A stretch of DNA of 64,000 nucleotides from a virus. This document shows positions 1 to 64,000 of this stretch, piece after piece. Both the position numbers and the translations under genes were made by a program. Numbering within the stretch: the first letter of the stretch is position 1; each line of letters starts with the position of its first letter. The stretch spans positions 1-64,000 of IMG/VR virus record IMGVR_UViG_3300033153_015063; one strand, written 5' to 3'. The notes under the pieces are model-generated. The model was not told the DNA's origin. It worked only from the letters and a program-made list of their open reading frames with translations, and did not search any database.

Positions 1-77
1 TTGTATTGTGTCTTTCCTTCCTCGTACTCGTACCTGTATCTGTTACCGGACCCTGGTGGAATCTCAACGGTGGTCAT
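1..77 (-). CDS. N-terminus of a tagged protein (partial, runs off the window)
   Basis: The ATG at 77 opens a reading frame that leaves the window at base 1. The visible residues are the start of the element-wide tag domain (MTTVEIPPGSGNRYRYEYE, then EGKTQY). A TATA-like box (GTTATAAAC, about 99-107) lies about 26 nt upstream, so the message is probably leaderless. The cargo part of the protein is outside the window, so no function can be given. Confidence 0.8.
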   Translation of the reverse strand, partial: MTTVEIPPGSGNRYRYEYEEGKTQY

Positions 78-297
78 GTCCAGGGAATAAAGAAGGTTGG
101 TTATAAACTGTTCTACTATCATTTTAGTAGATCCATCCAATATTTCGAGTCCCGTAAATTAGCCGATGAAAAGCTAAAACGCTTATTGAATAGCCGAGAA
201 AACGATGAGAAGATAGAAGGTATAATAAGTGTTTTCAACAATAACAGATTGGTTGGCTGACCAGACCCTTACGGGTATGTTTTTTGGTGTCATCGAA

Positions 298-1890
298 CTA
301 TCTCTTTGAGAAGCTGTCGAAGAAGTCCATCATCTCTTGTTCTTCATCGGAGAGAGGGTCAGTCAGTTTCCGGGTTCGCTTCTCATGGTCGAGCTTCAGG
401 GGTCCGTCGGGCCACTGTCCGACCTCGAAGTACTGTTGCTTCTTACGGCCTTTTCCTTTGATGAGAACGGTTCCATTTTCCTCGATGCCGAAGCGGCCAC
501 CAGACCACTGGTCGTGTTCCATCAGTATTCTCCAGAGCTCATGGGGGAACCTGTAGTAGTCCCGTCCCCCCTTCCGTTTGATGAAGGCCCACCGGTTGTT
601 TCCTATGATGGTCAAGGAATATACCTTCGCCTTGTAGTATCTGGACCGTAGATCCAGTTCGGTCTTTGTTGGGACCTTACCATTGGCAAGGGTAATGGGC
701 TGGAGGTCAGGATCGACGATGTGGATATGTTTCGGGTCGAGGACCCCAGACCTGATAAGGTTCAGAGTTCCTGTCTCATCTGTAGTTCCTCTGGCAAAGA
801 GGCGATGGACCAGAGTGACCGGGTGCCCTTCTGGTCGGACACCCCGGCCGATACTCTGGATGAGATGACGTTCTCCAGCCGAGCTGGACATGATAACTAC
901 ACAGTCGATGGTTGGAACGTTCATACCTTCCTGGAAGGTCCTGACGCTGACCAGTAGGTCAGTTTTGCCATCCTTGAAGCGGTTGATTGAACGAGTCCGA
1001 TCATCCCGGGACATCTGGCTATGCTCCATGAAGGCATGGAGGTGGTTCGCCAGTTCCACCGCTGGTGGTATGGACTCACCTACCACAAGCACCCTACGAC
1101 CATCTGAAAGGGCGTCTTTAACGAGTTTCTCAGTGAGGTCAATGCGGGTCTGGTGCTGGTAGAGAGCTCGCTTCCGTTCGAACAGGAGCTCCCTCAACTG
1201 AACGGCAAGGCGACGGCGTTCTGGGTCCTCATCCTTCGTGGCGATGCTGTTCAGCAGTTCTGGTGCCGGAGAATGGAGACCGAGTTTGTTCTCAAGTTGC
1301 TTCTTGTCCCGGCTGTACTTGTCATACTCTGCAGCTTCACTGGGGGCCATGGTGTAACCGACGTTGTTCATCTTGATGGAATGAATAATTCCATCAGAGA
1401 TTCCATCATCAAATGTGTAGCGGTAGATGACCTTCTTGAAGGGCCCCATCTCATCTGGGGCAGTAGCGGTCAGACCGAGTAGCCACCGATAGTCGGTGTC
1501 AAAGATGCGACTATTCTTCTCGGAGAAGTATCTGTGTGCTTCATCACAAACCAGAAGGACGTTTGGGAGATTGATGAGTGGCAACATCTCTCTGGCTGTA
1601 TTGACCACGATGACGTTGACCTTCTCCAGCCCTTTCCCGTTCCTACCTCCGCCCTTCCTGGATGCTTTGATACCCTGTTTCCAGAGCTCCTCATACCACT
1701 GTTCCATCAGGTTCGTACTTGGAACCACGATGAAACAAATAGCATTGGAATACTCAGTGGAAAGACGATTCCAGATTTCGATGGCAACAAAGGTCTTACC
1801 TGAGCCGGTGGAAGCTTCTACGATGCCCTTACCCTTGTCGAGGAAAGTATTGACAGCTTCTACCTGCCACTCTCGAAGTTCTGATGTCAT
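298..1890 (-). CDS. SF2 DEAD/DEAH-type helicase
   Basis: A 530-residue superfamily 2 helicase/ATPase. Walker A is STGSGKT at residues 27-33. Motif II is DEAH at 116-119. LTATAP is a motif III-like segment, and SIGRGVRPEG near residue 360 is motif VI. The layout resembles XPB/type III restriction-like helicases: an N-terminal Q-like segment (ELREWQVEAV), two RecA folds and a C-terminal extension of about 130 residues without a recognised domain. It probably unwinds or remodels duplex DNA during replication, repair or transcription. The ATG at 1890 fits a leaderless start from TATA box 1913-1920, and the gene carries the shared upstream promoter element. It is the first gene after that promoter and is transcribed alone. 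Confidence 0.92.
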   Translation of the reverse strand: MTSELREWQVEAVNTFLDKGKGIVEASTGSGKTFVAIEIWNRLSTEYSNAICFIVVPSTNLMEQWYEELWKQGIKASRKGGGRNGKGLEKVNVIVVNTAREMLPLINLPNVLLVCDEAHRYFSEKNSRIFDTDYRWLLGLTATAPDEMGPFKKVIYRYTFDDGISDGIIHSIKMNNVGYTMAPSEAAEYDKYSRDKKQLENKLGLHSPAPELLNSIATKDEDPERRRLAVQLRELLFERKRALYQHQTRIDLTEKLVKDALSDGRRVLVVGESIPPAVELANHLHAFMEHSQMSRDDRTRSINRFKDGKTDLLVSVRTFQEGMNVPTIDCVVIMSSSAGERHLIQSIGRGVRPEGHPVTLVHRLFARGTTDETGTLNLIRSGVLDPKHIHIVDPDLQPITLANGKVPTKTELDLRSRYYKAKVYSLTIIGNNRWAFIKRKGGRDYYRFPHELWRILMEHDQWSGGRFGIEENGTVLIKGKGRKKQQYFEVGQWPDGPLKLDHEKRTRKLTDPLSDEEQEMMDFFDSFSKR

Positions 1891-1912
1891 ACAACTTGAT
1901 TTGTATTCAGTC

Positions 1913-1952
1913 TTTATATAGTTTCATAGACCAAGACCGTAAAAAGCGTAAA
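1913..1952 (-). promoter_or_regulatory. class-B promoter 1 (TATA plus upstream element)
   Basis: On the plus strand, tttatata (1913-1920) is followed by ccgtaaaaagcgtaaa (1937-1952). In gene sense the element TTTACGCTTTTTACGG lies upstream of TATATAAA. The gtaaaa start is 26 bp from the TATA start, as in eight other copies. It drives the helicase gene. Confidence 0.8.
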
Positions 1953-2011
1953 TGTCTGTTTCATCTGGTCGCTCCCTGAAGAGATACTCCTCAGACCACC
2001 TCGGCCCTCGG

Positions 2012-2473
2012 TCACGACCTTGGTATAAGAGGGACCCGTTGCCATCTCCCACAGTTCAAACACTGAGCTCTGTAGGTCCGACAATGCCATCCACCACCCC
2101 GGTATTCCTTCATCAAGTCGCCACAACCAGGGCAGGTTGGTATCTTTGGTTTGATAGTGCGATTTAGAAGTAGTTTCTCTTCCATGAGTGAAACGGTCCC
2201 CAATAATTTTTCTATGATAAGGTCTTTTTCTCCGATGATCTTTTCCAGGGCATCAATACGTCCTTTTTCCTTATCGAGCTCATCGTTGAGATGCCTCGGT
2301 GCCTGTTTCTTCTTTCCCTTTTCATCTTTATGTCGTGCGAGCTTCAGGTTGACGGCCTGGCCAGTGGTCCCAAACATCTCTCCAATATCCTTGTTGGTGA
2401 GTTTCGGGCTCTTTTTCTTCATCCTGATTATTTCAGGTGCAGAGGGTAGTTTTGAAGGTCTACCACCAGGCAT
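2012..2473 (-). CDS. HTH, coiled-coil and zinc-ribbon protein
   Basis: A 153-residue protein of unknown family. Residues about 10-50 resemble a helix-turn-helix (KLTNKDIGEMFGTTGQAVNLKL). Residues about 60-105 are charged and heptad-like, consistent with a coiled coil. The C-terminus has a zinc-ribbon pattern (CPGCG ... CRTYRAQCLNCG). The combination suggests a DNA-binding regulator or adaptor. A TTTAAAAAG TATA box near 2515-2523 leaves a leader of about 18 nt before the ATG at 2473. Confidence 0.7.
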   Translation of the reverse strand: MPGGRPSKLPSAPEIIRMKKKSPKLTNKDIGEMFGTTGQAVNLKLARHKDEKGKKKQAPRHLNDELDKEKGRIDALEKIIGEKDLIIEKLLGTVSLMEEKLLLNRTIKPKIPTCPGCGDLMKEYRGGGWHCRTYRAQCLNCGRWQRVPLIPRS

Positions 2474-2536
2474 CTATCTCACTTCCATTGTAAAACGGTA
2501 AGATAGGGAGAGTTTAAAAAGAGTACCCTAACCTTA

Positions 2537-3520
2537 TCAGAAATCCAACACGTTATGGCCCTCGGATTCCAGCCTGGCCTCGGCTATCTCAAAGGCACCA
2601 TATCCATCATTGGTGTTCTCCCCGATCTCACTTTCGAACCCGATGTATTTTCTACCCAGGCGATGAGCTGCAATAGCCGTTGTCCCAGAACCAATGAAAG
2701 GGTCCAATACCACATCGCCAAGCCTACTTCCGATGGTGATAAGGTAGGACATCAACTTGATGGGTTTGACTGAGATATGGGTGTTCTTGACCTTCTTTTT
2801 TCTACCTTCCTGTTCTTTGGCCTCGTAGCCCACATTACACCCACAGTTGTAATCCTTTCTTTTTCCGCATTCCACACAGAATAGATTATGAGAGTAGTAG
2901 TCACGATTCCTGGTCTCCGCTATTTGTTCAGTGACGCAGGACCCCTCTCTTTCGAAGTTCTCCAGGCCTTTTTCCTTTTCACTACGTGATGGTTTAGGAA
3001 CGATGAGAAAAGGAAAAGTTCTTTGAATGCTATCGGGTAATTGGTCGATAAGTTTTTCCCACCACCTATCGAGAGAAAAGAACATCGAGTAGTCACCTTC
3101 GTCGCCATAACCCCCCATCTGGAAGTCATCATAACCCCATTTTCCCGCTTTCTCATCTTTTGGTCTGGTTGTTTTACCGCCATCAGATTTCCTGATACAC
3201 CCATCATCAAGTACGTTGTCAGATACCAGTAGGTTCGGGGCAAAGCGACCTCTTGGGTCCACTACTGCATCATCCATCGACTTGTAACCATACTCAGCGG
3301 AACCAGTACCGATACGCCGGCCCTCGACGTTGTGCCGGCCACCGACGGATGGTTCCTCGGTCTCTCCATAGGGTATTTTTCCATCGTCCAACCAACAACA
3401 TCCAGTCCCTTGTTTGCAGAAATGAGCAATAGGTGGTTTTCTGAATTTACCATTAGGCAATCTTTCAACTTCCACCTCGATGCCATTATAATCTATTTCG
3501 TAGATTTTCTTTTCTTCCAT
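2537..3520 (-). CDS. C-terminal half of a split DNA methyltransferase
   Basis: 327 residues. The AdoMet-binding motif I (DPFIGSGTTAIAAHRLGRKYIGFE region) is near the C-terminus, but no DPPY catalytic motif is present. The missing N-terminal half, with TDPPYGLSF, is encoded just upstream at 4305-5006, with a GIY-YIG endonuclease gene between them. The intact paralogue at 35816-37084 shows the expected continuous order. A cysteine cluster (CVECG...CGC) sits mid-protein. The start at 3520 overlaps the endonuclease stop, so translation may be coupled. The chain ends in NVLDF, the C-terminal peptide shared with several DNA enzymes here. Function as a two-chain enzyme is inferred, not shown. Confidence 0.8.
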   Translation of the reverse strand: MEEKKIYEIDYNGIEVEVERLPNGKFRKPPIAHFCKQGTGCCWLDDGKIPYGETEEPSVGGRHNVEGRRIGTGSAEYGYKSMDDAVVDPRGRFAPNLLVSDNVLDDGCIRKSDGGKTTRPKDEKAGKWGYDDFQMGGYGDEGDYSMFFSLDRWWEKLIDQLPDSIQRTFPFLIVPKPSRSEKEKGLENFEREGSCVTEQIAETRNRDYYSHNLFCVECGKRKDYNCGCNVGYEAKEQEGRKKKVKNTHISVKPIKLMSYLITIGSRLGDVVLDPFIGSGTTAIAAHRLGRKYIGFESEIGENTNDGYGAFEIAEARLESEGHNVLDF

Positions 3521-4314
3521 CCTTCTTCCCTCAGTACCATCTTAATAGGAAACACAGAACAATTAAAATGAGAAGCACATTCTTTTACAGTTTTGTTTTT
3601 AACTATATAAAGTTCAAATAATGTCTTTTTATTGATATTGACTATTCTTTTATTAGATATATTAAACTTTCTCATATTTCTTTCTACAGTCGATGTTGAA
3701 CAACCAAAATATATTGAGGTTTCTTTTACAGTGTGTGTCGAGAGGAAATTTCTTAGTCCGTTTTCTTTTATGTTATATTTGAAGTTCGGGTTCAGTTTAC
3801 CTTTTCTTGCTTTAGCTTTCCGACTAATCTTCTTTCTCACATCAGGTCGTTTTGATGGATTTTTATCTCCTTTTATCCTCCCTTTTAATGTCTTACTTCT
3901 TTTTTTGTTGATTTCCTTTGGTTGCTTCTTTCCCCACATATAATGCTTTTCACCACTACATTTCTCTTCCATAGCTCTCTTATGTATCTGACGAACTATC
4001 TCATTTTCCATTGGATTGATATCTCCTCCTAAAGTCATATTGTAACCATTACCATTTCCTATAAACGTATCATATTCCTCAATAAAACTAACTTCCATAT
4101 TTCTTAATTCCTCGATAGATTCTGATTCATAAAGAGTAGTATATGTAAAGTTCTCTATCCCATATTCCTTTATCTTTTTATCTATTAATAGAGTAGGATT
4201 GGTATAACCTGATATTTTTTTATGTTCTTTCCATCTTTTATCCAACCCTCTACTATCAATACCAATATACATTTTATTATTTAGAGTATTTGTTATACAG
4301 TACACTACTCCCAT
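3493..4314 (-). CDS. GIY-YIG homing-type endonuclease
   Basis: 273 residues. The N-terminus has the GIY-YIG signature in the form VVYCITN...MYIG, followed by RWKEHKK and a downstream glutamate-containing segment. The middle (RAMEEKCSGEKHYMWGKKQ) resembles NUMOD-type DNA-binding modules, and the C-terminal half looks like repeated HTH units. The gene is clearly AT-richer than its neighbours, a sign of separate origin. It overlaps the stop of the methyltransferase N-half by 10 bp and the start of the C-half by 28 bp. It therefore splits that gene exactly as mobile endonucleases split phage genes. It probably cleaves endonuclease-free alleles of the methyltransferase gene to spread itself. Confidence 0.88.
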   Translation of the reverse strand: MGVVYCITNTLNNKMYIGIDSRGLDKRWKEHKKISGYTNPTLLIDKKIKEYGIENFTYTTLYESESIEELRNMEVSFIEEYDTFIGNGNGYNMTLGGDINPMENEIVRQIHKRAMEEKCSGEKHYMWGKKQPKEINKKRSKTLKGRIKGDKNPSKRPDVRKKISRKAKARKGKLNPNFKYNIKENGLRNFLSTHTVKETSIYFGCSTSTVERNMRKFNISNKRIVNINKKTLFELYIVKNKTVKECASHFNCSVFPIKMVLREEGWKKRKSTK

Positions 4315-5006
4315 TCTACATCAACTCCATATTTCTTTTCTATATCGAGTTTGATTTCCTCTAATATTCTTTCCTCTTCCCTTAATCTAGATAGTGCCTG
4401 GTCCACATAGGTTTTTTCACTCAGTGGAACCATCGCCACTATGATGACCTCAACTGCTGGCTTAGGATTATAGCCTCCATAGGACCCTTCCATCGCCTTT
4501 GCCTCTTCTGTGGATGGTGCTGTTATATCACCCGCATCTCCTGTGCCACCAGTAGAACCACCATCACATCTCTTTGAGAATACAGCAGTATCTCTGGAAT
4601 AATTATATTGTTTGTGATGTGAACGACCTACTACTTCTCTCTCGACGCCAGCCCGTTCGTCAATCTTCTTCGAGATGTTTGGTGCCTTAGGCCACCCTGT
4701 AGCATAGGTCCAGTAGATGCTACTATTGGAAACCACAAATCCAGCGTCGTGGAGGTTGAGTATCATCTTTGCAAGGACATCTTGACGAGGCGATGACATC
4801 ACAAAGGCGAAGGACCCTGGTTTTAGGACCCGTAGACATTCCCTCCAGATTTCGACAGGCGGGACCCCTCGGTCCCAGTTTCGACCCATAAACGATAATC
4901 CATAAGGTGGATCTGTGATGATGGTATCAATGCAATTATCAGGAAGATGCACAGGCATACCAACCAGGCAATCCTCGTTGTAGATGATGTCGGTTTTGAA
5001 ATCCAT
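4305..5006 (-). CDS. N-terminal half of a split DNA methyltransferase
   Basis: 233 residues from the ATG at 5006, which lies about 29 nt from a TTTAAAAAG TATA box (5031-5039). A longer upstream reading frame is possible but would cross this promoter. The sequence starts DFKTDIIYNEDCLVGMPVHL and has the catalytic motif TDPPYGLSF. It then matches the intact methyltransferase at 35816-37084 until about GGYNPKPAVEVIIVAM, after which it diverges and stops. The AdoMet motif DPFxGSGTT is missing and sits in the separate ORF 2537-3520. The first 110 bp are identical to the paralogue (see repeat entry). Likely an N6-adenine or N4-cytosine enzyme of the beta class. Confidence 0.8.
   Translation of the reverse strand: MDFKTDIIYNEDCLVGMPVHLPDNCIDTIITDPPYGLSFMGRNWDRGVPPVEIWRECLRVLKPGSFAFVMSSPRQDVLAKMILNLHDAGFVVSNSSIYWTYATGWPKAPNISKKIDERAGVEREVVGRSHHKQYNYSRDTAVFSKRCDGGSTGGTGDAGDITAPSTEEAKAMEGSYGGYNPKPAVEVIIVAMVPLSEKTYVDQALSRLREEERILEEIKLDIEKKYGVDVEWE
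4887..4996. repeat. 110-bp exact duplicate shared with 36962-37071
   Basis: The N-terminal coding stretch of the split methyltransferase is identical by eye over 110 bp to the same region of the intact methyltransferase gene. The flanks diverge at once on both sides. This implies recent gene conversion or recombination between the two loci. Confidence 0.9.
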
Positions 5007-5046
5007 ATGAAAGATACACACTAGATGGAGTTTAAAAAGATTCTTA

Positions 5047-5772
5047 TCAAATTTTCCTGAACACCATAAAGTGATGAAACCCACGTAGTAGGAATTTATT
5101 CTTTGTAGCACGATAGTGCCAGAGACCACCGGTCCCGGCCTGGTTCCTGACAGTGACAGAGATGTATTCGACTGGTTCAAAGTCTCGTTCAAGGAATAAT
5201 TGGTAGATACGCCAGCCTGCCGGTATGAACCTACCCTTTTTACTCTCATCCCCAATAAGCCAACCGACTGGCCCGCCACTCTTCAGGACTCTGTGAATCT
5301 CATCAATGACCTCCGCCATCGCCTCGAAGAAAGCATCGTCAGAGACAGGTATTTTACCTATATCTTCAGGATTATCTCCATAGTCGATGTTATCTCCATA
5401 AGGTGAATCGCAGAACACGGCGTCTATTGAATCCTCATTGAACACCTCACTGAGATTCCTAGCGTCGCAGAGTTCAATGTCGTCTCGATGCACATGCACA
5501 TCTGACCCAACAGCCTCTCGATCCATCATTTCAGCGACGTCGATGGTTGTTCCAGACCCACAAAATGGGTCGAGAACCAGATCACCTGGTTGGGTCCAGA
5601 GATGTAGGAAGTTCCAGATTACCCTGGCGGGTGTAACACCCCGGTATTTGTTATCACCACCTTTCACCTGCTTGTCACTCTGGGTCGGAAAATCCCAGAG
5701 AGTAGTGGTCTCTGGTTGGACCCCAACTCTCTTAACAAGTTCTTCTGGTAGATCATCCTCGAAGAAACTCAT
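5047..5772 (-). CDS. DNA methyltransferase, motif I before catalytic motif
   Basis: 241 residues. The order is motif I (DPFCGSGTT, about residues 66-74), then a catalytic-type motif DSPYGDNIDY near 125, opposite to the beta-class enzymes elsewhere in the window. The S in DSPY, where DPPY is usual, is uncommon, so substrate (N4-C or N6-A) cannot be assigned. It lies 4 bp downstream of the YopX-like gene and is probably in its operon. It lacks the V[LM][DEN]F tail found on other methyltransferases here. Confidence 0.82.
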   Translation of the reverse strand: MSFFEDDLPEELVKRVGVQPETTTLWDFPTQSDKQVKGGDNKYRGVTPARVIWNFLHLWTQPGDLVLDPFCGSGTTIDVAEMMDREAVGSDVHVHRDDIELCDARNLSEVFNEDSIDAVFCDSPYGDNIDYGDNPEDIGKIPVSDDAFFEAMAEVIDEIHRVLKSGGPVGWLIGDESKKGRFIPAGWRIYQLFLERDFEPVEYISVTVRNQAGTGGLWHYRATKNKFLLRGFHHFMVFRKI

Positions 5773-5775
5773 ATA

Positions 5776-6432
5776 TTAAACCTCGCTTTTCTTTGATAGA
5801 AGTTTCAGACTGGTATCCGAGATAGTTTGATCTGAATCCAAATCCATCTCACCTATACCTTCGTTCATGTCTCCGTCCTCCAGCCACTTTCTATAGAATT
5901 TGAAGTGCTTTTTACATCCACTACAGAACATAGTATTCCCGGTAACCTTGTATTCGATACCACAATCACAGGGGTTTTGTTTCTCATAAATATTCCCGAC
6001 GATGTAGATTGACCCCTGTCTCACGACATCGAAGTCAAATAGGTCGATCTTTGGTTGTGGAACCCGCTCAGAACCTATGTAATCAGTCCAGCTCACCTCT
6101 AGCATGAACCTGGGGTAATACTTACCACGTGTCTCTTTCTTCCAGACCACTACACCCCTTATCAGATCATCTCTCAATGCGGGTTTGTTAGAGAATGTCT
6201 GGAAGGTAATGATGTCCCCTTCGTAGATGTTGTTACCTCTCCGGTCCTCCATCCCGATAGATGGCATCAGAACGTCACCCTCGTCGGTGCCGATGACCTC
6301 GGTACCCAGGTTATCTTCCTCTTCTATCGCAGCATTCCACGACCCATCACAGTAGACTGTCACACTATCGTAGAACCTCTGATGCCTGACAGACCAGGCA
6401 CGGAAATTGAATTCTCTCTCATCCTCGCACAT
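5776..6432 (-). CDS. YopX-family protein with zinc ribbon
   Basis: 218 residues from the ATG at 6432, preceded by a GAGGAG ribosome-binding site; a GTG at 6438 is an alternative. The N-terminal half has the YopX pattern: FNFRAWSVRHQRFYD, then MEDRRGNNIYEGDIITF, and later GSIYIVGNIYE. YopX proteins are common in phages and plasmids and have no settled function. A C-terminal CDCG...CSGCKKHF segment is a probable zinc ribbon. It overlaps the small gene upstream and lies directly before a methyltransferase gene. Confidence 0.82.
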   Translation of the reverse strand: MCEDEREFNFRAWSVRHQRFYDSVTVYCDGSWNAAIEEEDNLGTEVIGTDEGDVLMPSIGMEDRRGNNIYEGDIITFQTFSNKPALRDDLIRGVVVWKKETRGKYYPRFMLEVSWTDYIGSERVPQPKIDLFDFDVVRQGSIYIVGNIYEKQNPCDCGIEYKVTGNTMFCSGCKKHFKFYRKWLEDGDMNEGIGEMDLDSDQTISDTSLKLLSKKSEV

Positions 6433-6598
6433 GACCACTCCTCACTCTGAAATTCATAGGATCTTCATTTTTGATGGATCGTTTTCGTAGTTGTTCACAT
6501 CGCCTTATGGCCACCCACTCGTTCCTGGTCCTGGTCCCAACGACCTCTGCCCATACACCAGGACGCTTTTCCTCTTGAACATAGTATGATTTGCCCAT
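6419..6598 (-). CDS. small basic protein (59 aa)
   Basis: An arginine-rich reading frame starting MGKSYYVQEEKRPGVWAEVV. It fills the gap between the unknown gene ending at 6605 and the YopX-like gene, overlapping the latter by 14 bp. No family is recognised. The ribosome-binding site is weak, so it is less certain than its neighbours. Confidence 0.55.
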   Translation of the reverse strand: MGKSYYVQEEKRPGVWAEVVGTRTRNEWVAIRRCEQLRKRSIKNEDPMNFRVRSGHVRG

Positions 6599-6604
6599 AA
6601 GACT

Positions 6605-7768
6605 TCAACACGCTGTGGAGAAAGTAAAATCTTCTGTGAAAGAATATACATTGATGGTATCGGCATCTTCGAGAGTGAACACAGGTTCATCCTCGTCAAA
6701 GTTACAATCATCGGTGTCTATCTCGTCTTCTCCGGGGGGATAGTTGAACTCATAGACAGGTTCTCCGTCGTTGTCACAGAACTCACAGTTGATAACGAGA
6801 CCAGAGAATATATCTTCCGGGGCATCTACGATATAAATACTCACATAACACAATGGGCAACATATCTCGATATATTTATCAAAGTGGCCTTCCTCGACCA
6901 TTTTCTCGAAGAGTGACTCAAAGTCAATTCCATCTGGTCTCGGTTCCAGATACTTCCAGATCCTACCCAGGAACCTTTTTTCGTATCCTTTGGATACGAT
7001 GAGTTCGATAAGTCTGGTCATTGCTTCCACTTCATCATCGGTGGACTCTGGTAGTATTTTCAATTTGAGTCTGGGTGGGCTACTCTTTTTGTCGGTGAAT
7101 AAGTGACTGGTAGATTTATCGGTGAGTGCTTCAAAGAGATGCATTATGGCCTTCTTACCCACTTTACAGGATGGTCCAGCATCTTCCCAGGGCGGCCCCA
7201 ACGCACATCCACATCTATCGTTATCGAAGCACCCAGCCAGATTCTCGGCAGCGTCCTTCCCACTCATGTTGCTGTTGACCCTCCATTTGACGTACTCCCA
7301 CATTTTATCCTCAACGTATCTCTTTCCCAACTCGACAAGATACAGTTCTTCCATAGCTTCCTTGTTCACTTCATCGGACCATGAAACGTTCTCGCCACAA
7401 CCAGGGCATGTCCATCCACCATCAATATTTCTCATCTGACAACAGTACTCGTGGTGAGATAGATAGACCAGACCACATCCGAGGCAGATAACAGCATAGG
7501 GGGTAGGAACCTCAGATACGGGGTCCTGGGGTTCTCCACCATAAGTGCACTGACAGTCATCCCAGACGTATTTCATCTCGTCGGCGGAAGGGATAACGTC
7601 TACTTCCTCAACATTGAACTGGAGATTTCTTCCATCGGTTGTTATATAGGAATATGAAGAACCATCTCTATCTCTCTTTCTCACTTCCACAACGGTTCCC
7701 GCTACCACAACGGTTTCCTCTACACTATATTGTGTATCTTTCTTCAGTACCACTTTCATTTCAATCAC
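6605..7768 (-). CDS. cysteine-rich protein of unknown function
   Basis: 387 residues, not recognised. The first 60 residues look like a small beta barrel (VVVAGTVVEVRKRDRDG). Cysteine groups follow: CQC, then CLGCG...CC and CPGCGENVSW, then a late CCPLCYVSIY...CEFCDN pair, so two or more zinc sites are likely. Acidic residues dominate the C-terminus. The start overlaps the upstream gene by 8 bp, indicating an operon. Confidence 0.7.
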   Translation of the reverse strand: MIEMKVVLKKDTQYSVEETVVVAGTVVEVRKRDRDGSSYSYITTDGRNLQFNVEEVDVIPSADEMKYVWDDCQCTYGGEPQDPVSEVPTPYAVICLGCGLVYLSHHEYCCQMRNIDGGWTCPGCGENVSWSDEVNKEAMEELYLVELGKRYVEDKMWEYVKWRVNSNMSGKDAAENLAGCFDNDRCGCALGPPWEDAGPSCKVGKKAIMHLFEALTDKSTSHLFTDKKSSPPRLKLKILPESTDDEVEAMTRLIELIVSKGYEKRFLGRIWKYLEPRPDGIDFESLFEKMVEEGHFDKYIEICCPLCYVSIYIVDAPEDIFSGLVINCEFCDNDGEPVYEFNYPPGEDEIDTDDCNFDEDEPVFTLEDADTINVYSFTEDFTFSTAC

Positions 7769-8249
7769 TCTTCAGTATAGATTTTTTGACCGCCAGATAA
7801 CGTGCATAGTGAGGGTTTTTGTGAAGTGTGTGTGGTAACGGGATGTTCCCATTGTCATCGAGGATAAAATCACCAATCAGGGTTTTTCCATTCTTCGTTT
7901 TGATGAAGTAATTACTGTTCCACACATCCATTACCTCCCACTGATGGGCAAGTGGTAATGGAACGCATCTATGACCAACTCTCTCTATCTCTGGTTCGGT
8001 GACGACACCGATGTAGTGTTCGATGTATTGATCGTATAAACCAACCTCATCGTCTGGCCACTTTCCACCATACTGCCGCCAATCTCCTACTCTCCACTTC
8101 CACTCAGCCCTGGGTTTGACGGGTGGACCTTCGTTCGTGTAGGTTGGTGTAAACTCTTCCCATGATGCTTCTACGAACAGAACTCGGCAGAACTCGACCA
8201 TCTCAGTGATCTCTTCTGGGGTCAGGTCATAAAACGGGGTATCTTCCAT
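7761..8249 (-). CDS. protein of unknown function
   Basis: 162 residues, rich in Trp, Tyr and acidic residues, with no recognised motif or membrane segment. Its start codon overlaps the stop of the 46-residue gene upstream (TAATG), and its own stop overlaps the next gene, so it is in the middle of an operon. Confidence 0.7.
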   Translation of the reverse strand: MEDTPFYDLTPEEITEMVEFCRVLFVEASWEEFTPTYTNEGPPVKPRAEWKWRVGDWRQYGGKWPDDEVGLYDQYIEHYIGVVTEPEIERVGHRCVPLPLAHQWEVMDVWNSNYFIKTKNGKTLIGDFILDDNGNIPLPHTLHKNPHYARYLAVKKSILKSD

Positions 8250-8389
8250 TAACTATCCCTCATCTTCAACCATTTCAGGAAAGTAATTACAGAACAATCA
8301 TCGTCACACGGAATACCAGTATCAGCGGTATGAACATCTCGATGATAAACATCCCATAGGTGAAACAATTCATCAACACTGTACTTCAT
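8249..8389 (-). CDS. small protein (46 aa)
   Basis: Frame starting MKYSVDELFHLWDVYHRDVH and ending WLKMRDS. Both ends overlap neighbours in the way of coupled genes: ATGA with the upstream gene, TAATG with the downstream gene. It has no recognised family. The overlaps at both ends are the main evidence that it is real. Confidence 0.72.
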   Translation of the reverse strand: MKYSVDELFHLWDVYHRDVHTADTGIPCDDDCSVITFLKWLKMRDS

Positions 8390-8580
8390 TTTTTAATCAC
8401 CCATTTACCATCTTCAAGTTGTTCGAAGCTACACTTCGCAAGTATAAATCCCAATTGACGTCTGCTGGGGATGGAACATCTGTACTTTCTCCTCTTGGTT
8501 TTACGAGTGGATGCAGATACCTCTATCATCTTCGGTAATATTTCACCAAACCATAACGGGCCATAGTTTTCGAGGACCAT
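8386..8580 (-). CDS. small basic protein (64 aa)
   Basis: A short protein with a strongly basic middle (RKTKRRKYRC), not recognised. The stop overlaps the ATG of the next small gene. It sits in the same minus-strand operon as its neighbours. Confidence 0.62.
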   Translation of the reverse strand: MVLENYGPLWFGEILPKMIEVSASTRKTKRRKYRCSIPSRRQLGFILAKCSFEQLEDGKWVIKK

Positions 8581-8608
8581 TTTGGTCAGTCTGGCGAATC
8601 TGCTATTG

Positions 8609-8782
8609 TCAGTCGTTTTGATGAGCCATTACCTCCTTTATGTTATCGGAACCGCAATCAGGACAGCATCCATCACCACTCATCTGATATTTACAGTCGG
8701 TGCAAAACTTCATGCCACATTCCAGGCATTCGTGTTCTGCGTCGTCACAACAGAAGTCACAGTTCTCCTTGTAAATACCCAT
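8609..8782 (-). CDS. small double zinc-ribbon protein (57 aa)
   Basis: Start MGIYKENCDFCCDD. Cysteine pairs follow as CDFC, CLEC, CTDC and CPDC with a histidine, enough for two zinc sites. The ATG at 8782 lies 3 bp after the stop of the membrane-protein gene; a GTG at 8794 is possible. Likely a nucleic-acid or protein adaptor, but no partner is known. Confidence 0.7.
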   Translation of the reverse strand: MGIYKENCDFCCDDAEHECLECGMKFCTDCKYQMSGDGCCPDCGSDNIKEVMAHQND

Positions 8783-8784
8783 CC

Positions 8785-9492
8785 TTACCACCACTTCAGG
8801 GCCGTCCCGGCTGACCGTTTCTTCTTTCCGTCATCATCAAACCAGATTAGACGCCAGGACGTCCACTGATGGAACTTCTCCTGCTTCTCATCCTCACTTT
8901 CGTCCTTGAATGAAGAAAAAATCTCATCGCAGACCAGATGGGTAAGATAACCCAGGAAAGCCATCAACCACATCAACACGAAGAGATAGAGCTCGATGTC
9001 TGCAACATACACAGAGATGAAGAAAATGGCCCCAATGATGGCAGAGTAAAGGATTCCAGCCCCGATGGAGTGCATATGCCCTCGGTGGTCAGTCAACTTG
9101 ACGGCCAGATAATAGGCAAACAGCCAGTTGAAAGCAACAGCCAGCATCACCGCCGAGAACACGTATGGTAGCATCTCCTTTGGAGACATCGAGAAAACAT
9201 AGTGACAGATAGCAACGGCAATGGACGAGAACAGCACCATGAAAATAGTCGAAGATACCTGTCTGGCAAGCTGAGAAGGTTTGGAGTTTGGAGAATCCAG
9301 GGCATCTGGCATCACGACGCCACCCATCCAGATGAAACAACCTGTCAGATAGAAAAACATGAAGCGTAAGACGGCCCAGAGGTCCAGAGACGAAAATGTG
9401 TGTGCTACTATGAACCATAACGGTAGCAGAATGAGAGAGAACACAATCAGCCATCTTTTGCCATAGAACACGTGGTCTTCGTAATTTCCCAT
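8785..9492 (-). CDS. YdjM-like membrane-bound metal-dependent hydrolase
   Basis: 235 residues with about six membrane segments. Conserved polar groups fit the LexA-binding, membrane-associated YdjM/DUF457 hydrolase family: PDALDSPNSK, DHRGHMHSIGAG and GYLTHLVCDEIF supply the Asp and His metal ligands. Substrate is unknown. The C-terminal tail is charged and cytoplasmic in type. A TTTTTAAATTT box at 9516-9527 lies 28 nt upstream of the ATG at 9492, on the divergent promoter region shared with the gene at 9670. Confidence 0.75.
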   Translation of the reverse strand: MGNYEDHVFYGKRWLIVFSLILLPLWFIVAHTFSSLDLWAVLRFMFFYLTGCFIWMGGVVMPDALDSPNSKPSQLARQVSSTIFMVLFSSIAVAICHYVFSMSPKEMLPYVFSAVMLAVAFNWLFAYYLAVKLTDHRGHMHSIGAGILYSAIIGAIFFISVYVADIELYLFVLMWLMAFLGYLTHLVCDEIFSSFKDESEDEKQEKFHQWTSWRLIWFDDDGKKKRSAGTALKWW

Positions 9493-9669
9493 GCCTACTC
9501 AACCATCAGGAAGTGTTTTTAAATTTTACTATTACTGTTTTGGGTTCATCCACCCTTATGGGGCTAAGGTGCGTGTTTATAAACTTTACGCATATGTAAA
9601 GTGATAATATATAAATAGATATTCAAAAAGTTTATATATACCCTGTTTCACTCTTTTCGGTGATCTTCC
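9493..9669. promoter_or_regulatory. divergent AT-rich promoter region with inverted repeat
   Basis: No gene fits here. The minus-strand TATA is at 9516-9527 and the plus-strand TATA (tttatatata) is at 9631-9640. Between them, actttac (9583-9589) and gtaaagt (9596-9602) form an inverted repeat with a 6-bp spacer, a likely operator. The half site resembles the TTTACGC core of the class-B promoter element. Confidence 0.6.
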
Positions 9670-9921
9670 ATGTTCTTACTCAACAACGTATTGGATATCG
9701 GCTATCAAACAGCAGTTCTGATGGGCCTCGTACTTGTAGTTCTCTTCGTAGTTGGAAAGAAGATAGCCGATAGGATAGGCTACACAACGATAAGTGGTGC
9801 ATGTTGTGTATCACTCGGGGCGATCATGGGATATATATTCCTTGATGTTATAGGATATGGGATAGTGCTGGTGGCAGCGTATCTTTTACAGAGTAGACTG
9901 AGAGGCACCTGTCCTATTTGA
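9670..9921 (+). CDS. small membrane protein (83 aa)
   Basis: Three hydrophobic segments (about residues 15-30, 40-58 and 60-75) with a short basic tail (QSRLRG). Not recognised. A GGTGATC ribosome-binding site lies 5 bp before the ATG and matches the archaeal anti-Shine-Dalgarno. The 3' end overlaps the convergent gene at 9914 by 8 bp. Confidence 0.72.
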   Translation: MFLLNNVLDIGYQTAVLMGLVLVVLFVVGKKIADRIGYTTISGACCVSLGAIMGYIFLDVIGYGIVLVAAYLLQSRLRGTCPI

Positions 9922-10480
9922 CCTTATCCAGCCCTTCCCCATACTCAGCATCCATCTTATGGCACTCACATTTCTCTCGTGGTAAGTTACAGTGAGGGCA
10001 AGTCACCTTGCAATCGAGACACATCACATCTCCAGGTTCTGCAGCACTTCCCCAACACTCCTTGCAGAGAAGGGCATAAATACTATCCAGCGTGGGAGAC
10101 GGCGGTGTATTGTACAACTGGGCTGTTCTATCAGACACTCTGTTGACGATACGGTAGTAGTTTTTGAATGGCCCTATCTCAATCTCGTCCTCGACACCTG
10201 GTTGTTTGACGTGGACCAGACCGGCATAACCGATCTTCAGGACTTTGACTGGTTGATTTCCCCACAGGATCGTATCTCCGGGGTCGAGGTTATTGACTAC
10301 CTCGATTTTGGCCCTGATAACAACTTTCAGTTCGTCCAGGTCTTGGACCCTCTTTGCATCACGTAGGAACATTTCCAGTCTATTCATCTTATCGGTCCAT
10401 GCACAGGACATACAACGATGATACCACAGCGACAGGTAGACGAGACCACCACAGTCAGGACACTTCTTTGCATGCTTCAT
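9914..10480 (-). CDS. zinc-binding protein of unknown function
   Basis: 188 residues with an N-terminal ribbon (CPDCGG...CMSC) and a C-terminal cysteine-rich block (CKEC...CLDCKVTCPHCNLPREKCECH). Between them is a beta-rich segment (PGDTILWGNQPVKVLKIG). No family recognised. A TATA-like box near 10500-10510 lies upstream of the ATG. Confidence 0.68.
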   Translation of the reverse strand: MKHAKKCPDCGGLVYLSLWYHRCMSCAWTDKMNRLEMFLRDAKRVQDLDELKVVIRAKIEVVNNLDPGDTILWGNQPVKVLKIGYAGLVHVKQPGVEDEIEIGPFKNYYRIVNRVSDRTAQLYNTPPSPTLDSIYALLCKECWGSAAEPGDVMCLDCKVTCPHCNLPREKCECHKMDAEYGEGLDKVK

Positions 10481-10513
10481 GTACTATCAGAATCGCAGGG
10501 TATGAATAAATAC

Positions 10514-11053
10514 TTACCTCTTGTAGAAGAACCATGCGAGTCCGACGCCAATGAAACCGCCTGCGATGTCATAAAGGAAATCATCCATCGTATCAGCATA
10601 GAACATACCGAGTGGTGCAGGTGTCACCTCTACTAACTCCCACAGAAGATACTCAACCATCTCGATAAAATACCCAAACAATACCACCATACTCATAGAA
10701 ACCAATAGTATTAACCATCCACTTTCCAGATGACGGGACCAGAGACGATAAGCCATAATACCTACAAGGAAATGAATTGATAGGTGGATGTAATTATCAA
10801 AACCATTGTCCCACCAACCATAAAACGTGGCAAATCCAGATGTGATGGTAACAGCACACACACCTATCGAGACGACGTGATTGACGTCGTTGTACAGGCT
10901 GTAGATAAAAAAGCCCACAACTCCTCCTACGTATATCACATAGGTCCACGCCACGTTTGACCTGGCCTCTTTTAGCCAGAACCAGGACATTATGGCTGAT
11001 GTGGAGAGTAGAAGAATGAGGTTGAACCAGGCCTTTTGTTTATTGTCAATCAC
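10514..11053 (-). CDS. polytopic membrane protein, DUF2238/VanZ-like
   Basis: 179 residues, five or six membrane segments. Polar features are DNYIHLSIHFLVG, FIEMVEYLLWE and APLGMFYADTMDDFLYDIAGG. The last, D...DD..YD..GG, is typical of the YjdF/VanZ-like group, so the assignment is tentative. Translation starts with GTG at 11053, placed 25 nt from a TATTTAAG box, which suggests a leaderless message. The iteron block lies just upstream of that box and may regulate this gene. Confidence 0.65.
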   Translation of the reverse strand: MIDNKQKAWFNLILLLSTSAIMSWFWLKEARSNVAWTYVIYVGGVVGFFIYSLYNDVNHVVSIGVCAVTITSGFATFYGWWDNGFDNYIHLSIHFLVGIMAYRLWSRHLESGWLILLVSMSMVVLFGYFIEMVEYLLWELVEVTPAPLGMFYADTMDDFLYDIAGGFIGVGLAWFFYKR

Positions 11054-11091
11054 GACTAGTAGAAAGGTTAACTACTATTTAAGGTGATTGT

Positions 11092-11171
11092 GTAACAAAC
11101 TAGCATACTTGGAGTTTGTTACGATTGAGATGGAGAGTTTGTTACGATTTGAGAATGGAGTTTGTTACGAA
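11092..11171. repeat. iterons, 23-bp period
   Basis: gagtttgttacga occurs at 11112, 11135 and 11158, exactly 23 bp apart, with a fourth inverted half-copy (gtaacaaact, 11092-11101). Two helical turns between copies would place bound proteins on one face of the DNA. This is either an operator for the gene at 10514-11053 or a plasmid-type replication origin. No coding frame of note crosses it. Confidence 0.8.
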
Positions 11172-11219
11172 TTTTTGGGGGAGAAACCTCTCGGTAGTCT
11201 ACAGTAATAACCCAAAGCC

Positions 11220-11708
11220 TCATTTATCGGATGGTTCTTCGAGGCCGAGTTTCTCCAACGTAGTCTCCCATGAGGTCTTGAAGGCATCGTAAGATAGCTG
11301 CTGTTGTTCCATCTCCTCCAACGGGCCGCCAGTAACCTTCAACTGGAACTTCAGTTGTAAAATGTTGGTAAGGGTGAAGAAGAAAGCTGCGTGGAACTTG
11401 TCTCCTATTTCTTCACAGAAACCAGCAGCTCCTAACATCATCTCCATTATGGTTTTTGCATTGAGTGGATTTGTAGATTCCATCTCTTTGATGGTAATCC
11501 ATAAGAAATAGTCTCTGACATCGGCCAACATCACTGTGGATTCATCTGGAGTAAACTTAACAACTTTAAGGTTATCACAACAATGATGATATTTATCATA
11601 ATAGGGTATCTCTTTAAAGCATCCTTGCTGTTCAACCTCGGTTCTGACGATGAAGAGAACCAGTTCATTATGAAAAACGGCCAGATCCTTCAGATAATTG
11701 TTATTCAT
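11220..11708 (-). CDS. helical protein of unknown function
   Basis: 162 residues, mainly helical by composition, with a QLKFQLKVTGGPLEEMEQQQ segment near the C-terminus. No motif recognised. A GGTGAG site lies upstream of the ATG at 11708. It follows the GyrB-like gene on the same strand. Confidence 0.65.
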   Translation of the reverse strand: MNNNYLKDLAVFHNELVLFIVRTEVEQQGCFKEIPYYDKYHHCCDNLKVVKFTPDESTVMLADVRDYFLWITIKEMESTNPLNAKTIMEMMLGAAGFCEEIGDKFHAAFFFTLTNILQLKFQLKVTGGPLEEMEQQQLSYDAFKTSWETTLEKLGLEEPSDK

Positions 11709-11759
11709 ATTCTCACCATCAAAAATTCATTACTCTCGAAATCACTACATCAACCTCAG

Positions 11760-13721
11760 TTACACTTCCACCTCAGCTTCGAGTGCGTGTAAGAAGATAA
11801 AATCACGGCGGTGGCTCGGGTCCGTACCCATCAACTCCTCGAAAGCATTGGCCGTTGCCTCTTCATCCTCTATCTTGACCTGTATCAGAGTTCTACTATC
11901 AGGGTCCATCGTGGTTTCCCATAACTGGTCTGAGTTCATCTCACCCAGACCTTTGTATCGTTGAATCTCCATCTTACCAGTCCTGGTCAGCATCTTCTCA
12001 ACTACCTGTTCCTTCTCTTCCTCATTTATAACGTAGACAACTGAACGGCCCTTCGTTATTTTGTAGAGTGGAGGGCAAGCAACGAACACATGACCCTCTC
12101 TTATAAGAGTTGGGAGATATCTGAAAAAGAAGGTTAGTATAAGTATCTGGATATGGGCCCCATCTTCATCAGCATCACACATTATTATTATACGATTATA
12201 TCTGAGGTCATCATAATTGAAAATGCCAGTCAACTCGATCCCTGTCCCTATTACAGAAATCATCGACTGTATTTCACGGTTCTTCAGCACCTGACCCACG
12301 TCTACCTTCTCGACATTCCGCACTTTTCCTCGAAGAGGAAGAATTGCCTGTGTACGTCTGTCACGACCCTGTTTTGCCGTCCCACCGGCCGAGTTACCCT
12401 CTACTATGAACAACTCACACTCATCAGTATTCCGTGATGAACATGGTACGAACGATCCCTGGCTTTTCGGTAAGCCTCGCCTCTTACCTTTAGTTGCTTC
12501 TCTGGCCCTCTTGGCAGCCTCACGGGCCTTCCTCGAAGTGATTGCCCTTTCCACTATCAGCTTCGACTCTCGGATGTTTTTATCCAACCACTTCGACAGG
12601 TGCTCAGATACGACGTTATCAACTATTTTTCTGACCTCGGCGTTACCCAATCTGTACTTGGTCTGACCCATGAACTCTGGCTCAGGGACCTTCAAGGATA
12701 TTATTGATACGAGACCTTCTCTCACGTCTTCACCGCTGAGGGAACCATTCTTGTTGAGTCCGTGCTTCTCCGAGAATGAATTGATGGTCCTGGTGAAAGC
12801 AGACCTGAACCCCGCTGCGTGGGTTCCGCCTTCGATGGTTGGGATATTGTTGACGAAGGAAAGGAAGGTCTCACCATCGGCATAAGTATAGTAGAAGCCA
12901 ATCTCCACCAGCACTTCATCCCTGGTCTGGGAAATATACTCTGGTTTGTGGTGAATGGCACTCTTGTTACCTTTCAATTTCAAAACATAATCTTTCAAAC
13001 CACCTTTATGATGGTAGATAACCTCGTCCTCGTCGAGGTAGGTAAAGATGATAGCCAGACCGGGATTGAGATACGCCAGTTCATCACAGCGTTTTGAAAT
13101 CCTCTCCTCTGAAAATTTCCTAGGCCCGAACATCGTCTGGTCTGGCCTGAACCTGATAAGAGTTCCGGTCCCTCTCACCGGAACCTCCGTCAACTCCCTG
13201 GGTATCGAAGCATCCGTTAATTTCTTCGTGGTCGATTTGGTTAACGACAGCCGTGAAATTGGGGCATTAGCAACCCCCCGGGTGTATGACACCATCCAGA
13301 GCTTGTTTTGACGCCATACGTATGCTTCCAGGGTATCAGACAGGGCATTGGTCACCGACACCCCAACACCATGTAACCCACCAGAGACCTTGTAAGCACA
13401 CTTGTCAAACTTACCACCAGCATAGAGTGAGGTAAGAACCACCTCCAGGGCACTGGAACCACCGAACCTGGGGTCAGGATGCTTTCCAGTGGGGATACCC
13501 CTACCATTATCCTTGATGCTGACAAATCCACCTTTTTCAACGACTATGTTTATCTGGTCACAATAACCTGCGAGTGCCTCATCAATCGAGTTGTCGAGTA
13601 CCTCCCACAGCAGACGATGGAAACCACCTTCACCAACGTCATCAATGAACATGGCCGGACGTTTTCTGACTGCGTCAATACCATCAAGAGCTACGATGTC
13701 TTTGGCAGTATAACTTCCCAT
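11760..13721 (-). CDS. gyrB: type IIA topoisomerase, GyrB/ParE-like subunit
   Basis: 653 residues, the length of short GyrB/ParE proteins. The GHKL ATPase has NSIDEALAG, KDNGRGIP and GGLHGVGVSVTNALS. The transducer follows, then TOPRIM with EGNSAGGTAKQGRDRRTQAI, the DADEDGAH metal site and a C-terminal QRYKGLGEMN. With the GyrA-like subunit at 57977-60355 it should form an ATP-driven topoisomerase that introduces or removes supercoils. The two genes are 44 kb apart, unlike most cellular operons. An AGGAG site precedes the ATG. Whether it is gyrase or topoisomerase IV-like cannot be settled from this subunit. Confidence 0.95.
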   Translation of the reverse strand: MGSYTAKDIVALDGIDAVRKRPAMFIDDVGEGGFHRLLWEVLDNSIDEALAGYCDQINIVVEKGGFVSIKDNGRGIPTGKHPDPRFGGSSALEVVLTSLYAGGKFDKCAYKVSGGLHGVGVSVTNALSDTLEAYVWRQNKLWMVSYTRGVANAPISRLSLTKSTTKKLTDASIPRELTEVPVRGTGTLIRFRPDQTMFGPRKFSEERISKRCDELAYLNPGLAIIFTYLDEDEVIYHHKGGLKDYVLKLKGNKSAIHHKPEYISQTRDEVLVEIGFYYTYADGETFLSFVNNIPTIEGGTHAAGFRSAFTRTINSFSEKHGLNKNGSLSGEDVREGLVSIISLKVPEPEFMGQTKYRLGNAEVRKIVDNVVSEHLSKWLDKNIRESKLIVERAITSRKAREAAKRAREATKGKRRGLPKSQGSFVPCSSRNTDECELFIVEGNSAGGTAKQGRDRRTQAILPLRGKVRNVEKVDVGQVLKNREIQSMISVIGTGIELTGIFNYDDLRYNRIIIMCDADEDGAHIQILILTFFFRYLPTLIREGHVFVACPPLYKITKGRSVVYVINEEEKEQVVEKMLTRTGKMEIQRYKGLGEMNSDQLWETTMDPDSRTLIQVKIEDEEATANAFEELMGTDPSHRRDFIFLHALEAEVEV

Positions 13722-13726
13722 CCGTT

Positions 13727-13984
13727 TTACTCCTTTTTGATGATTACAACGGAATGGATACTATCATCAACTTTAATCTTCATTGTAGATAACACATCTT
13801 TGATATCGTTCTGGAGAGTTGCCAGGTCACAGTTCGGTGTATGACCTGGTACCAATCTGTGACACATTGGGCACATGTTATGGAACTCTCCGCTGCACCA
13901 CTGAAGATTCTCGAACAGCATCTCGAAGCAACGCTTTAGTAATGGTGTCGTTCTACCCAGAGTGGATACAGCATCCTCTATCAT
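13727..13984 (-). CDS. small zinc-finger protein (85 aa)
   Basis: Contains CPMCHRLVPGHTPNC, a plausible zinc site, between helical ends. It stands 5 bp upstream of the GyrB-like gene and probably shares its message. The promoter is a TTTAAAAAG box near 14006-14013. Unknown function. Confidence 0.65.
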   Translation of the reverse strand: MIEDAVSTLGRTTPLLKRCFEMLFENLQWCSGEFHNMCPMCHRLVPGHTPNCDLATLQNDIKDVLSTMKIKVDDSIHSVVIIKKE

Positions 13985-14060
13985 ACAAAGAAGATAGTAG
14001 AACGTGTTTAAAAAGAAGATGGTGAGAAAAAAGGGTTGGGGGTGGTGTATGTAGTTATTT

Positions 14061-14993
14061 TCAATCCCGGGGGTCAGGAGTGTTGTCGGCGGTCCAGGGA
14101 GTCAGGTCCTCGACCCACCCCTTCGGGACATAGGTGCTGAAGAACCCAACCTCGTCGGAGTACTTCTCCAGTTGGGTCATTGCCTCCCGCTCGTCCTTGG
14201 CGGTCACTCCGACCCGGGCCCCGCAGATAGGTCCGATTCCAGTGATGACAGAGACCGGGTTGGTCAATGTCCTACCACAGATGTGACAAAGGGAATGGGG
14301 GGTTGTGTCGAATCGGGCGGTCACTTTGTACGCCTTCCCCGACTTACTCTCGGAGAGCTTGTAGACCTTCCACCGCCGCATAACAACCCGCTCCTCGTCC
14401 CATCCCAGGTCGTCCACGAAGCACCGTTGCTTCTTTTTCATGCCATACTTCGTCAGTGTGAGGATGTGGGTCGGGTCGGTCCCGGGGTCGGCGGTCTGGT
14501 AAGTGAACTTACCCTGGCCCTGGTTCTTCTGGGCATGTTCCTTCTCCTGCTTCTTGTTCTGGTTCCGCCGCCACTGGACTGCACCCTCGTCCTCGTTGCA
14601 GTACCAGATGGCTTTGCCGACATGGGACTTGAAGGGCTTACCATCCTTGTCGGTGTGTTCGACCTTACAGAACCCGCCCGACTTTCCGCAACGGTTCGGA
14701 CAGCGGAGACAGGGTTCCTTCACGTAGTCGGGAGTGGGCATCTCATCGAGCTTCTTATCGGCATAGAACCTGTTGGCCTTCGGACAGGCACCGTTGTCAG
14801 CAAGATGGCGGCTGGTGTCAGGGTCGATGGTGTCTCCACCCCGGACAGCATCAGCAAGGAAAGTTTTGAAGATTCGGCAGTAGTTACCCTTTCCACCCCG
14901 GCTGGGACACTCCTTACAGGGGGCAGGGGCACTCTCTGGGGCAGGGGGCACTGATCTGGGGGCACTTGTCAAATGATATCCATATCCCATCAT
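14061..14993 (-). CDS. cysteine-rich protein with DUF6011-like zinc domain
   Basis: 310 residues. Two N-terminal cysteine clusters (CKECPSRGGKGNYC and CLRCPNRCGKSGGFC) precede a Gln/Lys-rich linker. The C-terminal part has CHICGRTLTNPVS, then GIGPICG, the DUF6011 pattern. Likely nucleic-acid binding. The gene is noticeably GC-richer than most of the window. It is driven by class-B promoter 2 and has a GGTGAT site before ATGATG. Confidence 0.72.
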   Translation of the reverse strand: MMGYGYHLTSAPRSVPPAPESAPAPCKECPSRGGKGNYCRIFKTFLADAVRGGDTIDPDTSRHLADNGACPKANRFYADKKLDEMPTPDYVKEPCLRCPNRCGKSGGFCKVEHTDKDGKPFKSHVGKAIWYCNEDEGAVQWRRNQNKKQEKEHAQKNQGQGKFTYQTADPGTDPTHILTLTKYGMKKKQRCFVDDLGWDEERVVMRRWKVYKLSESKSGKAYKVTARFDTTPHSLCHICGRTLTNPVSVITGIGPICGARVGVTAKDEREAMTQLEKYSDEVGFFSTYVPKGWVEDLTPWTADNTPDPRD

Positions 14994-15024
14994 ACATCAC
15001 CTAACTCTTACCCGCATCTTGGTC

Positions 15025-15064
15025 TTTATATAGTTTTGGCTGGGTTGACTGTAAAAAGCGTAAA
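15025..15064 (-). promoter_or_regulatory. class-B promoter 2
   Basis: tttatata at 15025-15032 and ctgtaaaaagcgtaaa at 15049-15064, with the usual 26-bp offset. It reads into the gene ending at 14061. Confidence 0.8.
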
Positions 15065-15120
15065 AGGGAGGGGAGGTTAGAACCTTTTAAATACTCCTCA
15101 GCCCATCCCACATTGATACC

Positions 15121-15714
15121 ATGACCGTCGTCGAAATCCCTCCAGGTTCAGGGAATAGATACCGCTATGAATATGAAGAGGGAGCTACGGTTTACAAAGG
15201 CCCGGTCGGCACGGCCCCGGAGCTTTCGGAGGGGGAGTTCCTGGAGATGTCCCAGGTTGTTGGCCAGAAAGAACGAAAACTCAAGACAGCCTTCGAGATA
15301 CTGGACCTCGATGAACAAAACCGTTACGATACTGGTCTTGGGGATGTTGATTATGATGTGATGAGTGACCCACCACAGATAGCACTCTGGATGGGAATCG
15401 ACAACCCCCTATCAGATTTCGAGGAGGAAGGATATCATAGTGGTGAATATGAAGTGAGCCAGAGGGACCAGGACAAGATGGGTAAATACTTCGAGGAGAA
15501 CTACAAGGGCATCTCCTTCGACCCATCTCATCTCAACAAACAGTACATCTCTGTGTGGTTCACCATCGAACCGACGATGCCCCCAGATACCAAAAATGAA
15601 GATAAACTCCGGGAATGGTTTGATGGAGAAATGAATAGGGCTTTCCAAGACACCGGGGCCAACAGTTTCAGGAATGATTTTCTCATCTACGGAGAAAAAT
15701 TAGAGTTCGACTAA
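15121..15714 (+). CDS. tagged protein, unknown cargo
   Basis: 197 residues. Residues 1-45 are the tag domain (MTVVEIPPGSGNRYRYEYE ... YKGPVGTAPELSEGEFLEM). The remaining 150 residues look like a small alpha/beta domain (SVWFTIEPTMPP) and are not recognised. The promoter, leader and first codons are nearly identical to those of the tagged gene at 57057, which carries a different cargo. TATA is tttaaata at 15086-15093. Confidence 0.8.
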   Translation: MTVVEIPPGSGNRYRYEYEEGATVYKGPVGTAPELSEGEFLEMSQVVGQKERKLKTAFEILDLDEQNRYDTGLGDVDYDVMSDPPQIALWMGIDNPLSDFEEEGYHSGEYEVSQRDQDKMGKYFEENYKGISFDPSHLNKQYISVWFTIEPTMPPDTKNEDKLREWFDGEMNRAFQDTGANSFRNDFLIYGEKLEFD

Positions 15715-16016
15715 TCCTCTTCCCGAAATGTCTCCTCGATGTCGTAACAGTCGTGCCATGCTTTTTGGCAGCCCTCGATGTCATCGGGGTTGATGCCCTG
15801 GTCACGCATCCATGTGAGGTCTTCCCGGGTGTGCCGGGGCCAATCCTGCACAGCGGGAGAGTTTCCATCAGCAGCCTCGGCGTGGAGGGCCTCGAAAGCA
15901 CCAAGACCACTCAGGCCCGGGATTTTCCCGATTCTACGGGCATATTCGGTCCACTCATGGGCATCAAGTGTCTTTACTGCTGATGTCAGGTCATATCTTA
16001 ATGCTATCTTGTCCAC
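15711..16016 (-). CDS. acidic protein of unknown function
   Basis: 101 residues from the GTG at 16016, which overlaps the upstream stop (TAGTG) and has a GGAG site; a TTG at 16040 is an alternative. Rich in Asp, Glu and Trp (DLTWMRDQGINPDDI). Last gene of the three-gene unit 15711-17058. Confidence 0.62.
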   Translation of the reverse strand: MDKIALRYDLTSAVKTLDAHEWTEYARRIGKIPGLSGLGAFEALHAEAADGNSPAVQDWPRHTREDLTWMRDQGINPDDIEGCQKAWHDCYDIEETFREED

Positions 16017-16210
16017 TACTCCACTTCCGTCATCTGGCAACAGGCGATGGCACGGCGGACGGCTGCCTTGTTGTCAGCGAAGTTGCCGCTTCGCACAAAA
16101 CCCGACCAGCTCCCGTCCTCATCTTCATCCACCGTCACCTCTCCGAGGCGTCCGACCCAGAGATACCGGTATCCACCATCCACCTGGGGCCAGAGACCCT
16201 CGACCGGCAT
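16016..16210 (-). CDS. small acidic protein (64 aa)
   Basis: Starts MPVEGLWPQVDGGYRYLWV and is followed by an acidic turn (TVDEDEDGSW). ATGA overlap with the gene upstream and TAGTG overlap with the next one. No family recognised. Confidence 0.62.
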   Translation of the reverse strand: MPVEGLWPQVDGGYRYLWVGRLGEVTVDEDEDGSWSGFVRSGNFADNKAAVRRAIACCQMTEVE

Positions 16211-17058
16211 CACTCATCCTCCTGACACGCTTCCGCCAGCCACTCGGCGACATCTTCGATCTCGATGTCTGGCGGGAGTTCCCAACCCTGGTCTGGGCCC
16301 AGATCGACGAGGGACTCCACGTGTTGCTTCCAGTCGTATTCTTCGTCTCCTGGGTCAGTCTCGTCCCCTTGCCAGTCATTCCAGAGCTGGATAAGTGCGG
16401 TCACTCGGTCTCCACCCACCCCATCATAGATACCAATGTCGAGGGCGATGGCTGGATTGGTAGGGTCCCCACAATCACACTCGTCCTCGTCCTCTGGTGT
16501 ATCAGCCATGAACTCTCGACACCTGGGGCAACGGCTCAGAGGCACCTCATAGGTCACACTGTTGCGGTTTCCACACTGGTTGACATCACCGGAGATGACG
16601 GTCCGGCGGACGCCGCAGATGGTACAGTGTTCTGAACTGGAAATTGCTGCGCCGTTGAGTCCCCAGACACCAGGGTTTTCTTTGATGCCACCCTCGATTT
16701 CCAGGGTAGAGTCCCACTTATGATCGCACTCAGGGTCCCCACCGACCCTCCGAACCATCTCCTCCTCGTTGTGTTCGAACACCACCTCGACGCTGTCACT
16801 CGCCTCCTCGGAGTCCTCGTCTCCATCTTTGTCTTCCCATTCCCGGGTGACCTCGACGTAGCCGGTCACTGAACCGCCCTCCACCTCCAGGTCACCCCAG
16901 TCCCCTGAGCGAATCCAATCCTCGATACCATCGTGGTTGGCATCGCCATCCCGGGCCACAGCGAGGGCATCTTCCAGCGATGATGCCTCGATTGGTTCTT
17001 GATCCTCGTAATAGCCGTCATGTCCATACGAGACTTCGTAGGTTTTCTCTCCAGTCAT
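16210..17058 (-). CDS. acidic zinc-binding protein
   Basis: 282 residues, very rich in Asp and Glu and GC-rich in codons. Residues about 115-160 carry CDHKWDSTLEIEGG..ENPGVWG..., then CTICGVRRT, a pattern I associate with uncharacterised phage and actinobacterial zinc proteins. A second set CPRCREF...CDCGD follows. It is driven by class-B promoter 3 with a GGTGAT site. Base composition and acidity differ from most neighbours, which suggests transfer from a GC-rich source. Confidence 0.7.
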   Translation of the reverse strand: MTGEKTYEVSYGHDGYYEDQEPIEASSLEDALAVARDGDANHDGIEDWIRSGDWGDLEVEGGSVTGYVEVTREWEDKDGDEDSEEASDSVEVVFEHNEEEMVRRVGGDPECDHKWDSTLEIEGGIKENPGVWGLNGAAISSSEHCTICGVRRTVISGDVNQCGNRNSVTYEVPLSRCPRCREFMADTPEDEDECDCGDPTNPAIALDIGIYDGVGGDRVTALIQLWNDWQGDETDPGDEEYDWKQHVESLVDLGPDQGWELPPDIEIEDVAEWLAEACQEDE

Positions 17059-17094
17059 GCTTTATCACCTGTTGCCTCTTACTAACAATCAGCC

Positions 17095-17134
17095 TTTATA
17101 TAGTTTCAGGCTTAGTAACCGTAAAAAGCGTAAA
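17095..17134 (-). promoter_or_regulatory. class-B promoter 3
   Basis: tttatata at 17095-17102 and ccgtaaaaagcgtaaa at 17119-17134, 26-bp offset. It shares a long flank (cctcttactaacaatcagc) with promoters 5, 6 and 8. Confidence 0.82.
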
Positions 17135-17150
17135 AGGATCTATAGAAGAG

Positions 17151-17666
17151 CTACTTTCTCAGAGCGTCTCTCACTTTTTTATCCATACTTGGGGTGAAGT
17201 AGAAATCAATCCTGACGGTCTTTCCACTCGTCATATTCTCACGGTTACTGTGCATGTTCTTCACGGTAAATCGTTGATGGGTCTCAGCCTCGATAAATGT
17301 CCTGAAGTGAGCATCATCGACGGTCTCGCCCTCTTGTTGATGCACGTCGAGACCGTCGACGATTGATATTGGTTCTCCGTATGTGTTCTGGTAAGGTATA
17401 TCATTGTGCATCTTGATATATGATGCACCATCAACCATCAACGATGGCCTGATTACACCCCGTTCTACCAGCCTTTTCAACTGGTGTTGCTTCAGAGTTA
17501 TCTTCTCTGAGGGTTCCTCGGTATCAAATGCTGCCATGAACTCAGGTTCTGTAAGTACTGGAACATCCCCGACCGGCCCCTTGTAGACCGTAGATCCACC
17601 TTCGTACTCGTACCTGTAGCGGTTGCCTGATCCAGGAGGGATTTCAACGATGGATTGTGAGGGCAT
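17151..17666 (-). CDS. tagged protein, unknown cargo
   Basis: 171 residues from the ATG at 17666. After a short MPSQS lead comes the tag (SIVEIPPGSGNRYRYEYE ... TVYKGPVGDVPVLTEPEFM). The cargo begins with a helical segment (LKQHQLKRLVERGVIRPSLM) and includes a beta-rich part (VRIDFYFTPSM). Not recognised. Confidence 0.78.
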   Translation of the reverse strand: MPSQSIVEIPPGSGNRYRYEYEGGSTVYKGPVGDVPVLTEPEFMAAFDTEEPSEKITLKQHQLKRLVERGVIRPSLMVDGASYIKMHNDIPYQNTYGEPISIVDGLDVHQQEGETVDDAHFRTFIEAETHQRFTVKNMHSNRENMTSGKTVRIDFYFTPSMDKKVRDALRK

Positions 17667-17705
17667 CACCCACTGTATAGATTCCGTCAGTAAAAAGCTT
17701 TTCCT

Positions 17706-18083
17706 TCATGGACTGTCACAGATAACATTATTGAGAAAATCTTCCTCTGATACAACTGTGATACCCTGGGACTGAGCCTTCTGGACCTTGGCAGTCCGTC
17801 CATGACGCCCTGTATTGGCATAGACCAGATATTGGGTCCCGGCACGAAGAGACGTATGGTAGGTCCATCCCTTCATCTCAACCCACTCTTCGAAATTCCC
17901 CTTACTCTTGAAGTTCTGGAGTTTTCCTGTTACTGCTACTGATGTAGGACTAACTGGTGGTTGTGGTTGTGGTGGTGGTCGACCCGACGACACTCCCTTG
18001 AAGTGTGTTTTGCAGTCCTTACAGAAGTGGACCTTACCATGACCCTTTGTATTGGTGCCATTACATTTTGGGCATCTCATCAT
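17706..18083 (-). CDS. zinc-ribbon plus BRCT protein
   Basis: 125 residues. N-terminal zinc ribbon (CPKCNGTNTKGHGKVHFCKDC), a Pro-rich linker, then a BRCT fold: VAVTGKLQNFKSKGNFEEWV, YLVYANTGRHGRTAKVQKA and ITVVSEEDFLN match the BRCT of NAD-dependent DNA ligases. No ligase domain is attached. It may bind DNA ends or phosphopeptides. A GGTGAC site precedes ATGATG. It is probably the last gene of the operon from class-B promoter 4. Confidence 0.85.
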   Translation of the reverse strand: MMRCPKCNGTNTKGHGKVHFCKDCKTHFKGVSSGRPPPQPQPPVSPTSVAVTGKLQNFKSKGNFEEWVEMKGWTYHTSLRAGTQYLVYANTGRHGRTAKVQKAQSQGITVVSEEDFLNNVICDSP

Positions 18084-18100
18084 TCGTCACCTCGGTGGTA

Positions 18101-18349
18101 TTACCTCAACTCCCGCTTCTCGATTGTGATGAAACTATTTATCTCCCAATAGTCAGGATTCCCATTTTCATCTTTGGTGTTCACTTCGTCGGGGTCAACC
18201 CACTCGATGCCATCCCCTTCAGGTTCTTTTACAGGGATATAACCCCTCCGTTCCAGGAGATATTTCTCTGCCTTTTTTTTCGAGGTAAAAGCAACATCTA
18301 CATAATTTCCGGTCTCTCCATGTTCATAGATTATCCAGGCAAACGGCAT
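18101..18349 (-). CDS. small protein (82 aa)
   Basis: Starts MPFAWIIYEHGETGNYVDVA, and has a basic patch (TSKKKAEKYLLERRG). The ATG overlaps the upstream stop (TAATG), which fixes the start. Function unknown. Confidence 0.7.
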   Translation of the reverse strand: MPFAWIIYEHGETGNYVDVAFTSKKKAEKYLLERRGYIPVKEPEGDGIEWVDPDEVNTKDENGNPDYWEINSFITIEKRELR

Positions 18350-18603
18350 TACAATACCTCCTGAAGTGCCCAGTACTCGTTGGCCGACCGGGTCCATCTT
18401 GGTTGCCAGGGACAGTCTCGGCATCGGGTCTCCTTCTCACAGGCATCACAGAAATCCTCGCCAGGCACAGGACATATCTCCATCTTACCCTGCACATAAT
18501 TGGCCCCTCTGGGGAGTAACTTGCAGATACCGAAGATACCGTTCTTCCCCTTTCCCTTCTTCTCAAAGTTGGGGCAGCTCCGACACAGGGGCATCTGACC
18601 CAT
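18349..18603 (-). CDS. cysteine-rich small protein (84 aa)
   Basis: Nine cysteines in CRSCPNF, CKLL, CPVPGEDFCDAC and CRDCPW. The spacing would allow two zinc sites or a metal cluster; I cannot choose. TAATG overlaps at both ends bind it to its neighbours. Confidence 0.7.
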   Translation of the reverse strand: MGQMPLCRSCPNFEKKGKGKNGIFGICKLLPRGANYVQGKMEICPVPGEDFCDACEKETRCRDCPWQPRWTRSANEYWALQEVL

Positions 18604-18734
18604 TACAATACCTCAAAGATAGTAACGGTTGGGTTATCTCCCAGATGTACCAGGTAACTGGACAGAACGTCCTCGGAGACCCAAGCTCTGACAATCGAAC
18701 CGGTATCAGTCAAATACATCACATTACTCATCAT
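18603..18734 (-). CDS. small protein (43 aa), first gene of operon
   Basis: MMSNVMYLTDTGSIVRAWVS..., ending TVTIFEVL. The GGTGATGTG site before ATGATG and the TAATG overlap with the next gene support it. It is the promoter-proximal gene of class-B promoter 4. Function unknown. Confidence 0.7.
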   Translation of the reverse strand: MMSNVMYLTDTGSIVRAWVSEDVLSSYLVHLGDNPTVTIFEVL

Positions 18735-18768
18735 CACACATCACCTAACTCTTACCTGACATTTGGTC

Positions 18769-18808
18769 TTTATATACTTTCAGGATTTCTAACTGTAAAA
18801 AGCGTAAT
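18769..18808 (-). promoter_or_regulatory. class-B promoter 4
   Basis: tttatata at 18769-18776 and ctgtaaaaagcgtaat at 18793-18808, 26-bp offset. It drives the small-gene operon 18734 down to about 17706. Confidence 0.8.
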
Positions 18809-18884
18809 AGAATCTACACCATCCCTCATCACCCATCCCTCATCACCCGAACTCTTTAAATACAACCATTCCTATTCCCTGGAC

Positions 18885-19226
18885 ATGACCAGAATAGAGT
18901 TTGATGTCACCAGGGCAGACCTCGTTGGATCGAGTTTTATTGCCTTCCTGATTATGTCCATTGCTATAACAATGGATTTCCTTGGTATAGGTGGTGGGCT
19001 TCAATTCGACCTATGGATGTATGTTGTATTAATAATATTCCTAATACCAATCTCTTTGGTGATGTTTCAGACAATCGCAAAAATAACAAATGATTTTATT
19101 GCGTCTGGTATCTGGATAGCATTCCCCTGGATTTTCACTACCATAGCACCAAACCAATTGATTGATGTTGGTGTCTGGTTCGTAATGATAGGAACTCTTC
19201 TATGGTTCCTGTGGGAATCGGTCTAG
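18885..19226 (+). CDS. four-helix membrane protein (113 aa)
   Basis: The ATG at 18885 stands 26 nt from TATA tttaaata (18855-18862). Four hydrophobic segments (SSFIAFLIMSIAI, MYVVLIIFLIPISLV, IWIAFPWIF, FVMIGTLLWFLW). Not recognised. The leader shares attccctggacatgacc with the tagged gene at the window start, so the promoter region was copied. Confidence 0.72.
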   Translation: MTRIEFDVTRADLVGSSFIAFLIMSIAITMDFLGIGGGLQFDLWMYVVLIIFLIPISLVMFQTIAKITNDFIASGIWIAFPWIFTTIAPNQLIDVGVWFVMIGTLLWFLWESV

Positions 19227-19828
19227 GAAAGGTAGGCGTTGACTTCGTAACGTCCTGTATCGTGCCTGTACCATGAGAGTACCAGGATGGAGTTTTTGAT
19301 TACCTTCCACTCTTCGTCACCTACATCGTCTTTGAATACCCTGGCCATCTCGATACGGGCCCTACCTTCTCTTCCCAACAACATCCCACTCCAACGAGTA
19401 TAATCCTCCTGAAGTGGGACCACCCCGTTATCTTCCATCGACTCAAAGATGTCGTCCAGGGGAATCGCACGATGATAGTGGCTGGTCAAAGGGTACAACT
19501 TATCATTGATTTTATTTTTGATGTTTTTTGGGAGAGTGACCTGGTTTTTAAAATCAGCCACCAGTGGCGGTTTGACCTCGAATTGCTCAAGAGAAAAGTG
19601 TTTTTTGCACCTGTTACACCATATCGTTTTACCCCGGCGAACGATGTCAGATGACCCACATTCGATACAGGTTGTACTCAGGACAACACCTTCACTCATT
19701 GCCTGAATGAAGCGTTCCTCATCCAGGGCTGGTGCATTGCCGACCGGCCCCTTGTAAACCGTAGCTCCCTCTTCGTAGACATACCTATAGCGGTTACCTG
19801 AGCCTTCTGGGATTTCAACGGTGGTCAT
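19223..19828 (-). CDS. tagged zinc-ribbon protein
   Basis: 201 residues from the ATG at 19828, 26 nt from a TATAAAAG box, so leaderless; a longer frame from 19840 would leave too little room. Residues 1-45 are the tag (VEIPEGSGNRYRYVYE ... YKGPVGNAPALDEERF). A zinc ribbon (CIECGSSDIVRRGKTIWCNRC) follows, then an unrecognised helical domain. Upstream DNA is identical to that of the tagged gene at 46803. Confidence 0.8.
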   Translation of the reverse strand: MTTVEIPEGSGNRYRYVYEEGATVYKGPVGNAPALDEERFIQAMSEGVVLSTTCIECGSSDIVRRGKTIWCNRCKKHFSLEQFEVKPPLVADFKNQVTLPKNIKNKINDKLYPLTSHYHRAIPLDDIFESMEDNGVVPLQEDYTRWSGMLLGREGRARIEMARVFKDDVGDEEWKVIKNSILVLSWYRHDTGRYEVNAYLS

Positions 19829-19860
19829 CAAGGAATACAATGGGTGTTGAGTATAAAAGA

Positions 19861-20580
19861 TTAACTGTCCAACAGCCCCAATCTCTTTACCGCAGCCCTG
19901 ATGGTACTCGGATTTCTCTTCAACATCATGGCTATCTTACTGGCCCTCTTTTCTTCCGGGATCGTCATTTTTCCAAACTCTTTTATGATGAATTGATTTT
20001 CCTCATCACTCATGGGTATTCTTACTCTCATCTTTCGGCCCATGACATGTGACCTTCTTTCAACTACCTTCAATCCAACGTTTTCCCCCATCTTTTCTGA
20101 TACATAATCTTTCAATACTCTACAGTTGATATCTGAAAATCCATTATCGTTCATATAATCTTTGATAATATTATCAATTCGGATGTTTCTTTCTTCCTCT
20201 ATCTCGCTTCTCGAAGAAAGTCCGAGTTGTTTTGCCTGTTGATTAACAGTAGATACGTCCCGCTTCAAAGTATCTGCGATCTCATTTGAAGTCATTTTAT
20301 ACCAGTTCGATTCGATAAAGTCATTTTCATCTCTTTTGAATTTCTTCTTGACTCTTCTCATACCTACTACGTCTTTTTCTTCTATCTCTACTCCCTCTTT
20401 CTTCATCCTGAGCGATTCTGAAAGCATCTCTCTCAAATTACCATCTACCCCAACCTTTGCTGCCAGTAGTTGGCAGCTTGTACAGAGAAAACGGAGTGTC
20501 TGACCCTCCTTGGTGATTATAAAGGAGTGACCACCACAATCACAGGATAAGGTATCGAGCCCATCGAAATCATCCCACAT
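19861..20580 (-). CDS. zinc and multi-HTH DNA-binding protein
   Basis: 239 residues. An N-terminal zinc site (CDCGG...CTSC) precedes two Myb/SANT- or SpoIIID-like HTH units: FIESNWYKMTSNEIADTLKR with VSTVNQQAKQLGL, and FIIKEFGKMTIPEEKRASKI with PSTIRAAVKRLGL. Such repeats read out DNA, so a transcription regulator is likely. It overlaps by 11 bp the next HTH gene upstream. Confidence 0.78.
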   Translation of the reverse strand: MWDDFDGLDTLSCDCGGHSFIITKEGQTLRFLCTSCQLLAAKVGVDGNLREMLSESLRMKKEGVEIEEKDVVGMRRVKKKFKRDENDFIESNWYKMTSNEIADTLKRDVSTVNQQAKQLGLSSRSEIEEERNIRIDNIIKDYMNDNGFSDINCRVLKDYVSEKMGENVGLKVVERRSHVMGRKMRVRIPMSDEENQFIIKEFGKMTIPEEKRASKIAMMLKRNPSTIRAAVKRLGLLDS

Positions 20581-21142
20581 TTCTATCCCTCAATTCTTTT
20601 TTTCTCTTTAAAACACACTTTTTGCATTTCTTTTCATGGTATCTGGCTCCATCTTTTCTAACCGGGCCACTATAATAAAAATCGTGGATCGGTTTTGTCT
20701 CTCTACACTCCATACACTCACGTTCATCTGGTGGGTAGTAGGAACCCTGCCGTTTGGACTGGATAGGACCATTGACATCAGCTCGACTAACACCCCGAGC
20801 AATGCAGGAGACGGTATTCGAGGCAAGACCAACCTCAGTAGCAATATCCTTGTAGGACCTTCCCTTATCTGCCTCTTTACGGATATAGATCACCTGTGCT
20901 ATCGAAGACTGTATTTCTCCCACCTGTTTCTTCCGTTCTACCCATTTCTTCCCTTCTTTTACTTTCACTCTCCTGGTGACGATGTTCAGCTCGTTGGCCC
21001 GCCTGATGAGTATCAGGATTGTAGTATCCAATCTCATGGCCATCTCACCAATAACCATCTCTCCGGTCTTGATCTTGTGCCAGTTATCTCTGATGTAATC
21101 GTCTTCGACAGGAGAGAACACTCTCTTCTGGTCTCTATCCAA
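20570..21142 (-). CDS. HTH protein with treble-clef-like cysteine motif
   Basis: 190 residues. An N-terminal Myb-like unit (VEDDYIRDNWHKIKTGEMV), an HTH (RSYKDIATEVGLASNTVSCI), and a C-terminal CMECRETKPIHDFYYSG...KCKKC, a pattern seen at the start of endonuclease VII-like and HNH phage proteins. The catalytic part of such enzymes is absent. The start appears to be TTG at 21142 behind a strong AGGAGGGT site. Confidence 0.72.
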   Translation of the reverse strand: MDRDQKRVFSPVEDDYIRDNWHKIKTGEMVIGEMAMRLDTTILILIRRANELNIVTRRVKVKEGKKWVERKKQVGEIQSSIAQVIYIRKEADKGRSYKDIATEVGLASNTVSCIARGVSRADVNGPIQSKRQGSYYPPDERECMECRETKPIHDFYYSGPVRKDGARYHEKKCKKCVLKRKKELRDRNVG

Positions 21143-21162
21143 TCTGACCCTCCTTCAACAAC

Positions 21163-21711
21163 TCACACAGCCAACATATCACTGACAGTCTGGTGGATTT
21201 TCATCTGCTTCGCCTTACTGAGCCTCTCAATTACAGGTTTGTAGTTTGGGAATGAGTACCACTTGCATGACACCATCGGAGGTTCAGGATTTTTTCTCGA
21301 TGTCCAGATAGGTCCAGGGATTAAAATGTCCTTGAGTGGCCGGTGGGCCTGCGGGGCCCCCATGTCAATAATCTCGTTTGTATCTGGTAGATAGATTACT
21401 GCATGGAGTGGGTTTTTTACACCAGGGCGAGGGGCACCTAACCCCACAGACCACATCGTACTGGTTGGCCAGCCGTTTGCCTGGATGCTTCTGTTGAGCT
21501 CGTCCCAACCGATAACTCTGACAGCCGTTCTGAACTCCTGATTGCCATATGTGACGACGGCTGTTACAACTCCGTTGTGGATACTCAACTCATCCCACAG
21601 GACCTGGCCTACAATCATAGACATCGACAGACAGGTCGTCACACCAAGCCTGGCGGTAAGATAGGGATACACATTTTCAGTTAGAATGTGTAGTATCCTG
21701 TCCTTACTCAC
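21163..21711 (-). CDS. papain/transglutaminase-like protein (tentative)
   Basis: 182 residues, GTG start at 21711. A Cys in TTCLSMSMIVGQVLWDEL, a His in PLHAVIYLPDTN and an Asp in IIDMGAPQAH give a Cys-His-Asp order like small transglutaminase-fold proteins. The next gene upstream and the gene at 32912 show the same order more clearly. Substrate unknown; the family call is inference. Confidence 0.55.
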   Translation of the reverse strand: MSKDRILHILTENVYPYLTARLGVTTCLSMSMIVGQVLWDELSIHNGVVTAVVTYGNQEFRTAVRVIGWDELNRSIQANGWPTSTMWSVGLGAPRPGVKNPLHAVIYLPDTNEIIDMGAPQAHRPLKDILIPGPIWTSRKNPEPPMVSCKWYSFPNYKPVIERLSKAKQMKIHQTVSDMLAV

Positions 21712-22189
21712 GTTTATCTTCCCCTCTCATTTTTAACCAATAATCGAGGAGTCTGGGCCTTGTTATCTCTTCTTTAATTTTTTCCATCAAAAAATCATTT
21801 GGGATATTGATGCCGAGATACTCAGTTGGTGGGTGGTCGTAGGACTTATTATTTTCCTCGTAGCACCACTTCAGTTTTTCCAGAGTCAGGTCTATGACCT
21901 TCCCATTCTCATCGACTATCCAGGCATGTTCAATAGGGATTATTGTGAACACAAACCCCTCGTAGTATCTCCACGTAGGATGGAAGACCAACGCTATTAT
22001 GGAGTTATGAAAACACTCCTTTATCTCGGCGTCGATAAACTCGATTTCTGGCGTCTGGCCGATGGTGGGTTCGAACTCTTCTGCGTTTTCAATGAACCAC
22101 GTGTAGTACTCCAATTGTTTACTACAATCACTTGATGTGAACAGTTGAAGTAAACCATCAACATATCTCCGAAGGGTGGTTATTTCCAT
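21704..22189 (-). CDS. transglutaminase-like Cys-His-Asp protein
   Basis: 161 residues from the ATG at 22189, chosen for its GGAGTGA site; a longer frame would cover a convincing zinc-protein gene. Motifs: CFHNSIIALV, then YYEGFVFTIIPIEHAW, then NGKVIDLTLE. This order (Cys, EG, HAW, D) matches phage-type transglutaminase/papain-like proteins. Could be a peptidase or amidotransferase. Confidence 0.65.
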   Translation of the reverse strand: MEITTLRRYVDGLLQLFTSSDCSKQLEYYTWFIENAEEFEPTIGQTPEIEFIDAEIKECFHNSIIALVFHPTWRYYEGFVFTIIPIEHAWIVDENGKVIDLTLEKLKWCYEENNKSYDHPPTEYLGINIPNDFLMEKIKEEITRPRLLDYWLKMRGEDKRE

Positions 22190-22193
22190 CAAT

Positions 22194-22478
22194 TCACTCC
22201 TTATACCAGGTCTCTTTGTCAAATCTCCAGTAGAGTTCAGTCCATCTTCCATTGCTGTAGACCGATTCTTTGACCACAGGTGCATTTGGTTTTCCTGGGA
22301 GTTTAGCACGACCCCGCTGAATCGTAGCGTATTGGAGTTCCACCGGATTCTCCGGGAGAGAAACATCTTTGATGTTTCTGATAACCCGACGATAGTGAGT
22401 TTTATGGTGGGGGTCTTGACCCCCACAACCACACCGACACGGTTCTGAACGCATCCTGATATACTCCTTTTCAGCCAT
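22194..22478 (-). CDS. small basic zinc protein (94 aa)
   Basis: A short N-terminal CRCGCGGQDPHHKTHY cluster with Cys and His ligands, then a basic body ending RWTELYWRFDKETW. ATGA overlap with the gene upstream. Function unknown. Confidence 0.68.
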   Translation of the reverse strand: MAEKEYIRMRSEPCRCGCGGQDPHHKTHYRRVIRNIKDVSLPENPVELQYATIQRGRAKLPGKPNAPVVKESVYSNGRWTELYWRFDKETWYKE

Positions 22479-22657
22479 CAGACCGACCTCATGTAGATGT
22501 CAAACCGCTTGAGAAAATCTGGATGCACGTTCTCTCTCCCGATTCTTCCCTTCCGGCAACAGTGTTTGCAGTAGCGGTCTCCGTTCTTGTGGTCTACTCC
22601 GCCGATACGACCAAAGGCTGTGAGTTTTCCACCGCATACCACACAATACACTACCAT
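22478..22657 (-). CDS. small zinc protein (59 aa), first gene of operon
   Basis: MVVYCVVCGGKLTAFG ... YCKHCCRKGR gives a four-cysteine zinc ribbon. The ATG at 22657 lies 26 nt from the centre of the class-B TATA box, so the transcript should be leaderless and start at this codon. Confidence 0.75.
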   Translation of the reverse strand: MVVYCVVCGGKLTAFGRIGGVDHKNGDRYCKHCCRKGRIGRENVHPDFLKRFDIYMRSV

Positions 22658-22678
22658 ACCTCTTACTAACAATCAGCC

Positions 22679-22718
22679 TTTATATACTTTCAGGCTTAGT
22701 AACCGTAAAAAGCGTAAA
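22679..22718 (-). promoter_or_regulatory. class-B promoter 5
   Basis: tttatata at 22679-22686 and ccgtaaaaagcgtaaa at 22703-22718, 26-bp offset. It drives the operon 22657 down to 21163. Confidence 0.82.
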
Positions 22719-22733
22719 AAGAGTTTCTTCCCC

Positions 22734-23402
22734 TCAAAACTCAAGAACACTTGTCTGATTGGGATGACCGTGATATCTGAACTCGGCTCTCTCGTTTGCA
22801 TCCTCCACCAGGTCGTTGTAGTCATCAGGAACAATTAACAGTTCTACTCCTCTCTTTTCCATTTCGAGATACTTACTATCGTTCTGTTCACTTTCAGTGA
22901 CCAACATCTCGAAACCAGATGGTTTAAAGGCACAGAACACCGCCGGGACCTTAGTAGTTTTACCATCAGTTACTCTGGTTCCACCCTTTCTATGGACAAG
23001 GTAAATCCATGTCTTACCAGGTTCCAACCACGCCGGGATGCCCGATACGGCTTTCGAAACTCCCATTCGTTTCGCTTCGTCAATGAACCATGTGGGGGTA
23101 TAATACTTCTCTCCAACCCACATCAAACCCCCATCTTTGGGTGGCCTACAGGTAGGACAAGCCTTGACGCATCCACAAACCCCTTCACACTTACCAAACA
23201 GGCGTTGTGGCTTAATCCTCCGAAGACCTCGGGTAAATCTGATACCTTCTCCACAGACAGGGCACGGTTGGTCCACGTTGAATGGTAATCGGTGACATCC
23301 ACTATCCTGTATGAGTGTAGATCCGACGAGATACAATTTGTGGAGGGTCCTGTACCCACAACCTCTGGCGGGTTCCAACCCAACCATTTTTTTTCGTGTC
23401 AT
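22734..23402 (-). CDS. zinc-rich protein with VLEF tail
   Basis: 222 residues from the ATG at 23402, immediately after the pyrI stop. A dense cysteine region (CPVCGEGIRF, then CEGVCGCVKACPTC) is followed by an alpha/beta part (YLVHRKGGTRVTDG). The last residues are QTSVLEF, the C-terminal peptide shared with the exonuclease and methyltransferases, so it probably acts on DNA at the same site. No family recognised. Confidence 0.7.
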   Translation of the reverse strand: MTRKKMVGLEPARGCGYRTLHKLYLVGSTLIQDSGCHRLPFNVDQPCPVCGEGIRFTRGLRRIKPQRLFGKCEGVCGCVKACPTCRPPKDGGLMWVGEKYYTPTWFIDEAKRMGVSKAVSGIPAWLEPGKTWIYLVHRKGGTRVTDGKTTKVPAVFCAFKPSGFEMLVTESEQNDSKYLEMEKRGVELLIVPDDYNDLVEDANERAEFRYHGHPNQTSVLEF

Positions 23403-23403
23403 G

Positions 23404-23931
23404 TTAATTCCTGTAGAAGATATTGAGAAGAATATCTGACTCTTTTTGAACCCTACGGCAATAGTTACATCTAACGAGTAGTGGGTTTGTTGATATAAGC
23501 GTCGAGGATGGTATGAGTGGTTCGTTGTCGACCCTACTGATGCAACCAGAGTTGTTGCATCTAACCACACCTTTTAGCACCCTTGGTGGTGTAACAACAT
23601 ACTTCGAAATTACTTCATATTCCTGGATAAGATTGATAGTTACGTTCGGGGAAATAATACCAATTTTGGAAATATCCTTCTGATTAATATATGTATCTTC
23701 GATTTTGATGATATCTTTTTTTCTCATCCTACAGATAAGGCCGTCGCCATCTTTTTTTACGACCTTCGTGTCAATGTTCATCACAACCGAGATTGTTTCA
23801 GATGGTATCAAGTTACTACCAAGTAGACCCATGACCCGGAGAACCAGGAAGGCCCTACCTCCTGTGATGTGGTCTATGACCATCCCATTGGCAATCTTCG
23901 AGACTTTTAGCGTCTCACGTTCCTGCTTCAA
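23404..23931 (-). CDS. pyrI: aspartate carbamoyltransferase regulatory subunit (PyrI)
   Basis: 175 residues, slightly longer than cellular PyrI. The allosteric domain shows LKVSKIANGMVIDHITGGRA; the middle has KKDIIKIEDTYI and SPNVTINLIQEYEVISKY; the zinc domain has CNNSGC and CNYC. PyrI binds nucleotides and controls PyrB in pyrimidine synthesis. No pyrB is in the window, so this copy may bind host PyrB and change its CTP or ATP response. The start is 26 nt from a TTTTTAAAC box, so leaderless. It is followed directly by a zinc protein gene. Confidence 0.92.
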   Translation of the reverse strand: MKQERETLKVSKIANGMVIDHITGGRAFLVLRVMGLLGSNLIPSETISVVMNIDTKVVKKDGDGLICRMRKKDIIKIEDTYINQKDISKIGIISPNVTINLIQEYEVISKYVVTPPRVLKGVVRCNNSGCISRVDNEPLIPSSTLISTNPLLVRCNYCRRVQKESDILLNIFYRN

Positions 23932-23997
23932 TGCCTAATCAATATCTGGATGTCTTTTTAAACTCATCGAGTGGAGAGTGGAAGGTGGAAGGTACTG

Positions 23998-24474
23998 TTA
24001 TGCACGCCTATCCCTTCCACTACCAACCTTCATCCTCTTCAAGAACTCCTCCTCCGTCAACTGAGGGCTATCCCCGACCGGGCCCTTGTAGATGGTTTTA
24101 CCGCCTTCGTAGATGTACCTGTATCTGTTGCCTGAACCTGGGGGAATCTCGACTATGGCACCTTTCACCTTCTCCCTCACTGGACGCTTCGTAAACTTTT
24201 CTCTCTTATGTTTTACCCACTTCTCAAGTTCGGCTTTACACTCCTCGCCATCCCAATCCATCGGTAAGATAAGGTTGCCCATCATATACTCATCATACCA
24301 TCTCTTATTCCACTCGCCCTGCTTACCATGTATCTCTGTCCCAAGATGCCTTCCAAACTCGTTGGGGTTGGCACTTCCATCGTGTGCTATAGCATGGAGT
24401 AGATAGTCCTCGTACTGATTGGGTGTCATAGCCCAGACGCCACCCTCTAACGATACATAGGTGTATCTTGGCAT
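23998..24474 (-). CDS. protein with C-terminal tag domain
   Basis: 158 residues from the ATG at 24474, 25 nt from the shared TATA at 24495-24503. Residues 1-105 are an unrecognised, Trp- and Lys-rich domain (YEDYLLHAIAHDGSANPNEF). The tag (AIVEIPPGSGNRYRYIYE ... YKGPVGDSPQLTEEEFL) is at the C-terminus, followed by a basic tail (RDRRA). This is the only C-terminal placement, so the tag is a portable domain and not an N-terminal signal sequence. Confidence 0.8.
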   Translation of the reverse strand: MPRYTYVSLEGGVWAMTPNQYEDYLLHAIAHDGSANPNEFGRHLGTEIHGKQGEWNKRWYDEYMMGNLILPMDWDGEECKAELEKWVKHKREKFTKRPVREKVKGAIVEIPPGSGNRYRYIYEGGKTIYKGPVGDSPQLTEEEFLKRMKVGSGRDRRA

Positions 24475-24494
24475 ACATGAGGAAAGGCATAAGG

Positions 24495-24503
24495 TATTTA
24501 TAT
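24495..24503. promoter_or_regulatory. bidirectional TATA box
   Basis: tatttatat lies midway between the minus-strand start at 24474 and the plus-strand start at 24524, 25 nt from each. Both strands read as acceptable TATA boxes, so one site may serve two leaderless genes. Confidence 0.55.
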
Positions 24504-24523
24504 CCTTATCGCCATGCATCGTC

Positions 24524-24748
24524 ATGCCCCTGATACCTGAAGAGGTCCGTGAAAAAACAGGCCTGATGGTCGTCACCGCCCTGGGACTTTTCCTAGCACT
24601 CCAGTATTCTGTTGTTGTATCAGACATTTTCGAGGCTTATCTCCCAATGGGCGACAGTCTTATTATCCAGTTGGTTTATCTATTATTAATCACGATAATC
24701 GTGGTATACGCAGTCATCTTTGTTGAGAGACGTTTTGGTTCATCTTGA
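24524..24748 (+). CDS. small membrane protein (74 aa)
   Basis: MPLIPEEVREKTGLMVVTAL, with two hydrophobic segments (LMVVTALGLFLALQYSVVV and LVYLLLITIIVVYAVIFV). Not recognised. The start fits the bidirectional TATA box. CRISPR array 1 begins 22 bp after its stop. Confidence 0.7.
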   Translation: MPLIPEEVREKTGLMVVTALGLFLALQYSVVVSDIFEAYLPMGDSLIIQLVYLLLITIIVVYAVIFVERRFGSS

Positions 24749-24770
24749 TAGTAGTGCTTTTTCTCTGTTC

Positions 24771-25017
24771 GTTGCATTTTTCTATCAATTATAATCATCA
24801 GTGAAACTGACGAGAACCCCCTTATCAACTTCGGTTATAATGTTGCATTTTTCTATCAATTATAATCATCAGTGAAACGTTACGGACCTTTGTGCTAAAG
24901 AGGTTAAGGTCATTGTTGCATTTTTCTATCAATCATAATCCTCAGTGAAGCCCTCAGTATGTAGGGTGAGCTCAAGAAGGCTGGAGTGGTTGTATTTTTC
25001 TATCAATCGTAATCATC
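24771..25017. CRISPR. mini-CRISPR array 1
   Basis: Three full 37-bp repeats at 24771-24807, 24842-24878 and 24915-24951, and a truncated one at 24989-25017. On the plus strand they begin gttgcatttttctatcaa and end cagtgaaac (the third ends gtgaagc). Spacers are 24808-24841 (34), 24879-24914 (36) and 24952-24988 (37). The last repeat overlaps the stop codon of the minus-strand exonuclease gene. The direction of transcription is not decided by the sequence. Confidence 0.9.
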
Positions 25018-25927
25018 AAAAGTCCAGAACGCTGGTGTTTTTATCTGTTTCTTTGCTTATTAGATTTTTCCAGTCTTCAGGATTTTTCAGGAACGACCTA
25101 AAATCCAGACCTTCGAGTAGACCAAAGAACTGGTCGAAGTCGGGCTCGCCCTGGTCTGGGATGGTAATACCCTGCTGTTCGGGGTACTCAGGAACCAGTG
25201 GAAGAGTAATGAGCTCGATGTTCCGTTTGATGAGCTCGATGTTATCAGGTTCATTGACCCGGGCCATCACCCCTTTCAATCCATCAAACGGTAGTGCTTT
25301 GACGCTGATAACCTTCTTAGCTATCTTAATGGCCCTCTTCTTCCCAATACCATTGACACCATCAATGTTATCAGATGGGTCCCCCATCATCGCCTTCATA
25401 AAAAGGAACTGTTCTTTTATATCTCTATACTCATCCGGGTAGTCTTTGAAGTCGTCGATGGTGAAGGGTTCTTTCCCCCTTGGGTTCCAGATGGTAATAA
25501 CATCGTCCACGAGCTGACGGAAATCCCTATCTGATGATACAATGACAATATTATCCTCAATCTTATCACAATACATATCTGTCATAATTGCTATGACATC
25601 GTCAGCTTCAACATCAGGATACCGGAGGTGAGGAATACCCAGGGCGTCGAGAATCCTGGTGAATATCTCAATCTGAGCATAAAAGGTTTTTTCCATGTCA
25701 ACGGATCGGTTGGCCCTGCTACTGGTTTTTTTGTAAGTAGGGTGTATCTCCAACCTACGCTTACTGATACCACCATCAAACACATAAACAACATCATGTC
25801 CAGGGAATTTAGTGATGGTGTTACGGAACATAGCCAGCATCGAGAAGACGGTCCCGTTGGTGAGTTTTTGGCCCATCGTACTGTGGGCCATCCAGGCCTG
25901 GTTATTACCATCAAAGATGATTACCAT
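25016..25927 (-). CDS. 5'-3' exonuclease, FEN/PolI 5'-nuclease family
   Basis: 303 residues. VIIFDGNNQAWMAHS supplies the first metal Asp; DVVYVFDGG, VEADDVIAIM and SSDRDFRQL supply further acidic ligands; MMGDPSDNIDGVNGIGKKRA is the helix-3-turn DNA-binding region. The length matches stand-alone T5/T4-type nucleases. It removes RNA primers and 5' flaps during replication. It ends NTSVLDF, the tail shared with methyltransferases here; cellular FEN1 also binds PCNA through a C-terminal peptide, so a clamp contact is likely. The start is just downstream of a TATAAA box near 25948. Confidence 0.92.
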   Translation of the reverse strand: MVIIFDGNNQAWMAHSTMGQKLTNGTVFSMLAMFRNTITKFPGHDVVYVFDGGISKRRLEIHPTYKKTSSRANRSVDMEKTFYAQIEIFTRILDALGIPHLRYPDVEADDVIAIMTDMYCDKIEDNIVIVSSDRDFRQLVDDVITIWNPRGKEPFTIDDFKDYPDEYRDIKEQFLFMKAMMGDPSDNIDGVNGIGKKRAIKIAKKVISVKALPFDGLKGVMARVNEPDNIELIKRNIELITLPLVPEYPEQQGITIPDQGEPDFDQFFGLLEGLDFRSFLKNPEDWKNLISKETDKNTSVLDF

Positions 25928-25963
25928 ACCGGTCGATTACCGACCAAGTTTATAAAGAACAGC

Positions 25964-26464
25964 CTATCGTTTTTTATCTATTCGTCGGCGTGTCAAGCTT
26001 CTCGGTTTCAGGTCGGGTTCAAGTTCCCTGATAAGCACGTTCATCCTTTTCCCCTTCTCGGTGAGACCGCCCTGCCACACCCAATACCGCTCACCGCCAT
26101 GCGGGAACCTTCCTTCATCGGATTCCCAATCTACGAGTCCGTGCCGATACAGAACTGCCAACGTCCTGACGTTGAACAACTGCTGGTCGGTGGTCCCTAT
26201 TGTATGGATTGGTGCATTCGGATGAAGAGTCGAGAGCATGAGGACCCCTTCTTTCTGTGCATTCGAGAGTTTTCTGTATGTCTGGCGTAATTGTACGTCA
26301 AGCACGTCGATCCCCTTTATATCGTCACCAATCATCCCCTTCAAGAACTCCTCCTCCGAAAGCTCAGGTGCTTCTCCCACAGGCCCCTTGTAGACCGTAG
26401 ATCCACCTTCGTACTCGTACCTGTATTTATTCCCTGAACCCTCAGGTATCTCTACAGTGGTCAT
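25964..26464 (-). CDS. tagged winged-helix-like protein
   Basis: 166 residues from the ATG at 26464, 28 nt from a TATTTAAAG box. Tag at residues 1-45 (VEIPEGSGNKYRYEYE ... YKGPVGEAPELSEEEF). The cargo (LSNAQKEGVLMLSTL, then FNVRTLAVLYRHGLVDW and GGLTEKGKRMNVLI) looks like a MarR-type winged helix. Upstream DNA is identical to that of the tagged gene at 61437. Perhaps a DNA-binding regulator carried to the tag's destination. Confidence 0.8.
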   Translation of the reverse strand: MTTVEIPEGSGNKYRYEYEGGSTVYKGPVGEAPELSEEEFLKGMIGDDIKGIDVLDVQLRQTYRKLSNAQKEGVLMLSTLHPNAPIHTIGTTDQQLFNVRTLAVLYRHGLVDWESDEGRFPHGGERYWVWQGGLTEKGKRMNVLIRELEPDLKPRSLTRRRIDKKR

Positions 26465-26622
26465 TGGAGAGTGATAGGGCCGGAGAGTATTTAAAGAGTT
26501 CGGGAGGTTTATTACCACCGTCATCATCTATTGACCGCCACCGAAGTCAATCATACCAGTCAATGAAGGCACTATACACTTCCTCTCCATCTTCCTTTTT
26601 CATCAAAGTTAGACCACTTTGT

Positions 26623-27498
26623 TCAGAAATCCTCGGCTACATCGAATCTTTTCTTCTCCCGCATCTCCAGTGAATCTGCACGTTCTGTAAAGACAACATT
26701 CCCACCGACCTTCTCTCTGATAATAGTCCGTAGGTTCTTATCCACATCATAGCCTATCCCCTGCCGATCCAGGTCCCTGGCGACCGCCAACGTCGTCCCG
26801 GACCCGCAGAAAGGGTCCAGAACTACCTCGTTTTTGTGTGAAAACAGCGTTATCAGGCGAAAGGGTATCTCCGGGGGAAAGGCTGCGATATCCTCTTCTA
26901 AACGCCCCGGAATGGGCAAAACATTGGTGATGTCCCAGACGTTCAGATACCACTTCTCGGACTGGAACCGTTCCAGGTCAATCCCGGAGAGATTCTTCAG
27001 GTCCTTCGAGACCGCCTTGTGATTGTGCTTCCCCTTTTGCCAGATGAGAATAGATTCCTGGATGTTGTCGGGATAGTAGTACATGGGATATGGATGCTGC
27101 ACTACGACGCCAGAACGTCTACTGGTTCTGATGTACCCTTCGGGCTTTCTCCAGACGATACGGTCTCTGTAGATCCACTTCAGATCCGCCTGGTCATGCA
27201 GCTCCAGAGAAGAATTAATTATCGACCTGGTGTTCATCCACAAGTCAGATACGATGGGATACTTGACCCCATCTACTATGATATCGTCTATGACGATGCA
27301 GGCGATACGTCCCCTCTTCAGAACCCTGTGCATCTCCTTTAGGACCCGTGTCATAAACGAGAGATAGGTGCCATAGTTTTCGAAGAGACCTGGGTAGTCG
27401 AACGGAGCGTTGTAGTAAGGCGGAGAGGTCACAATGAGGTCCACACTCTCATCCTTGATTTCTTCCATGTTTTCACATGACCCAAAAATAACCTTCAT
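26623..27498 (-). CDS. DNA methyltransferase, beta-class, SPPY
   Basis: 291 residues. Catalytic TSPPYYNAPFDYPGL near residue 30, motif I DPFCGSGTTLAVARDLDRQ near 235. The S/TSPPY form is usual in N4-cytosine enzymes, so m4C is the likelier product. No endonuclease partner lies nearby, so it is an orphan, perhaps for self-protection against host restriction. It ends DVAEDF, a weaker version of the V[LM][DEN]F tail. Confidence 0.9.
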   Translation of the reverse strand: MKVIFGSCENMEEIKDESVDLIVTSPPYYNAPFDYPGLFENYGTYLSFMTRVLKEMHRVLKRGRIACIVIDDIIVDGVKYPIVSDLWMNTRSIINSSLELHDQADLKWIYRDRIVWRKPEGYIRTSRRSGVVVQHPYPMYYYPDNIQESILIWQKGKHNHKAVSKDLKNLSGIDLERFQSEKWYLNVWDITNVLPIPGRLEEDIAAFPPEIPFRLITLFSHKNEVVLDPFCGSGTTLAVARDLDRQGIGYDVDKNLRTIIREKVGGNVVFTERADSLEMREKKRFDVAEDF

Positions 27499-27501
27499 TG
27501 C

Positions 27502-27930
27502 TCAGTGTCCCCACTCTTCAATCTTCTTTTTCATATCAGGAAGGATATAAACATCTTTGAGTTTTATCTCTTTCAACTCTTTCCGGCAATTTGGACATCT
27601 ATCAATAACCATTCTCAAAGCCCCGATTTTCTCCTCCAAAATCTTTACATCTTTCCGTGTATAGAGTAGATCCATAGCGAGTACTTCCTTTGGATGTATC
27701 TCGACAAATGTTCCTTCTTTTTTGATATCCTGCTTTATTTTTCTGTTGTTTATGAAGAGTATGATACAGGCAATACCACACATCACGCCTGGCATCATAC
27801 CAAAGAGATGAATCTCATATAGGAGATAGATAACAATCAAACTGAACCATATCGACACTGATAGGAGTATTCCCACGAGTATCCCCACGAGCCAATTGAA
27901 TGCTTGGCCCTTTTCCTCTTCAGGACACAT
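27502..27930 (-). CDS. membrane protein with C-terminal zinc site
   Basis: 142 residues from the ATG at 27930, 27 nt from a TTTAAAAAG box. Two hydrophobic segments (WLVGILVGILLSVSIWFSLI, then MMPGVMCGIACIILFI), a basic linker, a coiled stretch and a single CPNC pair. Function unknown. It is 3 bp upstream of the methyltransferase gene. Confidence 0.7.
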   Translation of the reverse strand: MCPEEEKGQAFNWLVGILVGILLSVSIWFSLIVIYLLYEIHLFGMMPGVMCGIACIILFINNRKIKQDIKKEGTFVEIHPKEVLAMDLLYTRKDVKILEEKIGALRMVIDRCPNCRKELKEIKLKDVYILPDMKKKIEEWGH

Positions 27931-28003
27931 AGACAATGATGAGCCCGGTGAGTTTAAAAAGATTGAGTAGAAGAAAGGGTTGATATCGGATGGAAACGAT
28001 ACT

Positions 28004-28443
28004 GTTACATTTTTCTATCAGTCATCAATGGAACCGTTCTCCACAAGTCCCTATTGTTACATTTTTCTATCAATCATAATCCTCAGCGAAACGGACGTCT
28101 AACAATGAGTCGTAGAGAGTACAATGATCGTTGCATTTTTCTATCAATTATAATCCTCAGTGAAACATGGCATGGCTGTCGCTGAAGGGAGAGATGCTTA
28201 TTATAATCCTCAGTGAAACCAGTACAAAGTGAAGAAGAAGAGAGGCTTTTGCTGCTTCGTTGCATTTTTCTATCAATCATAATCCTCAGTGAAACAAAAT
28301 GCGTTGAGAGAGTTGGGGATACCATTTCGTATGTTGCATTTTTCTATCAATTATAATCCTCAGTGAAACTACTCCATGTTGACGGTCCACATCCAGGTAT
28401 TTGTGTGTTGCATTTTTCTATCAATCATAATCCTCAGTGAAAC
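28004..28443. CRISPR. mini-CRISPR array 2, abutting the Cas12/TnpB-like gene
   Basis: Five full 37-bp repeats (28056-28092, 28130-28166, 28259-28295, 28333-28369, 28407-28443), a degenerate one (28004-28034) and a half repeat (28200-28219). Most begin gttgcatttttctatcaa and end cctcagtgaaac; two leftmost copies begin gttacat. Intact spacers are 37-39 bp. The rightmost repeat ends 1 bp from the stop of the minus-strand Cas12/TnpB-like gene. In minus orientation the repeat reads GTTTCACTGAGG ... AAAATGCAAC, with a 3' end like some type V-F repeats. Confidence 0.92.
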
Positions 28444-28444
28444 C

Positions 28445-30166
28445 CTACTTTTTCACTCTATGTAGGGTCCCTTTCGCCTTTTTTAGGAGCTCAGTTGTCT
28501 GCTTCAACCTCTCCGTTCTGTTCTTAACTCTGTCGCTCATAATAAGGTCACGGTTTTCAACCAACACCCCGGCGAAATGAGCTGCGTTGGTAGCTGCGTT
28601 CCGGTCAGCGTTGAGTTGGCGGCCGCAGTCACCACATCTGAACCATGAGTGCCAGTGTTCCCAGAAGACGCCAGATTTCCCTACATCTCCATGTTTACCC
28701 CACCCACCACACACTGAACACCGTTTGCAAGCCAGCGTCAAAGGAATCTTCTGGATAACGATGTTGGGAATCTCTCTCAGCTTATATGTGAGTTGCCAAT
28801 CTACGATATGGAAAGGCCACCTATTGGCCATCCTCCTGATAAAGTCCGGTAGGAGTTCCTCCTCGCAACCTACCATGTTTTCCAATCTACCAGCTTTGTC
28901 CCTACTTCCGGTGAAATCGTGGATGCAGACCAGGATGTTCCCGCCGAGTTCTTTGAGTTTGTTGGCAATCATCCTGGTTGCGTTGTGTAGCTCGTGCCTT
29001 AGAACCAACGACGCTTTTGTGAGATAAATAGATGCCTTCTTATACTTGATAGAAAGGTTCTTTTTTGTTATCGGGCGTTGATCTTTTCCACGACGGGTTG
29101 CCTTGGATTGTCTTTCCGCATACTTATCGTCACTTGACTTCCAGTCACGAAGCATTTTCTTTCCTTTATGTATGTAATGAAACAACTCTCGGCCAGTTCT
29201 GGCATCCAACACAACCAACGACATTGGACGATAGATACCACCATGAACACCAACAATATAGTCTATTTCATCTTTTTTGTAATCATAAACGTCCACATCA
29301 ACGGATAGTGTGATGTGAAGCCACCACTTACCATCCTTTGGTATCAAAGTCCCTGAACCATGTTTCAGGATCGCTTCAAGTGTAAGCTCGCACCATCCCT
29401 CCTGATAGTGTTTCTTACCGAACTCTTTCAACACCCCGGATCGGTCCCTGATTTGTGATGACTCTACCTGGGCTGAAAAAATACCATTACGATTTATTAC
29501 TCCAACACTAAAGACAATCCCAAAATTATTACCGTTTTTCTTAATTTTGATGGACCTGTTATGCAGTTCAATAACATTATACTTTTCATAGCTTGGTCTG
29601 TTCTTGTTATTGACGGGTTTCCTTGGCCCTTTTTTGGTTGATGTTCTGTTCATAATCTCATCAACCAACTTTGTTTTAATATCTGGGATCTGTTTTCTGG
29701 CTATTTTAAGTAGGATTTTTCTATACTCTCCTATTTCCTTTTTGTATTTCTTATTTCCCTTTTTTCTGGGGTAAGCCGGTGGATTGGCTACTTGACTGGT
29801 CAACCATGGCCACCATAACTTATATTTGTTGAGTAGAACATAGCTATCGGTACGCCAGAGACGGCTTATCCAATTGGACAATGAGGAACGAAAGTTGGCC
29901 AGAACAACCGATACCTGTTCCTGAACAGTAGTTGATGAAAGTAGTGTGGTATTGATTTTCTGATCTTTATTAATTCCTTGAGAAAGACGTAGAATATGTG
30001 GCGGGAGTTTAGGAGACTTAGGAATCTTACTGCCTTTGTAGTAAGATGGTATCATAATTGATGCATAGTCAGCTACATCTCTGGCCTGCCCAAGGGCCAC
30101 AAACAGACGTTCAGAGTCCTCTTTCTTGAACGTCAATGGGACCTGGATTGTTCTGATTGATTTCAT
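28445..30166 (-). CDS. TnpB/Cas12-like protein with altered RuvC site
   Basis: 573 residues from the ATG at 30166; a longer frame would read through a strong hairpin. The N-terminal 250 residues resemble the wedge and helical parts of TnpB/small Cas12. RuvC-I reads YIVGVHGGIYRP, with His308 where Asp is expected. RuvC-II reads LVCIHDFTGSR, with His416 where Glu is expected. A zinc finger (CKRCSVCGG ... CGDCGRQLNADRNAA) follows, with Asp521 of RuvC-III intact. Two of three catalytic acids are lost, so RNA-guided binding without cutting is likely, as in Cas12m, Cas12k and TldR proteins. CRISPR array 2 starts 1 bp after the stop. No transposase or transposon ends are seen. Confidence 0.85.
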   Translation of the reverse strand: MKSIRTIQVPLTFKKEDSERLFVALGQARDVADYASIMIPSYYKGSKIPKSPKLPPHILRLSQGINKDQKINTTLLSSTTVQEQVSVVLANFRSSLSNWISRLWRTDSYVLLNKYKLWWPWLTSQVANPPAYPRKKGNKKYKKEIGEYRKILLKIARKQIPDIKTKLVDEIMNRTSTKKGPRKPVNNKNRPSYEKYNVIELHNRSIKIKKNGNNFGIVFSVGVINRNGIFSAQVESSQIRDRSGVLKEFGKKHYQEGWCELTLEAILKHGSGTLIPKDGKWWLHITLSVDVDVYDYKKDEIDYIVGVHGGIYRPMSLVVLDARTGRELFHYIHKGKKMLRDWKSSDDKYAERQSKATRRGKDQRPITKKNLSIKYKKASIYLTKASLVLRHELHNATRMIANKLKELGGNILVCIHDFTGSRDKAGRLENMVGCEEELLPDFIRRMANRWPFHIVDWQLTYKLREIPNIVIQKIPLTLACKRCSVCGGWGKHGDVGKSGVFWEHWHSWFRCGDCGRQLNADRNAATNAAHFAGVLVENRDLIMSDRVKNRTERLKQTTELLKKAKGTLHRVKK

Positions 30167-30180
30167 GTGACAGTAAGTGT

Positions 30181-30420
30181 GGGGGGCAAAAGCCCCCCTT
30201 GATAGATTTCGACCGCCCCGCACTTTTCCCCTAACTCCGAAGAGATTGGTGACTTATGTACAGTTGGATAGCAGTACTCTGGGCCCAAACTGATGCACAG
30301 CCTGGGGGAACATACAACAGTCCCTGTTACCGGCGGTACGCAACCCCGGATTTCCGGTCTGGGAATCGAACCCAGCCTGGTTGGCCCAATTGACAACCAG
30401 TTCCAACATCCGAACATCTG
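30181..30420 (-). ncRNA. candidate structured RNA upstream of the Cas12/TnpB-like gene
   Basis: No protein fits here. A TATA box (gtttataaac, about 30442-30451) would start a minus-strand RNA near 30420. It could fold into CTGGTTG/CAACCAG and CTGGG-TTCGATT-CCCAG hairpins enclosed by CGGAT/ATCCG, followed by AACAG/CTGTT. A perfect hairpin with 7-bp GGGGGGC/GCCCCCC arms (30181-30198) ends the region 15 bp before the gene. TCTATCAA (minus strand, 30199-30206) is complementary to 8 nt of the minus-sense CRISPR repeat, so a tracrRNA or guide-scaffold role is possible. Folding was done by eye. Confidence 0.45.
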
Positions 30421-30452
30421 GTACTTGATAGCGAGGAATGTGTTTATAAACA

Positions 30453-30749
30453 TTACGTGTCAACTCTCTCAACCGATACCTTCATTTTATAACCCTCGCC
30501 AGCATCCTCACTGACCTTTGAACCATAGGCAAAGCACATCTCAAGGAGGTCTTCATCAGGCCAGCAGAGTATGAACTTCTCATCTACGTTCTCCCACCAG
30601 GCCCAGTATGTGTCATCTACATCATGGTTTTCGGTCAATCGGTATTTTCCAATCTCACCAGAAGAAACCATCTCAACCTGGTGTTTGTAAAGGTAGAAGT
30701 GTCGAGGGCCCTTCTCAGTCTCAAGAGCAAACATCTCACTACTTCTCAT
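30453..30749 (-). CDS. protein of unknown function (98 aa)
   Basis: Starts MRSSEMFALETEKGPRHFYL, Trp- and acid-rich in the middle (DDTYWAWWENVDEKFILCW). No family. A 14-codon frame just upstream (MTEKENDGVERRST) ends in an ATGA overlap with this start and may act as a coupling leader. It probably follows the gene at 30812 in the same message. Confidence 0.65.
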   Translation of the reverse strand: MRSSEMFALETEKGPRHFYLYKHQVEMVSSGEIGKYRLTENHDVDDTYWAWWENVDEKFILCWPDEDLLEMCFAYGSKVSEDAGEGYKMKVSVERVDT

Positions 30750-30811
30750 GTTGAACGCCTCTCCACACCATCGTTCTCTTTCTCGGTCATGTTTACATCA
30801 CCTCTGTTGCA

Positions 30812-31747
30812 TCATGGTGGGTTCTTCGCCGGTGTCAGGTAAGATTCGTAACCATTTTTCTTGAAACACCGTTTACATAAATCGAACCACTGAGAGGTGA
30901 ATGCACCGGTAAATACGTTCCTGGACCAGAAGTATTCACCAATGAGCCATCCGCTGACCCCTTCCCCAGATCCATGCTTCCCTGGAATGTGGAATTTACC
31001 AGAGTCACTTACAGACAACTCAATTGTTGGGTACTGATCGAGAATCTTTGTGATAGAATCCTCGTCAAGGGGCTTATGACTATATCTTTCTGACGAGTGA
31101 TATGCAAGGGTGTGCCGATGGAGTCCTTGGATGGTGTCGAAGAATTTCAAACACCTTGGCCCATTCTCACCTGGGTAGTAACAGTAGAATGGCCTACCTC
31201 CGCATTCATCAGCGATGCATTTCAGTCCATCGGGATACTCCGACATCAACTCATTGTACAGGTCTGGATGGGCATCCCTCAGGTCGTTGTGGAACTCCTC
31301 TCGGTGCTTCCGTTCCTTTTCTTCCTCATCATGGGCCAGCTTAGCTCTGTATTTGCTCCATGCATCATCCTTGAGTGGGTTGAGTACCCTATTGAGAAGA
31401 TCACACGTGAGGTCCATTACCTCCGTTTTAAGCCGGTCAATGAAGCTCCATGCAACGCCAAACTCCCCTTCGTCCATCAGATGGTGACACTTTGCCTGGC
31501 CGAGTGCGAAAGCTTCCATCGGACTGATTATCTTTTCTTTGTGAACCTCCACCAACACCAGTGACCTGTCAGCGTTACAATAAGGGCAGGAAAAACGGTC
31601 ATTCACGTTTTCCAAAAGTTCTTCACCTTCCACGTCCATGACATAGGTGTTCTCCCTCCAGAAGCCTTTTTTCTGGTGTTCCATCGAGACTTGGAACTTG
31701 TTGGAACAGGTAACACAGGAAAGGGACACAAACTCATCATCAGTCAT
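30812..31747 (-). CDS. zinc-finger protein of unknown function
   Basis: 311 residues from the ATG at 31747, preceded by GGTGA inside the upstream gene. CVTC...CPYC forms one zinc site; CIADECGGRPFYC is a second; RCLKFFDTIQGLHRHTLAYH has C2H2 character. A charged helical middle (KRAKLAHDEEEKERKHREEF type) suggests a coiled coil. Function unknown. Second gene from class-B promoter 6. Confidence 0.7.
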   Translation of the reverse strand: MTDDEFVSLSCVTCSNKFQVSMEHQKKGFWRENTYVMDVEGEELLENVNDRFSCPYCNADRSLVLVEVHKEKIISPMEAFALGQAKCHHLMDEGEFGVAWSFIDRLKTEVMDLTCDLLNRVLNPLKDDAWSKYRAKLAHDEEEKERKHREEFHNDLRDAHPDLYNELMSEYPDGLKCIADECGGRPFYCYYPGENGPRCLKFFDTIQGLHRHTLAYHSSERYSHKPLDEDSITKILDQYPTIELSVSDSGKFHIPGKHGSGEGVSGWLIGEYFWSRNVFTGAFTSQWFDLCKRCFKKNGYESYLTPAKNPP

Positions 31748-31991
31748 TCTCGTCACCTTCATAATCACTCATAAGCTCAAGGTCTGCGATGATACGATTC
31801 ACCTGGGGCCCAGAGAACTCGACGGACATAGCATCGGCAAGCTGCTGGCCATCTAACTGCAGTTTTAGAGTATCTCTGTAGAAATCTGCCGAGAACTCAT
31901 AGATACAGGCAATACCGTATCCGATGAACTCGTTGAAGAGGTCCTGCCGACACTGAGATTCGTTACACCCATCTGTTTGAGTTGCCATCAT
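31740..31991 (-). CDS. small helical protein (83 aa)
   Basis: MMATQTDGCNESQCRQDLFN, then a helical body and an acidic tail (SDYEGDEND). A GGTGATGT site precedes ATGATG. First gene from class-B promoter 6. Not recognised. Confidence 0.68.
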   Translation of the reverse strand: MMATQTDGCNESQCRQDLFNEFIGYGIACIYEFSADFYRDTLKLQLDGQQLADAMSVEFSGPQVNRIIADLELMSDYEGDEND

Positions 31992-32004
31992 ACATCACCT
32001 GTTG

Positions 32005-32109
32005 CCTCTTACTAACAATCAGCCTTTATATACTTTCAGGCTTAGTAACCGTAAAAAGCGTAAAAGACCCTTTCACTCTCCGTGCAGTCGGTCTAGCTTG
32101 AATCGACGG
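32005..32109. repeat. 105-bp promoter duplication shared with 49680-49784
   Basis: Class-B promoter plus about 40 bp behind it (tttcactctccgtgcag...gaatcgacgg) occurs here and at 49680-49784 with equal length and few mismatches. The stretch beyond the promoter lies in different contexts, so the copy moved as a block. Confidence 0.85.
32025..32064 (-). promoter_or_regulatory. class-B promoter 6
   Basis: tttatata at 32025-32032 and ccgtaaaaagcgtaaa at 32049-32064, 26-bp offset. It reads into the genes at 31991 and 31747. Confidence 0.82.
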
Positions 32110-32136
32110 TCCACTCTGGACATTTTCGTTGCCCAT

Positions 32137-32925
32137 CTAAAATTCCAGTACGTCATAGTTATTGAAGAACCTCTCAAAGTCAGGATTCACCTCATACCCG
32201 ATAGACCTACGGCCCATCCGTCGTGCAACTCTGGTTGTTGTGCCAGTCCCGAGAAAAGGGTCCATCACTACCTCGGTAAGATAGGAAAAGCCCCTGATGA
32301 TACGTATTGGGATCTCCTTTGGAAAAGGGGCAGGATGGTCACGGTTTCCACTTGGAGCTGGCTTTATCTTCCAGACCGAGCTCTTCTTTATCTCCACCCA
32401 CTGGTCCTTACTGAGCTTCGAGGCTTCCTTTATCTCGCCAGAGAGATGAGATAGGTCACGCTTCCCAGATTTCTCAAATTCAAGGATAAATTCATGCATG
32501 AAATTGATTGGAAGGGCCCCTGGATAGGGGTAAGATCCGATAGGAGACTGAACAGAATTGGCCTTCTCCCAGATGATCTCTCGCTTGAACGCAAACCCCA
32601 ACCCCACACAATCGTCGATGGTCCAGCCGACCAGATTGATGGAGTGGAACAATTGCTTATCAGAGGCCGGGACAGGCAGGTTCATCAGATTGACAAACAT
32701 CTTACGCCCAGGGGCAAGTACACGGAGGCACTCTTTCCATACGTCTCTCATTTTGAGACGCCATGAATCTGGATTGGTCGTGTTACCGAGGTCGTCTGGT
32801 AGATTTGAGTATTTCTTTGCGTTGTAGTATGGCGGGCTGGTCACCACGAGATGAACAGAACAATCATCCACCTCGGACATATCCCTCGAATCTCTGACGT
32901 GATAGATAGGCTCAAAAAACTCCAT
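32137..32925 (-). CDS. DNA methyltransferase, beta-class, SPPY
   Basis: 262 residues from the ATG at 32925, overlapping the upstream gene by 14 bp. VTSPPYYNAKKYSNL is the catalytic motif; MDPFLGTGTTTRVARRMGRR is motif I, with GTG replacing the usual GSG. N4-cytosine specificity is likely from SPPY. It ends NNYDVLEF, the shared C-terminal peptide. Confidence 0.9.
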   Translation of the reverse strand: MEFFEPIYHVRDSRDMSEVDDCSVHLVVTSPPYYNAKKYSNLPDDLGNTTNPDSWRLKMRDVWKECLRVLAPGRKMFVNLMNLPVPASDKQLFHSINLVGWTIDDCVGLGFAFKREIIWEKANSVQSPIGSYPYPGALPINFMHEFILEFEKSGKRDLSHLSGEIKEASKLSKDQWVEIKKSSVWKIKPAPSGNRDHPAPFPKEIPIRIIRGFSYLTEVVMDPFLGTGTTTRVARRMGRRSIGYEVNPDFERFFNNYDVLEF

Positions 32926-33289
32926 CTGTCTCACTGTGATAATCACATTCCCGTGAACAATATTCATCATCGTCGTAACAGAGTTTGTTGCATCCATTCC
33001 CCTGACATCTACCAGTAGGTTCGAAATCTTCTTCTTCTGTATCTATGTAGTCGATGATTGGGCATAACCACTGGTTGGCAGTTGGGTCAACTATCTCGCC
33101 ATCTGGAGTAGTAAGCCACCAATGATCTTCCAGTAGTTTTGGTCGGGCGGCTAGGGTAACAAAACCACTACAGAGTCTGAGTTCAGGAAAGATATCGTTC
33201 ATCTCTATACAGAGTTCTTTACACCTGTTAATCTTTTTTTCAAGTGTCGTTTTCTCAATCCACTCTTCGTAGATAGGTGACAAACTCAT
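32912..33289 (-). CDS. transglutaminase-like protein with zinc tail
   Basis: 125 residues, ATG at 33289, 26 nt from a TTTAAAAAG box. LRLCSGFVTL, then EDHWWLTTPDGEIVDPTANQW give the Cys-His-Asp set of small transglutaminase-fold proteins. A C-terminal CQGNGCNKLCYDDDEYCSREC zinc cluster is added. Third protein of this type in the window. Confidence 0.65.
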   Translation of the reverse strand: MSLSPIYEEWIEKTTLEKKINRCKELCIEMNDIFPELRLCSGFVTLAARPKLLEDHWWLTTPDGEIVDPTANQWLCPIIDYIDTEEEDFEPTGRCQGNGCNKLCYDDDEYCSRECDYHSETDGVF

Positions 33290-33327
33290 GTATATCAAAC
33301 AGCGGAGTGTGTTTAAAAAGAACGTGG

Positions 33328-33603
33328 TCAAAAATTCAACACCTCACCTCTTTTCTCTATCAATTCCACCAGAACGTCACCATGACACGGTTTTGGTTTA
33401 CACCAACACCCAAGCACCTTCCCTTCCAACTCACCAATACGAGATAAAAGTTCTGGTTTGTTATTGATATATCTACGATACATCTCGACAACCTCGGCCC
33501 TACTTCCATCCTTTCCAACTATGAAGGGATTTCCCCAGACACTCGGTCTTCCGATATAGATATCCCACTCTTCATCAAAAATATGTACCACTCTGGTTGT
33601 CAT
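33328..33603 (-). CDS. DUF4326 protein with VLNF tail
   Basis: 91 residues from the ATG at 33603 (ATGA overlap). VYIGRPS-like DIYIGRPSVWGNPFIVGKDG, a YRRYI helix, and LGCWCKPKPCHGDVLVELI are the DUF4326 signature, common in phages and of unknown role. It ends RGEVLNF, another form of the shared C-terminal peptide, so it may also meet the replication machinery. Confidence 0.85.
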   Translation of the reverse strand: MTTRVVHIFDEEWDIYIGRPSVWGNPFIVGKDGSRAEVVEMYRRYINNKPELLSRIGELEGKVLGCWCKPKPCHGDVLVELIEKRGEVLNF

Positions 33604-33872
33604 TTTGGTTCCCATCCTAACAGTTCAGCGAAAGTCTTGATAAGTTTATAGTCGTCTTCGTTTATCTCCATCCAGTACACCCAGAAGGATTCATGGTCGT
33701 ACAAATACATTCTATCGTCATCGGCACACACTTCCAGGTCAGCCAGTCCTTTATCTTTATCGGGGTCTCGAACAATTATCATTTTATCAATATGTTTCGT
33801 TTCCACCATTTTTTCACCTTCAAAAGTCCATGATTGTGCATCCTTCTGATACATCCACTCTAACCGTAGCAT
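33600..33872 (-). CDS. protein of unknown function (90 aa)
   Basis: Acidic alpha/beta protein (DKMIIVRDPDKDKGLADLEV, then a Tyr/Trp-rich stretch). TAATG with the upstream methyltransferase fragment and ATGA with DUF4326 mark an operon. Confidence 0.65.
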   Translation of the reverse strand: MLRLEWMYQKDAQSWTFEGEKMVETKHIDKMIIVRDPDKDKGLADLEVCADDDRMYLYDHESFWVYWMEINEDDYKLIKTFAELLGWEPK

Positions 33873-34207
33873 TACTTATTACTACCACTATTCAGACCGC
33901 CATTTTTAATATATATCATTGTATCGAATAGCCTGAAACCTATATCCTTGAAGAATAATGCCTGCCGAAAACTTGTTCCTGTTTCGCTACCATCTACAGT
34001 GGCGTCACCCACGACCCAGACAACCACGCCGCCCTTTTTTGTTACTCGAAACAGTTCTTCTGCTACGTTCTTAAAGTCGAAGTTGTAGCCATCATACTCT
34101 CTGAGGTCATCGTATGGTGGACTTGTCACGGTCAGATCCACAAAGTTATCTGGCATACCCGCCATTGTAATCAAGCAGTCTTCATTGTATATCATATTCA
34201 TTTCCAT
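33872..34207 (-). CDS. truncated DNA methyltransferase (N-terminal part only)
   Basis: 111 residues from the ATG at 34207 (34201 is an alternative). MNMIYNEDCLITMAGMPDNF and TSPPYDDLREYDGYNFDF match a common phage methyltransferase family, and VGDATVDGSETGTSFRQAL also fits it. The frame stops at NGGLNSGSNK, before the target-recognition part and the AdoMet motif, which full-length relatives carry over about 150 more residues. No C-half lies downstream. Probably a decayed enzyme, or one chain of a split protein whose partner is elsewhere. Confidence 0.75.
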   Translation of the reverse strand: MEMNMIYNEDCLITMAGMPDNFVDLTVTSPPYDDLREYDGYNFDFKNVAEELFRVTKKGGVVVWVVGDATVDGSETGTSFRQALFFKDIGFRLFDTMIYIKNGGLNSGSNK

Positions 34208-34691
34208 CTTCTTTCTCCAGATTTTCCAGTAGCTTTTCTGCATCCTTCTTCAATCGGTCCAATTCCTCCAGAACCTCATCACGTAGTGAACCATCATTGT
34301 TACGGACCTTTCCACCACGCCTCAGACAAGCCCAGTTACGTCGGAGGTCCTCTCTCTTTGACCAGACCCGCCATCTCAACGCTTTGTACCCTTCCCAAAA
34401 CATAGTGGCGTTCGACGGCCTGTAGTTGTTGTTCATTTTGGGCGGCCTATAGTAGAACTCTTCAAGGTCATAGATGTTTGAGTAGTAGAGAAGCGTCTGA
34501 ACGGAATGGGGGACCTTCATGGCCGTATGGTACTCCCATCCATTTGCTTCCATCAGATACTTGGTCTCTGATGCACAACAGAATCCTGTGGTCATCAGCT
34601 CGTAGACCAACAACCGTGCTGCGGCCTCGTTGGCACCAATGTTGTTCCGCCTGCCGCCCCCTGTTCCCTTTTGCTGTCCTGAAGTCAACAT
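34182..34691 (-). CDS. basic helical protein of unknown function
   Basis: 169 residues, Arg-rich middle (RRNWACLRRGGKVRN) and a C-terminal coiled coil (LEELDRLKKDAEKLLENLEK). TATA is tttaaata near 34714. No family recognised. Confidence 0.65.
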   Translation of the reverse strand: MLTSGQQKGTGGGRRNNIGANEAAARLLVYELMTTGFCCASETKYLMEANGWEYHTAMKVPHSVQTLLYYSNIYDLEEFYYRPPKMNNNYRPSNATMFWEGYKALRWRVWSKREDLRRNWACLRRGGKVRNNDGSLRDEVLEELDRLKKDAEKLLENLEKEDGNEYDIQ

Positions 34692-34757
34692 GTATCTACA
34701 TACCTCCGATTGTATTTAAATATATTTCCTTGCCTTGATAAAACCTTGATACTTCTC

Positions 34758-34810
34758 AGCTCCTGTGGAAACACGGCATGATGGGCCTGCTTGAAGGGTT
34801 TAGTATTCTG
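34758..34810. repeat. 53-bp relic of a methyltransferase gene
   Basis: This intergenic stretch matches 37302-37354 with a single mismatch. The latter codes the FKQAHHAVFPQEL part of the methyltransferase at 37097-38326. Nothing around it is coding, so this is a leftover of a former gene copy or a recombination junction. Confidence 0.85.
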
Positions 34811-34827
34811 AAGGATAGGCCTCGTCA

Positions 34828-35550
34828 TCATCGAGTCTTGTCTGAGTTAGCAGATTGAAAAAGTAACTCATCAAAACACTCATCTTCAAATTCAAATCTC
34901 AGTTGTGCTTCTTTCTCCTGTATGTCCATAACCCTACCATGCTTTTCTTTCACAAGTTTTTTTCCACAAGTTGGGCAAAAAAACATTTTATATTCATCAC
35001 CAAGATAGTTGGTATATTTGGTCTTTACATCCTCAAAAACAAGAACGCAGTCTCTACAGAATAATACAATTTCGTTTTTGATATCCTCAGTTTGGCACTC
35101 GCTGCAGAGAAGATTCTCGTTGACATCACAGTATTTACAATAAGTATCGTAGCCACCGCCACACCCACCACATCTTGGGCATATTGGTGGTGGGATTAGT
35201 TTTTCAGCACATATATCACAGGTATCTTCATCACACTCGCTGCAGAGAAATAAATGTGGGTTATGTGCATCAATACTGCAAATTTTACAAAAATCCTCTA
35301 TTTTGATTTTGCGGTTACATCTTCTACAGGTTGTGGTTAGTGTAATCAATATCTCTTCACAATGAAAGGAACAACTCTCGATATTCTTATTGTAGCGTAA
35401 CGAAGGTTTTTGATTATCGGTTTCCGGTTCCGGGTAGTATCTTCGAGCTGTTCTGATATTTCCACATTGAACATCTTGTGTACCATCATCCTTCATCGGG
35501 ACTTTTTCAGCCGGTGCTTGTGTATGGTTGGGGTCCGGTACGATAGCCAT
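34828..35550 (-). CDS. multi-zinc-ribbon protein
   Basis: 240 residues with about 26 cysteines in CxxC pairs (CRRC, CKIC, CSEC, CDIC, CPRCGGCGG, CKYC, CSEC, CRDC, CPTC). At least five zinc sites in a chain are likely. The acidic C-terminal tail is FEFEDECFDELLF. TATA tttataaag at about 35572-35580. Probably a protein or RNA scaffold; no family recognised. Confidence 0.72.
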   Translation of the reverse strand: MAIVPDPNHTQAPAEKVPMKDDGTQDVQCGNIRTARRYYPEPETDNQKPSLRYNKNIESCSFHCEEILITLTTTCRRCNRKIKIEDFCKICSIDAHNPHLFLCSECDEDTCDICAEKLIPPPICPRCGGCGGGYDTYCKYCDVNENLLCSECQTEDIKNEIVLFCRDCVLVFEDVKTKYTNYLGDEYKMFFCPTCGKKLVKEKHGRVMDIQEKEAQLRFEFEDECFDELLFQSANSDKTR

Positions 35551-35649
35551 GAAGGTAGAAGGGCCGCCTGTCTTTATAAAGAGTTTGAGCTCAGTCCCAT
35601 GTTGCCATCAGTTCACTTTCTACCTCTACCCATTCGACAGAATCCTGGG

Positions 35650-35772
35650 TCACCTACGTTTGCCAACAAGGGGCTCCATCACCTCTCCGATTTCAATGGC
35701 ACTCCTTCCCTTTTCCTTATGTTCCCTCTTCAACCATTCCTTGTTTTTGTATAGGTATTTATTCTTACTCAT
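35650..35772 (-). CDS. small HTH-like protein (40 aa), perhaps a fragment
   Basis: MSKNKYLYKNKEWLKREHKE, followed by GRSAIEIGEVM. The pattern matches the N-terminal HTH of many phage HNH or homing proteins (KEWL...S..EIA), but the rest is missing. A strong GGAGGT site supports translation. It could be a decayed endonuclease. Confidence 0.6.
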   Translation of the reverse strand: MSKNKYLYKNKEWLKREHKEKGRSAIEIGEVMEPLVGKRR

Positions 35773-35815
35773 AGCTAACCTCCAATTTGCTATTTTTTTC
35801 ACTCATCTCATCATC

Positions 35816-37084
35816 TCAGAAATCCATCACATCGCTTTTTACCATGATACTACCATCTTCGTCTATAGGAACCATTTCGCCTATCCTTTTCATAGCAATG
35901 TCATAGTAACGTTTTTCCCTCTCAAAACCAATATAATCCCTACCACATCTGGCTGCTGCGATAGCTGTAGTGCCCGACCCCATGAATGGGTCCAGGATGA
36001 TACCTCCACTTGGAGTTGCTGTGAGTCTGCAAAGATATTCTATCAACTCCAATGGTTTTACAGTTTCATGGTCGTTGTACTCACATCGTTCTGACCTCGA
36101 TGCTTTAGCACAGTAAAAAAATCTTGAAGGTCGGTCATCATTACCAACCTCATTGTCCAATAAATTACCTACATCCTCATCCAATATGAGATTGGCCGGA
36201 TAACGCCCTTTTGGATTATGGCGTTCCTCACCTAGATTTCGTGGTGGGGTCTTACCTTTACCCCATATCCCAGCACCAGGGACACTGGTCCTCCGTTCGC
36301 TATCTAGAACCTTACTCTCTATCCTCGCACCGTCGATGTTCAATCCGGCCACACCCCATTTCAAAGCATTCTCAACAAAGGTTCCATCGAGAGGTTTCAT
36401 AGCAACGAGGATGGTTTCCCATGCTGGTTTGAGTGAACTCCTCCAACCATCCCATATCTTTGCCTCCTCAGTCGCTGGAGTGGTAATATTGATCTCTCGT
36501 CTGCCAGCTTTCCAACCACCAGGAGCTTCATAGCCGCCATCCTTCTGGTTGATAAATATCCTTGCTCGCTTTTCATCGACACCAACGACCTCCCTCTCGG
36601 CTCCGGCGGCCTTGTCAATTCCCTTCGAGATATCGGTTCCCTTACCCCAACCCGACCCATACAACCACATCATTGTATCTCTAATTATCCATCCAGCATC
36701 CTCGATGGCACAGGCCAACCGATGCCAAGTTCTGGTACCAGAAAAAGCGAGAAAGAAAGCTCCTGGTTTTGCTACTCTTAAAGCCTCTACGGACCACTTA
36801 TAGTGCCACTCGTAAAGTTTTTGCATTTGTTTAATATGATTATGAGAACCGCCAAATTTTGGTGATGGTAAGTGCCTCGGCCATTTAATTCGCCTTTCTC
36901 CTATACCTGGTTTTTGAAATGGCTGAACGTCGCCTTCTTTCCAAGGCGAGTCCCACTCTGACATAAACGATAATCCATAAGGTGGATCTGTGATGATGGT
37001 ATCAATGCAATTATCAGGAAGATGCACAGGCATACCAACCAGGCAATCCTCGTTGTAGATGATGTCGGTTTCAATCTCGTCCAT
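35816..37084 (-). CDS. DNA methyltransferase, beta-class, DPPY, intact
   Basis: 422 residues. NEDCLVGMPVHLPDNCIDTI and TDPPYGLSFMSEWDSPWKEG at the N-terminus; AdoMet motif DPFMGSGTTAIAAARCGRD at the C-terminus, about 370; target-recognition region between. It is the uninterrupted version of the split gene at 2537-5006, with the first 110 bp identical. DPPY suggests N6-adenine. It ends KSDVMDF. Confidence 0.92.
   Translation of the reverse strand: MDEIETDIIYNEDCLVGMPVHLPDNCIDTIITDPPYGLSFMSEWDSPWKEGDVQPFQKPGIGERRIKWPRHLPSPKFGGSHNHIKQMQKLYEWHYKWSVEALRVAKPGAFFLAFSGTRTWHRLACAIEDAGWIIRDTMMWLYGSGWGKGTDISKGIDKAAGAEREVVGVDEKRARIFINQKDGGYEAPGGWKAGRREINITTPATEEAKIWDGWRSSLKPAWETILVAMKPLDGTFVENALKWGVAGLNIDGARIESKVLDSERRTSVPGAGIWGKGKTPPRNLGEERHNPKGRYPANLILDEDVGNLLDNEVGNDDRPSRFFYCAKASRSERCEYNDHETVKPLELIEYLCRLTATPSGGIILDPFMGSGTTAIAAARCGRDYIGFEREKRYYDIAMKRIGEMVPIDEDGSIMVKSDVMDF
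36962..37071. repeat. 110-bp exact duplicate shared with 4887-4996
   Basis: Partner of the stretch in the split methyltransferase gene; identical by eye over 110 bp with abrupt ends. Confidence 0.9.
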
Positions 37085-37096
37085 CTCGTTTCACCC

Positions 37097-38326
37097 TCAG
37101 AAATCCATCACGCTACTATCTCTCAACAAACCTTCGGTCTCGGCCCTGTCTATAGCCATCCTCACGTACTTCTCTGAAGTATCGCACCCCAACCAATCCC
37201 TACCCTCCTGGGTAGATACAACGGCTGTGGTCCCACTTCCCATGAAAGGGTCGAGAACGACACCGTCCGATGGGCAACATGCCTTGATGATTGGCCTGAT
37301 GAGCTCCTGTGGAAACACGGCATGATGGGCCTGCTTGAAGGGTTTGGTATTCTGTAAGATTGATACCACCCCATTCTCATCGTCCAATGCCCCATACTTC
37401 CCCATGTCATATCTGGCAGTAGATAACTCGTGTAGTAGTGTCTCCAGATTCTCTATGATGACGTCAATGGAATCTGAGTACCAGTCAATGGTTCTACGGT
37501 AGTGCCCCTGTTCTCTGATTGCTTCCCGATCATAGTAGTAGGATTCCTGCTTCGTGAGTACAAGGAAATATTCGTGTGCGATAGTAGGGCGATCCTTGGC
37601 GGATTCTGGCCGGATATTCCATTTCAACCATGGTACGACGGCCCGCCAATACCACCCAGCAGCCTGGAGAGACATTGCCAGACGCCAGGGGATACCAACC
37701 AAATCCTTCGGTTTTACACCCTCTGGGACCCTCACGGACATCCAGTTACCAACGTCCCCTACCTTCCCATCGACCTGTCCCCATGTCCTGTTTGCAGCGT
37801 ATGTATCACCGATATTCAGCCACAGAGACCCGGTGTCTTTGAGTACCCGCCAGTATTTCCCGAACACTGACGTCAGGTTGGAAACGTAGATGTTGGGTTC
37901 TGGTTCCAGACCAAGATGCCCCTTCCAAGCATCACACCATTTACAGTAGTATGACGTATATCCCTCGCCTCTGATGACACTCTCGCTCATCACCCGGTTC
38001 GCACCTACAGAAGAAGGTCGGTCAGGGTGGTTTTTACCACCCCTCGCAGGTGTAAAATGTTCCATCCACTCATGGGTACATTCATAGGGTTCCAAATCGT
38101 AACATTCTTTGTTCTGGGGATGGTAACAAAGTAACTCTTCACCATCACTGACCTGTTTACATTGCGGGCATCTCCGAAACCTTTTCCCACCCCACACCTC
38201 GGCTTTACCTAGATACTCTCTCAACATCCAGAATGGTGGTGATGTGACTATCAGGTCTACTATCCCATCTGGTAGAGTGTCGGCATACTCCATCGTATTC
38301 GATAAAGCGACTGTGTTGAGTGCCAC
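37097..38326 (-). CDS. DNA methyltransferase with zinc insert, SPPF
   Basis: 409 residues from a GTG at 38326, exactly 26 nt from TATA tttataaag; a longer frame would cross the promoter. VTSPPFWMLREYLG is the catalytic motif; DPFMGSGTTAVVSTQEGRD is motif I near the end. A cysteine insert (CPQCKQV ... CHPQNKEC, later CKWC) forms probable zinc sites between them. It ends SSVMDF. A 53-bp piece is duplicated at 34758. Confidence 0.88.
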   Translation of the reverse strand: MALNTVALSNTMEYADTLPDGIVDLIVTSPPFWMLREYLGKAEVWGGKRFRRCPQCKQVSDGEELLCYHPQNKECYDLEPYECTHEWMEHFTPARGGKNHPDRPSSVGANRVMSESVIRGEGYTSYYCKWCDAWKGHLGLEPEPNIYVSNLTSVFGKYWRVLKDTGSLWLNIGDTYAANRTWGQVDGKVGDVGNWMSVRVPEGVKPKDLVGIPWRLAMSLQAAGWYWRAVVPWLKWNIRPESAKDRPTIAHEYFLVLTKQESYYYDREAIREQGHYRRTIDWYSDSIDVIIENLETLLHELSTARYDMGKYGALDDENGVVSILQNTKPFKQAHHAVFPQELIRPIIKACCPSDGVVLDPFMGSGTTAVVSTQEGRDWLGCDTSEKYVRMAIDRAETEGLLRDSSVMDF

Positions 38327-38392
38327 TATCGAGAAATGGCCGCCCGTCTTTATAAAGAGTTTGAAAGCGTTCTGGAACTCCTTCATTTCCAG

Positions 38393-38578
38393 AACTCATT
38401 TTTCTATCAATCATAATTCTCAGTGAAACTGGCACAACGTCAATACTACCGTTCTACAACGACATTTGTTGCATTTTTCTATCAATTATAATCCTCAGTG
38501 AAACAAGGTGGGGTGGGCAAGACACTAAACCATCTATCTGTTTATGCTTTATGCCAGTTGCATTTTCTGGGTGTGAAC
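38393..38578. CRISPR. mini-CRISPR array 3
   Basis: A repeat with altered first bases (38393-38429), a full repeat (38468-38504) and a repeat start without the rest (38557-38578). The spacer 38430-38467 is 38 bp; the segment 38505-38556 is 52 bp and begins with a sequence that encodes GGVGKTLNHLS. The array lies 11 bp after the stop of the minus-strand gene at 38590. Confidence 0.85.
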
Positions 38579-38589
38579 ATGTTATTAAT

Positions 38590-39120
38590 TTACTCCCACG
38601 TTGCCTCCAGCTCACTCTTTATATCATCCCACTCAGCCATGTCATGGGTACTGTGGGATTGCCAACACCTCGACCCATCTTCTCCAATGTCGACGAGTAA
38701 TCCTTTGTTCTCCAGTAACGTGGAAATAGTACTGACACGTTCCATGCTAATACCGATATTTTCCCCTATTGTATCTTCATAGGCGGCGTAGGATTTGAAC
38801 ACGAACATAAGCACCTTCAACTCATCTGAATGCTCTTGTTCCTCTATCTCATACCTTACACGTGTAAAGGCTTCACTTCTCATTTTTGTTATTTTATCTC
38901 CATCTCTCAGGAAGTAAATCCTCGTCGTTCTTTTTCCCACTATCGGGTCCTTGACAGCATACACCTCTCTGTCAGTTTGTCTATTGTTCTCTGACAACAT
39001 TTTATTATCATGCTGAAGACAGCATTTAACGGCACCTTGCATTGTATTGTGGACCTTTTTGCACCAACCATCACGTTTACCGAGACAGACAAATCCAGAT
39101 TTCCTTCCTCTCTTACCCAT
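38590..39120 (-). CDS. winged-helix-like protein
   Basis: 176 residues from the ATG at 39120 with a GGTGAG site. A basic, cysteine-containing N-terminus (KSGFVCLGKRDGWCKKVH), then a helical part and a C-terminal winged-helix-like segment (SYAAYEDTIGENIGISMERV, then STLLENKGLLVDIG). Possibly a transcription regulator. It ends in front of array 3. Confidence 0.65.
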   Translation of the reverse strand: MGKRGRKSGFVCLGKRDGWCKKVHNTMQGAVKCCLQHDNKMLSENNRQTDREVYAVKDPIVGKRTTRIYFLRDGDKITKMRSEAFTRVRYEIEEQEHSDELKVLMFVFKSYAAYEDTIGENIGISMERVSTISTLLENKGLLVDIGEDGSRCWQSHSTHDMAEWDDIKSELEATWE

Positions 39121-39125
39121 ATCAC

Positions 39126-39851
39126 TCACCGATTAATTTTTTCGGACCTTCCCTCATTTTTCTTTGCGAGTTTGTTGATGGCCCACTGATATTCACAACC
39201 AGGACACTCAACATACAACCACTGACGTTGTGGAAAACCATCTACACATTGGCCGTCGGAGTGGTCATAGTACTTGAGTCGGTGGAAATCGAGCTCTGTG
39301 CCACAAGTTGGGCAATCTGGAGATTGAGTACGTTTCAATTCCTCAATCCAACCATCAAGAGTTAAATCGTATTTGGGAATTATAATATGTGGTTCAAAAA
39401 TATCAGTCTCTGGGAGACCCCTGACCGGCCCCTTGTACACGGTCTTGCCGCCTTCGTAGACGTATTTGTAGCGGTTACCTGAACCTGGGGGAATTTCAAT
39501 TACAGTCGTCCCTCTACATTTTATCTTTCTACATTTTTTGAGTATATAATCATTGATAACTCTATCCATCTGCCCCCTTGTATAACCATCGAGTGAGTCC
39601 CAGTCAACAGATATAAACACGACATCACTACTCATAACTTCATAATGTGTTTTACATAAGGGGCACCATTTTATTTTGCCTCTACTCCTTTGTTCACCAC
39701 ATGTATGTTTATGGTCAAATATTACTTTGTCAAATATCTTACAGAAAACGTCAGATGGGGCTGGATTTTTATGTTTCCGGTGCTTGGTCCATTGCTGAAA
39801 AAACAACGGAAGATTGAACTCATCAAGAGTGAATGTTAGATTCATCGGCAT
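39126..39851 (-). CDS. protein with internal tag domain and zinc ribbons
   Basis: 241 residues. Residues 1-115 hold a zinc site (CGEQRSRGKIKWCPLCKTH). The tag occupies about 116-150 (VIEIPPGSGNRYKYVYE ... YKGPVRGLPE) and has R in place of the usual G after GPV. A C-terminal ribbon follows (CPTCG...CPGCEYQW). This is the only internal placement. Confidence 0.8.
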   Translation of the reverse strand: MPMNLTFTLDEFNLPLFFQQWTKHRKHKNPAPSDVFCKIFDKVIFDHKHTCGEQRSRGKIKWCPLCKTHYEVMSSDVVFISVDWDSLDGYTRGQMDRVINDYILKKCRKIKCRGTTVIEIPPGSGNRYKYVYEGGKTVYKGPVRGLPETDIFEPHIIIPKYDLTLDGWIEELKRTQSPDCPTCGTELDFHRLKYYDHSDGQCVDGFPQRQWLYVECPGCEYQWAINKLAKKNEGRSEKINR

Positions 39852-40298
39852 TCACACTCTGTTGTAGTGCCTGATGTAGATTTTACCTCTTCGTAGCTTC
39901 TGACTGGCCACAGAAACGATTTTACCATTCTGTCCAATAAGCCTACCTGGTCTATTTGTATAGATAATAACCCGCCCGGCCCCTTTTGTGACCCAGTCGA
40001 AGTTGGAATCGAAAGATTCCCCAAAGGCATCAGAAACCTCGTTCTGTAAAGAATGGTTCTTCTGCCACCCTTCAGAAAGATCATCAGTACTCCTACGGTC
40101 TATGGTCCCATCCGGGTTCAGGACACAACCCTTCTCCTGGCATTGCCACCCGAGATGATGCCAGACCAGGGCCGAGTTCCGTCCACACTCCGGGCACACC
40201 TCATGCAGTACTGGTGCCTCTACATTCTCGTCCTCACCGACGTCCCACAACCAGGACATCTTTTCTTTCTTTGATACTATATCCCATAGATTCATCAT
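39852..40298 (-). CDS. zinc-ribbon and KH-like RNA-binding protein
   Basis: 148 residues. CPECGRNSALVWHHLGWQC is a zinc site. RVIIYTNRPGRLIGQNGKIV is a KH-domain core with the GxxG loop (GQNG), similar to the S3-type KH. Together they suggest RNA or single-strand DNA binding. It sits one base from the tagged gene at 39851. Confidence 0.75.
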   Translation of the reverse strand: MMNLWDIVSKKEKMSWLWDVGEDENVEAPVLHEVCPECGRNSALVWHHLGWQCQEKGCVLNPDGTIDRRSTDDLSEGWQKNHSLQNEVSDAFGESFDSNFDWVTKGAGRVIIYTNRPGRLIGQNGKIVSVASQKLRRGKIYIRHYNRV

Positions 40299-40310
40299 CT
40301 TACTTCCTCC

Positions 40311-41543
40311 TTATCCTTCGATATTATGTTGGATTTTGACCTTTGGTAGCTCTTTATCGCCCCTCTCATATGGAGGGTGCCAGCTCAACCAATACTTGAG
40401 CTCCAGTTCATGGTGACAGACCGGGCACTCTGATGTACCACGTTCTTTTTTATAGATACGTTTGCCACAGTTGGCACATTTGCTGAGTTTGTGATATGAC
40501 CCCACAACATCATGTCGATATCGGAGGCGATGGATCGGTTTCTCTCCATCCTCATACTCAGGATGTTCAGAGATATGGACCTCCTTTGGAACAAGCCTCT
40601 TATCTCTCCTGACAACAAGTGTTGGAATCTCAGGAATAGAGAATATAAAACCTTCACGACGCTCCAACCTCTTCATCTTTGATGGCTTGTCCCTTTTTTT
40701 CTCGGCCACTTTTCTACACTTGATTTCTCGATAGATTAGTGTCCAGATAATCCGTTTGATAAAATAGAGTATTCCGATAGAGTTTTTGAACATTGGGCAA
40801 GCAACGTCGTCTCTAACATCGTTCGTGTCGTTATCCATCGGTTTAACATAATGAATACAAAGCGGGAGAGCTCCATTGAAATTTTCGTGCCCTGATACAT
40901 CGAGGGCGGCCCTGTCACGTCCCACTGTGCCTTTGGTCATAGCAGTCCGGTAGGGGCATCCATCCTCATCAATTATGATTTCGTTACTATCACTGTAGAA
41001 CGTGGCTATGGTAGGACAGGATAACCTGGCGATCCACAACTCACCCAGGGTTCTGTCAATCTCGAATATAAAATCCTGTCCAGCCCCTCTACCAGTATAG
41101 ATGGTGACTGTGATGTTGTCAGAATCCAATCCAGGGTTAACGTCTTTGAACAGATGGTCCACAGTTCCGACGTTCTCTTTTATATCCCCGAAGAGTGCCT
41201 TCAGGGTTTGGCCACCAGCCAACAAAACACCATATATCTTTGATGAATTGGTTTTTTTCTTTTTCTCCACAGGAGGGTTATTCTGATTTGGAACACTTCT
41301 GATTACTGTGCCTGTCTCCAGAGGTTTTTCAAAGTTCAAAAATATATTATCAAATGGAAGATGTAGTAGTTTTTTATCATTCTCCACATCACGGAAATTA
41401 ACTTTTTCTAACGCATTTATAAAGCCCTCAGTGATATAATAGACATGGCTCTTGAGCAGAGCTGTGAATGGGTGCTTTGACACAACGTTCGGGTCCTGGC
41501 TGTAGTCTCTGTGCCTTTGCAACAAAACCTTGTCATAAAACAT
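40311..41543 (-). CDS. phage-type protein of unknown function
   Basis: 410 residues. The C-terminus carries RYRHDVVGSYHKLSKC, a zinc pair set (CANCGKRI ... CPVCHHEL) and WHPPYERGDKELP. A similar HxVRGH...PPYxRG pairing is familiar from hypothetical proteins of tailed phages. The N-terminal and middle parts are not recognised. A strong AGGAGGT site lies before the ATG. No catalytic motif is evident. Confidence 0.65.
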   Translation of the reverse strand: MFYDKVLLQRHRDYSQDPNVVSKHPFTALLKSHVYYITEGFINALEKVNFRDVENDKKLLHLPFDNIFLNFEKPLETGTVIRSVPNQNNPPVEKKKKTNSSKIYGVLLAGGQTLKALFGDIKENVGTVDHLFKDVNPGLDSDNITVTIYTGRGAGQDFIFEIDRTLGELWIARLSCPTIATFYSDSNEIIIDEDGCPYRTAMTKGTVGRDRAALDVSGHENFNGALPLCIHYVKPMDNDTNDVRDDVACPMFKNSIGILYFIKRIIWTLIYREIKCRKVAEKKRDKPSKMKRLERREGFIFSIPEIPTLVVRRDKRLVPKEVHISEHPEYEDGEKPIHRLRYRHDVVGSYHKLSKCANCGKRIYKKERGTSECPVCHHELELKYWLSWHPPYERGDKELPKVKIQHNIEG

Positions 41544-41602
41544 GTATCAGCAACCTCCTTTCATCACTTTCCATCTTTAAATACTTTCAGGATAGTGTTT
41601 CG

Positions 41603-43095
<1,493 letters not shown>

Positions 43096-43096
<1 letters not shown>

Positions 43097-43419
43097 CACC
43101 TCTTTCGGCTTCGATTGAAAGTACTCAGGACGAACTCGCCACCACACCCATCTACACACTCGTAGATGGATTGGAACGAAGGCCCACCGGTCATATCCCC
43201 GGTCTGCCTCAGGATTTTGTGGTCACACCCCTCGATCCTTACAAATCTCAGGTAATCATCAACATCGTCCAACGTCCGGTGGTAGGTCTCTTTACCAAGC
43301 AGTAATGTCCGATAACGACATTCCCCGTCCCAAATCTGGTCGAAACCGGGAACCCGGCGTTCCAGGGTATATCCGTTCTCTCTGGCTTTCTGCTGCATCT
43401 TTTCAAACTTGCTTACCAT
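43096..43419 (-). CDS. small protein with Cys pair (107 aa)
   Basis: MVSKFEKMQQKARENGYTLE, ATG at 43419 with an AGGTGAG site. Basic and aromatic, ending CVDGCGGEFVLSTF; an isolated Cys in EGCDHKILRQ. Possibly a zinc site. It overlaps both neighbours. Confidence 0.65.
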
Positions 43420-44026
43420 TGTTCTCACCTTTCCATAACTCAAAGAAATGTTCTGCTTTATCGGGATGTTCTTCAATCAGATGTTCCTTCATCTGACTCC
43501 ATGACGGAACTTTACTGGGATGCCAATGATAGCAATCTGCCTGTGTAGTGTCGATATCAGACATCTTCCCAATATCTCTGATGTACTCCCAGACGTTCTG
43601 TTCTGACATACCACAGGCCATCCCAGCTTCTATCACGAAGCGATAGACGAGACCCTGGGTCAGAGTGTCGGTTACATCATCATCATCGGCATAGACCTTT
43701 TTATCGAACATACCAAAGTAATTGAGCAAGAATATATTGATTGTTGTGAGAATCGAACTACCATTAGCCTCCACCAACTTCTGAAGGAAATCCTCTGCTA
43801 GTTGAGAGATACGTCTGTTACCGGCCTTCCGTCTCATCCCCCAATCGTGTGGTTCTCCGTCTTCGATGAGATATTTCTCAAAGTCTCCCAGGCTCAGTCT
43901 AGAACCAGAGAACATCCGAGTATCCATCCCTACCCCAGATTCGTAGTCAAAGTGTAACTTACACGACTGGCAGAAATAGTTCTTACCAACACTCCTTGCT
44001 TCATTGCCACATTTTGGGCAATCCAT
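43403..44026 (-). CDS. zinc-ribbon protein of unknown function
   Basis: 207 residues. N-terminal CPKCGNEARSVGKNYFCQSCKLHF ribbon, also found in several tagged and small proteins here; helical middle; C-terminal C2H2-like YHWHPSKVPSWSQMKEHLIEEH. First gene from class-B promoter 7, followed by the GHKL operon. Confidence 0.7.
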   Translation of the reverse strand: MDCPKCGNEARSVGKNYFCQSCKLHFDYESGVGMDTRMFSGSRLSLGDFEKYLIEDGEPHDWGMRRKAGNRRISQLAEDFLQKLVEANGSSILTTINIFLLNYFGMFDKKVYADDDDVTDTLTQGLVYRFVIEAGMACGMSEQNVWEYIRDIGKMSDIDTTQADCYHWHPSKVPSWSQMKEHLIEEHPDKAEHFFELWKGENNGKQV

Positions 44027-44048
44027 GACACTTACAGTGTATTCAGCC

Positions 44049-44088
44049 TTTATATAGTTTCATGGTTTTGAACCGTAAAAAGCGTAAA
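44049..44088 (-). promoter_or_regulatory. class-B promoter 7
   Basis: tttatata at 44049-44056 and ccgtaaaaagcgtaaa at 44073-44088, 26-bp offset. It drives the operon 44026 down to the GHKL gene. Confidence 0.8.
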
Positions 44089-44114
44089 AGGTTTACTTTC
44101 TTTTCAACACACCT

Positions 44115-46145
44115 CTACTTCTTACTTGGACAGTTCATATCAAGACACATATTCCAGGGTTGCTTCCCTTTTGTCTTGATTACAACCTTCGGCGTGTTGC
44201 ACGACACACAGATTGCCCCGGTAACCTTGATATCACCCTGCCCGGGGAGTGGAAAGGTCCTGCTACAACCTGGATAACCCGAACATCCCACAAACCTTTT
44301 TCCCTTCCTGGAACGGCGTATTTTCAGGTCCTTCCCACAATCAGGGCATGGACCAACCACTTCACCGGATTGCTGAGCCCCAGATCCCATTTTTTTACTG
44401 ATTTCAGGTGTCCTCTTCAGCAACCCATCAATGATTTTATCCAGATTGTCTCTAGAGACAGTCAACACTTTATCTTTCGTGTTCTGACCATCGGCAATCA
44501 TGTCCATGTCAACTTCCAACTCCTTTGTCATGGTAGGTTTACTGATACCAGGTGCAAAGTCCATCAGGAGTTCCGCCAGTGCCATTCCATCTTGAGTTGG
44601 TCGGATATTCCCCTCGACATACCCACGATTGTAGAGCTTTGAGATGATTTCTGCTCTTGTAGATTTGGTACCAAGACCTTCGTTCTGCATCACCGAAACC
44701 AATGTGCCCTGTGAGAACCTGGAAGGTGGTTGGGTAGTTTTTTCTATTAATATTATAGTATTAACAGGTATCTTCTCATCCAATTTTAAGGAAGGCAAGT
44801 GGTTTGGTGGACTCCATCCATATTGATACACGTCTCTCCATCCCATCTCAATAATCCTTGAACCAACAGTAATAAAAAATTCTCCATCAATATCGAGTTC
44901 TACTTTAGTATATTCGTAGACGTAGTTTGGCATCAGCGTCGCCAGGAAGCGTCTGACAATGATATCAAACAGTTCGCTTTCGTCACCATTCATTGACCCG
45001 AAGAGACCAGTTGGATGGATAGGTGGATGGTCAGTGGTCTGTATCTTACCTTTACTCGGTCTTATCTTCGGGAGTCCGAGAACTACGCCGGCAGCATCAT
45101 AGATAGAACTGGTTGTGGGATACTCATTGAAGAACGACATTGTAATGTTCTTCAGACCGATACCTATTGGATAAACAGTATTGTCAGTACGTGGATATGA
45201 ACATATTCCTTTGAGATAGATGCTCTCGGACACATCCAATACCTTCTTGGCGTTCCAACCCAACACCCCAGTTGCCAGTCTGACCAATTCGGTTGTATCG
45301 AGTGGTGGTGGTGCCCATGCTTCCTGTCTCGTGGTGTCAACGTCGGATACCACGGCCTGTTTCGAACTCTCGATTCTGGTAAATATGTCTCTGGCTACTT
45401 TTTTATCGGTAAACTTACCTTCTGTGTGCCAGGCATCGAAGTTGCGGTTCTTGGTCAGATTCGCCTTGATTTTCCAGTATGGTGTTGGTTTGAAGTTCAG
45501 TATCTTCTTCTCACGTTCAACGATGAGGCATAGCGTCGGACTCTGGACCCTACCGACAGAGAGAAAACCTTTCCCCCTTCGTCCAGTCGACAGAGAGAAA
45601 AACCTGGTCAGAACAGCACCCCACACCAGGTCCACGAACTGGCGGGTTTCCCCCGCTGACGCCAGATTGTAGTCGAGACCGACGAGGTTCTTGAAAGCCC
45701 TTATCACCTCGATATTTGTCAAAGATGAAAATTGAGCTCTTTCGATAGAGACTCTGGGTCCTACCATCTTCACGATGTCGATAGCCTCCTTACCGATAAG
45801 CTCTCCTTCACGGTCATAGTCAGTGGCCACTATAATTTTATTCACTTTCTTCCCCAACATCTTCAGAGTCGCCACAATCTCTTTTTCAGAAGGTATCACA
45901 ATCGGGTTGGCATAGATGACATCCTTCAGATTCCCCAACTCCCAACTCTTGTATTTCTGAGGATACTCAACCTTCACGATATGCCCACGCAGACCAACGA
46001 TGTAGATGGTGTCGTTGCCATCATCATACGAGAAGTAGTAGATTGCACCATTCTTTCTGGTGATGTATCTGTTGCTGGGGGAGAGTATGTAAGCCAGCCT
46101 CTTCGCAGCTTTGGATTTCTCTGCTATGACCAGAGTATCTACCAT
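44115..46145 (-). CDS. topA: DNA topoisomerase IA
   Basis: 676 residues. TOPRIM: VIAEKSKAAKRLAYIL and ATDYDREGELIG. The active-site Tyr317 lies in CSYPRTDNTVYP. The strand-passage core continues through GTKSTRAEIISKLYNRGYVE. Two C-terminal zinc ribbons (CPDCGKDLKIRR...CSGYPGC, and CVSCNT...CLDMNC) complete it. It relaxes negative supercoils or decatenates single strands. Leaderless-type promoter TTTAAAAAG near 46164-46172. Confidence 0.95.
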   Translation of the reverse strand: MVDTLVIAEKSKAAKRLAYILSPSNRYITRKNGAIYYFSYDDGNDTIYIVGLRGHIVKVEYPQKYKSWELGNLKDVIYANPIVIPSEKEIVATLKMLGKKVNKIIVATDYDREGELIGKEAIDIVKMVGPRVSIERAQFSSLTNIEVIRAFKNLVGLDYNLASAGETRQFVDLVWGAVLTRFFSLSTGRRGKGFLSVGRVQSPTLCLIVEREKKILNFKPTPYWKIKANLTKNRNFDAWHTEGKFTDKKVARDIFTRIESSKQAVVSDVDTTRQEAWAPPPLDTTELVRLATGVLGWNAKKVLDVSESIYLKGICSYPRTDNTVYPIGIGLKNITMSFFNEYPTTSSIYDAAGVVLGLPKIRPSKGKIQTTDHPPIHPTGLFGSMNGDESELFDIIVRRFLATLMPNYVYEYTKVELDIDGEFFITVGSRIIEMGWRDVYQYGWSPPNHLPSLKLDEKIPVNTIILIEKTTQPPSRFSQGTLVSVMQNEGLGTKSTRAEIISKLYNRGYVEGNIRPTQDGMALAELLMDFAPGISKPTMTKELEVDMDMIADGQNTKDKVLTVSRDNLDKIIDGLLKRTPEISKKMGSGAQQSGEVVGPCPDCGKDLKIRRSRKGKRFVGCSGYPGCSRTFPLPGQGDIKVTGAICVSCNTPKVVIKTKGKQPWNMCLDMNCPSKK

Positions 46146-46194
46146 ACCACAACATCAATGGGAGAGTTTAAAAAGAGTTCTGAGCTCAGGAAGT

Positions 46195-46803
46195 CTACCA
46201 TCGAGGGATTCTTCTTGCGAAAACATCAGCTCTGGATTCTCTTCGATAGAAGGGGTCCACTTTCCCGTTGATATCAACTGACCGATATGTGATTGAATTG
46301 GTATAACCATCCGAGAAGACCTGTGCATTCCAGACGATACGGCTGTTCTTGACTGCTACAATCCCTACCCCCAACCCATTATGCTTACTCCATATGGGAG
46401 GAGATGTTGACTGATTACCTATGCTGACGTGTAGTTCGAGACCTTCCTTGATGCTTTGCTTTGTGAGTCGTCGGAGTTTGTTCACCAATGCACGGCCTTC
46501 TGCCGCTGCATATTTTTCATCTCTCTCTACAGCGATATGGGCCATGGCTTTTTTCATAGCATCCGTCTTGAGGATATCGGACACTTGAATTGGAGTATTT
46601 ATCGGCACATCCGATCTATCTTCCCATGTTATCTCTATAGATGGCTTGGATCTTTTCAATCCACCCATACTGAACATCTCCAGGAACTCCTCCTCCGAAA
46701 GCTCCGGGGCCGTGCCGACCGGCCCCTTGTAGACCGTAGCTCCCTCTTCATATTCATAGCGGTATCTATTCCCTGAACCCTCAGGTATCTCTACGGTGGT
46801 CAT
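46195..46803 (-). CDS. tagged protein, unknown cargo
   Basis: 202 residues from the ATG at 46803. Tag at 1-45 (VEIPEGSGNRYRYEYE ... YKGPVGTAPELSEEEF). The cargo is alpha/beta (SIEITWEDRSD, GIVAVKNSRIVWNAQVF). Promoter DNA matches that of the tagged gene at 19828 though the cargoes are unrelated. Confidence 0.8.
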   Translation of the reverse strand: MTTVEIPEGSGNRYRYEYEEGATVYKGPVGTAPELSEEEFLEMFSMGGLKRSKPSIEITWEDRSDVPINTPIQVSDILKTDAMKKAMAHIAVERDEKYAAAEGRALVNKLRRLTKQSIKEGLELHVSIGNQSTSPPIWSKHNGLGVGIVAVKNSRIVWNAQVFSDGYTNSITYRSVDINGKVDPFYRRESRADVFARRIPRW

Positions 46804-46844
46804 CAAGGAATACAATGGGTGTTGAGTATATAAAGAGTTCGGGA

Positions 46845-47756
46845 CTACTTCTTACTTACCTTCTCCAGATACCTATCGGCTTTCTCTCTATCCTGGTCCC
46901 GATGAGGCACTCTGGTGAAATTGAACTTGATGTAGAGGTCAACTATTTGTTCCTCTGTCATATGTTTGACAGACATCATAGGCATCGTGGTTTGTCGAAA
47001 CTCAAACCGGTCCCTCTGAGAGAGTTCTGAGAACTTCGTCCCCCTCACTATCAGCTCGTCGTTGAAGAACATGATTATCGCCTTCAGGCGGTGTTTTCCA
47101 TCAATCACTTTCTGGTGCATTATATCTCTGTCATCTATAATAACAGATGGTGCCATAACCCTATCAAAAATTGACTCGATGAACTCATCATACTGTCCAT
47201 CGGTCCAGACAAAACCACGCTGATAGTCAGGAACGTAGAGACCAGGTCTGTCATCGTCTACCATTTTGTGATAATCTTCGTCTTTCTCTTTCCAGTCGAG
47301 ACCAAACTTCTGCCACTCCCCGATGGTAAAGTTGTACATCTCATAGATCAATCGCTTTGTGAAGGTAAGCTTATCAGGGTTCGATTCGTCAGACCAGGGG
47401 CTATCAGGGACTTGTTTCATGCCACCGGTGGTAGTTGGGTCAGGCTGAGTGTCTTTCGACGCTTGTGACCGTCTTTTTTCCCAACGTTTCTCGTCGTGAG
47501 AAGGCATATCCCATTGATAGTTAAATTTACGGTCAGTGTAAAACTCACCATCGAGATAAACGCCGATACCTTTCTCAAATGCAACATCCCGCTTCTCTAT
47601 TAATGATGGGTGTTGTGAGGACAATGTAGTGAGGGCTTTGTAGACCGTCTTCGCTGTCACTTTGTATCGTTCCGCTATCTCAAAAGTTGTACCTCCTTTG
47701 AAAGCCCCATCCATCAGGCCCTCGTAGATCCGATCCTTCACACTTTTTCTTGACAT
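46845..47756 (-). CDS. HTH plus DUF262 (ParB/GmrS-like) protein
   Basis: 303 residues from the ATG at 47756 with a strong AGGAGGTGAAC site. N-terminal HTH (TTFEIAERYKVTAKTVYKAL). The DUF262 domain has VPDYQRGFVWTDGQYDEFI, VIDGKHRLKAIIMFF and EEQIVDLYIKFNFTRVP. DUF262 is the N-terminal NTPase/nuclease-like domain of GmrSD-type type IV restriction enzymes, but the DUF1524 nuclease is absent. Possibly a regulator or a reduced defence protein. Confidence 0.8.
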   Translation of the reverse strand: MSRKSVKDRIYEGLMDGAFKGGTTFEIAERYKVTAKTVYKALTTLSSQHPSLIEKRDVAFEKGIGVYLDGEFYTDRKFNYQWDMPSHDEKRWEKRRSQASKDTQPDPTTTGGMKQVPDSPWSDESNPDKLTFTKRLIYEMYNFTIGEWQKFGLDWKEKDEDYHKMVDDDRPGLYVPDYQRGFVWTDGQYDEFIESIFDRVMAPSVIIDDRDIMHQKVIDGKHRLKAIIMFFNDELIVRGTKFSELSQRDRFEFRQTTMPMMSVKHMTEEQIVDLYIKFNFTRVPHRDQDREKADRYLEKVSKK

Positions 47757-47760
47757 TCGT

Positions 47761-47907
47761 TCACCTCCTGAAAGCCTCGAACACTTCATTGAGAGTGTCA
47801 CCAGAGTTCCATAGCAAGGTGTCTTCGATTTCCTGCCTTGTCAGGAGATTTATCTGGTCACAATCGCAGCGTCTTTCCTGTGTAATTACACTCTCATTTT
47901 TATCCAT
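47761..47907 (-). CDS. small protein (48 aa)
   Basis: MDKNESVITQERRCDCDQIN followed by LLTRQEIEDTLLWNSGD and a C-terminal helix. A GAGGG site lies before the ATG. Its stop is 4 bp ahead of the DUF262 start and its 3' end holds that gene's ribosome-binding site. Unknown function. Confidence 0.7.
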   Translation of the reverse strand: MDKNESVITQERRCDCDQINLLTRQEIEDTLLWNSGDTLNEVFEAFRR

Positions 47908-47916
47908 ATTTCTCCC

Positions 47917-48318
47917 TCATATCGTTTCGTACTCGATGTCTTCGATTGTGATTGTATAAACTGGTTTACCATACCTCTTCATCTCGTCGATGGTGTGTGC
48001 TGTGCCTCTGGAACCGATATCCAGGGCTACCAACACATCTGAGACCTTAACCATCTCTTTGTTTCGTCTCAATGGGGCACCCCGGTCGTTCGAGTGCATG
48101 TATTGGGGTTTCATGGTCTCTGGTTCGATGTCTCTGGACCTGGCCCACACCATTCCAACCTCCCGGTCAAAACCCCTAGCGCCACCTGTCAAAACCGACG
48201 TGATGCCCCCTTGTTCCGCTTCAACCTTTGGGATAATCTCGGCGTCAATATATGCCAGGATACTGTCTATTCCTACCCCAACGGGCATATCCCTTGGTCC
48301 AGAGAATAATAGTTTCAA
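47917..48318 (-). CDS. SLOG-family protein (DUF2493-like)
   Basis: 133 residues. KLLFSGPRDMPVGVGIDSIL, LTGGARGFDREVGMVWARSRD and HSNDRGAPLRRNKEMVKVSD form the SLOG Rossmann fold, with GGA.G as nucleotide-contact loop. Members bind nucleotide-derived ligands and occur in phages and in defence or stress loci. ATGA overlap with the gene upstream. Confidence 0.82.
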   Translation of the reverse strand: MKLLFSGPRDMPVGVGIDSILAYIDAEIIPKVEAEQGGITSVLTGGARGFDREVGMVWARSRDIEPETMKPQYMHSNDRGAPLRRNKEMVKVSDVLVALDIGSRGTAHTIDEMKRYGKPVYTITIEDIEYETI

Positions 48319-48716
48319 CTCTCCACCTCAGTGACAACATCGCTTCCTTCGAACCATTCCCACGCTTCGAGTAGCTTGTTGAGTTTAGCAATACGTTTCT
48401 CTGACTTGCTACGGAAGATGGAACCTTTCAGGTTGTTAATGATGTCGCCTGAAACCTTTCTCATTCTCTTCTCGAAGTTGGCCCGGACCTCAGCCTCCGT
48501 ATGGTGACCAGGATTTTTTGACTGCAATCCCTCTTCACTCTTTTTAACGAGTTGATGATTCTCCTCGAACCGGATGCCGTCGAGTGACGGCCAGGCATCA
48601 GTGTAATCGTTTCCATCCATCTCAAATTTACTGACCAGAAGGACACCCACCTCAGTCTTATTGATATAAATGCGATGATTTCTACCCTTCCTGTTGCATA
48701 TCTCTATTCTACTCAT
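48315..48716 (-). CDS. basic protein of unknown function
   Basis: 133 residues from the ATG at 48716 (48725 is possible). The N-terminus is beta-rich (RIEICNRKGRNHRIYIN) and the C-terminal half helical and basic (KRMRKVSGDIINNLKGSIF). No family recognised. Confidence 0.62.
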   Translation of the reverse strand: MSRIEICNRKGRNHRIYINKTEVGVLLVSKFEMDGNDYTDAWPSLDGIRFEENHQLVKKSEEGLQSKNPGHHTEAEVRANFEKRMRKVSGDIINNLKGSIFRSKSEKRIAKLNKLLEAWEWFEGSDVVTEVES

Positions 48717-48771
48717 CGGCGTCATCACATCCCAACAGAATACGGCCCAGTGCCTATCTCGTTTTTATTCA

Positions 48772-49251
48772 TTATTCACTTCCTTCGAAGATGGCCTGGA
48801 CCTCATCCTCTGTATGGCCCAACAGAATACGGGCGGCTTTAATACCCGCCTCCCACCTCCGCTGTTCTTTCTCAACATCAGCGGCAGGAGAGTAGATACA
48901 TTGTTCAGACCGACAGGACCAGATATCTTTCTTGAACTTTTTACAGTAGCTCCCAGCCCGACCCTGGCGATAATTACACTTACTACAGATGGGTGGGCAG
49001 TTGTCAGGAATATCTCCATGAGGGGTCCCTTCGGAGTAAGGAGGTGTGACTTTCCTGAACCTCTTCACCTTTTTACCAGTCTTTTTATCTACCTTTATCG
49101 TGGTCTTCCCCTCAATCACAGTTGTTGAAGTTTTGGTACTCTGGTTAGGGTTGAAGTGTTGCTTACAACCTTTACACCAAAGTGCCTTTCCCGTTTTTTT
49201 GTAGGGAAACTCATATTGGTCACAATCACAGTAACGGGTTAACTCAACCAT
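48772..49251 (-). CDS. double zinc-ribbon protein
   Basis: 159 residues. CDCDQYEFPYKKTGKALWCKGC is the same ribbon form as in the YopX-like and other proteins here. CPPICSKCNYRQGRAGSYCKKF...CRSEQC is a second, like that in the DUF6011 protein. A basic linker joins them. A partial copy (cccaacagaatacgg) of its C-terminal codons recurs just downstream at 48733, outside any gene. Confidence 0.7.
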   Translation of the reverse strand: MVELTRYCDCDQYEFPYKKTGKALWCKGCKQHFNPNQSTKTSTTVIEGKTTIKVDKKTGKKVKRFRKVTPPYSEGTPHGDIPDNCPPICSKCNYRQGRAGSYCKKFKKDIWSCRSEQCIYSPAADVEKEQRRWEAGIKAARILLGHTEDEVQAIFEGSE

Positions 49252-49257
49252 CCTACA

Positions 49258-49380
49258 TCACACTTGACAGTCTTCCCTACCACATTCGATGATGGTCTCT
49301 CCACATTCGATGCACCACTTACAACCGCATTCTAACCTCTCCAGGTTTGTCGAGTTACATTCAGGGCACTTGTCCATCAT
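49258..49380 (-). CDS. small zinc protein (40 aa)
   Basis: MMDKCPECNSTNLERLECGC, then CIECG and CGREDC: eight cysteines in 40 residues, enough for two zinc ions. GGTGATGT before ATGATG. Lies between two genes of the operon from class-B promoter 8. Confidence 0.72.
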   Translation of the reverse strand: MMDKCPECNSTNLERLECGCKWCIECGETIIECGREDCQV

Positions 49381-49383
49381 ACA

Positions 49384-49677
49384 TCACCAATAAGATTCAA
49401 TTAATCCTTTTTTCTTCATCCTGCGAAGATCAATATCCCAGGGCCAATCATCCTCAATATCTTCTTTTTTTACTACTATCACTTTCTTCTTTGCTATTTT
49501 TACTTCACCAACGTATTCTTCCATTTCATCATCGTAATAGATATTTTTGACCATCGCTGTACGGGTTGTCTCGCCATCGGAGAGTCCTGGTAGCCATCCA
49601 TCCCAGATTGCGTGGTTATCCCCAGCGTCGATGAAGATTTTTTGTTTCTTCAAATTTTTATCCACATACACTATCAT
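49384..49677 (-). CDS. small protein (97 aa), first gene of operon
   Basis: MIVYVDKNLKKQKIFIDAGD, basic and beta-rich with an acidic turn (KKEDIEDDWPWD). The ATG at 49677 is 26 nt from the class-B TATA centre. Function unknown. Confidence 0.68.
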   Translation of the reverse strand: MIVYVDKNLKKQKIFIDAGDNHAIWDGWLPGLSDGETTRTAMVKNIYYDDEMEEYVGEVKIAKKKVIVVKKEDIEDDWPWDIDLRRMKKKGLIESYW

Positions 49678-49679
49678 TA

Positions 49680-49784
49680 CCTCTTACTAACAATCAGCCT
49701 TTATATACTTTCAGCACCTTCAACCGTAAAAAGCGTAAAAGATCCTTTCACTCTCCGTGCAGCCGGTCTAGATTGAATCGACGG
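49680..49784. repeat. 105-bp promoter duplication shared with 32005-32109
   Basis: See the partner. Here the duplicated tail enters the 3' end of the zinc-protein gene at 49768-50103, supplying its last codons. Confidence 0.85.
49700..49739 (-). promoter_or_regulatory. class-B promoter 8
   Basis: tttatata at 49700-49707 and ccgtaaaaagcgtaaa at 49724-49739, 26-bp offset. Confidence 0.82.
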
Positions 49785-50103
49785 CAGGTGGTTTGTCCCG
49801 AACTGCATCGACGATGAGCTCTTGCACCTTTACCTTCAGTCGATTCCATCCACAAACAGGGCACATATCCGTATCTGTAAGCCGGTTACAGCTCGGGCAC
49901 CATGATGCATTCTCATTCAATTTGAATGAGTACATTGGTTCATCTCCTGCGAAAGCAACAAAGTGCTTACTGCCACACTCAGGGCACACAGGGTCCGTCC
50001 CCTCTTTGTGGCAGTCGATACAGAACCTCTCTCGGCAGATCAAACACAGACCAAGTTCCGTGTCACAGTCATTGCACACTTCACACAGTATCGTTGTTGG
50101 CAT
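49768..50103 (-). CDS. three-ribbon zinc protein
   Basis: 111 residues. CEVCNDCDTELGLCLIC, CIDCHKEGTDPVCPECG and CPSCNRLTDTDMCPVCG are three zinc sites. TATA tttttaaag near 50121-50130. The last codons lie inside the duplicated promoter block. Probably an adaptor. Confidence 0.7.
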   Translation of the reverse strand: MPTTILCEVCNDCDTELGLCLICRERFCIDCHKEGTDPVCPECGSKHFVAFAGDEPMYSFKLNENASWCPSCNRLTDTDMCPVCGWNRLKVKVQELIVDAVRDKPPAVDSI

Positions 50104-50145
50104 GGATGTAGAACACAGACTATGTTTTTAAAGAGATTGGTGTTA

Positions 50146-50634
50146 CTACCAACTACGAACAAACACCCACACTTGAACATTGAAACCTTCTCGTTCCATT
50201 GGATTGAGCTTCGATTCCACTTCAGCTCGGGCCCAATTGACAGCATTATAAAAATCCTTGACTTTGATAGGACTGTGAGTACAGTAATCGTCGTTGGAAA
50301 CTATCAGCCTCCCGATCAGATGTCTATTCTGATAGCCATCTGGGAGGGGACAACTCTCTCTGTTATCGGGATGACTGGCCCATTCGAGTTGATCGGCCCT
50401 TCCTCCTTGTAGACATCTATCGGAACCGATTTCCTCGGGTTCTCTGAGTTGAGTATCGAGGAAATTACTCATATTTTTCATGTCCTCGTCGTTCTCCATC
50501 ATCAACTCGATATCTTCATTCCACTTCTCTGTGTATCTCACGAACTGTTCCCTGGTCATAAAGTAGCGTAGGACCTTTGGATGTTCTTGGAGAACGATGC
50601 CCACAAAGACTTTTGCCGTGTGTGTTGTAGTCAT
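50146..50634 (-). CDS. protein of unknown function (162 aa)
   Basis: MTTTHTAKVFVGIVLQEHPK, followed by a charged helical part and a Cys/His-containing centre (DRCLQGGRADQLEWASHP). A TTTAAAAAG box lies about 26 nt upstream. Not recognised. Confidence 0.65.
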   Translation of the reverse strand: MTTTHTAKVFVGIVLQEHPKVLRYFMTREQFVRYTEKWNEDIELMMENDEDMKNMSNFLDTQLREPEEIGSDRCLQGGRADQLEWASHPDNRESCPLPDGYQNRHLIGRLIVSNDDYCTHSPIKVKDFYNAVNWARAEVESKLNPMEREGFNVQVWVFVRSW

Positions 50635-50774
50635 TGGTAGTATAAAACCCAGAGTATGTTTAAAAAGATATTGTATAATAATCTTCCAGCATCCCCTTCC
50701 ATGCGTCTCCCAGCCTCCAGTTTCCAGCCTCCAACATCGAATCTTTTAAATAGTCCATCCCCTATCCATGATCT

Positions 50775-51023
50775 ATGAGTGAAATATCGGAGATACTCAT
50801 CATACCTGTGACAGCTGCTATCGTGGCCACGGTCCTTATCTTTCTCATCGTGGCCACCATCCTCGTCTTCATCTTCTCGTGGTGGTTCGGTTCAAAGATG
50901 CTGGGCTACAACAGGAAAAAGTCCACCACACTCGGTCTCGTGTCAGCAGCAAGCTTCATCTTCACAGGTTTCATCGGACCAATCGTGGTTCTAGCGGTTG
51001 CCTGGTTCTTTTTCAAGCAATAG
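50775..51023 (+). CDS. small membrane protein (82 aa)
   Basis: Two long hydrophobic segments (TAAIVATVLIFLIVATILVF and SAASFIFTGFIGPIVVLAVA) separated by a basic loop (GYNRKKS). TATA cttttaaatag about 30 nt upstream. Not recognised. Confidence 0.7.
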   Translation: MSEISEILIIPVTAAIVATVLIFLIVATILVFIFSWWFGSKMLGYNRKKSTTLGLVSAASFIFTGFIGPIVVLAVAWFFFKQ

Positions 51024-51031
51024 ATGGGACT

Positions 51032-51622
51032 CTACCCGCCAGGTAACTTTGGGACCTTCGTCGGTCTCGTCAACCTCAGATTACTGTTGGTAGTTCGTAA
51101 CAGGATGGCGAAGTAACTTTCGTCCTCATCAAACTCGACTGACACGACGGCCATCTTCTCTCGATACCCAGCCCTTATGACAATCGGGGTTATAAAAGGG
51201 CCTTTCATCTTCATCAACATAGCAATGAAAAAAAGTGGGACTTTCTGATTATCCACTGATGGTACTACTTCGAAATATTCATCAAAAACGAAATCATCTT
51301 TGTCTTTTTCAGGTATTTGTTCACGTAATTCGAGATATCGTGTTCTCTCAACTTTATCAATACGATTACCAGTTCTTTCATCTATAGCGTAGACCTCTTC
51401 ACGTTTGTAGTTCAGACCGTCGGAATTTGTCAACTCTTTTTTCTCATCATAATCGTAGATAGGAAAATTTTCATTATCATACATCTGTTGCCGATAGGAT
51501 ACCTCTTCTTGGCTTTTCTTCGATAATAATTTTATCTTTGGCACGTGCATGAGTTCCTTCTTTTCAAGTGGAAGTAACTTGACCCTGGCGGAGAAGTGTT
51601 CAGTCTGGAAAGTAATCTCCAT
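51032..51622 (-). CDS. protein of unknown function
   Basis: 196 residues from the ATG at 51622, 26 nt from TATA tttataaag. Beta-rich at both ends (EITFQTEHFSARVKLL; KMAVVSVEFDEDESYFAILL) with a basic and acidic middle. A distant likeness to Ku-type barrels was considered and is too weak to claim. Confidence 0.62.
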   Translation of the reverse strand: MEITFQTEHFSARVKLLPLEKKELMHVPKIKLLSKKSQEEVSYRQQMYDNENFPIYDYDEKKELTNSDGLNYKREEVYAIDERTGNRIDKVERTRYLELREQIPEKDKDDFVFDEYFEVVPSVDNQKVPLFFIAMLMKMKGPFITPIVIRAGYREKMAVVSVEFDEDESYFAILLRTTNSNLRLTRPTKVPKLPGG

Positions 51623-51823
51623 ACCAACAAGAAACCTAACCATCTTTATAAAGATTCTTCATCTTTTCTCCGCTTCGAGCTCCGCAACCCGTGTGTTCAA
51701 TCGAGTGATGTGGTCAGTAACCAGTTACTTCTCTGTCAACCACTCACACCAAATGCAACGTTCGGAAGAGACACAGACTACGAACTCTTTAAATACATCC
51801 CATACTATTCCTTGGTCAATACT

Positions 51824-53297
51824 ATGACCATAGTCGAAATCCCCCCAGGTTCAGGGAATAAATACAGGTACGTTTACGAACAATCAAGTCAGGACACTGT
51901 CTACAAGGGGCCAGTAGGCCAGGCCCCGGAACTGGGAGACCTATGTAGTTGGTGGTGCGGTCCGGGACCTCGTGATGGGTCGGGAACCGAAGGACTACGA
52001 TATTGCAACATCAGCTACTCCCGGAGAGATAAAGGACATCTTCGGAGACGAAGTGGCCAAGACAATCGGTGGTGACGTTCACGGGACTGTCCTTATCAAA
52101 GACCCCCGTCGGGGAGGACGAGAACCGATGGAGGTTACGACGTTCAGAAAAGAAACCTATGGTGAGGCGGGCCGAGGTAGAAGGCCCACAGATGTAGAGT
52201 GGACCCGTTCGCTTGAAGAGGATCTCGGGCGTCGGGATTTTACTATCAACGCCATGGCCATGAAGACCGATGGAACTGTCATAGACCCCTACAACGGTAT
52301 TTCTGACATCAAAGCAGGTGTTATCCGGGCGGTGGGGAACCCAGACCTACGTTTCGATGAAGACCGTCTCAGGATGCTTCGGGCTGTCCGTTTCGCCAGC
52401 AGGTTTGGGTTCGATATCGAATCGGGCACAAAAAATTCGATCCAGAGAAACAAAGACAGCATCAACGAGTTACGGGCTGACGGACAACGTGTTGTGTCAT
52501 GGGAACGTATCAGAGGTGAGTATGACAAGGGTTTCTCACAACAGATGTTTGAGGCTGCCGCTGAGGTAGGGTTACTCGATGAAACCATACCAGAGGTCGC
52601 TGACCTGATTGGCTTTGAACAACGGAACCCCTGGCACTATGGCGACGTCTACGCACATACGATGGATGTGGTCAATGAGGGTATGAAGATGGAAGCACCG
52701 AAGGAGGTTAGGTGGGCATCTCTTCTCCATGATGTTGGTAAGATACAAACACGAACCATCGAAGAAAAGGAAGGCCAACAGATACATCGCTTCTTTGGGC
52801 ACGACAAGGTATCGGCTACGATGTCAGACGAGATACTGACCAAACTCAAATTCCCCAATGATGAGAAGGAATACATCAAGCTTCTGGTCTCGAAGCACAT
52901 GGTTCAACTGCCAGACGTCGATGACCCAGGTTTTGGTCGGGCGGTGGACCGATGGGAACGGAGGCTACAAGCAAAAGTGAAGAAGAACCCCAACAAATAC
53001 AAACCCAGGGTTGCAGGGGACCTGTTGATGCTTCGTAAGGCCGATGCCCTTGCCCATGTCGGTGGCGTCGAACTGGCTACCAATGTTGATGCGGTCCAGA
53101 GACACCGAGAGAACAGACAACCTGTGGTCGAGGTCAAACCAGTCCTGAGTGGCAAAGACCTGATAAACATGGGCTATGACCCTGGACCCAGGTTCAAGGA
53201 TATATTACAGTCTCTTACAGATTGGGAAGATGACCTTGGTTACAGACCAACGAAAGAGATGGCCCAGACCTTCATTGAAGAGAATTATGGTGAATGA
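51824..53297 (+). pseudogene. tagged CCA-adding/poly(A)-polymerase-like enzyme, frame-shifted
   Basis: The tag starts at the ATG 51824 (VEIPPGSGNKYRYVYE ... YKGPVGQAPELGD). The enzyme continues in the +1 frame: TYVVGGAVRDLVMGREPKDY from 51939, with DYD catalytic acids, then DLGRRDFTINAMAM, RFDEDRLRMLRAVRFASRFG, and an HD domain (RWASLLHDVGKIQ, HD motif). This is a bacterial-type class II tRNA nucleotidyltransferase with HD; archaea normally use class I. The enzyme frame is open only from 51918, so tag and enzyme must be joined by a +1 shift, or the gene is broken by one base. A start at 51972 would lose the GGAVRD motif. Confidence 0.8.
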
Positions 53298-54109
53298 GTA
53301 TGTCCATAGTCGAAATCCCTCCAGGTTCAGGGAATAAATACAGGTATGAGTACAACGCTGAGACCAAGGCTACAATCTACAAGGGGCCGGTCGGCACGGC
53401 CCCTGAGATGGGAGAAGAGGAGTTCATGGCGGCTATGGTGAAAAGCCCTGAAGAACGATATCCCGGTCTCTTCATGGACACAGATAAAGATGGTATCCCG
53501 AACGTCGATGACACTGAGCCACTTGTATATGGTGGTGGTTGGGTCGAAGAGATTTCACTCGCCGAGGAGATGAGAAAGATACTATCTCATAGAGATTCAT
53601 ATGATGAAGATTTACCAAAACTCAAAAGTGAGCTAAGGGGCATATCACCAGATGACGCTGAAATCAAAGGAAGAACAAAAAGTCTTTACTCTATAATAAA
53701 CAAACTACAACGTTCTCATCTCGATAAAATGCATGACATAATGGCCGCCAGAATAGTAGTTAATGATAACAAAGAACTTATGAGAGTGAAAGCGAACGTC
53801 GAGAAAAAATACAACCAAAATGTATTATCAGTCTGGGATTATTATAGTAATCCACTTGGTGGTTATCGTGCCTATCATTATATCATCGAAGGGTCTGACG
53901 GAAAAATGTTCGAGCTACAATTAAAAACAAAGAGATTATCAAGATTGAGCTCATTATCTCACACACCATACAAGAAAGGGGCACTCGACAAAGCGGAGTA
54001 TGGAAGATTGAGTGAACTGGCCGTCAGAGCTGATATGGAAGACAGTGATGCTATGAGTGTATTTGATGGGTACTCAGATGAAGAGTTAATTAATATGATA
54101 GAGAAGTAA
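53294..54109 (+). CDS. tagged RelA/SpoT-type nucleotide synthetase
   Basis: 271 residues. Tag at 1-48 (VEIPPGSGNKYRYEYN ... YKGPVGTAPEMGEEEF), then a DTDKDGIPNVDDTEP calcium-type loop, then a RelA/SpoT domain: GRTKSLYSIINKLQR, HDIMAARIVV with the catalytic Asp, DYYSNPLGGYRAYH, and FELQLKT with the Glu. Short synthetases make (p)ppGpp or ppApp; toxSAS members pyrophosphorylate tRNA 3' ends. The start overlaps the stop of the CCA-enzyme-like gene (ATGA), so the two are linked. Confidence 0.85.
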   Translation: MSMSIVEIPPGSGNKYRYEYNAETKATIYKGPVGTAPEMGEEEFMAAMVKSPEERYPGLFMDTDKDGIPNVDDTEPLVYGGGWVEEISLAEEMRKILSHRDSYDEDLPKLKSELRGISPDDAEIKGRTKSLYSIINKLQRSHLDKMHDIMAARIVVNDNKELMRVKANVEKKYNQNVLSVWDYYSNPLGGYRAYHYIIEGSDGKMFELQLKTKRLSRLSSLSHTPYKKGALDKAEYGRLSELAVRADMEDSDAMSVFDGYSDEELINMIEK

Positions 54110-54185
54110 CCATCCTCCCACCACCTCCCACCTCTCGTTCCCAGTTCCCGAACTCTTTAAATACCCATCAGCTCATCCATAGCCG

Positions 54186-55247
54186 ATGACCACCGTTGAG
54201 ATTCCACCAGGGTCCGGTAACAGATACAGGTACGAGTACGAAAATGGTAAAACTGTGTACAAGGGGCCGGTCGGCAATGCACCTGAGCTGGGAGAGGTTG
54301 AGTTCCTGGAGATGATGGCTGGGGTGGGTATAGAGGACCCTGTAGTTGGTTGCCCTATTCATGGTGACACTGATATCAAAAAAGGTAGGGCAAGGTCAAT
54401 TAAAGAAGCCAAAAAAACATATACTGTAATTCCAGGAAAGAAATGTGGGATTTGTGGTGGTCCAATAGTAGAACTTCGTTCTGCACGTCCTGGTGTTGTA
54501 GTCGAACTTGGAAAGGGTGTTACAGACCCCAACATCAGAGACCTACCATTAAACGAGGACAGTACTGGCGACGAGGCGTATGTCATCGGAAGAGACAGAG
54601 ATACAGTGTATGTTTCCAGGCGTCGTCGTAAAAGTGACGGCTTGATGGAAGAGACCATCTACAGGATATCAGACCCCACAGGAAAACTCAAGTATGAATA
54701 TGGTGTAGGTGAACATGTCCCTTTCGACTACAGAAACCGGTATCAATTCTACTGGCAAAACCCCTGGTCTGGACAACATATTTATTATCCATTCAAAGAT
54801 GAGTTTGGTAGTCGTCGATACTGGATTACCAGTAAAACAACCAAGGAAGAGAAAGAAGTTCGCAATCAGTGGCTGACCACCCAGATGAGAACCGAAGGTT
54901 ACAATGTTATACAGATATGGCCGGACAGGGGACGTATCACAAAAGTGGAGATAAAAGAGTTGAAGAACGTTCTGAGAACAGGAAAGATGCATGGTTTCGA
55001 GTCAGATGAGTTCGATAAGGATTACAACAGGATGTGGGACGTTCTTGGGACCGATAAAGGGAACCGCATCGACAACATGTACAGGCACGTCTCGGACCTG
55101 GAGGGAGAGGATACGTCGAATGTGGTGTTCAGAATCCACTCTTCACAAAAAGAAGAGGCTGGAGAGTTCATGGATGCACCTTATGGATATTTTGAGAAGC
55201 GTTACCAAGATGGGATTTCCAAACCTGCCAGACACCTGGTTTTCTAA
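54186..55247 (+). CDS. tagged protein, zinc-containing cargo
   Basis: 353 residues. Tag at 1-45 (TVEIPPGSGNRYRYEYE ... YKGPVGNAPELGEVEF). The cargo has CPIHGDTDIKKGRARSIKEA with a later CGICGG pair (zinc), a basic RRRRKS loop and a Tyr/Trp-rich part (NRYQFYWQNPW). No family recognised. TATA ctttaaata is 26 nt upstream of the ATG. Confidence 0.78.
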   Translation: MTTVEIPPGSGNRYRYEYENGKTVYKGPVGNAPELGEVEFLEMMAGVGIEDPVVGCPIHGDTDIKKGRARSIKEAKKTYTVIPGKKCGICGGPIVELRSARPGVVVELGKGVTDPNIRDLPLNEDSTGDEAYVIGRDRDTVYVSRRRRKSDGLMEETIYRISDPTGKLKYEYGVGEHVPFDYRNRYQFYWQNPWSGQHIYYPFKDEFGSRRYWITSKTTKEEKEVRNQWLTTQMRTEGYNVIQIWPDRGRITKVEIKELKNVLRTGKMHGFESDEFDKDYNRMWDVLGTDKGNRIDNMYRHVSDLEGEDTSNVVFRIHSSQKEEAGEFMDAPYGYFEKRYQDGISKPARHLVF

Positions 55248-55323
55248 TATGGTTGTATCACCTACCATCAACTATCAGCTATCAGCCTAATCTTTTTAAA
55301 CTCTCCAAAGGTTTCTGTGTAAG

Positions 55324-56157
55324 ATGGTAGTGAGTGAACGTAAAAACGTTATCTGGTTATCAGATTGCTGGAAGGACGAGTATCCAACCAGGCTAATCGG
55401 TGGTAAGGCGAAGAACCTGGGTATTCTGAAAAGGAACAGGTTCAACTGCCCTGATGGGTTTGTGGTTTCCACCTCAGTACAGGTGAGGTATGATGGGGAG
55501 AGGTTCGCTCATCAGGATCGTCAAGCGATCATGGATGCATATCACTATCTCACTTGCTATGTTGCCGTGAGGTCGTCTGGCGTTAAAGAAGATGGCGACG
55601 AGGAGAGTATGGCGGGGAAGTTCAGCACCTTTGTCTACATCTTCGGAGATACTAACCTACTACTCAATATCAGGAAATGTTATGAATCCGGTCCAGGGAC
55701 GCAGATGGCGGTTGTGGTCCAACGGATGGTGAACCCGGTTTGTGCTGGTGTGATGTTCACAACTTCTCCTTTTTCCTGGGATGATGGCAAAACTCTTATC
55801 GAGGGTTCATGGGGTCTCGGGTCCATCGTTGTGGATGGAATGGTGGTCCCAGATACTTTCAAATGCGATACAACTGGTATGGCAAAAAACGAAAAAGAAC
55901 TTGGTAAAAAGGCGATGAAGAGATTTCTGACAGATAGTAATATTGTAATGGGTTTACCAACAACAGCAGAGGAGCAAGAATCTTTTATACTCACAGATGT
56001 CCAGGTATTTGAATTAAGTAGGATAGGAAAGAACATCGAAAAGGTGTATTCACGTCCTATGGACGTCGAGTGGTTATTGGATGAAGACGGTATGTTCCAT
56101 ATCGTCCAGGCCCGTCCGCTGACAACGATTCTATCGGAATTTTCGATGTCTGGTTGA
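55324..56157 (+). CDS. PEP synthase/PPDK N-terminal ATP-binding-like protein
   Basis: 277 residues. IGGKAKNLGILKRNRFNCPD, VAVRSSGVKEDGDEESMAGK, MVNPVCAGVMFTTSPFSWDD and EGSWGLGSIVVDG match the ATP-grasp domain of PEP synthase and pyruvate phosphate dikinase; DVEWLLDEDGMFHIVQARPL closes it. The phosphohistidine and PEP-binding domains are missing, so it may phosphorylate another substrate, as in rifampicin phosphotransferase-type relatives, or a partner protein. Confidence 0.82.
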   Translation: MVVSERKNVIWLSDCWKDEYPTRLIGGKAKNLGILKRNRFNCPDGFVVSTSVQVRYDGERFAHQDRQAIMDAYHYLTCYVAVRSSGVKEDGDEESMAGKFSTFVYIFGDTNLLLNIRKCYESGPGTQMAVVVQRMVNPVCAGVMFTTSPFSWDDGKTLIEGSWGLGSIVVDGMVVPDTFKCDTTGMAKNEKELGKKAMKRFLTDSNIVMGLPTTAEEQESFILTDVQVFELSRIGKNIEKVYSRPMDVEWLLDEDGMFHIVQARPLTTILSEFSMSG

Positions 56158-56292
56158 CCAGATAGGTTCAAGGCCAAGGGGAACTCTGATAAATGGCCAC
56201 TCCTTACATTGTTCACAGAGACCTTCTTCGTTTAATATATCCTCAGGGAAGTTGCAGCCCTTACATTTTTTGTAAGTGTGGTTACTGACCAT
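56131..56292 (-). CDS. small zinc protein (53 aa)
   Basis: MVSNHTYKKCKGCNFPEDIL, then GLCEQCKEWPFI: a four-cysteine ribbon. The ATG at 56292 is 26 nt from a TTTAAAAAG box. It overlaps the 3' end of the convergent PEP-synthase-like gene by 27 bp. Confidence 0.7.
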   Translation of the reverse strand: MVSNHTYKKCKGCNFPEDILNEEGLCEQCKEWPFIRVPLGLEPIWSTRHRKFR

Positions 56293-56337
56293 GAAAATAC
56301 TCAAGTGATGGAGAGTTTAAAAAGAGTTTGGTGGGTT

Positions 56338-57057
56338 CTAATCGCTTTTCTCGATGATTAACTGAAGACCATAGTCTCCATCGGCCTCGGAATTTCCAAA
56401 GAAAAATTGTGCTGAGTAACCGTCGGGGACTGAGAACTCTGTGAGATTGTTGAGGCCACCAGCGACTCTGTCCAGCGTCGGTTCGATAAGGTCGCCCCAT
56501 ACTTCAGGGCCGTATTGTACACCATATCCAGGACTCAATCCAGGGCCTTCGATGTAATCTTCTAATTCCTTTTCGGGAAAGAGGCCCTCAAACTCGGAGA
56601 TGACCTCCCCTGGCATATATGTTCCAGCGGAACCTGATGCGACAGTCTCTATCCAGTACTCGGCCCTCCCATCATCGAACTCGTATTCCTCGAAATTGGG
56701 TCCTATGACCTCGTTGAGTGCTGCCTGAGCGGCCATTTCTGCCCGCTTGATGCCATTATGACCATAGGCTTTCAGAGCTGATGCAGCATCTTTGGCCTCT
56801 CCCATGCTGGAGAAATATTCACCGGCCACGAACATGTTGGCAGCGGTCTCGATATCAACATCCTTGGCGATGATGGAGAGTGCTTCCAGGTCAGTCTTCA
56901 CCCTTGGATTCATACCACTCCGCTCCATCATCTCCAGGAACTCCCCCTCCGAAATCTCCGGGGCCGTGCCGACCGGCCCCTTGTACACAGTCTTGCCGCC
57001 TTCGTAGACGTATTTGTAGCGGTTACCTGAACCTGGGGGGATTTCGACGACGGTCAT
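56338..57057 (-). CDS. tagged protein, unknown cargo
   Basis: 239 residues. Tag at 1-45 (TVVEIPPGSGNRYKYVYE ... YKGPVGTAPEISEGEF). The cargo is helical then beta-rich and ends in AQFFFGNSEADGDYGLQLII. Not recognised. Its promoter and leader are almost identical to those of the tagged gene at 15121. Confidence 0.8.
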   Translation of the reverse strand: MTVVEIPPGSGNRYKYVYEGGKTVYKGPVGTAPEISEGEFLEMMERSGMNPRVKTDLEALSIIAKDVDIETAANMFVAGEYFSSMGEAKDAASALKAYGHNGIKRAEMAAQAALNEVIGPNFEEYEFDDGRAEYWIETVASGSAGTYMPGEVISEFEGLFPEKELEDYIEGPGLSPGYGVQYGPEVWGDLIEPTLDRVAGGLNNLTEFSVPDGYSAQFFFGNSEADGDYGLQLIIEKSD

Positions 57058-57121
57058 GGTATCAATGTGGGATGGGCTGAGGAGTATTTAAAGAGTTCGG
57101 AGTAGGAGCGATACATCATCG

Positions 57122-57457
57122 TCACGAACTACGTTCGTCCTCGTCATCATCACCACAGCAATCATCATCGTCGTCTTCGTCTTCGTAGTCATCCTTCGGG
57201 TACTGGATTGAGGTGTCAATGGTAATCTCGTTGACCAACACCTCTGCACACGAAGTTGCCTCTCTCCAGTTCGGAGAAAGAATGTCGAGGATTCTCGCAA
57301 TATGATAAAGCAAAGGTTTGTTTTTGAAATCTTCAGATGTAGCGAGTTTTTCAAGCTCTTCTGGTCCCGGCGAGTCGTACATCAGTTCTTCAAATCCATA
57401 TTCTTGTAGATGCTCGAAGATACACCAACCTTGCTCAAGTGTCAGTTTCTGTTTCAT
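57122..57457 (-). CDS. small protein with polyacidic tail
   Basis: 111 residues, helical, ending in DDYEDEDDDDDCCGDDDEDE. Such tails occur in DNA mimics and histone-like chaperones; no family is recognised. A TTTAAAAAG box lies near 57480. Confidence 0.65.
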   Translation of the reverse strand: MKQKLTLEQGWCIFEHLQEYGFEELMYDSPGPEELEKLATSEDFKNKPLLYHIARILDILSPNWREATSCAEVLVNEITIDTSIQYPKDDYEDEDDDDDCCGDDDEDERSS

Positions 57458-57501
57458 GTTGAAGTGTAGATGAAGAAGTGTTTAAAAAGATTGTTATTGT
57501 T

Positions 57502-57930
57502 CTATGAAGATGAAAGATGCTCTTTGATAGATTCAACGTGGATTTCTTTTTCCTGAAGGGCCGATAGACGTGGAGGGATACGATAAGCAACCTTAATAGG
57601 TCGAATTTTTTTCAATCGTGTAAAATTCCTTTTGAAGTCGCCCTTGACCAGATCCCCATTTTTATCATACCCCCAGATAAGGAGTTTCGAAGGGTCAGGG
57701 TGCCTGTTCTCCTTATCGACATAGACGATGATTGGGTCGCTCCAGAGGTTCTCCTGATACTCGTATGCCAACAGGGTAGCCTCGCCCCTTCCCTTTCCTA
57801 TAACATTCAAGAACTCCTCTTCTCCCATCTCAGGGGCCGTGCCGACCGGCCCCTTGTACTGTGTCTTGCCGCCTTCATATTCGTAGCGGTATCTATTCCC
57901 TGAACCTGGAGGGATTTCGACGACGGTCAT
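57502..57930 (-). CDS. tagged protein, small cargo
   Basis: 142 residues. Tag at 1-45 (TVVEIPPGSGNRYRYEYE ... YKGPVGTAPEMGEEEF). The cargo is a beta-rich stretch (DPIIVYVDKENRHPD, LLIWGYDKNGDLVKGDF) followed by a basic helix. Not recognised. TATA tatttaaag 26 nt upstream. Confidence 0.8.
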   Translation of the reverse strand: MTVVEIPPGSGNRYRYEYEGGKTQYKGPVGTAPEMGEEEFLNVIGKGRGEATLLAYEYQENLWSDPIIVYVDKENRHPDPSKLLIWGYDKNGDLVKGDFKRNFTRLKKIRPIKVAYRIPPRLSALQEKEIHVESIKEHLSSS

Positions 57931-57976
57931 GGTTGGAGATAACCGGGATGGTATTTAAAGAGTTCGGAAAAGGATG

Positions 57977-60355
57977 TTAGTAGATAGTAAGCCCTTGGAC
58001 CTTTTTCTTCGCAATATATACGTATAGAATTTTTCCATCTACCAACTTCTGGCCACCTCGCTTAATCTCCTCAGCCTTCTTTAACACTACAGATCCATCT
58101 TCTTTAAAGAGATAAACTTCATCGTCGGGTCCTATGCCCCATACCCCGATAAGTTTTTTCTTCTGTGCTTGTGGTACTATTTCAAGTACCTTACCGACCA
58201 ATCCCCTGTTCCTATCTGAAATCTCTTCAATAGGACATTTCCTCCCCCACCCAGTTGTGGAGACCATCAACACCTCTTCACGTTCCGATACAACCGACGC
58301 CCCCCGGCACTCTGTATCAACCTTGATTCCCCTCACACCAACACCATCCCTGTTCGTAGGCCTTATATCTCCAATTGGATAAGATACGTATCTGGCAATT
58401 TCATCAACGTGGATAATCCGTGTATCATCACCTGGGAACCTACCGAATCCATACGACAGATCCGCATCTATAAGGAAATCTCCATATCTGATAGTCAACA
58501 TCTTGGTACTGGCCCGATTGCTGTTCAATGAAGATAACTTGATTGCTTTGACTTTTCCTGATCGTAGAAAGAAATAAACTTTTCTATCATCGAACTCCTC
58601 TATGGCCATAACCTTTCTGAAAATCTCTTCGCCACAAACCTTCAATATCTCATGGAACGGAGTTCCTTTCCCTTTTTCACTCAGAGGTATGTCCCATGCC
58701 TTTACCCGGTGAGCTCTATCATCGGTAAAGAAAAGGATTGTATCGTGAGATGAACACTGTACCATATCCACCAATCCCTTCCCCTGGGTTTTCTTTTTCC
58801 GCCAACTTGACAGATAGTCTTTTTTTATCCCATCAGACGTTAATGATATAATTATATCACGATCTTTTACCATGTCTGATTTTTCCACATCCACCGGTTT
58901 TTTAATCAAACTCGATCTTCTGGACGATGTAAACACGTCCCTCATGTTATTGATTTCATCTACTATAAGCCTCAATATTTTCTTATCATCGGATACTGTA
59001 ATGGAAAGTGCTTTGATATCGACTGAAAGTTCTTTGACCTTCTCCTCCAACTCATCAACCTCGAATCTCGCCAACCTTTTGAGAGACATTTGCATCACGG
59101 CTTTTGCTTGTGTCTCACTGAAACCCATCTCGACCAATGAATAGATCAACTCCTTATCGGTTGTGCAGACCTTCACCTTCTCTATGATGGTGTCGATGAT
59201 AGGAAGTGCCTTCATCAACCCAACCTTGATATTGTAATCATAGGTTTTCTTTTCGAGTTCAAACTCTACCCGACGCTGGACCACCGACATCCTGTGTTCG
59301 ATCCACCGCTGAAACAGGTGGTAAAGAGAGACCTCTATCGGTATCCCACCATCCAGTACAAGGTTGAGATACGAGTACGTCTGGTCAAGTGATGTCCTTT
59401 TCAGTATCTGGTTCCTCACAACCTGAGGTTCGTCTCCCCGTTTGACCTCGATGACTATACGAAGTGTGTCACTACTCTCATCACTGTAATCTGCAATACC
59501 AGAGTTTTTCTCCTCAGCCAACTTCTCCAGTTGCCCGAACAGTTTCTCCTTTGTAAGGTTGTAAGGTAGTTCTGTGATGATGACCCTGTTCTTTTCCGTC
59601 CTGATTTTAGCTCTGACGTGAAACGAACCTCGGCCTGTCTCAAAAATCTTCCGAAAGTCCCCATAGACCTCACCACCTGTAGGAAAATCCGGGCCACGCA
59701 TGAACATCATATAACCATTCACAGCCTCAGAAACCCGCTGTTTTTCGTCGCTCAACGACGCTAGACCATCCATGTTATGGATATGCCAGACCGCTGCGGT
59801 TATCACTTCCTGGATGTTGTGTGGATACATCCTGGTCGCCATCCCAACAGCAATCCCTTCGGTCCCATTGATAATTAGATTAGGAACCATCGCCCCGAGT
59901 ACCGTGGGTTCTTTGAGAGACCCATCAAAGTTAGGAATGAAATCGACGTACTGGTTATCAGTATCTTCGAGTAGGTACAAGGAATATTTTGAAAGGGTAG
60001 CTTCGGTGTATCTCATTGAAGCTGGTGCATCTGGGTCATTGGAACCGAAGTTACCCTGACCTATCACCATAGGCTCCCTGACTTGCCAGTCCTGTGCCAT
60101 CCTCACCATAGTAGAGTAAACGGACTGGTCACCGTGTGGATGCCACTTTCCCATCACATCTCCAACGATACGAGCTGACTTGACAGGTTTTCCGCCCGGT
60201 TTCAGACCCAACTCCATCATCGCCCATAGAATACGCCGTTGGGCCGGTTTCAGCCCATCTCTGACATCTGGTAGGGCCCTGACCAGAGAAATCATCGAGT
60301 AATCAAGTAGGTTCTTTTGGAGAAGGTCGATGATGTCCCTACCATTTATAGACAC
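57977..60355 (-). CDS. gyrA: type IIA topoisomerase, GyrA/ParC-like subunit
   Basis: 792 residues. [20 protein letters not shown], then [20 protein letters not shown], and the active-site Tyr116 in [10 protein letters not shown]; the coiled-coil domain and a C-terminal beta-pinwheel follow. [13 protein letters not shown] stretch near residue 520 is like the gyrase GyrA box (QRRGGKG) but altered, so wrapping and negative supercoiling are plausible but unproven. It pairs with the GyrB-like subunit at 11760-13721. Translation begins with GTG at 60355, exactly 26 nt from the TTTAAAAA box. Confidence 0.95.
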
Positions 60356-60447
60356 AGTAGAAAATCAATGTGCGAGTTTAAAAAGACTATGGACCGGAGA
60401 CCGGATGAGCATCTTTTGGTGCAGCCGGGTAATTGGGCCAGGTGAGT

Positions 60448-60780
60448 TTAAGATAAACATGATCTTCTGGACATTTCTAGTTTGGTGATGATACGTGCGA
60501 TGCTTTTTGCCCGTTCTAGATTCTCTTCTTCAATCTCTTTTTCACTCTCGATTGTGTTCATAATACCCCATAAAACATCGTGGGTAAGCTCGCCACTCTT
60601 GACCATCTCCATCTGTTCGTAACAAATATCCTGAAAGGATGGATTTTCGATTATTATATCTTCATCAAGTGCCCAATCTTCAAGTATATTCAATAGTAGA
60701 CTTTTTTCGGTGTCATCAAGATCTACAGGTATCTTTCTCTGACCCATTTTAGGGGTTGGATTATCTGGTATGGCAGGCAT
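60448..60780 (-). CDS. acidic helical protein (110 aa)
   Basis: MPAIPDNPTPKMGQRKIPVD, then a long acidic helical stretch (ESEKEIEEENLERAKSIARI). TATA tatttatgg near 60801. Unknown function. Confidence 0.62.
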   Translation of the reverse strand: MPAIPDNPTPKMGQRKIPVDLDDTEKSLLLNILEDWALDEDIIIENPSFQDICYEQMEMVKSGELTHDVLWGIMNTIESEKEIEEENLERAKSIARIITKLEMSRRSCLS

Positions 60781-60825
60781 TCTAACTTCATCCTTTACGG
60801 TATTTATGGTTCAAGTTGGGAAAAG

Positions 60826-60833
60826 TATATAAA
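60826..60833 (+). promoter_or_regulatory. TATA box of the tRNA gene
   Basis: tatataaa centred about 29 nt before the first base of the tRNA, the expected distance for archaeal tRNA transcription. Confidence 0.7.
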
Positions 60834-60858
60834 TCTAGATCCAAAGGTAGTAGTGGGA

Positions 60859-60944
60859 CCGGGGGTGGCTGAGTGGCCGAAGGCGAGGGGTTTAAATCCC
60901 ATCGGCGTCGCTGCCCATCGTGGGTTCGAATCCTGCCCCCCGGA
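60859..60944 (+). tRNA. tRNA-Leu (anticodon UAA)
   Basis: 86 nt, class II. Acceptor ccggggg (60859-60865) pairs with cccccgg (60937-60943) over 7 bp. Anticodon loop tttaaat (60891-60897) gives UAA; the stem has one G-A mismatch. A long variable arm (ggcg/tgcc) is typical of Leu. T arm: gtggg-ttcgaat-cctgc. Discriminator A is followed by an encoded CCA (60945-60947). It would read UUA, and UUG by wobble. Confidence 0.88.
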
Positions 60945-61005
60945 CCACCTTTACCTCCCATCCGATTACACTACTTGATGTATAACTCTGTCTGAGTTAT
61001 TAAAG

Positions 61006-61437
61006 TTAATCCATCAAGTAAAGTCTGGACCTGAGGTCATTGACAAACACTTCAGGATTTCTTTCGATGAAAGTGGGCCAATCAGGAGTATCACTACTCT
61101 GGCCGTGACTCATGGCATAGTAGATGGCCTTTCTTCTCTTATCACTGGATGTATCTGGACCGATAATACGGGCAAGTGAGAACAACTCATCCATGGCCAT
61201 CGCTTCAGTTCCCATCCATCTATCAGTTTCGATGACCTGGCCGTTGACGATGTATGGCCTGATATCGTATTGTACCTCAACAACATTCTCGGCTGGAGAG
61301 ATAGTCATGGCGTAGATAAACTCCCCCTCGCTCATCTCAGGAGAATCCCCGACCGGCCCCTTGTAGACCGTAGCTCCCTCTTCATATTCATAGCGGTATC
61401 TGTTACCTGAGCCAGGAGGGATTTCGACGGTGGTCAT
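61006..61437 (-). CDS. tagged protein, unknown cargo
   Basis: 143 residues. Tag at 1-45 (TVEIPPGSGNRYRYEYE ... YKGPVGDSPEMSEGEF). The cargo is helical (AMAMDELFSLARIIGPDTSS). Upstream DNA matches the tagged gene at 26464. Not recognised. Confidence 0.8.
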   Translation of the reverse strand: MTTVEIPPGSGNRYRYEYEEGATVYKGPVGDSPEMSEGEFIYAMTISPAENVVEVQYDIRPYIVNGQVIETDRWMGTEAMAMDELFSLARIIGPDTSSDKRRKAIYYAMSHGQSSDTPDWPTFIERNPEVFVNDLRSRLYLMD

Positions 61438-61494
61438 CGGAGAGTGATAGGGCCGGAGAGTATAAAAAGATGGTGTTGACTGTTGACTGTTGAC

Positions 61495-61893
61495 CTAAAG
61501 ATCATCAAGCGTCATCGGACGCTCCGGTTCTTCGTCGATCACATCTTTTTCAGTTTTTACTTTTCGTTTCCTGGGTTTCTTTGGCGGTAGTTTCACAGCA
61601 TCAGCGTTGACGATGGCGATGCCTTCCAGACCCAGGTCCTCCTTCACTTTGTAGAGCTCGACGGCACGAACGTGCTTGCACCTGAAATTATCTTCACCAC
61701 GACGTGTCTGTATCTCCCAATCCTTACACTCACAGGACCGTTTATCATCTCCGAAGTAGACGTTGTAGATACTTTCAACCTCCACCCCCTTCTTTAATTT
61801 CCTCGAAGTGACCTTGAAAAGTGGCCCACCAGAGACCAGGCGTTCTACATCCATGTCGAGTGCCTTCAAACTACGCTGGTCAATGCCGGTCAT
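61495..61893 (-). CDS. SWIM zinc-finger protein
   Basis: 132 residues. CECKDWEIQTRR...CKHVRA is a SWIM motif (CxC then CxH), known in DNA- and protein-binding factors. YNVYFGDDKRS precedes it and a basic tail (PKKPRKRKVKTEKD) follows. It is 6 bp downstream of the unknown gene ending at 61900. Confidence 0.8.
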   Translation of the reverse strand: MTGIDQRSLKALDMDVERLVSGGPLFKVTSRKLKKGVEVESIYNVYFGDDKRSCECKDWEIQTRRGEDNFRCKHVRAVELYKVKEDLGLEGIAIVNADAVKLPPKKPRKRKVKTEKDVIDEEPERPMTLDDL

Positions 61894-61899
61894 AGGACC

Positions 61900-62241
61900 T
61901 CAGTACTCCAACCTAACAAATGAAGAGTGGGTAGATCCTCTCAGATATGTTATAAGTTTATTTTTATCGAAGTCTGGTGGGTACGACATCTCATCGAGAA
62001 ATAGTTCTAATCCATCAATACCGCTGATTATTTTACAGACCTCACCACACCAGTCATTGCTGTCGTAAACAATAACTTGTTCTGGATGCCTCTCGATGAA
62101 GGACCTCACATCTGTTTCAACGTCGTTACCACCAAGGTAGTGTCCGACTGCAACAGGAATGGAGTCGAGGGACGCAACTTTGTTGAGACTCAATGAAGTT
62201 TGTTTGACGGCAAATACATCGAGATAAGCGTCATAACCCAT
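61900..62241 (-). CDS. alpha/beta protein of unknown function
   Basis: 113 residues from the ATG at 62241 (ATGA overlap with the small gene upstream). MGYDAYLDVFAVKQTSLSLN, EQVIVYDSNDWCGEVCKIIS. A Rossmann-like or toxin-type fold was considered but no motif settles it. Confidence 0.65.
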   Translation of the reverse strand: MGYDAYLDVFAVKQTSLSLNKVASLDSIPVAVGHYLGGNDVETDVRSFIERHPEQVIVYDSNDWCGEVCKIISGIDGLELFLDEMSYPPDFDKNKLITYLRGSTHSSFVRLEY

Positions 62242-62399
62242 CAGTGCCACGCACCACAGGAACACGGGCCCTCTCGCACATCACAACCATTTCCCAATCT
62301 GGTCAGGAACCCCCCTCCAAGTGCCAGACCGTCGATGGTGCCGGTTTTCCTGTCGGTTGCTTTCTTCACCAACTCTTGAAAGGTTGGTTTTTCACTCAT
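62241..62399 (-). CDS. small protein with CSCG end (52 aa)
   Basis: MSEKPTFQELVKKATDRKTG, then GLALGGGFLTRLGNGCDVRE and a terminal CSCGAWH. The start is 26 nt from TATA tttataaag. It may bind one metal with Cys and His. Unknown function. Confidence 0.7.
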   Translation of the reverse strand: MSEKPTFQELVKKATDRKTGTIDGLALGGGFLTRLGNGCDVREGPCSCGAWH

Positions 62400-62515
62400 A
62401 TCACTGGATCGCCTGTCTGTCTTTATAAAGATATCACTCTTCACTATCCTACTTGGTTGACGCCATGAACCATGAACCAATCCATTTAAATACAACACCA
62501 GGCATTGGAGTGTTG

Positions 62516-62728
62516 ATGTTAAGCGGGTTTGTAATCAAACCACTCCTATCTCCACTGGTCGAAACGGTCTACGTCGGAGAGAATAGAATCTACAACATGG
62601 GAGAGACCACACACATCGAGGACGGAGAGGTTGTTGAGATAGCCAGAATGATTGATAACATTCTTCGGCACTCAGGTGACTTTGTTGCCCGGGAGGGGAA
62701 CCGATTGGTCCCTGTGCCAAAACGCTAA
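62516..62728 (+). CDS. small protein (70 aa)
   Basis: ATG at 62516, 27 nt from tttaaata (62485-62492). MLSGFVIKPLLSPLVETVYV, then GENRIYNMGETTHIEDGEV and a helical end. Not recognised. Confidence 0.65.
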   Translation: MLSGFVIKPLLSPLVETVYVGENRIYNMGETTHIEDGEVVEIARMIDNILRHSGDFVAREGNRLVPVPKR

Positions 62729-62777
62729 GTTTTTTAACACTCCATGCGTCTTTCCTGTTCAGGGACACCGGGCAGGT

Positions 62778-63185
62778 ATGGATTATAAAATCTTAACAGG
62801 AAACACCTTTTTTCATTGTAATAGATGCCTGGTGCCACTCCAGGGAATAGAATATTGGGTTGCTTTTCTGTTTGTCTATGGTGCTGACCACAACTTGGAC
62901 AAGGTCGACGAAAGATACTACTGCACAACCTGTCTCGATCTGTCGATGGACGCTGGGGATGGCTGTTCCTTTTGCCTCAAGTACGTGGATATGATGTTAG
63001 GTTGGTATTGGGAGTTACTTCTTTTCGAGAAGGAGAGTGATTGGTTGGATGAACCCAAAGAAAAGCGATACTCCTGCCATAGTTGTATGACCAACTTCGA
63101 CCAGAAGATAGAGGCTGGTCACGAACCGCAATCAGAAGAAAAAAATGGGTTTAGATTGAATGAGTTGTCTGGGTTCAGGCCCTGA
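62778..63185 (+). CDS. zinc-ribbon protein (135 aa)
   Basis: MDYKILTGNTFFHCNRC, CTTCLDLSMDAGDGCSFC, CHSCMTNFDQKIEAGH: three CxxC pairs arranged along the chain. It opens just after GGGCAGGT. No family. The 3' end overlaps the convergent gene at 63175. Confidence 0.68.
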   Translation: MDYKILTGNTFFHCNRCLVPLQGIEYWVAFLFVYGADHNLDKVDERYYCTTCLDLSMDAGDGCSFCLKYVDMMLGWYWELLLFEKESDWLDEPKEKRYSCHSCMTNFDQKIEAGHEPQSEEKNGFRLNELSGFRP

Positions 63186-63351
63186 ACTGGTGGATCTTCT
63201 TTGGGGGCATCATCAACACCTCATAAACCATATCAGTGGGTTGATGCCCGGCCCTTTGTCCCTCTTCATCCATCCAGTCATAGTACTCTTTCAGTTCACT
63301 CTTCAGCACAAGGCCTGCCAGGACTCCGTTGCCCATTACTGCCATAGACAT
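63175..63351 (-). CDS. small protein (58 aa)
   Basis: MSMAVMGNGVLAGLVLKSEL, then KEYYDWMDEEGQRAGH and a Met/Pro/Lys end. AGGTGATGTAAGT precedes the ATG. It is read from class-B promoter 9. Function unknown. Confidence 0.68.
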   Translation of the reverse strand: MSMAVMGNGVLAGLVLKSELKEYYDWMDEEGQRAGHQPTDMVYEVLMMPPKKIHQFRA

Positions 63352-63383
63352 ACTTACATCACCTACTACTCGCTTTGTAGCCG

Positions 63384-63425
63384 ATTATATAATAGTTACT
63401 GCCCGTTAACAGTAAAAAGCGTAAT
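63384..63425 (-). promoter_or_regulatory. class-B promoter 9 (slightly diverged)
   Basis: TATA is attatataata (63384-63394) and the element is cagtaaaaagcgtaat (63410-63425). With the TATA taken from 63386, the 26-bp offset is kept. Confidence 0.72.
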
Positions 63426-63980
63426 TTACTCGAATGAGTTTGCGACGTAGCCTGCCAGGGCACCCAGCAATCCAGCTACGATGGCTGCATTGATAGTCAC
63501 CTCGTAGATTAAAGGTGGCCAGTAGATGATTATCAATATTGGAAATATAACCGTAAAGGCCATGAGTGGCCTACCGACATCGACACCAAGTCGAACCATG
63601 AAGAATAGTAGAAAAACTCCGAAAACCAACGAAAGGAAAGCGACCTCTGTTCTTTCGACCTCGATTGGGGCGAGGTAGACAAACAGGAGTGCCAATGCAA
63701 TTGTGAAGATGAATGGATATACTTTCAGGTCTTTTCCCGGGCCCCCATCTTTTATTTTCAGTTGCTCGTAGTGAAAAAGAAGGAAACCACCTATCCCGAA
63801 GTACATACCAACTGAACCGCAGAACAACACCAGATTGCCCTCCATCCCCTGTGATACCCAGTACCAGAAAGGCAGCACGATGAACGTCGTCATGGTCCCA
63901 AGTCTCCATGGCCCACCCCACGTCTCAAGTGTGCCATAGACAACTACCGCCGCCAACATACCTATGACCACACACAGCAT
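63426..63980 (-). CDS. polytopic membrane protein
   Basis: 184 residues from the ATG at 63980, but the frame stays open to the window end, so the true start may be outside. About six hydrophobic segments (MLAAVVVYGTL, TFIVLPFWYWV, VFGVFLLFFMV, FPILIIIYW, AAIVAGLLGALAGYV). Not recognised. Confidence 0.7.
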   Translation of the reverse strand: MLCVVIGMLAAVVVYGTLETWGGPWRLGTMTTFIVLPFWYWVSQGMEGNLVLFCGSVGMYFGIGGFLLFHYEQLKIKDGGPGKDLKVYPFIFTIALALLFVYLAPIEVERTEVAFLSLVFGVFLLFFMVRLGVDVGRPLMAFTVIFPILIIIYWPPLIYEVTINAAIVAGLLGALAGYVANSFE

Positions 63981-64000
63981 GTTGATTTGCCTGGTGAAGG

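What the first reader, a model, noticed from the sequence alone, without database searches (positions are those of the whole stretch)
1..61437. A portable ~45-residue tag domain on 14 unrelated proteins
VEIPPGSGNRYRYEYE...TVYKGPVG...APEL.EEF is attached to proteins starting at 77, 15121, 17666, 19828, 24474, 26464, 39851, 46803, 51824, 53294, 54186, 57057, 57930 and 61437. Twelve copies are N-terminal, one is internal (39126-39851) and one C-terminal (23998-24474). Cargoes include a CCA-enzyme-like protein, a RelA/SpoT synthetase, a winged helix and zinc proteins. A domain that works at any position on many effectors suggests a shared address: packaging into virions, docking to one viral structure, or secretion. 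I know of no described family that matches; halovirus GPRGG-type tags are only a loose analogy.
Basis: partly seen in the sequence, partly recalled or inferred. Interest (0 to 1): 0.92.

Follow-up and report, generated by a model that had tools for sequence, protein, structure and literature searches.

The report
Promoter-plus-tag cassette on 41 unrelated proteins
A large archaea-type mobile element of about 243 kb has put the same small folded tag, usually together with its own promoter, on about 41 otherwise unrelated soluble proteins, which suggests one shared docking signal used to send or tether a whole set of effector proteins.

Summary
All 14 tags in the window are real, and the 242,596-bp record that holds it carries 41 strong copies among about 250 genes, plus four divergent N-terminal relatives. 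The tag is conserved as protein: synonymous sites are near saturation (median pS 0.67) while pN is 0.17. AlphaFold2 predicts beta-beta-beta-alpha. Cargoes are almost all unrelated, soluble and at most 375 aa. Most N-terminal copies come as a 5' cassette (archaeal TATA promoter, ATG, tag) with sharp DNA edges; copies are mosaics of one another, and near-identical cassettes sit on unrelated cargoes. C-terminal, internal and operon-internal copies lack the promoter, so the tag has a function of its own. The tag is absent from Pfam and from the phage, plasmid, other IMG/VR and GTDB sequences searched. A distant family is likely: an N-terminal hairpin on IS transposases and on three unrelated proteins of a provirus-like archaeal contig. 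Virion packaging is weakened because no terminase or other virion gene was recognised. My best reading is a docking module for an effector regulon, ligand unknown, with nucleic acid or nucleoprotein somewhat favoured.

The parts
1..77 (-). N-terminal tag, cut by the left end of the record
   Evidence: 50 bits over profile positions 1-23
15121..15258 (+). N-terminal tag of ORF 15121-15714, unknown cargo
   Evidence: 94.6 bits
17520..17669 (-). N-terminal tag of ORF 17151-17669, unknown cargo
   Evidence: 88 bits; start region differs from the common cassette
19691..19828 (-). N-terminal tag of ORF 19223-19840, CxxC zinc-ribbon-like cargo
   Evidence: 82.6 bits; weak zinc hits
24025..24156 (-). 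C-terminal tag of ORF 23998-24627; no promoter in front
   Evidence: 92.4 bits, residues 161-205 of 212
26327..26464 (-). N-terminal tag of ORF 25964-26527; cargo is a distant paralogue of tagged 106609-107112
   Evidence: 85.5 bits; cargo E 3e-7
26488..26501 (-). promoter element GAACTCTTTAWATA of the tag cassette
39372..39503 (-). internal tag of ORF 39126-39851, between two Cys-rich parts; no promoter in front
   Evidence: 74.3 bits, residues 117-161 of 241
46666..46803 (-). N-terminal tag of ORF 46195-46803
   Evidence: 89.6 bits
46827..46840 (-). promoter element of the tag cassette
51782..51795 (+). promoter element of the tag cassette
51824..51937 (+). tag; the CCA-adding enzyme follows in the +1 frame (open 51918-53297)
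   Evidence: 72.3 bits; frames; tRNA nucleotidyltransferase PHROG E 1.9e-61
53294..53443 (+). N-terminal tag of the RelA/SpoT synthetase ORF 53294-54109; starts at the stop of the CCA ORF, no promoter of its own
   Evidence: 84.4 bits; PF04607 E 7.2e-18
54150..54163 (+). promoter element of the tag cassette
54186..54323 (+). N-terminal tag of ORF 54186-55247, Cys-containing cargo
   Evidence: 93.6 bits
56920..57057 (-). N-terminal tag of ORF 56338-57057; 5' cassette 98% identical over 179 nt to that at 86.5 kb, cargo unrelated
   Evidence: 93.7 bits
57085..57098 (-). promoter element of the tag cassette
57793..57930 (-). N-terminal tag of ORF 57502-57930
   Evidence: 89.4 bits
57952..57965 (-). 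promoter element of the tag cassette
61300..61437 (-). N-terminal tag of ORF 61006-61437
   Evidence: 90.8 bits

Best explanation
The tag is a small independent domain (predicted beta-beta-beta-alpha, about 44 residues) that acts as a common docking module. The element has built a regulon of about 40 small soluble effector proteins by repeatedly recombining one 5' cassette (archaeal TATA promoter, start codon, tag) in front of unrelated genes, and less often by fusing the tag alone inside or behind a protein. Shown: the copies, the purifying selection on the protein, the sharp cassette edges, the mosaic exchange between copies, the unrelated soluble cargoes and the shared promoter. Inferred: the domain binds one common partner through its conserved base (the PxGSGN and YKGPVG loops and three nearly always basic strand residues), bringing the effectors to one place in the cell that bears the element. 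The partner is unknown. I favour nucleic acid or nucleoprotein of the element slightly over a purely protein partner, because the likely wider family sits at the N-terminus of transposases and has a basic hairpin.
For: 41 strong copies at N-terminal, internal and C-terminal positions. Median pS 0.67 against pN 0.17 over 741 pairs, and Ser kept through both TCN and AGY codons. Positions 11 and 13 of the coding alignment are R/K in 37 and 39 of 39 copies and the K of YKGP is K/R in 38. AF2 pLDDT 80, strand-strand-strand-helix. DNA identity at background outside about -50 to +130 and 0.68-0.83 inside. Mosaic 5' and 3' halves. GAACTCTTTAWATA before 10 of 32 ATG-started tags against 0 of 141 untagged genes with free upstream DNA, p 1e-8. 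Only three cargo pairs related, one marginally. No hydrophobic segment in 39 tagged proteins against 31 of 184 untagged, p 0.004. Likely wider family: hhalign 96% over 33 columns, same predicted element order, three unrelated proteins on one provirus-like archaeal contig and transposase N-termini.
Against: No partner identified. The C-terminal helix is acidic and the tag's median net charge is -3, which is unusual for a nucleic-acid binder. No significant structural match. The link to the transposase family was first found with a pattern taken from the tag, so the shared GSGN motif was selected for. Timing of expression and localisation are unknown.
Confidence: 0.5

Rival explanations
1. Virion packaging signal: tagged proteins are loaded into the particle and delivered to the next host, as the internal proteins of phage T4 are by the capsid targeting sequence.
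For: Small, soluble, unrelated cargoes behind one N-terminal tag resemble T4 internal proteins (PMC9026906). An [L/M]xE motif ends most tags, like a prohead protease site; this is equally a common helix start.
Against: No terminase (PF03237, phrog_2, controls positive) and no portal, capsid or tail family listed in PHROG scans of about 140 untagged proteins. Internal and C-terminal copies do not fit a cleaved N-terminal propeptide.
Confidence: 0.15
2. Expression leader: the tag is kept because it gives strong translation or solubility to genes read from a short-leader promoter, with no partner.
For: Promoter, ATG and tag move together.
Against: C-terminal, internal and operon-internal copies have no promoter of this type in front, and residues rather than codons are conserved.
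Confidence: 0.15
3. Regulatory or stability tag: the domain is a sensor, dimerisation element or degron that controls all tagged proteins together.
For: One module on many enzymes and unknowns with a shared promoter class.
Against: No ligand-binding family matches, and no direct evidence either way.
Confidence: 0.1
4. Selfish or recombination-driven repeat without benefit to the cargo.
For: Near-identical copies on unrelated genes and mosaic exchange; two copies are out of frame with their cargo.
Against: Strong purifying selection on the protein with saturated synonymous sites and in-frame fusion in nearly all copies.
Confidence: 0.05

Closest known systems
N-terminal hairpin of archaeal and Chloroflexi IS transposases and small archaeal proteins (no Pfam name; alignment A9 here)
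   Same: Conserved PxGSGN-Y-x-Y strand, Y-x-G end of the hairpin, predicted strand-strand-strand-helix order, N-terminal position, several unrelated proteins on one contig
   Different: The tag's hairpin is about 8 residues shorter, lacks the invariant QK, has an acidic helix, and is present in 41 copies joined to a promoter
Phage T4 capsid targeting sequence on internal proteins
   Same: One N-terminal address on several small unrelated effectors (PMC9026906)
   Different: T4's signal is about 10 residues, cleaved and capsid-dependent; here it is a folded 44-residue domain, also internal and C-terminal, with no virion genes found
Shared early-gene regulatory sequence of archaeal viruses (anti-defense genes)
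   Same: A TTTAWATA-type promoter repeated in front of unrelated small genes (PMC11065993)
   Different: There only the regulatory DNA is shared; here the conserved unit continues into the protein
BRO-N, KilA-N and AP2/NUMOD-type mobile N-terminal domains of large DNA viruses and phages (from general knowledge)
   Same: Small domains shuffled onto different C-terminal parts in one genome
   Different: No Pfam match of the tag to any of them; weak AP2 and integrase-arm fold hits are not significant

Membership tests
IS-transposase / archaeal N-terminal hairpin family (A9) | Profile similarity across the hairpin | tested here: met
   hhalign 96% over 33 columns; the outside profile A8 picks out 43 tag or tag-relative places in the record at E 3.5e-5 to 0.05. 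First link selected by a motif of the tag, so partly circular
IS-transposase / archaeal N-terminal hairpin family (A9) | Same fold | tested here: inconclusive
   Both models strand-strand-strand-helix; coordinates not superposed
IS-transposase / archaeal N-terminal hairpin family (A9) | Long basic hairpin with invariant QK | tested here: not met
   The tag's hairpin is shorter and has no QK
T4-type capsid targeting sequence | Genome encodes a tailed-phage head and packaging machine | tested here: not met
   No terminase or other packaging family found; an unrecognised capsid cannot be excluded
T4-type capsid targeting sequence | N-terminal and removed by prohead protease | tested here: inconclusive
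   Mostly N-terminal, but internal and C-terminal copies exist; the [L/M]xE motif is ambiguous; no protease family was listed
AP2 / integrase arm-binding domain | Significant sequence or structure match | tested here: inconclusive
   Foldseek hits only at E 0.3 or higher; no Pfam hit
BRO-N / KilA-N | Pfam match | tested here: not met
   No such match of the tagged proteins
Family I inorganic pyrophosphatase | Whole-domain similarity | tested here: not met
   Only an 18-23 residue local match (E[IV]PxGSxNKYEY), best PDB E 0.0018

The most novel reading that the evidence does not exclude
A mobile element of archaea runs a modular protein-sorting system: one folded address domain, propagated with its own promoter as a gene-capture cassette, directs about 40 unrelated effectors to a single receptor or compartment built by the element (replication site, particle or host structure). 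This would be a general targeting code of an archaeal element, comparable in scope to a secretion or organelle-import signal.
Probability: 0.3. Interest if true: 0.92.

Novelty: new variant of a known kind. Interest (0 to 1): 0.74.

Why it matters
About one gene in six of a 243-kb archaea-type element carries the same domain, and the way tags are gained (a promoter-start-tag unit recombined in front of unrelated genes) can be read directly from the DNA. If the tag is an address, finding its receptor would explain where a whole set of unknown proteins works. The tag would also serve as a bait for discovering effector genes, as the shared early promoter did for archaeal anti-defense genes, and possibly as a natural targeting tag for archaeal biotechnology.

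Tried and rejected
Strict and alignment-based searches for the tag in phage records, plasmids, IMG/VR and GTDB contigs gave nothing. The degenerate-pattern hits in viral contigs and most of those in genome contigs were chance or out of frame. The pyrophosphatase similarity was rejected as a short local motif. Circularity of the record from its 64-nt end overlap is not proven, because the same 64-mer also occurs near 215.2 kb inside a third tag. Relatives of the element through its DNA polymerase or its upstream regulatory motif were not found in viral contigs; a Ham1 search gave only a 35% relative in another contig, which lacks the tag. A search of viral contigs with the wider hairpin family found none. 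Foldseek on both models gave no significant match. Shared cargo homology as an explanation of the repeats was rejected. Host assignment beyond archaea-type promoters and genes was not achieved.
Full report
1. Observation. The window is bases 1-64000 of a 242,596-bp record classed as a virus in IMG/VR. The same record holds 41 strong copies (one partial, two cut by the record ends) and divergent N-terminal relatives at 64267, 64835, 98954 and 101081. A simple gene call gives about 250 genes, so about one gene in six is tagged. Positions are as reported: mostly N-terminal, one internal and one C-terminal.

2. The tag is selected as a protein. Over 741 copy pairs the median proportion of synonymous differences is 0.67 (near saturation) and of non-synonymous differences 0.17. 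At the conserved Ser both TCN and AGY codons occur. The invariant or nearly invariant residues are E-I-P-x-G-S-G-N, three alternating Tyr, Y-K-G-P-V-G, P, E and F. Length varies mainly by 0 or +2 residues at the hairpin tip. AlphaFold2 on 36 copies gives mean pLDDT 80 with strands 2-5, 13-19, 22-29 and helix 37-45. My reading of the strand register is that the invariant Tyr form one face and R/K13, R/K15 and K26 (numbered from Met) the other; this is inferred, as I could not inspect coordinates.

3. Cargoes. With tags removed, only three cargo pairs resemble each other, one of them marginally (E 0.01), and one tagged cargo has an untagged neighbour paralogue, 162263-162730. Firm families are RelA/SpoT, Ham1 and DUF5661; the divergent 98954 protein resembles a zinc metalloprotease weakly. 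Three PHROG families match the tagged set, none with a function. No tagged protein of 39 has a hydrophobic segment, against 31 of 184 untagged (p 0.004), and none exceeds 375 aa.

4. The cassette. Mean pairwise DNA identity of copies is at background (0.25-0.28) upstream of about -50 and downstream of about +130, and 0.68-0.83 inside the tag. The copies at 56.3 and 86.5 kb are 98% identical over 179 nt with unrelated cargo. Upstream lies an archaeal TATA-type promoter, about 29-36 nt before ATG in most cases. The form GAACTCTTTAWATA occurs 11 times in the record, 10 of them before tags, and before 0 of 141 untagged genes with free upstream DNA. Copies are mosaics: 5' halves can be identical with different 3' halves and the reverse, and the C-terminal copy shares its 3' half with N-terminal ones. 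Copies without such a promoter (C-terminal, internal, and operon copies at 53294 and 215.2 kb) show that the tag is kept for its own sake.

5. Two regulons. At least 21 untagged genes, including helicase-like and CobS/CobT-type genes, share a different upstream element, TTACGCTTTTTACGGTT plus GAAACTATATAAAGGCTGA. No ATG-started tagged gene has it (0/32 against 21/141, p 0.015). Tagged genes therefore look like a separate expression class. [quoted passage not shown] This is an analogy, not a test.

6. Relatives. The tag is not in Pfam and was not found in phage, plasmid, IMG/VR or GTDB contigs by strict search. A looser pattern reached the N-terminus of Chloroflexi IS240-type transposases. From there I reached a 71-aa archaeal protein, other transposases, small archaeal proteins, and three unrelated proteins (71, 160 and about 493 aa, the last with an HEALH zinc-protease-like motif) on one 35.7-kb contig (G016:C13). 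That contig also has a resolvase, restriction genes and membrane and spike-like proteins next to carAB genes, which I read as a provirus. Profile comparison gives 96% over 33 columns. AlphaFold2 of the wider family gives the same element order with a longer hairpin. I regard common descent as likely but not proven, because the first link was selected by a motif of the tag. The similarity to inorganic pyrophosphatase is a short local motif.

7. Is it a virus? No terminase family matches, with working controls. PHROG scans of about 140 untagged proteins name replication genes, about 11 methyltransferase-like genes, integrases and homing endonucleases, but no head, packaging or tail family; weaker families were not all listed. 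Pfam shows class II ribonucleotide reductase, thymidylate synthase, gyrase A, an SNF2 helicase, and large PKD and thrombospondin-3 proteins. A giant plasmid-like element or a virus with an unknown particle are both open, so virion packaging cannot be the leading reading.

8. Mechanism. Shown: a conserved, probably folded module, position-independent, spread with a promoter onto unrelated soluble proteins. Inferred: a common docking partner. For nucleic acid as partner speak the transposase context and the conserved basic residues. Against it speak the acidic helix and mildly negative net charge and the lack of a significant structural match. For an expression leader speaks the joint promoter; against it speak the copies without one. 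I give docking 0.5 overall, with the ligand unresolved.

9. Oddities. The cassette at 51824 and its near-identical copy at 124542 (99% over 118 nt) are both followed by their cargo in the +1 frame: a CCA-adding enzyme and a 157-codon open frame, with no start codon before the CCA motif. Programmed +1 frameshifting at the end of this tag variant, or a damaged cassette copied twice, would explain it. The copy at 220.28 kb follows a stop codon with CCG in place of ATG. These need reads and proteomics.

Noticed in passing
window 17117-17133, 18791-18807, 22701-22717, 32047-32063, 44071-44087, 49722-49738 (-) and more places in the record: A conserved upstream element TTACGCTTTTTAC[G/A]GTT followed 16-20 nt later by GAAACTATATAAAGGCTGA precedes at least 21 untagged genes: a second, separate regulon.
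   Followed up: partly
window 51824-53297 and record 124542-125109: Two near-identical tag cassettes are each followed by an unrelated cargo in the +1 frame; possible programmed frameshift or a copied frame error.
   Followed up: partly
record 219771-220298 (-), L017:7771-8298: Tag in frame directly after the stop codon of another tagged gene, with CCG where other copies have ATG: read-through, or a dead copy.
   Followed up: no
window 1-64 and record 242533-242596: The record's ends share a 64-nt direct overlap inside a tag copy; a third copy of the 64-mer near 215.2 kb means this may be a repeat-caused assembly break rather than circularity.
   Followed up: partly
record 66959-77397 and 88471-94729: Large proteins with PKD domains and one with 17 thrombospondin type 3 repeats, plus a 1490-aa protein without Pfam match: surface-protein-like clusters.
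   Followed up: no
window 2537-3520, 26623-27498, 32137-32997, 33872-34243, 35816-38386 and further copies in the record: About 11 DNA methyltransferase-like genes of related families in one element.
   Followed up: no
window 18849-18862 (+): The one GAACTCTTTAWATA promoter element in the record that has no tag behind it.
   Followed up: no
L089 (G016:C13:1-20000): Provirus-like archaeal contig with three unrelated proteins carrying the wider N-terminal hairpin; the 493-aa one has a zinc-protease-like motif, as does the divergently tagged 98954-100123 protein of the window's record.
   Followed up: partly

What the first reader, a model, noticed from the sequence alone, without database searches (positions are those of the whole stretch)
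28445..30166. Cas12/TnpB-like protein with both RuvC-I Asp and RuvC-II Glu changed to His
GVHGG and CIHDF occupy the RuvC-I and RuvC-II positions, while the zinc finger and NADRNAA (RuvC-III Asp) stay normal. The frame is intact and abuts a CRISPR array. A nuclease-dead, RNA-guided binder on a mobile element would silence genes of rivals or host. Two independent His substitutions are also unusual and could form a new metal site.
Basis: partly seen in the sequence, partly recalled or inferred. Interest (0 to 1): 0.9.

Follow-up and report, generated by a model that had tools for sequence, protein, structure and literature searches.

The report
Nuclease-dead viral CRISPR protein with scattered arrays
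A 242-kb virus-like DNA element, probably of archaea, carries a small CRISPR (Cas12-type) protein whose DNA-cutting site has been replaced by two histidines, plus several short guide arrays, one guide of which matches a replication-region gene of the element's own kind, so it most likely blocks related elements by binding their DNA instead of cutting it.

Summary
The 573-codon gene (28445-30166, minus strand) encodes a TnpB/Cas12f-superfamily protein. Asp in RuvC-I is replaced by His308, Glu in RuvC-II by His416; RuvC-III Asp521 and the four zinc-finger Cys are kept. Column alignments, two profile alignments and an AlphaFold model agree. No relative collected here has His at either site. The first CRISPR repeat starts one base after the stop codon.

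Loss of DNA cleavage is the best prediction: Cas12m2, with His at the first site (HDD), binds DNA without cutting. Dead Cas12 effectors on phages and plasmids are already known, so this is a new variant (HHD) on a very long branch, not a new kind.

Beyond the finding: the record is a 242,596-base IMG/VR entry with archaeal-type replication genes. It carries four small arrays of one repeat, each just 3' of a minus-strand gene; Cas1 was not found. One spacer matches the element's own replication-region gene at 30/33 bases with only synonymous differences, and sits behind the only internal repeat that has lost its 3' end. This suggests conflict with a close relative. Nothing was tested biochemically; no close homologue was found.

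The parts
28445..30166 (-). cas12-like gene, 573 aa, Cas12f/TnpB superfamily with HHD in place of the DED RuvC triad
   Evidence: Open frame; Pfam Cas12f1-like_TNB 6.9e-8; PADLOC Cas12u3 5e-13 and Cas12f 1.1e-11; NCBIfam Cas12f2 1.2e-10; Foldseek to AsCas12f1 1.7e-15
29243..29245 (-). codon of His308 (CAT) at the RuvC-I Asp position
28919..28921 (-). codon of His416 (CAC) at the RuvC-II Glu position; at least two base changes from any Glu codon
28604..28606 (-). codon of Asp521, the retained RuvC-III Asp (NADRNAA)
28625..28720 (-). TNB zinc finger C483/C486 ... C511/C514, with a longer loop than in relatives
28004..28443 (-). CRISPR array B: five full 37-nt repeats, one internal repeat without its 3' half (28200-28219) and one truncated terminal repeat (28004); six spacers; first repeat starts 1 nt after the stop codon
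28167..28199 (-). spacer B4: 30/33 match to G000:229630-229662; all three differences synonymous (MAWLSLKGEML, 11/11) in a 345-aa replication-region ORF
   Evidence: best of 200 shuffles 24/33
28200..28219 (-). internal repeat that has lost its 17-nt 3' half (the presumed crRNA handle), directly 5' of spacer B4
24771..25009 (-). CRISPR array A (three full repeats plus one degenerate), directly 3' of the 5'-3' exonuclease gene 25016-25927
38393..38504 (-). CRISPR array C (one full repeat plus one degenerate, one spacer), 3' of gene 38590-39129
30167..30452 (-). non-coding leader upstream of the gene, with a TATA-like TTTATAAA at its 5' end and a GC hairpin before the ATG; possible site of a tracrRNA, not shown
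   Evidence: coding score about 0; fold z-score -1.22, not significant

Best explanation
This is a virus-borne (or large-element-borne), naturally nuclease-dead type V effector of the TnpB/Cas12f superfamily. Small arrays placed at the 3' ends of the element's own minus-strand genes are transcribed with those genes and give crRNAs. The Cas12-like protein binds crRNA, probably with help from a second RNA, and sits on matching DNA of competing, related elements, where it blocks transcription or replication without cutting. Shown here: the HHD substitutions, the intact frame, the array anatomy, and the synonymous self-like match of spacer B4. Inferred: expression, RNA and DNA binding, loss of cleavage, and block of rival elements.
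For: H308 and H416 replace two catalytic ligands that are conserved as D and E in all 17 relatives of A3; the register is confirmed by two profile alignments and the model. In a wider set of 39 relatives (partly overlapping A3) the columns are 37 D, 38 E and 38 D, with no His. The frame is intact and coding, and the protein is strongly basic (108 K+R against 55 D+E). The array follows the gene on the same strand, and four arrays of one repeat are present. Spacer B4 matches the element's own replication-region ORF at 30/33 with only synonymous changes, so it was most likely taken from a relative's copy of that gene. B4 is also the only spacer behind an internal repeat without its 3' half. Cas1 was not found, as in almost all phage CRISPR systems (PMC7162821). 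Precedents: Cas12m2, HDD, blocks transcription without cutting (PMC10442227, PMC11013384); a huge-phage dCas14 (PMC7162821); archaeal virus mini-arrays that target close relatives, with point mutations in the carrier's own copy (PMC6858448).
Against: There is no expression or binding evidence. There is no close homologue, so purifying selection on the HHD state cannot be measured. Eleven of 12 spacers have no target in anything searched. No tracrRNA was established. The link between B4 and the broken repeat is one case (about 1 in 11 by chance). Changed residues do not prove how the protein works: some Cas12m with a full DED triad also do not cut (PMC11013384).
Confidence: 0.6

Rival explanations
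1. Decaying relic: a former Cas12f nuclease has lost its active site and no longer has a function; the degenerate repeats are part of the same decay.
For: Very long branch (terminal length 3.7-4.5 changes per site); several repeats degenerate or truncated; several otherwise near-invariant residues in the C-terminal region are changed.
Against: 573 codons with no stop or frameshift and in-frame codon usage; zinc-finger Cys and Asp521 kept; most repeats identical; four arrays kept.
Confidence: 0.13
2. RNA-guided regulator of the element's own or the host's genes, TldR-like, rather than a weapon against rivals.
For: A dead effector with guides on viral DNA is the TldR pattern (PMC13418256); one spacer matches the element's own gene.
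Against: The only self-like match has three mismatches and its guide has lost the repeat 3' half; no other self match; arrays with several spacers, whereas TldR uses a single guide (own knowledge).
Confidence: 0.1
3. Decoy or anti-CRISPR: the dead protein or its solitary repeats sequester host Cas components or crRNAs, as proposed for a phage Cas9 with an inactivated RuvC domain.
For: Precedent for inactivated phage Cas9 (PMC12669027, PMC11656645); degenerate isolated repeats at 38393 and 145662.
Against: No host array with this repeat was found; arrays with several spacers argue for guide use.
Confidence: 0.08
4. Still catalytic: HHD binds another metal and cuts DNA or RNA, or trims its own guide RNA.
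For: Two His and one Asp can bind transition metals (general knowledge); in Cas12m2 His317 and Asp579 hold one Mg (PMC10442227).
Against: Two-metal catalysis needs ligands that are missing; Cas12m2 with one His does not cut.
Confidence: 0.07

Closest known systems
Type V-F Cas12f (AsCas12f1, Un1Cas12f1) and phage-borne Cas12f
   Same: Fold and TNB zinc finger (Foldseek 1.7e-15); array just 3' of the gene on the same strand, repeat beginning GTTTC as in viral Cas12f loci L051/L052; repeat unstructured on its own.
   Different: HHD instead of DED; about 150 residues longer; about 20% identity; falls outside the Cas12f group on a very long branch; no tracrRNA shown.
Type V-M Cas12m (MmCas12m2, HDD; also HEK, HQK, NDD)
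   Same: His at the RuvC-I position, Asp at RuvC-III, similar size (596 aa), found on mobile elements; predicted binding without cutting (PMC10442227, PMC11013384).
   Different: His instead of Asp at RuvC-II; weaker structural match (1.3e-8); CCCC rather than HCCC zinc finger; repeat not self-folding; no sequence hit to a Cas12m chain or model.
Huge-phage dCas14 (Al-Shayeb et al. 2020, PMC7162821)
   Same: Inactivated V-F-like effector on a >200-kb virus with compact arrays; almost all such phage systems lack Cas1.
   Different: That one lacks one catalytic residue and has a spacer against a host gene; here two residues are His and the only target clue is a related element.
[quoted passage not shown] 2019, PMC6858448)
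   Same: Small virus-borne arrays in intergenic regions; spacers against close relatives, with point changes in the carrier's own copy.
   Different: SPV arrays have no cas genes and probably borrow the host's; here an effector gene is present.
TldR (TnpB-derived dead repressors)
   Same: RuvC-inactivated TnpB-superfamily protein on phage DNA.
   Different: TldR uses one adjacent guide and no CRISPR array.

Membership tests
TnpB/Cas12 superfamily | RuvC (RNase H fold) motifs with TNB zinc finger between RuvC-II and RuvC-III | tested here: met
   Pfam PF07282 over its cut-off; AF2 secondary structure and Foldseek
Nuclease-active RuvC (DED) | Asp, Glu, Asp at the three ligand positions | tested here: not met
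   H308, H416, D521
Type V-F (Cas12f) | Effector closest to Cas12f in profile, structure and tree | tested here: inconclusive
   Best PDB folds are Cas12f, but the alignment given to AF2 was Cas12f/TnpB-rich; hhalign scores for Cas12f and TnpB sets are equal (1e-14 and 2e-14); tree places it outside both; below NCBIfam cut-offs
Type V-F (Cas12f) | tracrRNA plus crRNA guide | tested here: inconclusive
   Only one long anti-repeat in the record, 19 nt at G000:145662-145680, about 115 kb away; leader 30167-30452 not significantly structured
Type V-M (Cas12m) | Sequence match to Cas12m | tested here: inconclusive
   No Cas12m/V-U1 model hit in PADLOC or NCBIfam at E<=1, but I did not verify that these libraries hold one; phmmer finds no Cas12m PDB chain; fold match weaker than Cas12f
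Type V-M (Cas12m) | Structured repeat, single crRNA | tested here: not met
   Repeat folds at 0 kcal/mol in gene sense
Type V-M (Cas12m) | His at RuvC-I (clades 1 and 2) | tested here: met
   H308; clade list from PMC10442227
TldR | Dead TnpB with a single adjacent guide RNA, no CRISPR array | tested here: not met
   Array of several repeats directly downstream
CRISPR array | Regular conserved repeats with unique spacers | tested here: met
   37-nt repeats, mostly 37-nt spacers, in four places
Complete adaptive CRISPR-Cas | Cas1 adaptation module | tested here: not met
   No PF01867 match in the record; the record may be incomplete
RNA-guided DNA binder without cleavage | Guide-dependent binding, no cutting | not testable with these tools
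   Needs biochemistry

The most novel reading that the evidence does not exclude
The H308-H416-D521 site is a 2-His-1-carboxylate metal centre in an RNase H fold that binds a transition metal and uses it to lock the displaced DNA strand or to do a chemistry other than two-metal hydrolysis, in a separate type V lineage peculiar to large archaeal elements.
Probability: 0.06. Interest if true: 0.85.

Novelty: new variant of a known kind. Interest (0 to 1): 0.5.

Why it matters
It would add an HHD class to the naturally dead Cas12 effectors and place one, with its own dispersed arrays, on a large archaeal-type element. The synonymous near-match of one spacer, and the loss of that guide's repeat end, make virus-against-virus silencing by a non-cutting effector directly testable. 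It also offers a compact natural binder with a possible new metal site.

Tried and rejected
1) RuvC-II at RLENMVG (E429): appeared in one 5-sequence alignment; rejected because two profile alignments and the model place the strand and EDL motif at CIHDF. A later 40-sequence MAFFT alignment gapped this region in all other rows and so was not used for RuvC-II of this protein.
2) Second TnpB-like hit in the record at 159899: an unrelated zinc-ribbon protein.
3) tracrRNA in the leader 30167-30452: only an 8-nt complement, expected about 0.1 by chance (own estimate), and fold z-score -1.22; not claimed.
4) Host array with the same repeat: none in genome contigs or viral contigs.
5) Related viruses via the B4 target gene, its peptide pattern, or the recurrent N-terminal tag: none.
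6) Spacer targets in phages and plasmids: only chance-level hits or none.
7) Halobacteriota and DPANN-related genomes: no close protein relative.
8) Tree placement: long branch, not interpretable beyond 'outside the sampled groups'.
9) Second structure job not used: coordinates are not returned, so ligand distances could not be measured.

Full report
The reading frame is real. Minus-strand 30166-28445 is open for 573 codons and its codon usage scores as coding in this frame only. Curated libraries place it in the TnpB/Cas12 superfamily: Pfam Cas12f1-like_TNB 6.9e-8, over its cut-off; PADLOC Cas12u3 5e-13 and Cas12f 1.1e-11; NCBIfam Cas12f2 1.2e-10 and TnpB 1.7e-7, both below their curated cut-offs. 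V-U2 to V-U4 effectors are now counted under V-F (PMC11013384).

The substitutions are real. In an 18-sequence alignment every other member has Asp, Glu and Asp where this protein has His308, His416 and Asp521. Two profile alignments, to a Cas12f set and to a TnpB set, give the same register. The AlphaFold model has mean pLDDT 59 overall and 78-85 in the ten-residue blocks around the three sites; it puts H308 at the end of the first RuvC strand, H416 in the RuvC-II strand and D521 at the start of the last helix. Foldseek against the PDB gives AsCas12f1 first (1.7e-15), a dCas12f at 1.9e-9 and Cas12m2 at 1.3e-8. The model was built from a Cas12f/TnpB alignment, so this ranking is not independent. 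In a wider set of 39 relatives, partly the same sequences, no His occurs at any of the three sites; three viral ones are DEN, DRD and NED. One search pattern that fetched these required Glu at RuvC-II, so the counts are biased towards it. Loss of single ligands therefore recurs in viral Cas12f-like proteins; double His was seen only here.

His at the first position has a precedent. Cas12m2 has His317, Asp485 and Asp579, binds one magnesium through His317 and Asp579, does not cut DNA and silences by binding (PMC10442227). Other Cas12m are HEK or HQK (same paper). RuvC inactivation has happened repeatedly in type V (PMC12669027), and a huge-phage Cas14 lacking one catalytic residue was reported in 2020 (PMC7162821). 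What is new is the HHD combination and the context.

The surroundings. The window belongs to a 242,596-base IMG/VR record. It has a family-B DNA polymerase, replication factor C subunits, gyrase, topoisomerase and class II ribonucleotide reductase and AT-rich TATA-like elements (for example AAAGTATATAAAG near 145.5 kb). I infer an archaeal host. I found no capsid or terminase among the proteins checked, so 'virus' rests on the IMG/VR classification.

The same 37-nt repeat occurs in four small arrays: 24771-25009, 28004-28443, 38393-38504 and 207888 to about 208060 of the record. Each begins within about 90 bases of the stop codon of a minus-strand gene, and the array after the cas gene begins one base after its stop. 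In gene sense the repeat is GTTTCACTGAGGATTATGATTGATAGAAAAATGCAAC. It begins with GTTTC like the repeats 3' of viral Cas12f genes L051 and L052, and its ATGCAAC end resembles the Un1Cas12f1 repeat end (from memory, a lead and not a test). It does not fold on its own. Outside the arrays the only long complement to the repeat is 19 exact bases at 145662-145680 (-), three bases after the stop of an AAA ATPase gene. It could be an anti-repeat of a second RNA or an inverted relic. No Cas1 was found.

Targets. Of 12 spacers, one (B4, 28167-28199) matches another place in the record: 30 of 33 bases at 229630-229662, against at most 24 in 200 shuffles. All three differences are synonymous in a 345-aa minus-strand ORF that lies between an AAA ATPase gene and a large 813-aa ORF that I read as helicase/primase-like (no family hit); the encoded peptide MAWLSLKGEML is identical. 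The simplest reading is that the spacer was taken from a relative's copy of the same gene. The repeat in front of B4, in gene sense, has lost its 17-nt 3' half, and it is the only internal repeat to have done so. If crRNAs are read in gene sense, B4 would make no normal crRNA, which would spare the element from its own guide. This is one case and could be chance (about 1 in 11). In the archaeal viruses SPV1 and SPV2, virus-borne spacers target close relatives and the carriers' own copies bear point mutations or deletions (PMC6858448); Chiyouvirus carries exact self-matching spacers of unknown role (PMC10848311). The other spacers had no meaningful match in the own record, phages or plasmids.

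Relatives. No close homologue was found in phages, plasmids, viral contigs, species genomes, 394 genomes of the Halobacteriota-type phylum or 87 genomes of the phylum of a Diapherotrites genome. Pattern-based scans need short near-exact peptides, so distant members may be missed. In a tree the protein is a branch of 3.7-4.5 changes per site outside both the Cas12f and TnpB groups, so I do not file it as V-F or V-M.

Mechanism. I think it is a crRNA-guided DNA binder that blocks related elements, in the manner of Cas12m, with about 0.6 confidence. The sequence facts are shown; guide loading, DNA binding, loss of cleavage and the target are inferred. The most novel reading not excluded is a 2-His-1-carboxylate metal site with its own role.

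Noticed in passing
33 ORFs across G000, e.g. window 57502-57930, 61006-61437, 25964-26527: A recurrent N-terminal tag of about 35 residues (VEIPPGSGNRYRYEYEGGKTVYKGPVGxAPELSEEEF) heads at least 33 otherwise different proteins of the record; one member has no Pfam hit and no relative in viral contigs. It may be a targeting or packaging tag.
   Followed up: partly
G000:145662-145680 (-): A 19-nt exact inverted half-repeat three bases after the stop codon of an AAA_5 ATPase gene; the only long anti-repeat outside the arrays, possibly part of a tracrRNA.
   Followed up: partly
window 30340-30400 (-): tRNA-like T-arm (CTGGGTTCGATTCCCAG) in the non-coding leader upstream of the cas gene, not called by ARAGORN or Rfam.
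   Followed up: no
L066, L068, L072: Viral Cas12f-like proteins with other single changes of the RuvC triad: DEN, DRD and NED.
   Followed up: no
window 26623-27498, 32137-32997, 33872-34243, 35816-37084, 37097-38386: Several DNA-methyltransferase-like genes (judged from TSPPY/DPPYG-type motifs) cluster in the window, one short and fragment-like (33872-34243).
   Followed up: no
G000:172573-174225 and 198301-200313: A TROVE/Ro60-like protein and a CobT-like VWA protein on the same element.
   Followed up: no
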